NCBI GenBank assembly: GCA_008501735.1
Contig: QQUF01000046.1
Coordinates: 1-19,714 of the forward strand
Direction of reading: 5' to 3'
From: Calditrichota bacterium
Lineage (GTDB): Bacteria > CLD3
Length of the DNA stretch: 19,714 nt
Part shown: positions 1 through 19,714 of the stretch, piece after piece
How positions within the stretch are numbered: the first letter of the stretch is position 1
Layout of the letters: every line of letters starts with the position of its first letter
Translations under genes and position numbers: made by a program
Notes under the pieces: model-generated
Databases searched by the model: none
The model's input: only the letters and a program-made list of their open reading frames with translations
What the model was told of the DNA's origin: nothing

Positions 1-3000
1 TTATTTTGCAATTCTTCATAGATTTCTCTTGCTTGCTGATTCTTAACCAACGCTTCTTCAAATTTTCCAATTTCATTATAAATTATAGAAGTAAAAAGTA
101 AAGCTGAGCAAATCCCAGCTTTATTATTCAATTGTCGGTTCAATTTTAACTGGATTTTTATGTTTTCAAGTGCCTTTTCATATTCGATAGACTGAATATA
201 AAATAAACAAAGTGATTTGTGAATTTCTGCAATTAGAGAAATATCACCTGTTTTCTTTGCAAAATAAACTGATTTTTGATAGTATTTTGATGCTTGCTCA
301 AATTCGCCCGAAAAAGCATAAATTCCACCTAAATTAAGCAAGGCATTAGTTGTTTGCCTATAAAATCCCATCTCTTCTGAAATTTCTCTTTCCTTTGAAA
401 AATAAAAAATTGCTTCTTCACTGTTTCCTTCCTTAAGGTGACGATGTGCAAATCCAAGAGCTTCTAATAATTCTGCATATCTTAATGGGTCGCTTAGTTT
501 CTCACAATTTTTTACTTGACCTTCCAAAAATTTTACGGCTTCAGCGTACTTACTTTGTAAAATTATCACTAAACCTAAGTTCAAATTGGCATCAAAAATT
601 TTCTTCTCATTTCTTAGTTTAGTAAAAATTTTAAGTGCTCGATTTAAAATTTCAATTGAATCGTTAACCTGTCCTAATTTTCGTAAATTAATAGCTTTGG
701 TCAACAAACCATTCCCAAATTCTAATTCTTCCCCTAATTCTTCAAATTCATTAATTGCTTTTTCAACGAATGAATTTGATTCTAAAAAATCACCTTTACT
801 TGCAAAAATATTAGCCAAAGAATCATTCGATTTTGCGATTCTCATTTTATCTTCACTTTTTTGAGAAAGCTCTAAAGATTTCAAGCAAATATTTTCGGCT
901 TCTTCCATTTTGCCTAAAGTGCTAAGGAGGTTTCCTTTTGCCAAAAAACAATCAATTAATTTTTTATTGTCTTGAGAATTTTCTAAAAATTCAATTGCAT
1001 TGTTAAGGTATTGTAATGCTTTTGCACTTGAATATTTTCCTGTAAGCACTTCACTAGCTTTGATACAATATTTTATAGCTTTTTCAGAATTTCCGCATTG
1101 ATAAAAATGCTCTGCTAAATCTTCGATGACTTCAATTTTGTTTGAAGAAAATTTATTTTCAAGAAATTCACCAGCTTTTTTGTGTAATTCTAATTTAGCT
1201 TTTGGAATGAGATTTTTTTCAAGAGTTTCGCGGATTGAATCGTGAGTAAAGCTAAAACTATTTTTGCCAACCTTTTCCAAGAACCTCAAAGAGAAAGCTG
1301 CTTTCAGGCTCTTTTTTACACTTTCCTTTGAGTTGTTTGAAATTTCGTAAAATGTCTCTTCTCCAAAATTTTTGCCAAGAATCGAAGCAACTTGCAATGA
1401 CTCAACAACATCTTTTCCTAATAAAATCAGACGCTCATTAATCACCGAAGAAATCGTGCTTGGAATTTCAACTTTCGTCAAAGAGTCCAAATTTAAATCC
1501 CAATTTCCATTTTGGTCTGTGAGCAAATCTTTCTCGTAAAGATTGTAAATTATTTCTTGAGTAAAAAGTGGACTTCCTTTCGTTTTCTCAAAAATAAATT
1601 CCGCAAATTCTGTTTCAATAATGTCAGTTTTCCCAAGAATTGAAGTAAGAATTTGGGCAATTTCCTCAAGATTAAGGGGTTTTAATTCAATGATTTCAGG
1701 TTTGTAATCGGCTTGAATTTCTGACCAAATTTTAGCAAAAGGCGAATTCTTAATCGCACGAGTTCTAAAATTTCCGACAAAAAGGATAGCTGAGTTTTCC
1801 AAATTACGAAACATTTGAAGCAACCACTTTGCACTCAATTCATCAGCCCATTGCAAGTCTTCGATGTTTAAAATCAGAATTTTATCTTTTGAAAGGTTTA
1901 TCAAAAAATTGATTAAAGAATTAAACAAACGAATTTCGCCGTCTTGCCCTTTTAATTCATCAATTTTCTCAATCTTTTTCATAAAGTTCATTTGAGAAAG
2001 TGGCGGATAAATTTTCACAAAATCCCAAGCAAATCTTCCCAAAGTCTCTGCTTTCTTCTTATCGGAAAACGAGGAAATAATGTTAACAGCTTTTGAAAAA
2101 ATATTCACAAGAGGCTCAAAAGAAGTTCCATTTTTAGAACATTTTGCTTCAAGCAGATTTGCGTTTTGCAAATTTAAACCAACACGAAATTCTGTCCAAA
2201 GTTTTGATTTTCCAATTCCAGATTCACCCAAAATGAAAACGCCTTTTGCACTTCCTTTCCCAACTTCTGAAAAGGCTTTTTCTAAAACTTTTAATTCATT
2301 TTCTCTTGAAACAAAAATTGAAGGTAAAAGATAAGATTTAGCTTTTCCGATTTCCTTAAAATCACCTTTTTTGAGAAAATTATTCAATTCTCTTGAGACT
2401 TCGCTTGCACTTTGGAATCTGTCGTTTGGGTTCTTCTCTAACAATTTTAGAATAATTTTTTCAATGGTTGTCGGCAAATCGGGAAAAACCTGCCTTGGCG
2501 AAATTATTGGTGAACGAAGATGAGCTAAAGAAATTTCCCCAAGCGAGTTACCGTTTATCGGAAAAACGTCAGTTACTAATTTGTAAAACAAAATTCCAAG
2601 TGAGTAAAGGTCGCTTCTATGGTCAATTTTTCCTGAATCTTGGCATTGTTCAGGTGAGGAATATTTTGCAGTTCCAAGAAAAGCTCCAGAAGCTGTTAAG
2701 GTAGAAGAAGTGTCAAGTTTCACGAGGTCAAAATCTGTAATCTTGATTTGGCCATCTTTTGTCTCTAAAATATTTGCAGGTTTCAAATCTCTGTGAACAA
2801 TTCCATTTTGATGGAGTGCTTCAATTCCATTTGCAATTTGGATAATTTTTGAGATTTTTTCTTGTAGAGACGCAAGATTTTGCGTCTCTACGATGGAATT
2901 ATCTTTTCCAACAGACGCACTTCTGTGCGTCTCTACGGAATCCACAAATTCCATCACAAAACCGATTTCGTCTTTTTCCTCATACCATTCAATCATTTTT

Positions 3001-3188
3001 ACACAATTTGGGTGCGAGACTTTCTGTGCAGACTCAAAACCACGTTTGATTCTTTTAATTTCTTTTGGGCTTTTGTAATTCTCGTGAATTAATTTTAGTG
3101 CGTAAAATTCTCCGTTAGTGGATTTTTTAACTTTGTAAACTGTTCCGAAAGTTCCAGAAGCAATTTTGGAAATTTTATTGTAGGGCAT
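1..3188 (-). CDS. Giant Ser/Thr protein kinase - STAND-like ATPase - TPR regulator (3' end off window)
   Basis: The minus-strand frame is open from an ATG at 3188 to the window edge, giving 1062 residues without a stop, so the C-terminus is missing. Residues 1-~275 form a Hanks-type kinase: glycine loop SGTFGTVYKV, lysine in YALKLI (about K32), catalytic HRDLKPAN (D134), TDFDLVK in place of DFG (D152), then GTAKYSSPEQ. A STAND/AAA-type ATPase follows, with Walker A GESGIGKSK near 320 and Walker B ILNIEDLQWAD near 440. From about 690 to the edge come TPR-like helical repeats. It is closely related to the complete 1682-residue protein at 9231-14279, so GAF and sigma-54 domains probably follow off window (inference). 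Residues 85-109 are encoded by two palindromic repeat copies and make this protein 14 residues longer than its paralogue there. The ribosome site is weak (AAAGAAAA before ATG). The start is fixed by alignment with the paralogue. It lies 202 bases after an exported propeller gene, as does the paralogous pair. Confidence 0.93.
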   Translation of the reverse strand, partial: MPYNKISKIASGTFGTVYKVKKSTNGEFYALKLIHENYKSPKEIKRIKRGFESAQKVSHPNCVKMIEWYEEKDEIGFVMEFVDSVETHRSASVGKDNSIVETQNLASLQEKISKIIQIANGIEALHQNGIVHRDLKPANILETKDGQIKITDFDLVKLDTSSTLTASGAFLGTAKYSSPEQCQDSGKIDHRSDLYSLGILFYKLVTDVFPINGNSLGEISLAHLRSPIISPRQVFPDLPTTIEKIILKLLEKNPNDRFQSASEVSRELNNFLKKGDFKEIGKAKSYLLPSIFVSRENELKVLEKAFSEVGKGSAKGVFILGESGIGKSKLWTEFRVGLNLQNANLLEAKCSKNGTSFEPLVNIFSKAVNIISSFSDKKKAETLGRFAWDFVKIYPPLSQMNFMKKIEKIDELKGQDGEIRLFNSLINFLINLSKDKILILNIEDLQWADELSAKWLLQMFRNLENSAILFVGNFRTRAIKNSPFAKIWSEIQADYKPEIIELKPLNLEEIAQILTSILGKTDIIETEFAEFIFEKTKGSPLFTQEIIYNLYEKDLLTDQNGNWDLNLDSLTKVEIPSTISSVINERLILLGKDVVESLQVASILGKNFGEETFYEISNNSKESVKKSLKAAFSLRFLEKVGKNSFSFTHDSIRETLEKNLIPKAKLELHKKAGEFLENKFSSNKIEVIEDLAEHFYQCGNSEKAIKYCIKASEVLTGKYSSAKALQYLNNAIEFLENSQDNKKLIDCFLAKGNLLSTLGKMEEAENICLKSLELSQKSEDKMRIAKSNDSLANIFASKGDFLESNSFVEKAINEFEELGEELEFGNGLLTKAINLRKLGQVNDSIEILNRALKIFTKLRNEKKIFDANLNLGLVIILQSKYAEAVKFLEGQVKNCEKLSDPLRYAELLEALGFAHRHLKEGNSEEAIFYFSKEREISEEMGFYRQTTNALLNLGGIYAFSGEFEQASKYYQKSVYFAKKTGDISLIAEIHKSLCLFYIQSIEYEKALENIKIQLKLNRQLNNKAGICSALLFTSIIYNEIGKFEEALVKNQQAREIYEELQN
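2864..2891 (-). repeat. Palindromic REP/MITE-like unit inside kinase coding sequence (copy 1)
   Basis: A 28-base inverted repeat with perfect 12-base arms, GTAGAGACGCAA and TTGCGTCTCTAC, around a 4-base loop GATT. It is read in frame in the kinase gene and encodes roughly VETQNLASL, just after the hinge segment MEFVDS and before the helix leading to HRDLKPAN. A diverged copy sits at the same place in the paralogue (13997-14024), so this insertion predates the gene duplication. GTAGAGAC...GTCTCTAC palindromes are, from memory, common dispersed repeats in cyanobacteria and FCB-group genomes; this was not searched. Confidence 0.85.
2895..2936 (-). repeat. Second palindromic unit: 42-base in-frame insertion flanked by GGAAT
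   Basis: Against the paralogue, this stretch is extra sequence of exactly 42 bases (14 codons). It contains a second palindrome at 2909-2936: the arm GTGCGTCTCTAC is intact and the other arm, CAACAGACGCAC, matches 9 of 12. The block begins with GGAAT (2895) and is followed by GGAAT (2937), which looks like a target-site duplication or a slippage footprint. It keeps the reading frame of the kinase gene and adds the stretch ETHRSASVGKDNSI. Confidence 0.75.
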
Positions 3189-3275
3189 TTTAATTTTCTT
3201 TGGTTTGAGTTTAGAGCATTTTACCCGCCAATCGGGACAATTTTTATAAGACAAATTTCGTCTTTAGCGAGTCGA

Positions 3276-3298
3276 GTGCGTCGGCAAGCGAAACGCAC
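3276..3298. repeat. GC-rich inverted repeat upstream of kinase gene
   Basis: GTGCGT (3276-3281) and ACGCAC (3293-3298) form a 6-base stem with an 11-base loop, inside a short GC-rich island (about 3258-3300) that stands out from the AT-rich surroundings. It lies 88-110 bases upstream of the kinase ATG. It could be a remnant of the same dispersed palindrome family or a 5' leader structure. Its function is unknown. Confidence 0.4.
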
Positions 3299-3334
3299 GG
3301 AAAACTTAAAACACAAATTGAAGTTTCACAAAAC

Positions 3335-3365
3335 AAAAGAGCCCAACAAAATTAATTGTCAAGCT
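3335..3365 (-). terminator. Terminator-like hairpin after exported propeller gene
   Basis: Read on the minus strand, AGCTTGACAA, a TTAATT loop and TTGTTGGGCT can form a 10-base stem with several G-U pairs, followed by CTTTTG. It sits 26 bases after the stop of the 4602-3391 gene. It is one of three copies of the same hairpin family (also 5103-5134 and 14342-14378), and the weakest because its U tract is short. It may act as a partial terminator or attenuator between the propeller gene and the kinase gene. Confidence 0.6.
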
Positions 3366-3390
3366 TTTTAATTGTAAGAGAGAGTAAAAA

Positions 3391-4602
3391 TTATTTGAGT
3401 AAAATCATTTTGTTTGTTTGAGTGAAAGTTCCTGCTGTGAGTTTGTAGAAGTAAGTTCCATTTGAGACAGACTTTCCGTTTTCGTCAGTTCCGTTCCAAA
3501 CAACATTGTGTGAACCTTCTTGTTGAAATCCTTTTGTGAGTTCTTTTACAAATTCACCTTTTATGTTGTAAATCTTAAGACTAACTCTCGTGTCTTTAGC
3601 AATTTGGTAAGAAATTGTTGTGCTTGGGTTGAAAGGGTTAGGGAAGTTTTGTGCTAATTTGTATTCTTTCTTAGAAATTACTTCTTCTTCACCAAGAACA
3701 AATTTTACAGCTTGAGATTGAGTTTCGTGTTTAGTTTCAAGCTCATTAGTTTCAACATCAGAAATGTAGTAAGTATAAAGTTCATTGTTTCTAAGTTGAG
3801 AATTATCAACAAACGAGTAGTTATTTTGGAAGGTTGAGTTTCCTTGTCCTAAAAGTTCATTATGACTTTTGTAAGAAGCAATTTGAATGAAGTTTCCGTT
3901 ACCTGTTTTTCTATAAACATTAAAACCTTCGTTTTCAGTCTCAGAAGCAGTTGACCAATTGAGTGAAATTGAATTTTCGATTTGACGAGCTGTGAAAGAA
4001 TTTAATTCAACAGAAAGTGGTGCATCATTAATTCCAATTGTAATTCCTATAGGAAAATCTAAACCGGTAACTAAATCTTCCACATTTGAGCCGTCTAAAT
4101 CTGCACGTTGGATTTTATTTGTTCCATCATCAATCCAATACATTTTTGAATTGGTTAAATCTAATGCGATTCCAACAGGAAGACTTAAACCTGTTGTAAC
4201 GAGGTCTTCTACATTAGAACCGTCTAAATCTGCTCTTTGGATTTTATCCGTTCCATAGTCAGTCCAATACATTTTTGAATTGGTTAAATCTAATGCGATT
4301 CCTTCAGGAGTATCTAATCCTGTAACAAGGTCTTGAACATTAGAGCCGTCTAAATCTGCTCTTTGGATTTTATCCGTTCCATCATCAACCCAATACATTT
4401 TTGAATTGGTTAAATCTACTGCGATTCCAACAGGAGTACTTAAACCTGTAGTAACAAGGTCTTCAACATTAGAACCGTCTAAATCTGCTCTTTGGATTTC
4501 ATTCGTTCCAGTATCAGTCCAATACATCTTAGTTGCAAATGAATTAGTGGCTAAAGCTAACCCTAAGATGAGAGTTAAAAGTAAAGTAGAGAGTTTTTTC
4601 AT
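3391..4602 (-). CDS. Exported YWTD-repeat protein with T9SS sorting tail (four repeats)
   Basis: 403 residues. An N-terminal signal peptide (MKKLSTLLLTLILGLALA, cleavage near ATNSFA) is followed by four tandem 42-43-residue YWTD/LDL-receptor-class-B-type repeats at about residues 24-193, each with KMYWxD and KIQRADLDGSNVEDLV. A fibronectin-III-like segment runs from about 195 to 300 (LNWSTASETENEGFNVYRK). The last ~85 residues are a T9SS type A sorting domain (LAQNFPNPFNPSTT to GTYFYKLTAGTFTQTNKMILLK). It should cross the inner membrane by Sec and be exported and surface-anchored or released by the T9SS. YWTD propellers normally need six blades, so four repeats is odd. The DNA of the repeats is almost identical (period 126 or 129 bases), suggesting recombinational contraction. 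The start is supported by AAGGA at 4611-4615, 8 bases from the ATG. The ligand is unknown. Confidence 0.93.
   Translation of the reverse strand: MKKLSTLLLTLILGLALATNSFATKMYWTDTGTNEIQRADLDGSNVEDLVTTGLSTPVGIAVDLTNSKMYWVDDGTDKIQRADLDGSNVQDLVTGLDTPEGIALDLTNSKMYWTDYGTDKIQRADLDGSNVEDLVTTGLSLPVGIALDLTNSKMYWIDDGTNKIQRADLDGSNVEDLVTGLDFPIGITIGINDAPLSVELNSFTARQIENSISLNWSTASETENEGFNVYRKTGNGNFIQIASYKSHNELLGQGNSTFQNNYSFVDNSQLRNNELYTYYISDVETNELETKHETQSQAVKFVLGEEEVISKKEYKLAQNFPNPFNPSTTISYQIAKDTRVSLKIYNIKGEFVKELTKGFQQEGSHNVVWNGTDENGKSVSNGTYFYKLTAGTFTQTNKMILLK
4023..4533 (-). repeat. Tandem 126/129-base coding repeats (YWTD blades)
   Basis: Four near-identical direct repeats encode the YWTD blades of the 4602-3391 protein. 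For example, the segment CTCTTTGGATTTTATCCG recurs at 4233 and 4359, 126 bases apart. The identity between units is clearly higher than between blades of the two six-repeat paralogues, which points to recent homogenisation or copy-number change. Confidence 0.85.
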
Positions 4603-4707
4603 CGTTTTGTTCCTTATTTTTTAAATGAAAAACCCGCATTAAGCGTGAAATTTAAAAATTGTTTTTTTTTAAAAGGTTTTTCAAAACCTATTAAAACTTG
4701 CAAATTT

Positions 4708-4850
4708 CTACTTCAACAAAATCATCTTGTTAGTTTTAGTAAAAATTCTAACTGTGATTTTGTTGAAGTTAGTGCCATTTTAAGACAGACTTTCCGTTTT
4801 CGTCTGTTCCGTTTCAAAATGCTTCGTGTGGACCTTTGCTAAGTAGAACT
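4708..4850 (-). pseudogene. Decayed fragment of a T9SS sorting domain
   Basis: Minus-strand translation matches the last ~45 residues of the neighbouring T9SS tails but is broken. LSKGPHEAF is followed by TGA where the family has tryptophan, then NGTDENGKSV. A one-base frameshift comes next, and the other frame continues NGTNFNKITVRIFTKTNKMILLK with a TAG stop at 4708-4710. The closest relative by eye is the 4602-3391 tail, which shares the segment NGTDENGKSV. No signal peptide or repeat domain remains. A weak trace of the NVYRK-coding segment may lie at 4893-4916. This is the remnant of a further exported-protein gene, or of a duplicated tail. Confidence 0.85.
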
Positions 4851-4916
4851 TAATCCCTTAACTCGGTTTGAAAAAAATGAGCAATCCAATTCTGCTCAAA
4901 AACATTAAAATCTGCG

Positions 4917-4945
4917 GTAGAAACAAGGCATTGCATTGTCGCTAC
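4917..4945. repeat. Worn 29-base palindrome of the GTAG...CTAC family
   Basis: The element runs from GTAGAAACAAGGCA to GTCGCTAC and keeps the ends GTAG and CTAC. From memory it differs at about three positions from a dispersed repeat with arms GTAGAGACAAGGCA and TGCCTTGTCTCTAC. It shares the GTAGAGAC ends with the units inside the kinase genes but has a different core, so it looks like an old member of a related subfamily. Confidence 0.5.
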
Positions 4946-5102
4946 GTCATTTATTTCAAATTCTTAAAAATGTCTAAAGTATTGTTTGGTAAAAGTTTGT
5001 AAAAACAAATCATAACGATTGAAATTTAAATATGAAATTTTATCTTGCAAATAAAAAATATTGAAAAAACGTTAGTAAGGTAATTTTTTTCTAACCGAAA
5101 AT

Positions 5103-5134
5103 AAAAAAAGCCCGACAAAATTAATTGTCAGGCT
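5103..5134 (-). terminator. Rho-independent terminator of the FG-GAP propeller gene
   Basis: On the minus strand AGCCTGACAA, loop TTAATT and TTGTCGGGCT form a 10-base stem with one G-U pair, directly followed by seven T. It lies 25 bases after the stop codon of the 7015-5159 gene. The same hairpin occurs after two other exported-protein genes in the window. Confidence 0.88.
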
Positions 5135-5158
5135 CCTTTAGTAAGAGAGAGAAAAAAA

Positions 5159-7015
5159 TTATTTTAATAAAATCATTTTGTTAGTTTGTGTGAAAGTTCC
5201 AGCAGAAATTTTGTAGAAGTAAGTTCCGCTTGAAACTTGGTTTCCAAAGCTGTCTGTTCCGTTCCAGTTTGCTGAATGAGAACCTTTGCTCATTTTTTCA
5301 TTTACAAGTTCTTTAACTAACTCACCTTTGAGGTTGTAAACTTGGAGTTTTACGTCTTGTGTTTTTGCAATTTGAAAATTGATTTTTGTGCTTGGGTTAA
5401 AAGGATTTGGAAAATTCTGTGCTAAAACGTAGTCGAGTTTAGTTTGTGCAATTTCTTCGTTTAGTGTGAATCTTACAGTTTGTGCTAATTTGACGTGCTT
5501 GGTTTCGAGTCCGTTAGTTTCAACATCAGAAATGTAGTAAGTGTAAGTTTCGCCGTTTCTGAGTTCTGAATTGTCAACAAAAGTGTAGTTGTTTGAAGTT
5601 GTAGAATTTAAAGCACCGAGAAGTTCTGAGTTTCCTTTGTAAGAAGCGATTTCTACAAAGTTACTGTTTCCAGTTTTTCTGTAAACGTTGAACCCTTCGT
5701 TGTCTTTTTCAGAAGCAGTAGTCCAATTGAGTTGAATTGTGTTTTCGATTTGACGAGCTTGGAAAGAATCAAGTTCAACTGCAAGAGGAAAATCTCCACC
5801 GTCAGCTGCAAAAAAAGATGCAGAACCGGAATCAGTGCCATTGTCATCGTCAAAAGAATTCCCTACAAAAATAATTTCACTACTTATTGCAACAGCTAAA
5901 CCGAAACCATCTGAAACTCCAAGTTCGCTTTGTGCAAGTTTAGTTTGTTGTGTCCACGTAACGCCACTTCTATTAAAAGAATATGCTGCACCAGAACTCA
6001 CGACTCCTGCATTATTGTTAGGAGCTCCAACTATAATGTTATCTCCTTCAATTCCTACCGAAGTGCCGAAGGCATCATTGATAGTTCCATCACTCGCAGT
6101 TAGTTTTGCTTGCTGACTCCAAGAGACTCCACTTCTTGTAAAGACGTAAGCTGAACCAGAGTTGCTTCCTCCATCATCGTCTTGGTAAGACCCAACAACC
6201 ACATAATCACCATCAATTGAAACTGAATATCCAAAAAAATCACTTGCTGCCGCATCACTTGCCGTAAGTTTTGCCTGTTCTGACCACGAAGTTCCACTTC
6301 TTGTAAAGACGTAAGCTGAACCGGATTCATTTCCTCCGTCATCATTTTTCCGAGCTCCAACAATTAAATCATCTCCTTTTATAGAAATAGAGCAACCAAA
6401 TTCATCAAAAGCTGCCGCATCACTTGCCGTAAGCTTTGCCTGTTCTGACCACGAAGTTCCACTTCTTGCAAAGACGTAAGCTGAACCGGAACTAAATGGT
6501 AAATCATCATTTGCCAACGCACCGACTGCGGCATAATCTCCGTCAATAGAAACTGTTACTCCGAATTCGTCAAGTGCAGCTGCATCACTTGCTGTTATTT
6601 TTGCTTGCTCTGTCCACGAAGTTCCACTTCTAACAAAAATGTAAGCAGAGCCTGAATTACTTCCGTTATCATCATTTTTATAAGCTCCAACAATTGCATA
6701 GTCTCCGCTGATACCAACAGAGATTCCAAAGTTGTCGTCTTCCGATGCATCACTTGCGGTAATTTTAGCTTGTTGTGCCCAGGTTGTTCCACTTCTTTTA
6801 TAAATGTAAGCAGAACCTGAATTATTTGTTCCATCGTCATCAAATTGAGCTCCAACAATTGCATATTCTCCATCAATAGAAACGGCTTCAGCAAATTTGT
6901 CGCCTGCAGCACCGTCTCCGGCAAAAATTTTTTCTTCATATTGTGCAAATGAGTTTGCAAAGATTCCAAGGCTAAGTGCTAAAGTTGGGATAAGTGTTTT
7001 TGTAAAAGTTTTCAT
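5159..7015 (-). CDS. Exported FG-GAP propeller protein with T9SS sorting tail
   Basis: 618 residues. The signal peptide MKTFTKTLIPTLALSLGIFA is cleaved near NSFA. Seven tandem ~53-residue FG-GAP-type repeats (about residues 35-400) follow the pattern DxFGxxVSIDGDYxxVGAxxDDDG, then NSGSAYVFxRSGTSW and EQAKLTASDAA. Seven units fit a closed integrin-alpha-like seven-bladed propeller, and the Asp/Asn-rich loops could bind calcium (inference). A fibronectin-III-like segment (LNWTTASEKDNEGFNVYRK) and a T9SS type A tail (LAQNFPNPFNPST to TNKMILLK) complete it. The C-terminal half is nearly the same as in the two YWTD paralogues, whereas the propeller is a different family: a clear domain swap on a shared export module. 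It lies 104 bases after the 8604-7120 gene and is probably co-transcribed with it. The ribosome site is weak (GGA, 8 bases before ATG). The ligand is unknown. Confidence 0.93.
   Translation of the reverse strand: MKTFTKTLIPTLALSLGIFANSFAQYEEKIFAGDGAAGDKFAEAVSIDGEYAIVGAQFDDDGTNNSGSAYIYKRSGTTWAQQAKITASDASEDDNFGISVGISGDYAIVGAYKNDDNGSNSGSAYIFVRSGTSWTEQAKITASDAAALDEFGVTVSIDGDYAAVGALANDDLPFSSGSAYVFARSGTSWSEQAKLTASDAAAFDEFGCSISIKGDDLIVGARKNDDGGNESGSAYVFTRSGTSWSEQAKLTASDAAASDFFGYSVSIDGDYVVVGSYQDDDGGSNSGSAYVFTRSGVSWSQQAKLTASDGTINDAFGTSVGIEGDNIIVGAPNNNAGVVSSGAAYSFNRSGVTWTQQTKLAQSELGVSDGFGLAVAISSEIIFVGNSFDDDNGTDSGSASFFAADGGDFPLAVELDSFQARQIENTIQLNWTTASEKDNEGFNVYRKTGNSNFVEIASYKGNSELLGALNSTTSNNYTFVDNSELRNGETYTYYISDVETNGLETKHVKLAQTVRFTLNEEIAQTKLDYVLAQNFPNPFNPSTKINFQIAKTQDVKLQVYNLKGELVKELVNEKMSKGSHSANWNGTDSFGNQVSSGTYFYKISAGTFTQTNKMILLK
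5800..6950 (-). repeat. Tandem ~159-base coding repeats (FG-GAP blades)
   Basis: Seven direct repeats encode the FG-GAP blades. Adjacent central units share long identical stretches, such as the segment encoding SGTSWSEQAKLTASDAAA, which implies recent unit duplication or homogenisation. The outer units, and especially the last one, are more diverged. Confidence 0.8.
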
Positions 7016-7079
7016 TTTTTATGTCCAAATATTTTTGTTTTTAAAGTTGGTTGTGAGATTGTTTCTTGAAGTTGGAAAA

Positions 7080-7110
7080 GACCTGAAAGGTTTTCAAAAC
7101 CTTTCAGGTC
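7080..7110 (-). terminator. Perfect 15-base-arm palindrome, probable terminator or attenuator
   Basis: The arms GACCTGAAAGGTTTT and AAAACCTTTCAGGTC surround a single base. On the minus strand the stem is followed by TTTTCC, and it begins 9 bases after the stop of the 8604-7120 gene. It can act as a terminator or as an mRNA-stabilising hairpin between two exported-protein genes. ACCTGAAAGGTTTT-type palindromes are, from memory, a common dispersed repeat in Bacteroidota; this was not searched. A shorter relative, AGGTTTT/AAAACCT, lies at 4674-4689. Confidence 0.7.
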
Positions 7111-7119
7111 GTAAATTTT

Positions 7120-8604
7120 CTATTTGAGTAAAATCATTTTGTTAGTTTGTGTGAAAGTTCCGGCTGAAATTTTGTAGAAGTAAGTTCCGCTTGAAACTTG
7201 GTTTCCAAAACTGTCAGTTCCGTCCCAGTTTGTAGAGTGTGAACCCTTGCTAAGATTTTCATTCACAAGTTCTTTCACGAGTTCACCTTTGAGGTTGTAA
7301 ACTTCGAGTTTTACGTCTTGAGTTTTTGCAATTTGGAAATTGATTTGTGTGTTTGGGTTAAAAGGATTTGGGAAGTTCTGTGCTAAAACGTAATCAAGTT
7401 TCGTTTGTGCAATTTCTTCGTTTAGTGTGAATTTTACTGTTTGTGCTTGAGCAACGTGCTTAGTTTCAAAACCATTTGTTTCGACATCAGAAATGTAGTA
7501 AGTGTAAGCTTCATTATTTTTAAGTTCAGAATTGTCAGTGAAAGTGTAGTTGTTTGAAACTGTTGAATTTAATGCACCGAGAAGTTCAGAGTTGCCTTTG
7601 TAAGAAGCGATTTGAGTGTAGAAACTATTGCCCATTTTTCTGTAAACATTGAAACCTTCGTTTTCTTTTTCAGAAGCAGTTGTCCAATTGAGTAGGATAG
7701 AATTTTCGATTTGACGAGCTGTGAAAGAATCAAGTTCAATTGCAAGAGGTGAATCATCAACGCCTAAATCTAATCCATTTGGAAAATTTAACCCTGTAAC
7801 AAGGTCTTCAACACTTGAGCCATCTAAATTAGAACGTTGAATTTTATCCGTTCCGGCATCAGACCAATACATTTTTGAATTTGCAACATCTAATGTAATC
7901 CCTCTTGGTGTATTTAAACCAGAGGTTACAAGGTCTTCAATACTTGAACCATCTAAATTTGAGCGTTGAATTTTATCTGTTCCATTATCAACCCAGTAAA
8001 TTTTAGAATTTGTTAAATCAATTGTCATTCCCCAAGGGTCGTTTAAACCTGTAACAATATCTTCAACACTTGAACCATCTAAATTTGCTCGTTGGATTTT
8101 ATTTGTTCCGGTATCATTCCAATACATTTTTGAATTTGTAACATCGATTGCTATTCCATAAGGAATACCTAATCCAGTAACAAGGTCTTCAACACTTGAA
8201 CCGTCTAAGTTTGCTCGTTGGACTTTTTTGGTAGAAAAATCAACCCAGTACATTTTAGAGTTTGTAATATCTAATGCTAATCCACAAACAAAGATTATTC
8301 CGTTTGAAGCATTTGTAACAAGGTCTTCTACATTTGAACCGTCTAAATCTGCACGTTGGATTTTTCTATTTCCTGCATCTGTCCAATACATTTTAGAATT
8401 TGTAGGATCTACAACCATTCCATAAGGAATACTTAAACCGGTTGTAACAAGGTCTTCCACATTTGAACCGTCTAAATCGGAACGTTGAATTTTATCTGTT
8501 CCTTCATCAACCCAATAAATTTTTTCTGCAAATGAGTTTGAAACTAAAGTTAAACCTAAGCTAAGTGCTAAAGTTGGTACGAGCGTTTTTGTAGAGATTT
8601 TCAT
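7120..8604 (-). CDS. Exported six-repeat YWTD propeller protein with T9SS sorting tail
   Basis: 494 residues. I chose the ATG at 8604 because it follows AGAGGA (8613-8618) by 8 bases and begins a proper signal peptide, MKISTKTLVPTLALSLGL, cleaved near NSFA. An in-frame ATG at 8688 would add 28 residues unlike a leader. Six YWTD repeats (residues ~28-280; KIYWVDEGTDKIQRSDLDGS and variants) match a closed six-bladed propeller. A fibronectin-III-like segment (LNWTTASEKENEGFNVYRK) and a T9SS type A tail (LAQNFPNPFNPNT to MILLK) follow. Bases near the 3' end are almost identical to those of the 7015-5159 gene. It is first of a likely two-gene run, behind a sigma-54-like promoter at 8816-8832 and a small ORF. 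A secreted sensor or adhesin is plausible. No catalytic motif is visible. Confidence 0.93.
   Translation of the reverse strand: MKISTKTLVPTLALSLGLTLVSNSFAEKIYWVDEGTDKIQRSDLDGSNVEDLVTTGLSIPYGMVVDPTNSKMYWTDAGNRKIQRADLDGSNVEDLVTNASNGIIFVCGLALDITNSKMYWVDFSTKKVQRANLDGSSVEDLVTGLGIPYGIAIDVTNSKMYWNDTGTNKIQRANLDGSSVEDIVTGLNDPWGMTIDLTNSKIYWVDNGTDKIQRSNLDGSSIEDLVTSGLNTPRGITLDVANSKMYWSDAGTDKIQRSNLDGSSVEDLVTGLNFPNGLDLGVDDSPLAIELDSFTARQIENSILLNWTTASEKENEGFNVYRKMGNSFYTQIASYKGNSELLGALNSTVSNNYTFTDNSELKNNEAYTYYISDVETNGFETKHVAQAQTVKFTLNEEIAQTKLDYVLAQNFPNPFNPNTQINFQIAKTQDVKLEVYNLKGELVKELVNENLSKGSHSTNWDGTDSFGNQVSSGTYFYKISAGTFTQTNKMILLK
7770..8523 (-). repeat. Tandem ~126-138-base coding repeats (YWTD blades)
   Basis: Six direct repeats encode the YWTD blades of the 8604-7120 protein, recognisable by recurring codings for YW, IQRxxLDGSS and VEDLVTGL. 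They are more diverged from one another than the four units of the 4602-3391 gene. Confidence 0.8.
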
Positions 8605-8630
8605 TTTTTTAATCCTCTGTCTTATTAAAA

Positions 8631-8777
8631 TTATTGATTTAAAATTATTTGTTCTAAAATGATTTGTATGAAAAGAACCAAAACACAACCAAGAAGAGTC
8701 TTTAGGGTTGTCCTAACTAATTCTATCTTTTTTGGTATTAAAGATTCGTCTTTATAAGTTTTGCTTGGGTTTTTCAT
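8631..8777 (-). CDS. Possible 48-residue membrane peptide
   Basis: A short ORF with a charged N-terminal half (MKNPSKTYKDESLIPKKIEL) and a hydrophobic C-terminal helix (LLGCVLVLFIQIILEQIIL). TAGGA lies 11 bases upstream of its ATG. It is the first start codon after the sigma-54-like promoter, about 29 bases from the expected transcript start, and it ends 26 bases before the 8604 start, so it could be a small membrane protein or a leader peptide of the exported-protein gene. I recognise no family. It may also be chance in AT-rich leader sequence. Confidence 0.4.
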   Translation of the reverse strand: MKNPSKTYKDESLIPKKIELVRTTLKTLLGCVLVLFIQIILEQIILNQ

Positions 8778-8815
8778 TTTTTAAGTTTTCCTATTTTGTT
8801 TCTGCTCTTTGAACT

Positions 8816-8832
8816 AACAAGCTCTGTGCCAA
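8816..8832 (-). promoter_or_regulatory. Sigma-54-like promoter
   Basis: Minus strand TTGGCAC-AGAGC-TTGTT fits the -24/-12 consensus TGGCAC-N5-TTGC, with the invariant GG and correct spacing. The final C of -12 is T. A very similar element (TTGGCAT-AAAGC-TTGA) precedes the 15880-14396 gene. Adjacent genes encode sigma-54 activator domains, which supports the reading. The expected transcript start is near 8806, just before the small ORF. Confidence 0.55.
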
Positions 8833-8885
8833 AATCATAAACCCCTTAAAAACAACACTTTGTGAGATTTGTGACTTCCCAATAA

Positions 8886-8904
8886 AATAGTCGTTTTGAC
8901 TATT
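8886..8904. promoter_or_regulatory. Inverted-repeat site AATAGTC-N5-GACTATT
   Basis: A 19-base site with perfect 7-base arms around GTTTT. It is one of several copies of the TAGTCATTTTGACTA motif between 8886 and 9096, and is the closest copy to the sigma-54-like promoter, starting 54 bases upstream of it. It is a candidate activator or operator site. Confidence 0.5.
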
Positions 8905-8956
8905 AATTTCAGACAGTAGATTTTTAAGTAATTGTAATTACAAGGCTTAGTAGAAT

Positions 8957-8994
8957 AATAGTCATTTTGACTATTGTGGCTATAATGACTATTA
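8957..8994. promoter_or_regulatory. Nested inverted-repeat sites (AATAGTCATT ... AATGACTATT)
   Basis: The outer arms AATAGTCATT (8957-8966) and AATGACTATT (8985-8994) are perfect 10-base inverted repeats. Inside, AATAGTCATTTTGACTATT (8957-8975) is itself an inverted repeat. Position for position, the block resembles the next one at 9043-9083, so the array looks like a duplicated ~41-base unit. Confidence 0.5.
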
Positions 8995-9042
8995 AAATTT
9001 GATATAGAGTTGTAAGTATTTGTATTTATTAGAAATAATAAA

Positions 9043-9096
9043 AATAGTCATTTTGGCTTTTTGGGTTACAGTGACTCTTTAAGTCAAAATGACTAC
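9043..9096. promoter_or_regulatory. Inverted pair TAGTCATTTTG ... CAAAATGACTA
   Basis: Perfect 11-base arms at 9045-9055 and 9085-9095 are separated by 29 bases. A further TGACT half-site lies between them at 9072. Together with 8886-8904 and 8957-8994 this makes at least five copies of the same half-site upstream of the promoter, a pattern expected for cooperative binding of an activator (inference). Confidence 0.5.
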
Positions 9097-9140
9097 TTCC
9101 TAATTTTGGGTAAAATTTGAATGTGTTTGGTGAGATTATA

Positions 9141-9176
9141 GATAAAGTGAGTTTGTGGAATAAAAGTTACTTTATC
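9141..9176. repeat. Inverted repeat GATAAAGT ... ACTTTATC
   Basis: Perfect 8-base arms at 9141-9148 and 9169-9176 with a 20-base spacer, just beyond the terminator of the regulator gene. It could be a secondary 3' hairpin or a protein site. Nothing further supports a role. Confidence 0.35.
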
Positions 9177-9187
9177 GTTTGAAAGGA

Positions 9188-9213
9188 AGAAAAAGACACA
9201 CGAATGTGCATCT
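9188..9213 (-). terminator. Rho-independent terminator of the 1682-residue regulator gene
   Basis: On the minus strand AGATGCAC, loop ATTC and GTGTGTCT form an 8-base stem with two G-U pairs, followed by TTTTTCTTCC. It starts 17 bases after the stop codon of the 14279-9231 gene and isolates that gene from the downstream regulatory stretch. Confidence 0.75.
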
Positions 9214-9230
9214 TTTAAAATAAATTAATT

Positions 9231-12200
9231 TTAACTATTTTTGAGGCTTGAAACATCAATGTCGTGTTTCTTCAAAAGTCTATCTAATCTTTTGTTGTTT
9301 ACTCCAAGTTCTTGAAATGTGTTTTTTAAATGAAAATTGTTTTTCTTTAATGCTTTCAGAACTAAATGCTTTTCTAAAATCCCAATCTTTTCATTTAAAT
9401 CAAAATCTCCTGAAAGTTTTTCTTCCAATTCACTTCTTTGAAGATTTTCATTGGATTGTGAAGGTTTAATTTCTTGTGGATTTTCAAGGGTATTGATGTT
9501 TAAATCTCTTAAAGAAATTAAAGTTTCTGATTTCGTTTTGACAAAACAAAGTGCAACGAGGTTTTCAAGTTCACGAACATTTCCTTCCCAACTTTGAGCA
9601 AGTAAAATGTTAATCGAGTCTTGTGTAAAGCCTTTTAATTTCTTTCCTGTTTCTTTGTTGAATTTTCTCAAAAAGTGGTAACAAAGTGGAATTATGTCTT
9701 CGCTTCGTTCTCTCAAAGGTGGAATTTCAATTTTCAGAAATGCTATTCTATAAAAAAGGTCTTTCCTAAAGTTCCCTTTCTTTACTTCTTCTTCCAAGTT
9801 TTTATGAGTTGCAATGACAATGCGTGATTTAATTTTTGTCGGTTTTTCTGCTCCAACTTTCCAAACTTCATTCTCCTGAATTACTCTAAGCAACTTTGCT
9901 TGAATGTCCAAAGAAAGTTCAGCGATTTCATCAAGGAAAAGAGTTCCTTTGTTCGCAAGTTCAAACTTTCCTTTTTTATCAGTTGTTGCTCCGCTGAAAG
10001 AACCTTTTGTGTGTCCGAACAACTCACTTTCTGCTAAGTCTTTTGGAATTGCAGAACAATTGATTGCAATAAATGGCTCATTTCTTCTTAGGCTTAATTT
10101 GTGCAAAGAATTTGCAACAAGTTCTTTTCCTGTTCCTGTTTCTCCGTGAATGTAAACTGTGAAGTTTACTTTTGCTGCTTCTTCAATTTCTGAATAAACT
10201 TTTTGCATTTCAGGACTATTTCCAACAAAGATTCCGAGTTTGTTAATCTCGGATTCTATTTTCATTTTGATAGCTTCGTTTTGCCTTTGGAGAACAGGAG
10301 ATAAAATGTTAGCAATCGATTTTACTTTTTCTAAATCCGAATTTTCAAAAAATCCTTTTTCAATTTTCAATCTGTCAAGGTAAAGTGCTCCGATAACTTT
10401 GTTTTTTACTTTGAGCGGAACTGCGATTACTGAAAGAAATATTTTACCGATAACACTCTGATTTTCTTTTAACTCAGGAATTTCAAGAACATTTTTTAGT
10501 AAAGTTGGTTTGTCTTCTTCAATTGCTTTTTTAAGAACTGTTGTGGAAAATTCAATCTCTTCATCTTTCAAATTTGAAGAAATCGCAATTGGTTCAAAAC
10601 CTTTTTCATTTTTTAAAATGATTTGGCAACTGCCCGAATTTGTTTCTTTCAATAGAAACTTAAGAAGCTCATCAAAAACAGTTTCAGGAGTCAACCAATT
10701 TGTCAAAGATGAAATTAATTCAGGATAGATTTCATTAGTTTTGAATTCAATTTCCTCAAGAAAATCAATTTTCTTTTTAATAAAAAATAATTCTTTGGTT
10801 TTGAATTCATTTTTAAAAAAGTCCAGAGTTTCCAACTTTAGTTTTTGAAAATTGATTTTCTTTTCAAGGAGATAGGGAGGCTTCTTTTCTTCAAATAATT
10901 TGCAAAGTTCAAAGGCAATTTCATACTTTGGTTCTGAAGAATCAGTTAGTCTTTTTAATTCTAAAAGATTATTAATAGCTTCGTTTTTGTTGCCTAACTC
11001 AAAGTCGATTAACTCTTTCTGAATTTTTACTTTTGTTTTAAGAATGTTAGATTCAAAATCCTTACCCAAATATTCAAACGCTTTTTGACAAAGTTTTTCT
11101 GCTTTATGAATGTCTTTTTTTGCAAAGCAAGACTTTGAAAGTAGGTAATGAGCAAAGCAAATATTTTCAAAGTCATTAACCTTTTCTAATAAAGGAAATG
11201 ATTTTTCATAGAAATCATTAGCTTCTTTATACCTTTTAGTTTCGTATAAAAGTTCACCATAATTAATATAAAGTTGACTTAAATATTGTTCTGAATTAAT
11301 TTTTGTACATATTTGAATTTGCTTTTTGATAATTGATTCACTTTCCTCAAAATCACCTATTAGAAAATATACTTTTGCCAACTCATTTAAAATCCAAGGA
11401 TAGGCTAATAAATTTAATTCTGATAGTTTGGAACTTGCTTGTATAAAGTATTTTTTAGCATCTTTTAATTTTCTCTCTCTTAGATTTATTCGCCCTAAAA
11501 ATCCTAAAGATTGAATAACTCCTGGATTAAATCCAAATTCTTCAGATTTTTCAAAACACAAATTAAACTGATTTTTTGCTTTTTCATATTTATGGAATTT
11601 CTCATAATTACTACCCATATGAAAATGGTAGGAAATTATACTTGTAATATCTCCGTATTCTTCCAAAAGCTGGAAACTACTTTTGTATAAAGTTTCTGCT
11701 TTTTCATATTCTTGTTTTTGAGATGCTATTTTCCCTTCTTGAAAAATGACAGTACCTAAAATATTTTTTGAATTAGTTTTTTTTCCTATTTCTTTAGCCT
11801 TCATCAAAAATATTTTTGCCTTTTCATTTTCATTTAAAAAGGAATATAGAAAACTAATTCTTATGTAAGTTCTTCCTACTTCAACTAAATTGTCAATTTT
11901 TTCAAATACTTCTTTTGCCTGAAAGTAAATTTTAAAAGCCTCATCGTATTCTCTTTGAACCCGTTTTAATTCCCCAATTCCAATTAAACTTGATGCTTTT
12001 ACCGAACTGTTTTCCTTAGCTTTTTCACTTGCTTTTGTAAAATATTGTTCTGATTTTTTTACTTCGTTTATACCAAAGAATATTCTTCCTAATTTTAAAT
12101 AAGTATTCGATTGAAGTTCTTCATCATTTGAATTTTCAATAAAATCTAAGATTTTTAACAAATACCGAATCGAAATATTAAAAATTTGTTGTTGCTCATA

Positions 12201-14279
12201 AATGTCGGCTAATTTAAGTCCATAATGAATTGACTTTTCTTGGTTTGATGCCTGTAAGAAATGTTCGAGTAATTCAGCCAGAATTTCACTTTCAGGATAA
12301 TTCGCTTCAAGGTAATTCCCGATTTCTGAATGATAAGTTTTAAAAACCTTTTGGTTAATTCCTTGTGAAATCCCTTCTCTAAATGATTCGTTCTCGAATT
12401 CAAAAATTCCCTCTTTATTTCTAATTAAAATTCCTTGAAGTTTTTGATTACTAAATTCTTCCTCAACTTTATTCTCGTTTAATAGCAAAATCTCCGCAAC
12501 AATTTTGCTATTAAAATACTTACCGAGTAAAGACCCAACTTCAAGAAGTTTCAACAAATTTTTATCAAATAATTTAAATCGTTCATTTACGACACTCTGA
12601 ATGGATTTGGGAAGTTTTAAGTCCCCAAAGTTTTCAGTGTTTAAATCCCAAACGCCTTTATCTTTTTTTAGTTTTTGGGTTTCAAATAGATGAAACATTA
12701 TTTCCTGAATTAAAAATACATTTCCACTTGTTCGTCTCAAAATTTCTTCACAAAAACTTGTGTTAACAGGCTCAGATTTTCCAAACATTTTCGTTAAGTA
12801 AGTTTTTACTTCTCCAAGTGAGAAATTATTAAGTTCTATTAAAAAAGTGTTTCCAAGCTCACTTTTAAAGGTTTCTAAATTATTATCGTCTTTAGTTACT
12901 GTTCCGATTAATAAAATTGAGTTGTTAGAAAGGCTCTTCGTTAGGTATTGTAAAAATTTTAGACTTTGTTTATCTATCCATTGCAAATCGTCAAAAAAGA
13001 AAACAAAAGTTTGGTTTTTCATTTGAATATTTTTGATAAGGGTTACAAAAGATTCAAAAACTTTTTCTTCTGAATCAATTCCTTTCATAATCTTTAATTC
13101 GTCTAAAAATTCAAAACATTTATTTCTTTCAAGAATTGGCAAAATAGCCGCCAAATGTCTTCCTAATGTTCCAATTTTTTCAGCTTGTTCTTTTGCTGAA
13201 AGGTTTCCAATTTGCTCTAAACATTGAGTTAGAATTAGTTGAAGAGGTTCAAAAATTTTTCCATCTTTTTTACAAGTCGTTTCAAAAATTAATTCTGAAT
13301 TTTGAGTTAAACCTAATTTGAATTCCTTCCACAATTTTGTTTTTCCAACTCCTTGTTCTCCACTCAACAAGACTGTTTTTAGTTTGCCATTTGAGACTTC
13401 AGAATAGATTTTGTTCAATTCTAAAAATTCTTTCCTTCTTCCCACAAAATCGGGAGTAAGGAGAAAATCTCCAAAGGTTTCTAAGTTTTCAACTTTTCCT
13501 TCTTTTAAAAAAGTGTTTAAGATTTTTGAAACTTCTTGAGCTGATTGAAACCTGTCTTTTGGGTCTTTTTTAAGAAGTTTAGAAATTACGGTGTTCAAAA
13601 CTTCGGGTAAATCGGGAACGAATTGTCTTGGGGAAATCAGAGGAGTTCTAATGTGTGCAAGTGCAATTTCAGCGAGAGAGTTTCCGTCAAAAGGAACTCT
13701 GCCACAAACTAATTGGTAAAAAAGAACACCAAGTGAATAAAGATCGCTTTTATAATCAACTTTTGTTGCACTTTGGCATTGTTCGGGAGAAGAATATTTT
13801 GCTGTTCCAAGAAAAGCTCCCGAAGCTGTTAGAGTAGAAGAATCATCAATTTTTACTAAGTCAAAGTCTGTAATTTTGATTTGACCTTCTTTTGTTTCGA
13901 GAATGTTTGCAGGTTTCAAATCCCTGTGAACGATTCCTTTTGAATGTAGAGCTTCAAGTCCATTTGCAATTTGAATTATTTTTGAGATTTTTTCTTGTAG
14001 AGAGGTAAGATTTTGCGTCTCTACAACAGAATCCACAAATTCCATAATAAAACCGATTTGGTCTTTTTCTTCGTACCACTCAATCATTTTTACACAATTT
14101 GGGTGCGAGACTTTTTGTGCAGTCTCAAAACCACGTTTGATTCTTTTAATTTCTTTTGGAGTTTTGTAATTCTCGTGAATGAGTTTTAGTGCGTAGAATT
14201 CACCGTTAGTGGATTTTTGAACTTTGTAAACGGTACCAAAAGTTCCAGATGCAATTTTGGAAATTATAGAATATGTCAT
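9231..14279 (-). CDS. Giant one-protein regulator: Ser/Thr kinase - STAND ATPase - TPR - GAF - sigma-54 AAA+ - HTH
   Basis: 1682 residues, complete. Kinase at 1-~260: SGTFGTVYKV, K32, HRDLKPAN (D120), DFD at 138-140 instead of DFG, SSPEQ. STAND-like ATPase: Walker A GEQGVGKT at 307-314, Walker B FFFDDLQW near 428. TPR helical repeats run from about 660 to 1110, and a GAF domain from about 1185 to 1330 (ends VIGALYLDR...FFENSDLEKV). Sigma-54 interaction AAA+: Walker A GETGTGKE near 1380, GSFSGA near 1430 where the family has GAFTGA, Walker B TLFLDEIAEL, then LREREDI-like PPLRERSEDI. A C-terminal Fis-type HTH (VLKALKKNNFHLKNTFQELG to LLKKHDI) closes it. I infer a cytoplasmic activator in which phosphorylation, nucleotide and ligand inputs control sigma-54 transcription. 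AAGAGA precedes the ATG. It follows the 15880-14396 propeller gene by 116 bases across a terminator. Confidence 0.95.
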   Translation of the reverse strand: MTYSIISKIASGTFGTVYKVQKSTNGEFYALKLIHENYKTPKEIKRIKRGFETAQKVSHPNCVKMIEWYEEKDQIGFIMEFVDSVVETQNLTSLQEKISKIIQIANGLEALHSKGIVHRDLKPANILETKEGQIKITDFDLVKIDDSSTLTASGAFLGTAKYSSPEQCQSATKVDYKSDLYSLGVLFYQLVCGRVPFDGNSLAEIALAHIRTPLISPRQFVPDLPEVLNTVISKLLKKDPKDRFQSAQEVSKILNTFLKEGKVENLETFGDFLLTPDFVGRRKEFLELNKIYSEVSNGKLKTVLLSGEQGVGKTKLWKEFKLGLTQNSELIFETTCKKDGKIFEPLQLILTQCLEQIGNLSAKEQAEKIGTLGRHLAAILPILERNKCFEFLDELKIMKGIDSEEKVFESFVTLIKNIQMKNQTFVFFFDDLQWIDKQSLKFLQYLTKSLSNNSILLIGTVTKDDNNLETFKSELGNTFLIELNNFSLGEVKTYLTKMFGKSEPVNTSFCEEILRRTSGNVFLIQEIMFHLFETQKLKKDKGVWDLNTENFGDLKLPKSIQSVVNERFKLFDKNLLKLLEVGSLLGKYFNSKIVAEILLLNENKVEEEFSNQKLQGILIRNKEGIFEFENESFREGISQGINQKVFKTYHSEIGNYLEANYPESEILAELLEHFLQASNQEKSIHYGLKLADIYEQQQIFNISIRYLLKILDFIENSNDEELQSNTYLKLGRIFFGINEVKKSEQYFTKASEKAKENSSVKASSLIGIGELKRVQREYDEAFKIYFQAKEVFEKIDNLVEVGRTYIRISFLYSFLNENEKAKIFLMKAKEIGKKTNSKNILGTVIFQEGKIASQKQEYEKAETLYKSSFQLLEEYGDITSIISYHFHMGSNYEKFHKYEKAKNQFNLCFEKSEEFGFNPGVIQSLGFLGRINLRERKLKDAKKYFIQASSKLSELNLLAYPWILNELAKVYFLIGDFEESESIIKKQIQICTKINSEQYLSQLYINYGELLYETKRYKEANDFYEKSFPLLEKVNDFENICFAHYLLSKSCFAKKDIHKAEKLCQKAFEYLGKDFESNILKTKVKIQKELIDFELGNKNEAINNLLELKRLTDSSEPKYEIAFELCKLFEEKKPPYLLEKKINFQKLKLETLDFFKNEFKTKELFFIKKKIDFLEEIEFKTNEIYPELISSLTNWLTPETVFDELLKFLLKETNSGSCQIILKNEKGFEPIAISSNLKDEEIEFSTTVLKKAIEEDKPTLLKNVLEIPELKENQSVIGKIFLSVIAVPLKVKNKVIGALYLDRLKIEKGFFENSDLEKVKSIANILSPVLQRQNEAIKMKIESEINKLGIFVGNSPEMQKVYSEIEEAAKVNFTVYIHGETGTGKELVANSLHKLSLRRNEPFIAINCSAIPKDLAESELFGHTKGSFSGATTDKKGKFELANKGTLFLDEIAELSLDIQAKLLRVIQENEVWKVGAEKPTKIKSRIVIATHKNLEEEVKKGNFRKDLFYRIAFLKIEIPPLRERSEDIIPLCYHFLRKFNKETGKKLKGFTQDSINILLAQSWEGNVRELENLVALCFVKTKSETLISLRDLNINTLENPQEIKPSQSNENLQRSELEEKLSGDFDLNEKIGILEKHLVLKALKKNNFHLKNTFQELGVNNKRLDRLLKKHDIDVSSLKNS
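13997..14024 (-). repeat. Palindromic REP/MITE-like unit inside kinase coding sequence (paralogous copy)
   Basis: The ends GTAGAGA and TCTCTAC, and most of the core, match the unit at 2864-2891, with two mismatches in one arm (GTAGAGAGGTAA). It lies at the same codon position and encodes VETQNLTSL (about residues 86-94), in the loop after the kinase hinge. Arm mismatches suggest it is now drifting as ordinary coding sequence. Confidence 0.8.
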
Positions 14280-14341
14280 AAAAAATCTCTTACTTATTGT
14301 TACATCGAAAACTTAAAACAGAAACTTTATTTTCACAAAAC

Positions 14342-14378
14342 AAAAAAAGCCTGGCAAAATTAATTGTCAGACTTTTTT
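14342..14378 (-). terminator. Rho-independent terminator of the six-repeat propeller gene
   Basis: On the minus strand AGTCTGACAA, loop and TTTGCCAGGCT form a ~10-base stem with one mismatch, followed by seven T. It lies 17 bases after the stop at 14396. The sequence beyond it (about 14312-14341) also resembles 3301-3337, showing that the whole propeller-to-kinase spacer was duplicated with the genes. Confidence 0.82.
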
Positions 14379-14395
14379 GAAAGAGAGTAAGAAAT

Positions 14396-15880
14396 TTATT
14401 TGAGTAAAATCATTTTGTTAGTTTGAGTGAAAGTTCCTGCTGAAATTTTGTAGAAGTAAGTTCCGCTTGAAACTTGATTTCCAAAGTTGTCAGTTCCGTT
14501 CCAATTTGCTGAATGTGAGCCTTTGTTCATTTTTTCATTCACAATTTCTTTCACAAGTTCACCTTTTAAGTTGTAAACTTGGAGTCTTACGTCTTGTGTT
14601 TTTGCAATTTGGAAATTGATTTGTGTGCTTGGGTTAAAGGGATTAGGGAAATTTTGTGCTAAAACGTAGTGGAGTTTTGTTTGAGCAATTTCTTCGTCAA
14701 GTGTAAATTTTACGGTTTGAGCTTGCTCTTCGTGTTTAGTTTCAAGTCCGTTAGTTTCGACATCAGAAATGTAGTAAGTGTAAGTTTCGCCGTTTCTAAG
14801 TTCTGAGTTGTCAACAAAAGTGTATTTGTTTGAAACTGTTGAATTCAAAGCACCGAGAAGTTCAGAGTTACCTTTGTAAGAAGCGATTTGAGTGTAAAAA
14901 CTGTTTCCTGTTTTTCTGTAAAGATTAAATCCTTCATTTTCAGTTTCAGAAGCTGTTGACCACGTAAGTTGAATTGAGTTTGCAATCTGACGAGCTTGAA
15001 ATGAATCTAATTCAACAGATAAAGGAGTATCTCCAAAATCTAAAGCTATTCCATATGGATTGCTAATTCCACCAACAATTAAGTCCTCGACTCCTGTTCC
15101 GTCTAAATTGGATCTTTGAATTTTATCAGTACCACTATCTGCATCATTAGTCCAATAAATTTTTGAATTAGTTAAATCTATAACAATTCCTCTAACTATT
15201 TCCAATCCTGTTACTAAATCCTCTACAGAAGTTCCATCTAGATTTGCTCTTTGAATTTTTTTAGTTCCTCCATCTACCCAATACATTTTAGAATTTGCAA
15301 CATCAAGTGTAATATCAAAAGGAGTAGTTAATCCTGTGACCAAATCTTCAACAGTTGTTCCATCTAAGTTTGCTCTTTGGACCTTATTGCTACCTTCATC
15401 TACCCAATACATTTTTGAGTTAACAGCATCAACTTCTATTCCTATTGGAGCAGACAAACCTGATGTAATTAATTCTTCAACTGTAGATCCATCTAAATTA
15501 GCTCTTTTAATTTTTTGAAAACCAACGTCTGTCCAATACATTTTTCCGTTATCTACATCAAGGGATAATCCTCTTGGACTTGCTAAACCTGTTGTAACAA
15601 GATCTTCAACATTTGAGCCATCTAAATCTGCTCTTTGAATTTTATTACTTCCGCCACCATTAGACCAATAAACTTTAGAATTGTTTTTGTCAACGTCAAC
15701 TGCAAACGGATTTGAAGTAGATGAAGAAATGTTTTCAATATTTGTACCATCCGAATCCGCTCGTTTTACTAAATCTCCAGGAGCATCTAACCAGTACATT
15801 TTTTGTCCAAAAGATTGAGAAGTAAATGCTAAGCCTAAGCCAATGCTTAAAGTAAGAAGTGTAGTGTTAAAAGTTTTCAT
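14396..15880 (-). CDS. Exported six-repeat YWTD propeller protein with T9SS sorting tail
   Basis: 494 residues. The signal peptide MKTFNTTLLTLSIGLGLAF is cleaved near SQSFG. Six YWTD repeats (residues ~26-280) run from KMYWLDAPGDLVKRADSDGT through KMYWVDEGSNKVQRANLDGT to KIYWTNDADSGTDKIQRS. The first and last are the most diverged, as expected for a closed propeller. A fibronectin-III-like segment (LTWSTASETENEGFNLYRK) and a T9SS type A tail (LAQNFPNPFNPST to MILLK) follow. The start is supported by AAAGGA (15888-15893), 7 bases from the ATG. A sigma-54-like promoter lies at 15951-15966, some 70 bases upstream, and a strong terminator follows. It is paired with the kinase/sigma-54 regulator downstream. 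I infer a secreted or surface protein, with ligand unknown. The blade DNA is more diverged than in the 4602-3391 paralogue. Confidence 0.93.
   Translation of the reverse strand: MKTFNTTLLTLSIGLGLAFTSQSFGQKMYWLDAPGDLVKRADSDGTNIENISSSTSNPFAVDVDKNNSKVYWSNGGGSNKIQRADLDGSNVEDLVTTGLASPRGLSLDVDNGKMYWTDVGFQKIKRANLDGSTVEELITSGLSAPIGIEVDAVNSKMYWVDEGSNKVQRANLDGTTVEDLVTGLTTPFDITLDVANSKMYWVDGGTKKIQRANLDGTSVEDLVTGLEIVRGIVIDLTNSKIYWTNDADSGTDKIQRSNLDGTGVEDLIVGGISNPYGIALDFGDTPLSVELDSFQARQIANSIQLTWSTASETENEGFNLYRKTGNSFYTQIASYKGNSELLGALNSTVSNKYTFVDNSELRNGETYTYYISDVETNGLETKHEEQAQTVKFTLDEEIAQTKLHYVLAQNFPNPFNPSTQINFQIAKTQDVRLQVYNLKGELVKEIVNEKMNKGSHSANWNGTDNFGNQVSSGTYFYKISAGTFTQTNKMILLK
15035..15805 (-). repeat. 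Tandem ~126-135-base coding repeats (YWTD blades)
   Basis: Six diverged direct repeats encode the YWTD blades of the 15880-14396 protein. Unit length varies by a few codons, and the units share codings for YW, IQRANLDG and VEDLVTGL. Confidence 0.75.
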
Positions 15881-15950
15881 TTTGAAATCCTTTGTTTAAG
15901 TTTATGATTAAAAAATATTTTTTTAAAAGTTTGACTATGCCCTTACTTCG

Positions 15951-15966
15951 TCAAGCTTTATGCCAA
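15951..15966 (-). promoter_or_regulatory. Sigma-54-like promoter
   Basis: Minus strand TTGGCAT-AAAGC-TTGA resembles the -24/-12 consensus TGGCAC-N5-TTGC, with GG and spacing intact and the last C replaced by A. It shares the core TTTGGCAYARAGCTTG with the element at 8816-8832. It lies about 70 bases upstream of the ATG at 15880 and 165-197 bases downstream of the paired repeats at 16131-16163, a typical distance for enhancer sites. Confidence 0.5.
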
Positions 15967-16130
15967 ATAGTTTTTGTAATCAATAGACATTTCTTAACTA
16001 ATGAATAAACAATTACTTGTATAAATTTTAAAAATTTAAACGAAAAAAATATTGATGAGCCAGACTGGAACAGTCGAGCATACAGTTTTGTCTCAAGTTA
16101 TGTATTTACAATATTTTATCTAAGTGAGCT

Positions 16131-16163
16131 GAATTGGCTCAATGGTTCAATTGGGCTCAATTG
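16131..16163. repeat. Paired near-palindromic repeats AATTGG(G)CTCAAT
   Basis: GAATTGGCTCAATG (16131-16144) and CAATTGGGCTCAATTG (16148-16163) are direct copies of one motif. The second is a near-perfect 16-base palindrome with one mismatched pair. They overlap the stop codon of the upstream regulator gene. They could be activator sites for the 15951-15966 promoter, or a small repeat insertion that altered the gene's 3' end. Confidence 0.45.
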
Positions 16164-19100
16164 AAATTTGCGAATCTTCTACGACTTGTTCCTAATTCTT
16201 CAGCAGCTTTACTTTTATTGCCATTATTTCGTTTTAAGGTTTCAAGTAAAATAGCATCTGTAAGGATTTCTAATTTTGCGGTAAGTTTTTTTCCTTCTAC
16301 AAACTTAAGAACATCTGCAAGTTCATCTAATGAATAAAACTCATTTTGTGGATGACGAGTTTTTGATTCTGAAACCAAATTCAACAAATTTTCAATTTTC
16401 TCAGAATCTAAAATTTCATTTAGCGAAATCGGTTCTTCGCTTTTGTGTTTGACTACGACTTTGGCAATTGTGTTTTCCAATTCTCTTACATTTCCTTTCC
16501 ATTCATAAGAAAGCATTCCAATAATTGCTTCTTTAGAAAATGAAAGTTTTTTCCTATTCAACTCTTTAGAATACTTTTGCAGAAAAAAGTTTGCGAGAAG
16601 ATGAATGTCTTCATTTCTTTCTCTAAGAGGTGGAATTTCAATTTTCAAAATATTAAGCCTATAAAATAAATCTTCTCTAAAATTACCTTTTTTGACTTCT
16701 TCTTTTAAATCCCTATTTGTCGCACAAACTATTCTTGTATTAATTTCTATTTCATTTTCGCCACCAACTCGCCATAATTTGTTTGTTTGTAAAACTCGTA
16801 AAAGTTTAGCTTGAAGGTCTAATGAAAGTTCGGCGATTTCGTCTAAAAACAATGTTCCTTGTGAAGCTAATTCAAACTTGCCTTTTTTAGTTGCAATTGC
16901 TCCACTAAATGCTCCTTTCTCGTGTCCAAAAAGTTCACTCTCAGCTAAATCATTTGGAATTGCAGAACAATTTACAGCAATAAATTTATTCTTTCTTCTT
17001 AATGAAAGTTTGTGAAGAGCTTCTGCAACTAACTCCTTACCTGTTCCTGTTTCCCCATAAATGTAAACTGTAAAATTGACTTCAGCAGCATCTTCAATTT
17101 GAGTATAAACTTCTTGCATCTTTGGACTATTTCCAATAAATATTCCAAGATTATGAACTTCGGAATTGATTTGTAGATTTAAAATTTCGTTTTGCCTTTT
17201 AAGAATTGGGCTGAGGAATTGAGCTATGTATTTTACTTTTTCCAAATCAGAATCAGTAAAAAACCCTTTACTAATTTCTGTTCTGTCTAAATAAATTGCA
17301 CCAATTGGTAGGTTTTCAATAAATAAAGGTACAGCAATTACAGAAAGAAAAATTTTACCGATTATACTTTTGTTTTGACTTAATTCGGGCACTTCTAAAA
17401 CATTCTTAAGCAGTGTGGCTTTCTGCTCAGAAATCGCTTTTTTTAGAACTGTTGTCGAAAAATTTATATCTTCATCATTTAGATTTTGAGTAGTTTCACA
17501 GACCTCAAAACCATTTTCTTTTTCTAAAATTATTTGGCAATTATTAGCATCTGTTTCTTGTGTAATGTATTTAATAATTTCTGAAAATGCAGTCTCAGGA
17601 GTGATGAATTTCAATAATGAATTTAAGAATTGTGGTTTTAAACTAAATTGATTTTTGCCCATTTCTTTTAGAGTATTTACTCTGTTGCGAAGATAAAACT
17701 CATTCTTTTTTTCCAAATGCTTTGTGTAAAGCCTAATTGAATTTTCTCTAAACGAATCAATCTGTTCCATAAAACGGAAAATAGGATACTCATTTAAGCA
17801 AATGAAAATATTATAGTTAATACTTGCTTTTTGCTTTAAATCTAAATTTTCGTTTTTGAGTAAAGCTATCAAATTTTCAATCGCAAAATCCTTGTTGCCT
17901 TTCTTAAATTCTATCAAGAATTTAAGTTCTTTAGAATTATTAATTATTGAAGAATCATTAACCTTTTTAGCAATTTCTAAACATTCATTATTTAAGTTCA
18001 AAGCTTTGTCTAATTCATTTCGGAAATAATATAACTCAGCTAAAGAAATTAAGAAAATAGCTGTTGTTTCTTCTGCTTTTAAAAGTTTTGAAATTGAAAT
18101 TGAATCTTCAAAGTATTTTAGGGATTTATCAAAAAATATTCGATTGTTTTCAATTACTCCTCTTTCTTTATAAAGTGTTCCAAGATTATAATATGCAATT
18201 CCCAGACTTGGCTTTTCATTTAACTTTTTTAGAGCAGAAATTGCTTCCTTATAAAGTTTTTCAGCGTTTTCATTATCTCCATCATTATGGTAAATCGTTG
18301 CTAACCCTACGACTTGAGAAGTTTGAGTCGAAAAAGCTCCAATTTCTTTTGATAAATTATAAGCTTTTAATAAATAAAATCTCGCTTTTTCCAAATTTTC
18401 AAATTCATTGTAAACTACTCCCAAATTCCCTAAAGTCATTGCCATTTCATTTTTATTTTTGCCTTTCTCTTGAATTTCAAGAGCTTTTTCCAAATTGTAG
18501 ATTGAACGTTCATAATCCTTTTCTAAATAAAAAATATGAGCAATGTTTACATAAATTTTAGAAGTACTTTTTAAATTATTTTTTGCTAAAAATAACTTTT
18601 CTGCTTGATAAAAATATTCTTTTGCTTTTTCTAATTTTCTTTGTCTCACAAATGGAATTGCCATATCTGCAAGAAACTCTGCTTCCCAAAATTTTTGAGA
18701 TAATTCTATTGATAAATCCAATCCTTTAGAATAAAAATTTAATGCTTCATCAAAATTCCCCTTCAAGCTGTGAATTCTTCCAATAACTTGTGCAGATTTA
18801 AAATAAATGTTGTGGTTTGAGAGATTTTGTGAAAGTTGTAAAGATTCAGAATAAAATTCCATAGCCTTTTCAACTTTCGACGTTTTAAACTCTAAGTCAC
18901 CAATTTCAACTAAACTTCTTAAATAATCTTCATTCATTTTTAAAGTTTTCGCTAATTCCAAGACTTTGTAGTAAAAAGGCTTTGCTCTTTCGTAAAGAAA
19001 TAATTCTTTAAATTTTTCTCCAGTTTTCAAACAAAATTCAAAAGACTTTTTCTTAACTCTAGCTTCAAAGAAATGATTTGCAAGTTCTTCCAAAATTTCT

Positions 19101-19714
19101 GTTTCAACAAAGTTTTTCTCTAAGTAAGCTGCAATCTTTTTGTGAAGTGATTTCTTAATTTTTGTATTTATTGAATTTGAAATACTTTCGCCAAAAGAAT
19201 CATTCACAAATTCAAAAATCTCATTTTCAGATTTATCTAAAATGCCTTTAAGAATTGGGTCTTTAAGTTTACTCTCAATTTTATCTTCTTTTACGGCTAA
19301 AATTCCAACAATTACTTTAGTTGTAAAGTGTTTTCCAAGCAAAGAGCCAATTTCGAGAAGGTTTCGTATGTCTTTAGGTAAATAATTAAGACGTTCTTCT
19401 ACAACACTTTGAATTGATTTTGGAAGTATTAATTCTGAAAATGATTCTTCTCCTAAATCCCAATTTCCTTCACTTTTATTTAGTTTTTTAGTTTCCAAAA
19501 GGTGGAACATCAACTCTTGAATAAACAAAACATTTCCACTTGTTCGTTTTAAGATTTCTTCACAAAACCTTGTATTTACAGGGTCAGCATTGCCAAACAT
19601 CTTTGTTAAAAATTCTCTAATTTCTTCTAATTTAAAGTTTTCAAGAGAAAGAATTTCTGAGTCTTTGATTACAATTTTTATTTTGTCAATTTCTTCAATT
19701 CTAATTGTTCCGAT
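16157..19714 (-). CDS. Giant TPR - GAF - sigma-54 AAA+ regulator, N-terminus off window, HTH cut short
   Basis: The frame is open to the window edge (1185 residues visible), so the kinase and Walker motifs lie outside. It begins within the STAND-like ATPase region (IGTIRIEEID, then FLTKMFG matching its paralogue). TPR helical repeats run from about 200 to 650 and GAF from about 690 to 840 (VIAVPLFIENLPIGAIYLDR). In the sigma-54 AAA+ domain, Walker A GETGTGKE is near 885, GAFSGA near 930 and TLFLDEIAEL follows, then PPLRERNEDI. The Fis-type HTH (ETLKRNNGNKSKAAEELGTS) ends at RRRFANFN and a TGA, about 8-10 residues short of a full recognition helix. The GAFSGA loop is nearer the GAFTGA consensus than its paralogue's. 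It is followed by the propeller gene at 15880. A truncated HTH may weaken DNA binding (inference). Confidence 0.93.
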   Translation of the reverse strand: MGTIRIEEIDKIKIVIKDSEILSLENFKLEEIREFLTKMFGNADPVNTRFCEEILKRTSGNVLFIQELMFHLLETKKLNKSEGNWDLGEESFSELILPKSIQSVVEERLNYLPKDIRNLLEIGSLLGKHFTTKVIVGILAVKEDKIESKLKDPILKGILDKSENEIFEFVNDSFGESISNSINTKIKKSLHKKIAAYLEKNFVETEILEELANHFFEARVKKKSFEFCLKTGEKFKELFLYERAKPFYYKVLELAKTLKMNEDYLRSLVEIGDLEFKTSKVEKAMEFYSESLQLSQNLSNHNIYFKSAQVIGRIHSLKGNFDEALNFYSKGLDLSIELSQKFWEAEFLADMAIPFVRQRKLEKAKEYFYQAEKLFLAKNNLKSTSKIYVNIAHIFYLEKDYERSIYNLEKALEIQEKGKNKNEMAMTLGNLGVVYNEFENLEKARFYLLKAYNLSKEIGAFSTQTSQVVGLATIYHNDGDNENAEKLYKEAISALKKLNEKPSLGIAYYNLGTLYKERGVIENNRIFFDKSLKYFEDSISISKLLKAEETTAIFLISLAELYYFRNELDKALNLNNECLEIAKKVNDSSIINNSKELKFLIEFKKGNKDFAIENLIALLKNENLDLKQKASINYNIFICLNEYPIFRFMEQIDSFRENSIRLYTKHLEKKNEFYLRNRVNTLKEMGKNQFSLKPQFLNSLLKFITPETAFSEIIKYITQETDANNCQIILEKENGFEVCETTQNLNDEDINFSTTVLKKAISEQKATLLKNVLEVPELSQNKSIIGKIFLSVIAVPLFIENLPIGAIYLDRTEISKGFFTDSDLEKVKYIAQFLSPILKRQNEILNLQINSEVHNLGIFIGNSPKMQEVYTQIEDAAEVNFTVYIYGETGTGKELVAEALHKLSLRRKNKFIAVNCSAIPNDLAESELFGHEKGAFSGAIATKKGKFELASQGTLFLDEIAELSLDLQAKLLRVLQTNKLWRVGGENEIEINTRIVCATNRDLKEEVKKGNFREDLFYRLNILKIEIPPLRERNEDIHLLANFFLQKYSKELNRKKLSFSKEAIIGMLSYEWKGNVRELENTIAKVVVKHKSEEPISLNEILDSEKIENLLNLVSESKTRHPQNEFYSLDELADVLKFVEGKKLTAKLEILTDAILLETLKRNNGNKSKAAEELGTSRRRFANFN

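Follow-up and report, generated by a model that had tools for sequence, protein, structure and literature searches.

Sigma-54 control of sorted, exported proteins is known from the PrsK/PrsR system, which acts on PEP-CTERM proteins through a PEP-CTERM box (PMC1569441), and a PEP-CTERM gene in floc formation is RpoN-dependent (PMC9850573). PrsR, a response regulator, works with a separate histidine kinase in the membrane, and a single motif precedes most of its targets (PMC1569441). Sigma-54 has also been described as a controller of the bacterial exterior, including polysaccharides, flagella, LPS, lipoproteins and wall precursors (Francke 2011; PMC3162934). The part of that article considered here mentions neither T9SS cargo nor a kinase-STAND fusion; its target class, surface or exterior components, is shared with the system described below. 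Little is known about the regulation of T9SS surface proteins, and a literature search for type IX secretion, sigma-54 and enhancer revealed no such link at the level of titles and abstracts.

We analysed a window of 19,714 nucleotides, which is the whole of contig C47 of a 4.14-Mb draft genome, so that its edges are assembly breaks. All window features given below lie on the minus strand. The window contains one complete giant regulator of 1682 amino acids (9231-14279), and Pfam and NCBIfam searches bore out the domain order that an earlier note had read from the letters alone. A Ser/Thr kinase (13536-14273; Pkinase, residues 3-248) is followed by a STAND-type AAA_16 ATPase (12906-13448; residues 278-458), a TPR array (about 10740-12362), a GAF domain (10290-10691; residues 1197-1330), a sigma-54 AAA+ domain (9729-10226; Sigma54_activat, residues 1352-1517) and a Fis-type HTH (about 9255-9392). 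The kinase is predicted to be active from its motifs, YALK with the catalytic Lys, HRDLK, and DFD as a variant of DFG. The AAA_16 match (E 2.6e-21; Walker A GEQGVGKT) and TPR_12 together give the MalT-like STAND arrangement of a P-loop NTPase followed by superhelical repeats; TPR_MalT matched at E 4.4e-10, below its gathering score. The AAA+ domain (E 6.7e-70) has the features of a sigma-54 enhancer-binding protein, with GETGTGK (Walker A), LFLDEI (Walker B) and GSFSGA/GAFSGA at the GAFTGA loop. AAA_lid_14 was also matched, and the NorR/NtrC models align to about residue 1674, including the HTH.

The last third of the giant regulator has the same layout as NorR/NifA-type activators (GAF-AAA+-HTH), and NorR, NifA and NtrC were its best NCBIfam matches, none of which reached the equivalog cut-off. 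Unlike these proteins, it carries about 1200 extra N-terminal residues with the Ser/Thr kinase, STAND ATPase and TPR array. The mycobacterial PknK type also joins a kinase to a MalT-like STAND module (PMC1262709), and MalT also combines a TPR-like sensor with an NTPase switch (PMC4381067), but both lack the sigma-54 AAA+ domain. Cyanobacterial HstK (Ser/Thr kinase, GAF, HisKA; PMC2176072) shares the N-terminal kinase, a GAF domain placed close to the output at the C-terminus and a large family expansion, although its output is a histidine kinase and not a sigma-54 activator with an HTH. Membership of the HstK family was rejected because the giant regulator ends in Sigma54_activat and an HTH and has no C-terminal histidine kinase. 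The middle of HstK consists of STAND/TPR. No description of a kinase-sigma-54 fusion was found in a literature search, which was incomplete, so the fusion may have been noted before.

Like PrsK/PrsR, the present system combines sigma-54 with a Fis-type HTH activator, its target products carry a C-terminal sorting signal, and a long upstream gap contains the putative activator site and a -24/-12 promoter. Unlike PrsK/PrsR, sensor and activator form one cytosolic chain, sorting is by T9SS, and both the dyads and the adjacent target seem to be particular to each activator. A PrsK/PrsR-PEP-CTERM system was rejected, as the regulators lack a receiver domain by Pfam and NCBIfam and the targets carry T9SS tails.

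Two further regulators are partial in the window. Positions 3-3254 encode the N-terminal part of one (kinase, STAND ATPase and TPR by ORF and Pfam), and its C-terminal half lies on contig C10 at 70594-72633. The left end of C47 overlaps the end of C10 by 29 nt, and the frame is open across the junction, giving 1757 amino acids from stop to stop. The array therefore appears to extend into C10, where four further propeller genes were found. The second partial gene (16157-19714) runs off the end of the contig and encodes the C-terminal 1185 amino acids of a different giant regulator. Its Fis-type HTH was matched by HTH_8 and stops early relative to its paralogues, with SRRRFANFN followed by a stop and a truncated last helix. 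None of the Pfam or NCBIfam matches pointed to a phage, mobile element or defence origin.

Four genes in the window encode exported proteins, each with a T9SS sorting tail (TIGR04183, 36-41 bits against a cut-off of 23); the genome also encodes the T9SS component SprA, so that both tail and machinery are present. Three have LDL-receptor class B (YWTD) repeats: 7120-8604 (494 aa, with an FnIII-like region), 14396-15880 (494 aa) and a short protein at 3391-4602 (403 aa). The fourth (5159-7015, 618 aa) is an FG-GAP propeller. The predicted structure of the 7120-8604 product is a six-bladed propeller over residues about 28-281 (pLDDT about 88), and its best PDB matches were the YWTD propellers of LRP6, LRP4 and LDLR.

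Sigma-54 promoters were sought with the strict pattern YTGGCAYN5TTGW. One site, TTGGCACAGAGCTTGT (8817-8832), lies 212 nt upstream of the start of propeller 7120-8604, and another, TTGGCATAAAGCTTGA (15951-15966), lies 70 nt upstream of propeller 14396-15880. The pattern occurs 36 times in the 4.14 Mb, compared with 9 times for the reversed control, and the genome has a single RpoN gene. Nine strict sites fall within the 5.5 kb of gaps behind the 21 giant regulators of the genome, where 0.05 were expected. Of the 36 sites, sixteen lie ahead of T9SS/propeller genes (binomial 6e-10, assuming a base rate of 7%), although not all are independent, four of them being tandem duplicates in the C38 array. 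An imperfect site alone was found at C24:25511, a regulator of the propeller-linked clade described below that adjoins a propeller, and C55:79480 has a variant site, GTGGCAT...TTGTG. Neither a sigma-54 site nor a repeated dyad was found upstream of 3391-4602, and the FG-GAP gene has no sigma-54 site of its own; a hairpin precedes it at about 7080-7110.

The gap behind the complete regulator contains two exact copies of the dyad AATAGTC-N5-GACTATT (8957-8975 and 8886-8904), the only two in the genome, and two degenerate copies within 9043-9097 (9043-9061, with two mismatches, and about 9079-9097). They are putative enhancer sites of the 9231-14279 regulator. Repeated dyads were scored against 100 shuffles (floor p=0.01) and a T9SS control set, in preference to an exact 7-mer count, which was too weak for several gaps. 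The floor was reached behind the 9231-14279 regulator and behind regulators on C5, C13, C1, C38 and C10; among 15 control T9SS genes without a strict sigma-54 site, two scored below 0.05. TGAGCC/GGCTCA-like repeats behind the 16157-19714 regulator (16069-16170), a putative degenerate enhancer, were not significant (p=0.76). No dyads were detected behind C48:107796, and the short gaps behind C48:22294 and its orthologue G1C239 have a conserved sigma-54 site, but no conserved dyad was found in them.

The dyads differ between regulators, and the three sets tested, AATAGTC-N5-GACTATT, TGTTACA-N3-TGTAACA and TTTAGGC-N5-GCCTAAA, are almost confined to their own gaps; the three best sites of the genome for the last are all inside the C1 gap. 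Related HTHs are accompanied by related dyads in C1 and the sister-genus regulator G1C132 (IDNKRLDRLL; TTTAGGC/GCCT), and the sister paralogues C5 and C24:16389 have TGTTACA and TGTAACA. Overall, with half-sites assigned by the analyst, HTH and dyad similarity were correlated by Pearson (Mantel 0.34, p=0.014) and weakly by rank (Spearman 0.21, p=0.07).

A T9SS/propeller gene comes next in 9 of the 16 giant regulators that have a same-strand next gene, counts that are non-independent because a single clade has expanded. All propeller-linked regulators of the genome belong to that clade of 15 (support 100/100), two members of which (C50:78478 and C32:259601) have no same-strand neighbour. Identity within the clade is 61% for the kinase, 38% for STAND, 23% for TPR, 48% for GAF, 60% for the sigma-54 AAA+ domain and 32% for the HTH. 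Giant regulators outside the clade have varied neighbours, the outcome that the earlier note had named as refuting its proposal; the propeller-linked clade does not show it. In seven genomes of the same class the regulator is usually behind a 324-aa gene, without a T9SS target. One contig scan with the regulator gave as its sole match an ordinary sigma-54 ATPase domain in a Nitrospirota MAG. The layout recurs in the sister genus and outside the phylum of the window, where six genomes from three families encode related regulators that have GTTAY/RTAAC dyads (19 over the six, compared with a shuffle mean of 3.7 and a maximum of 10) and a sigma-54-like site behind them. In five of these six the next gene starts with a signal-peptide-like sequence.

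The earlier note had paired each propeller with the regulator behind it as a paralogous, self-contained system controlling secreted propellers. The genes and the pairing are real, but the direction was not upheld: sigma-54 sites and dyads lie downstream of the regulators, and the functional unit is most likely a regulator followed by a propeller. The 7120-8604 propeller is the predicted target of the 9231-14279 regulator, and 14396-15880 that of 16157-19714. At the level of sequence, the rest of that proposal is well supported by the sigma-54 promoters, by dyads that are mostly private, by the expansion of the clade and by the conserved layout. Where the target behind such sites is not a propeller gene, it too codes for a secreted protein (MAM/CARDB, CarboxypepD_reg, SBBP propeller). 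We consider it probable that surface proteins are here under sigma-54 circuits that are paralogous and largely insulated from one another.

We propose that regulatory cassettes are arranged here in a tandem array, of which the window covers a part. Each cassette would comprise a giant cytosolic sigma-54 activator with a shared leader and promoter of its own, a gap with repeated dyads bound as an enhancer by the activator's HTH, a sigma-54 promoter, and at least one gene for a T9SS-exported beta-propeller surface protein, usually closed by a terminator. The TPR superhelix would detect an input, the STAND ATPase would serve as a MalT-like ADP/ATP switch, and the GAF domain and kinase would gate or amplify the input. 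The sigma-54 AAA+ domain would then assemble on its own dyads and, at the neighbouring promoter, remodel RNA polymerase-sigma-54; in the absence of that input, the surface protein would not be made. Many parallel, largely insulated circuits may have arisen by duplication, as the TPR (input) and the HTH and dyads (output) diverged around a conserved catalytic core. More tentatively, a dozen or more lineage-specific circuits derived from one duplicated activator might form a programmable surface coat, in which different T9SS propellers are shown according to different internal signals and each activator is matched with a single enhancer set and with one or a few surface proteins.

About a dozen such sensor-regulator genes are present in the genome, and many of them stand right before a sigma-54 promoter, often with repeated sites unique to that place, which leads into a secreted surface protein gene; this suggests many parallel switches, each for its own part of the cell surface. 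As regulator, putative sites, promoter and target are adjacent in the DNA, each link between them can be traced in the sequence and tested singly, and the paralogous circuits offer a natural data set on co-divergence of duplicated transcription factors and enhancer sites and on avoidance of cross-talk.

The neighbourhood could instead be a by-product of repeat-driven tandem duplication, with regulators acting elsewhere or not on adjacent genes. That the linked regulators form one clade fits this explanation, as do the exact stretches of up to 125 nt common to paralogues and the contig breaks inside kinase genes, which point to active duplication or conversion, and the identical C38 upstream blocks at 9979 and 12478. 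Block duplication would not produce gap-specific, gap-confined dyads, however, and leaves unexplained both the concentration of sigma-54 sites in the gaps and the same layout outside the phylum; we regard it as unlikely.

Slightly less likely still is that all T9SS sigma-54 promoters are driven in trans, in the manner of PrsR, by one regulator or by a small number of conventional NtrC-type activators, with the giant regulators nearby by chance. Ordinary sigma-54 activators are numerous in the genome, and on reading the sequence five sigma-54/T9SS genes had no adjoining giant regulator (C10:47527, C32:48522, C44:180957, C46:142852 and C55:38802). No common enhancer motif is present, however; the dyads vary by gap, unlike the single motif of PrsR regulons (PMC1569441).

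The spacer between propeller and kinase genes is duplicated, as had been reported (3300-3370 and 14307-14378, 79-87% identity over about 40 nt), but it is not a shared regulatory site. By sequence comparison, it consists of the terminator of the preceding propeller, with a terminator-like hairpin after 14396-15880 at 14337-14378, and a leader common to regulator genes (TTGTGAAA...TTTCTGTTTTAAGTTTTC, 14300-14336). The order propeller then regulator is frequent too, the cassettes being in tandem, which would fit a functional link between each upstream propeller and the next regulator, perhaps with the propeller as an extracellular sensor feeding it. Such a link is nevertheless very improbable: terminator and leader intervene, this leader also precedes the C5 and C24:16389 regulators, which lack a propeller immediately upstream, the promoters and dyads are on the other side, and a T9SS-exported protein cannot directly contact a cytosolic regulator. 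A further terminator-like hairpin follows the FG-GAP gene at 5098-5139.

All large genes called in the window lie on the minus strand. In the direction of transcription, a giant regulator represented by its C-terminal part (19714-16157) comes first, then a T9SS-tailed YWTD propeller (15880-14396), a giant regulator in full (14279-9231), a second YWTD propeller (8604-7120), one of FG-GAP type (7015-5159) and a short YWTD protein (4602-3391); a third regulator, present as its N-terminal part (3254-3), ends the series. Pfam and NCBIfam gave the complete regulator the domain order proposed in the earlier note (Ser/Thr kinase, AAA_16 of STAND type, TPR, GAF, sigma-54 AAA+, HTH), and identified the T9SS sorting tail in 4/4 exported window proteins. 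The 8604-7120 protein, the one modelled with AlphaFold among three window YWTD proteins, is predicted to fold as a six-bladed propeller, with LRP6, LRP4 and LDLR as its nearest matches (mean pLDDT 72.5 overall, about 88 within the propeller). A propeller-tail remnant with a broken frame lies at ~4715-4860, downstream of the FG-GAP gene and ahead of the one for the 403-aa YWTD protein.

The earlier note had paired each propeller with the regulator behind it, and the positions of the control sequences speak against this. The 626-nt gap 3′ of the complete regulator contains AATAGTC-N5-GACTATT dyads, two exact and two degenerate, followed by a match to the sigma-54 −24/−12 pattern, TTGGCACAGAGCTTGT. 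Behind the right-hand regulator (16157) there is a sigma-54 site, TTGGCATAAAGCTTGA, and TGAGCC repeats in degenerate form only. The spacer preceding the regulators is duplicated, as had been reported, but it consists of the terminator hairpin of the preceding propeller and a leader, TTGTGAAA...TTTCTGTTTTAAGTTTTC, which is also found at the regulators on contigs C5 and C24 (16389), both without a propeller directly before them. The downstream dyads and promoters, together with this terminator-plus-leader spacer, indicate that the unit is, as read from the DNA, regulator, putative enhancer, promoter, propeller and terminator. The HTH of the right-hand regulator stops early (SRRRFANFN, then a stop; 16157-16200), with degenerate dyads behind it, and this is possibly a decaying circuit.

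Gaps were compared with their dinucleotide shuffles for repeated dyads (floor p=0.01). The floor was reached behind regulators on C47 (the window; 9231), C5, C13, C1, C38 and C10, and the test failed behind the 16157 and C48:107796 regulators. Of 15 control T9SS genes without a strict sigma-54 site, 2 fell below 0.05; the propeller after C24:25511, which has an imperfect sigma-54 site, is among the 15. The dyads vary between gaps (AATAGTC-N5-GACTATT, TGTTACA-ATT-TGTAACA, TGGCTCT-N5-GGAGCCA, TTTAGGC-N5-GCCTAAA, ACGTAAC-N6-GTTACGT, TGTACGA-N4-TCATACA). When three motifs were searched genome-wide, the best sites were in their own gaps, and two-mismatch matches to AATAGTC and TTTAGGC outside their own gap showed no excess over control.

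The genome regions examined encode 21 giant sigma-54 activators, among 37 full-length Sigma54_activat matches; RpoN is single-copy, and the genome also has the T9SS protein SprA. Among the 16 giant regulators whose next gene is co-oriented with them, 9 have a T9SS/propeller gene in that place (binomial 3e-7 at a base rate of 7%, assumed on the basis of 150 T9SS tails listed and 243 candidates), counts that are non-independent because one clade has expanded. The strict pattern YTGGCAYN5TTGW matched 36 times genome-wide, against 9 for the reversed control, with only two matches inside ORFs >150 aa. T9SS/propeller genes follow 16 of the 36 sites, including four in an FG-GAP array on C38, and nine fall within 5533 nt behind giant regulators (0.05 expected). 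Each of the four tandem C38 genes has a separate sigma-54 site along with GTACTGA-N4-TCAGTAC-like dyads, and two of these genes have the same 400-nt block upstream, indicating recent duplication. The proteins encoded after strict sites at C11, C12, C44:107220 and C59:47179 have signal-peptide-like starts and lack a clear T9SS tail, which suggests a sigma-54 regulon that favours exported proteins as a whole.

In an AAA+ domain tree, all propeller-linked regulators of this genome fell in a single 100/100 clade with 15 members, of which this genome contributes 13 and the sister genus 2; the remaining giant regulators are mostly apparent orthologue pairs across the two genera. Identity within the clade is 61% for the kinase and 60% for the sigma-54 ATPase, and lowest for TPR (23%) and HTH (32%), a pattern that fits divergence of inputs and outputs about a shared engine. 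Similar recognition helices tend to accompany similar dyads: IDNKRLDRLL with TTTAGGC/GCCT (C1 and sister-genus G1C132), IDFKRMQRLL with TGGCGATTCGCCA (C32:259601) and VNNKRLDRLL with AATAGTC (9231), while the sister pair C5 and C24:16389 have TGTTACA and TGTAACA. A Mantel test over 11 regulators gave Pearson 0.34 (p=0.014) and Spearman 0.21 (p=0.07), so that HTH–dyad covariation is suggestive only. Behind the C32:259601 clade member come its dyads and a sigma-54-like TCGGCACGAAAATAGCT, then a hairpin ending in a run of T in place of any gene on the same strand; it may be an orphan circuit or specify a small RNA.

The association with T9SS genes, which the earlier note suggested seeking in relatives, was absent from same-class genomes, where giant regulators lack adjoining T9SS targets and mostly lie behind a 324-aa gene, and was present in G011, related only at domain level, where a 1572-aa regulator precedes a T9SS-tailed protein. 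The giant regulators C48:22238 and G1C239, orthologues in two genera, have both retained a sigma-54 site, 48-49 nt ahead of the gene for a secreted CarboxypepD_reg protein. Outside the phylum, six genomes of three families had 19 GTTAY/RTAAC dyads behind related regulators, against a shuffle mean of 3.7, for a motif picked after inspecting the gaps. All six also had a sigma-54-like site, one interrupted by a contig end, and the next gene was signal-peptide-like in 5/6, the contig ending in the sixth. Regulators of f17, another family of that group, lacked the dyad, sigma-54 and exported-gene layout.

These comparisons support a model in which each regulator would bind its own gap and turn on the adjoining surface gene. 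By analogy with MalT (PMC4381067), the TPR region might sense the signal and the STAND ATPase act as an ADP/ATP switch. The nearest known control logic is that of PrsK/PrsR and PEP-CTERM proteins (PMC1569441); here, in contrast, there is one fused cytosolic chain per target, enhancers are apparently private and the cargo is T9SS.

The window is a whole contig. Several contigs stop inside kinase genes and regulator paralogues have exact DNA stretches of up to 125 nt in common, which would readily explain assembly breaks at regulator genes. At its left end the window has a 29-nt overlap with contig C10, and the reading frame of the regulator continues uninterrupted through the join, giving 1757 aa from stop to stop, with four further propeller genes behind it on C10; a misjoin of two paralogues is a minor possibility. 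Within the kinase gene at this end, the palindrome GTAGAGACGCAAGATTTTGCGTCTCTAC (2857-2891) contributes ~14 extra in-frame residues relative to the paralogue. A degenerate version lies at 13997-14031, and relatives are scattered genome-wide, another being inside the C24:25511 kinase gene; it appears to be a REP/MITE-like element in coding sequence.

Follow-up and report, generated by a model that had tools for sequence, protein, structure and literature searches.

The window, the whole stretch of DNA analysed here, comprises the 19,714 nucleotides of contig C47 from a draft Calditrichota genome (4.14 Mb, 59 contigs) and carries two related Ser/Thr kinase genes, gene 1 (C47a) and a paralogue (C47b), each containing palindromic sequence within the kinase coding region. 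The features considered are as follows.

2364..3188, minus strand: Ser/Thr kinase domain of gene 1, within ORF 3-3254, which is truncated by the contig start; kinase-AAA-TPR
2864..2891, minus strand: REP2 of gene 1, family A1, a double-foot palindrome encoding VETQNLASL(Q), identical to dispersed genomic copies
2895..2936, minus strand: 42-nt block (REP1 plus spacer), bounded by ATTC/GGAAT direct repeats and missing in the window's second kinase
2913..2936, minus strand: REP1 of gene 1, family A2, one-footed (GTAG plus AGACGCAC-AGAA-GTGCGTCT), encoding VETHRSAS
9231..14279, minus strand: paralogous kinase-AAA-TPR-GAF-sigma54-activator gene, the window's second kinase (C47b; C47:13497)
13997..14024, minus strand: diverged A1 REP in the window paralogue, encoding VETQNLTSL(Q)

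The palindrome in gene 1, GTAGAGACGCAAGATTTTGCGTCTCTAC, extends over 28 bp at 2864-2891, consists of perfect 12-bp arms around a 4-nt centre and encodes, in frame on the minus strand, VETQNLASLQ, a short distance past the hinge, MEFVDS, of the Pkinase domain, as an earlier note on this DNA had described. The diverged copy which that note had placed in the paralogue at 13997-14024 is likewise present, as is a 42-base block at 2895-2936 containing a second palindrome and having GGAAT on both sides, at 2895 and 2937. Matches to GTAGAGACGC with at most one mismatch occur four times in the window compared with 0.15 expected, and half-sites of the corresponding family, GTAGAGACGCA, number 60 genome-wide compared with zero for a reversed control, indicating that the palindrome in gene 1 did not arise by chance.

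The family to which the palindrome at 2864-2891 belongs, termed A, has 13 exact members genome-wide, this one included, and occurs as A1, in which both ends bear GTAG/CTAC, or as A2, in which GTAG is present at a single end. Another family, B (GTAGGGAAC...GTTCCCTAC; in full, GTAGGGAACAAAAATTTTTGTTCCCTAC), is represented by 38 exact palindromes and 121 half-sites (GTAGGGAAC). Repeat locations were judged on ∼766 kb of genome stretches containing 95 clusters, with ∼20 of the 121 B half-sites lying outside this inspected set and ORFs being called with a simple script. Most of the clusters inspected lie outside ORFs, in agreement with the proposal that the repeat is dispersed, normally intergenic and found elsewhere in the genome. 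Clear in-frame REPs in real genes were restricted, among the 95 clusters, to the alphaD-loop site of kinase paralogues and to the genes for REP-associated tyrosine transposases (RAYTs). Exact A or B palindromes are absent from G001, the only genome available from the same family, and from nearly all other relatives searched, and A-type ends were detected among the other genomes only in G053, with a different core. A cluster of inverted repeats of the form AATAGTCATTTTGACTATT is located at 8886-9098 of the window, in the intergenic stretch before 9231.

The genome-wide copies refute the view that the kinase palindrome is ordinary coding sequence, palindromic by chance through a conserved peptide, to which we attach virtually no credence. 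Residues S-L-Q are encoded in most REP copies of the kinases, as such a peptide would suggest, but the palindrome matches dispersed intergenic copies exactly, a change in REP type from A to B alters the peptide from VETQNLA to VGNKNLC while base pairing is kept, and the REP is missing in the sister genus.

A check for a RAYT transposase revealed two RAYT-like genes, one per REP family, each flanked by repeats of that family. The gene at C55:99473-100006 contains an A2 REP and has A palindromes on both sides, and that at C48:189106-189699 contains a B REP and is surrounded by a B array; this array, densely packed with B half-sites and palindromes, is situated at the contig end, C48:188871-189941. 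Both match NF047646 (E 1.6e-18 and 1.5e-17), though with scores under its curated threshold of 80 bits, and PF01797, with scores close to the threshold. In these two genes, as in the majority of related RAYTs from other genomes, the MPNH[IVLF]H motif is followed by an in-frame palindrome; the REPs after the HuH motif of the two genes are read as MPNHIHG...VGNKNFCSLP and MPNHIHG...EKTHRRASLQ. In vitro, REP hairpins are cut and rejoined by RAYT proteins, whereas transposition in cells has been deduced indirectly. Two further RAYT sequences show unusual inserts: in L276 (G008:C444:48017-48661) the internal REP loop has grown to ∼7 VGAGLNVD-like units, and a third RAYT-like gene (L286/L290; G000:C24:89093-90037; 323 aa) carries an extended stretch of low complexity within the same internal-REP loop.

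This organisation corresponds to that of the double-foot GTAG REPs associated with subclass 2.4 TnpAREP (RAYT group 4), a subclass for which double-foot REPs and in-frame REPs inside the tnpAREP genes have been described as a feature (Quentin 2018, PMC6006769). Each feature tested was observed here: a perfect palindrome with GTAG at the 5' and CTAC at the 3' end, many dispersed and mainly extragenic copies, a cognate RAYT flanked by the same REPs and an in-frame REP inside the RAYT, between the HuH motif and Tyr. By these features the palindromes classify as double-foot GTAG REPs of the RAYT type, the activity of the C55 and C48 RAYTs being putative. Unlike the system of Quentin 2018 (PMC6006769), in-frame REPs are also present here in a host kinase family, in which two REP families are interchanged at one site. 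REPs within genes are known already, as GTAG/CGTC REPs lying wholly inside ORFs, in frame and thought to sit in loops have been reported (Di Nocera 2013, PMC3733652), and the kinase REPs resemble these in being in frame and intragenic; in the portion of that report drawn on here, the hosts include many replication/repair genes with mostly unrelated sites, and a set of type-switching paralogues is not described. Rickettsia palindromic elements (RPE) are another class of mobile palindrome that is translated in frame as part of many proteins. Unlike the kinase REPs, which are tagged by GTAG and show no CGTC tag, intragenic RPE-4 and RPE-6 are CGTC-tagged and RPE-1 is longer, and the elements have no RAYT association and are unrelated in sequence.

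Related kinases number more than 20 in this genome, and eight of them carry REPs that are intact or nearly so at one site, with the following types.

C47a (gene 1): A2 plus A1
C43: A1 plus A1
C24b (C24:25511): A1 plus A1
C5: A1 plus B
C47b: A1, decayed
C24a (C24:16395): B
C23: B
C12: B

Thus, the REP1 position is occupied by A2 in gene 1 and by an A1 palindrome in C43, C24b and C5. A clear A1 relic is retained in the C57 kinase (20/28 positions), and at most weak relics in C50 and C38 (17/28 and 15/28, against a best of 13-16 in the REP-free paralogue background). No REP was detected at the loop site in the C32, C55 and C48 kinases nor in the orthologue from the sister genus, G001, which is 56% identical at the kinase locus; a scan of named genomes returned only distant kinases (30-36% identity). 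The identity of the REPs, their dispersal, their frame and the shared site can be read directly from the DNA, as can, in the comparisons below, the local peak of identity in C57, the junctions compatible with deletion and the difference in REP type between nearly identical flanks. Several of the kinase genes are interrupted by contig ends in the draft genome, and C24a and C24b both lie inside one long contig.

Relationships among the kinases are only partially resolved, the tree containing three well-supported clades with the other forks weak and blurred by conversion. DNA identity between C57 and the REP-bearing kinases is ∼0.55-0.62 outside the site compared with 0.79-0.86 (33-36/42) in the 3' flank downstream of the REP, and sliding-window identity rises over codon columns ∼54-135. 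The presence of a relic REP and a matching flank in this distant paralogue suggests gene conversion. In the C5 kinase, stretches resembling C47b, C24a and C24b are combined as a mosaic. Judged from these alignments, REPs reached some kinases together with their flank.

The 42-nt block had been regarded as an extra block special to gene 1, in which the repeat had expanded again. This is not the case, as the block is common to four paralogues, C47a, C43, C24b and C5. Two well-supported pairs, C24b with C47b and C5 with C24a, each combine one double-REP and one single-REP kinase. If precisely 42 nt are excised between the ATTC copies of C47a, the C47b junction is recreated, with the same length and 5 mismatches in 51 positions, and the same operation on C5 recreates the C24a junction, again with the same length and 5 mismatches in 48. 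This mixing of double and single forms within pairs, combined with the recreation of the single junctions, favours loss of the block in C47b, the window's second kinase, probably by deletion between the ATTC repeats, over a fresh insertion in gene 1. GGAAT, proposed earlier as a flanking duplication, is instead microhomology at the point where the block was lost, and a MITE-like target-site duplication was rejected since the GGAAT/ATTC copies in the kinase loop lie at the junction of a deletion. No shared target duplication at element ends was evident by eye in the flanks of the 95 clusters. A double-REP form would have arisen, and its 42-nt block would later have been lost in some copies by slippage between the ATTC repeats. 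Tandem duplication of a REP plus 14 nt is a possible origin for the block, although its spacer, KNNS, also resembles the REP-free loops LKNNS of C32 and LKNS of G001.

REP type varies at the same codons. Between A1 and B, 8 of the 28 positions are different, corresponding to four base pairs, all compensatory, with the feet being identical. The flanks are nearly unchanged across this difference, with 4/42 differences downstream and 4/60 upstream between C24b (A1) and C24a (B), and 3/42 downstream and 4/60 upstream between C47b (A) and C5 (B). Stepwise mutation hardly explains four compensated pairs within near-identical flanks, and the comparison indicates that one REP type is replaced in place by one of the other family. 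Assembly chimerism is an unlikely source of the A/B contrast because C24b and C24a lie 9 kb apart in a single 359-kb contig.

Exchange of REP type (A1 to A2, A to B) would occur between the conserved GTAG/CTAC feet at the kinase site, most simply via RAYT cleavage and strand transfer or via REP-to-REP conversion. Such exchange is chemically plausible, as TnpAREP proteins cleave next to REPs in vitro and join the ends to another strand (PMC8266576). A more specific proposal, that RAYTs swap REP hairpins in place between the feet and that the kinase loop is thus a slot for cassettes, encoding a different peptide after each swap, is offered only tentatively. We give the same modest weight to the alternative that A and B REPs separately entered the same target site in different paralogues, with conversion later homogenising the flanks. 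The existence of two REP families with two RAYTs is consistent with such independent insertion, as is the precedent of Xanthomonas recB, in which two species carry different REPs at roughly one position (Di Nocera 2013, PMC3733652); conversion among the kinase genes is evident, and a single hot-spot followed by homogenisation would look similar to exchange. However, an empty site is absent throughout the REP-bearing clade, in-place exchange takes fewer steps given flanks that differ by just 3-4 bases, and the junctions upstream of the REP vary (GATTCC, GATTCTGTT, ATTTCC, TTTCTT), so that no single target sequence is evident.

The loop between the hinge and NG is 66-81 nt long in single-REP kinases compared with 72-93 nt in REP-free kinases. 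The lengthening of the loop implied previously for the first REP is therefore not observed, suggesting that this REP replaced rather than extended the alphaD segment. Structural modelling of the gene 1 kinase using AlphaFold2 produced a confident fold (pLDDT 87.5, pTM 0.86), with residues 87-98 and 100-104 falling below pLDDT 50 and predicted as disordered; the single-REP paralogue is ordered at the corresponding loop. In these models the added residues resemble a flexible loop at the protein surface, and the REP peptide would be a tolerated surface insert. Retention of REP-encoded peptides by selection, as a generator of diversity altering kinase partner or substrate choice, appears unlikely. 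Such a role would fit the finding that, in a family exceeding 20 kinases, the eight intact or near-intact copies are without exception in frame and share one site, but the loop is predicted to be disordered or peripheral, purifying selection alone predicts in-frame survival in a tolerant loop and relics decay, as in C38, C50 and C57.

At the RNA level, the coding strand of the gene 1 region is predicted to fold at -42.3 kcal/mol compared with -18.2 in shuffled sequences (z -7.9). A strong fold of this kind is what would be expected if the palindrome formed an mRNA hairpin, or a DNA cruciform, tuning expression of the kinase gene. This appears more doubtful still than selection on the peptide, since any REP would give such a fold, pairing has decayed in the window paralogue (z -2.1) and relics exist.

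We consider it likely that, once the lineage had split from the sister genus, one REP lodged in an open frame in an ancestral kinase, within its variable alphaD/alphaE loop, and spread with duplication of the kinase family and short-tract gene conversion, this being accompanied by loss of the 42-nt block from some copies and exchange of REP type in a tolerated loop. Within this account, transposase action, the direction of exchange and the neutrality of the loop are what we infer. The new element is the in-place exchange of REP types across a gene family at a fixed coding slot, as a family of paralogues with REP types interchanging in this manner was not found described in the literature. The occurrence of A- and B-type hairpins in one slot with near-identical flanks provides a natural record of REP turnover and makes the model of hairpin exchange at the feet directly testable. 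Signalling kinases are thereby added to the proteins whose loops host REPs.

Several other properties of the kinase genes were observed. Both window kinases, like most paralogues, have DFD in place of the DFG motif. In the one polypeptide encoded at 9231-14279 of the window, Ser/Thr kinase, AAA_16, TPR, GAF and sigma-54 interaction domains are combined. Genes of the kinase-AAA-TPR(-GAF-sigma54 activator) type are repeatedly adjacent to genes for secreted proteins, YWTD-repeat proteins among them, that have a sorting tail at the C terminus (SGTYFYKL..TNKMILLK). This repeated cassette was observed at window positions 3391-19714, C24:12978-28999, C38:5001-21837, C50:78481-87172 and C5:1-6638.
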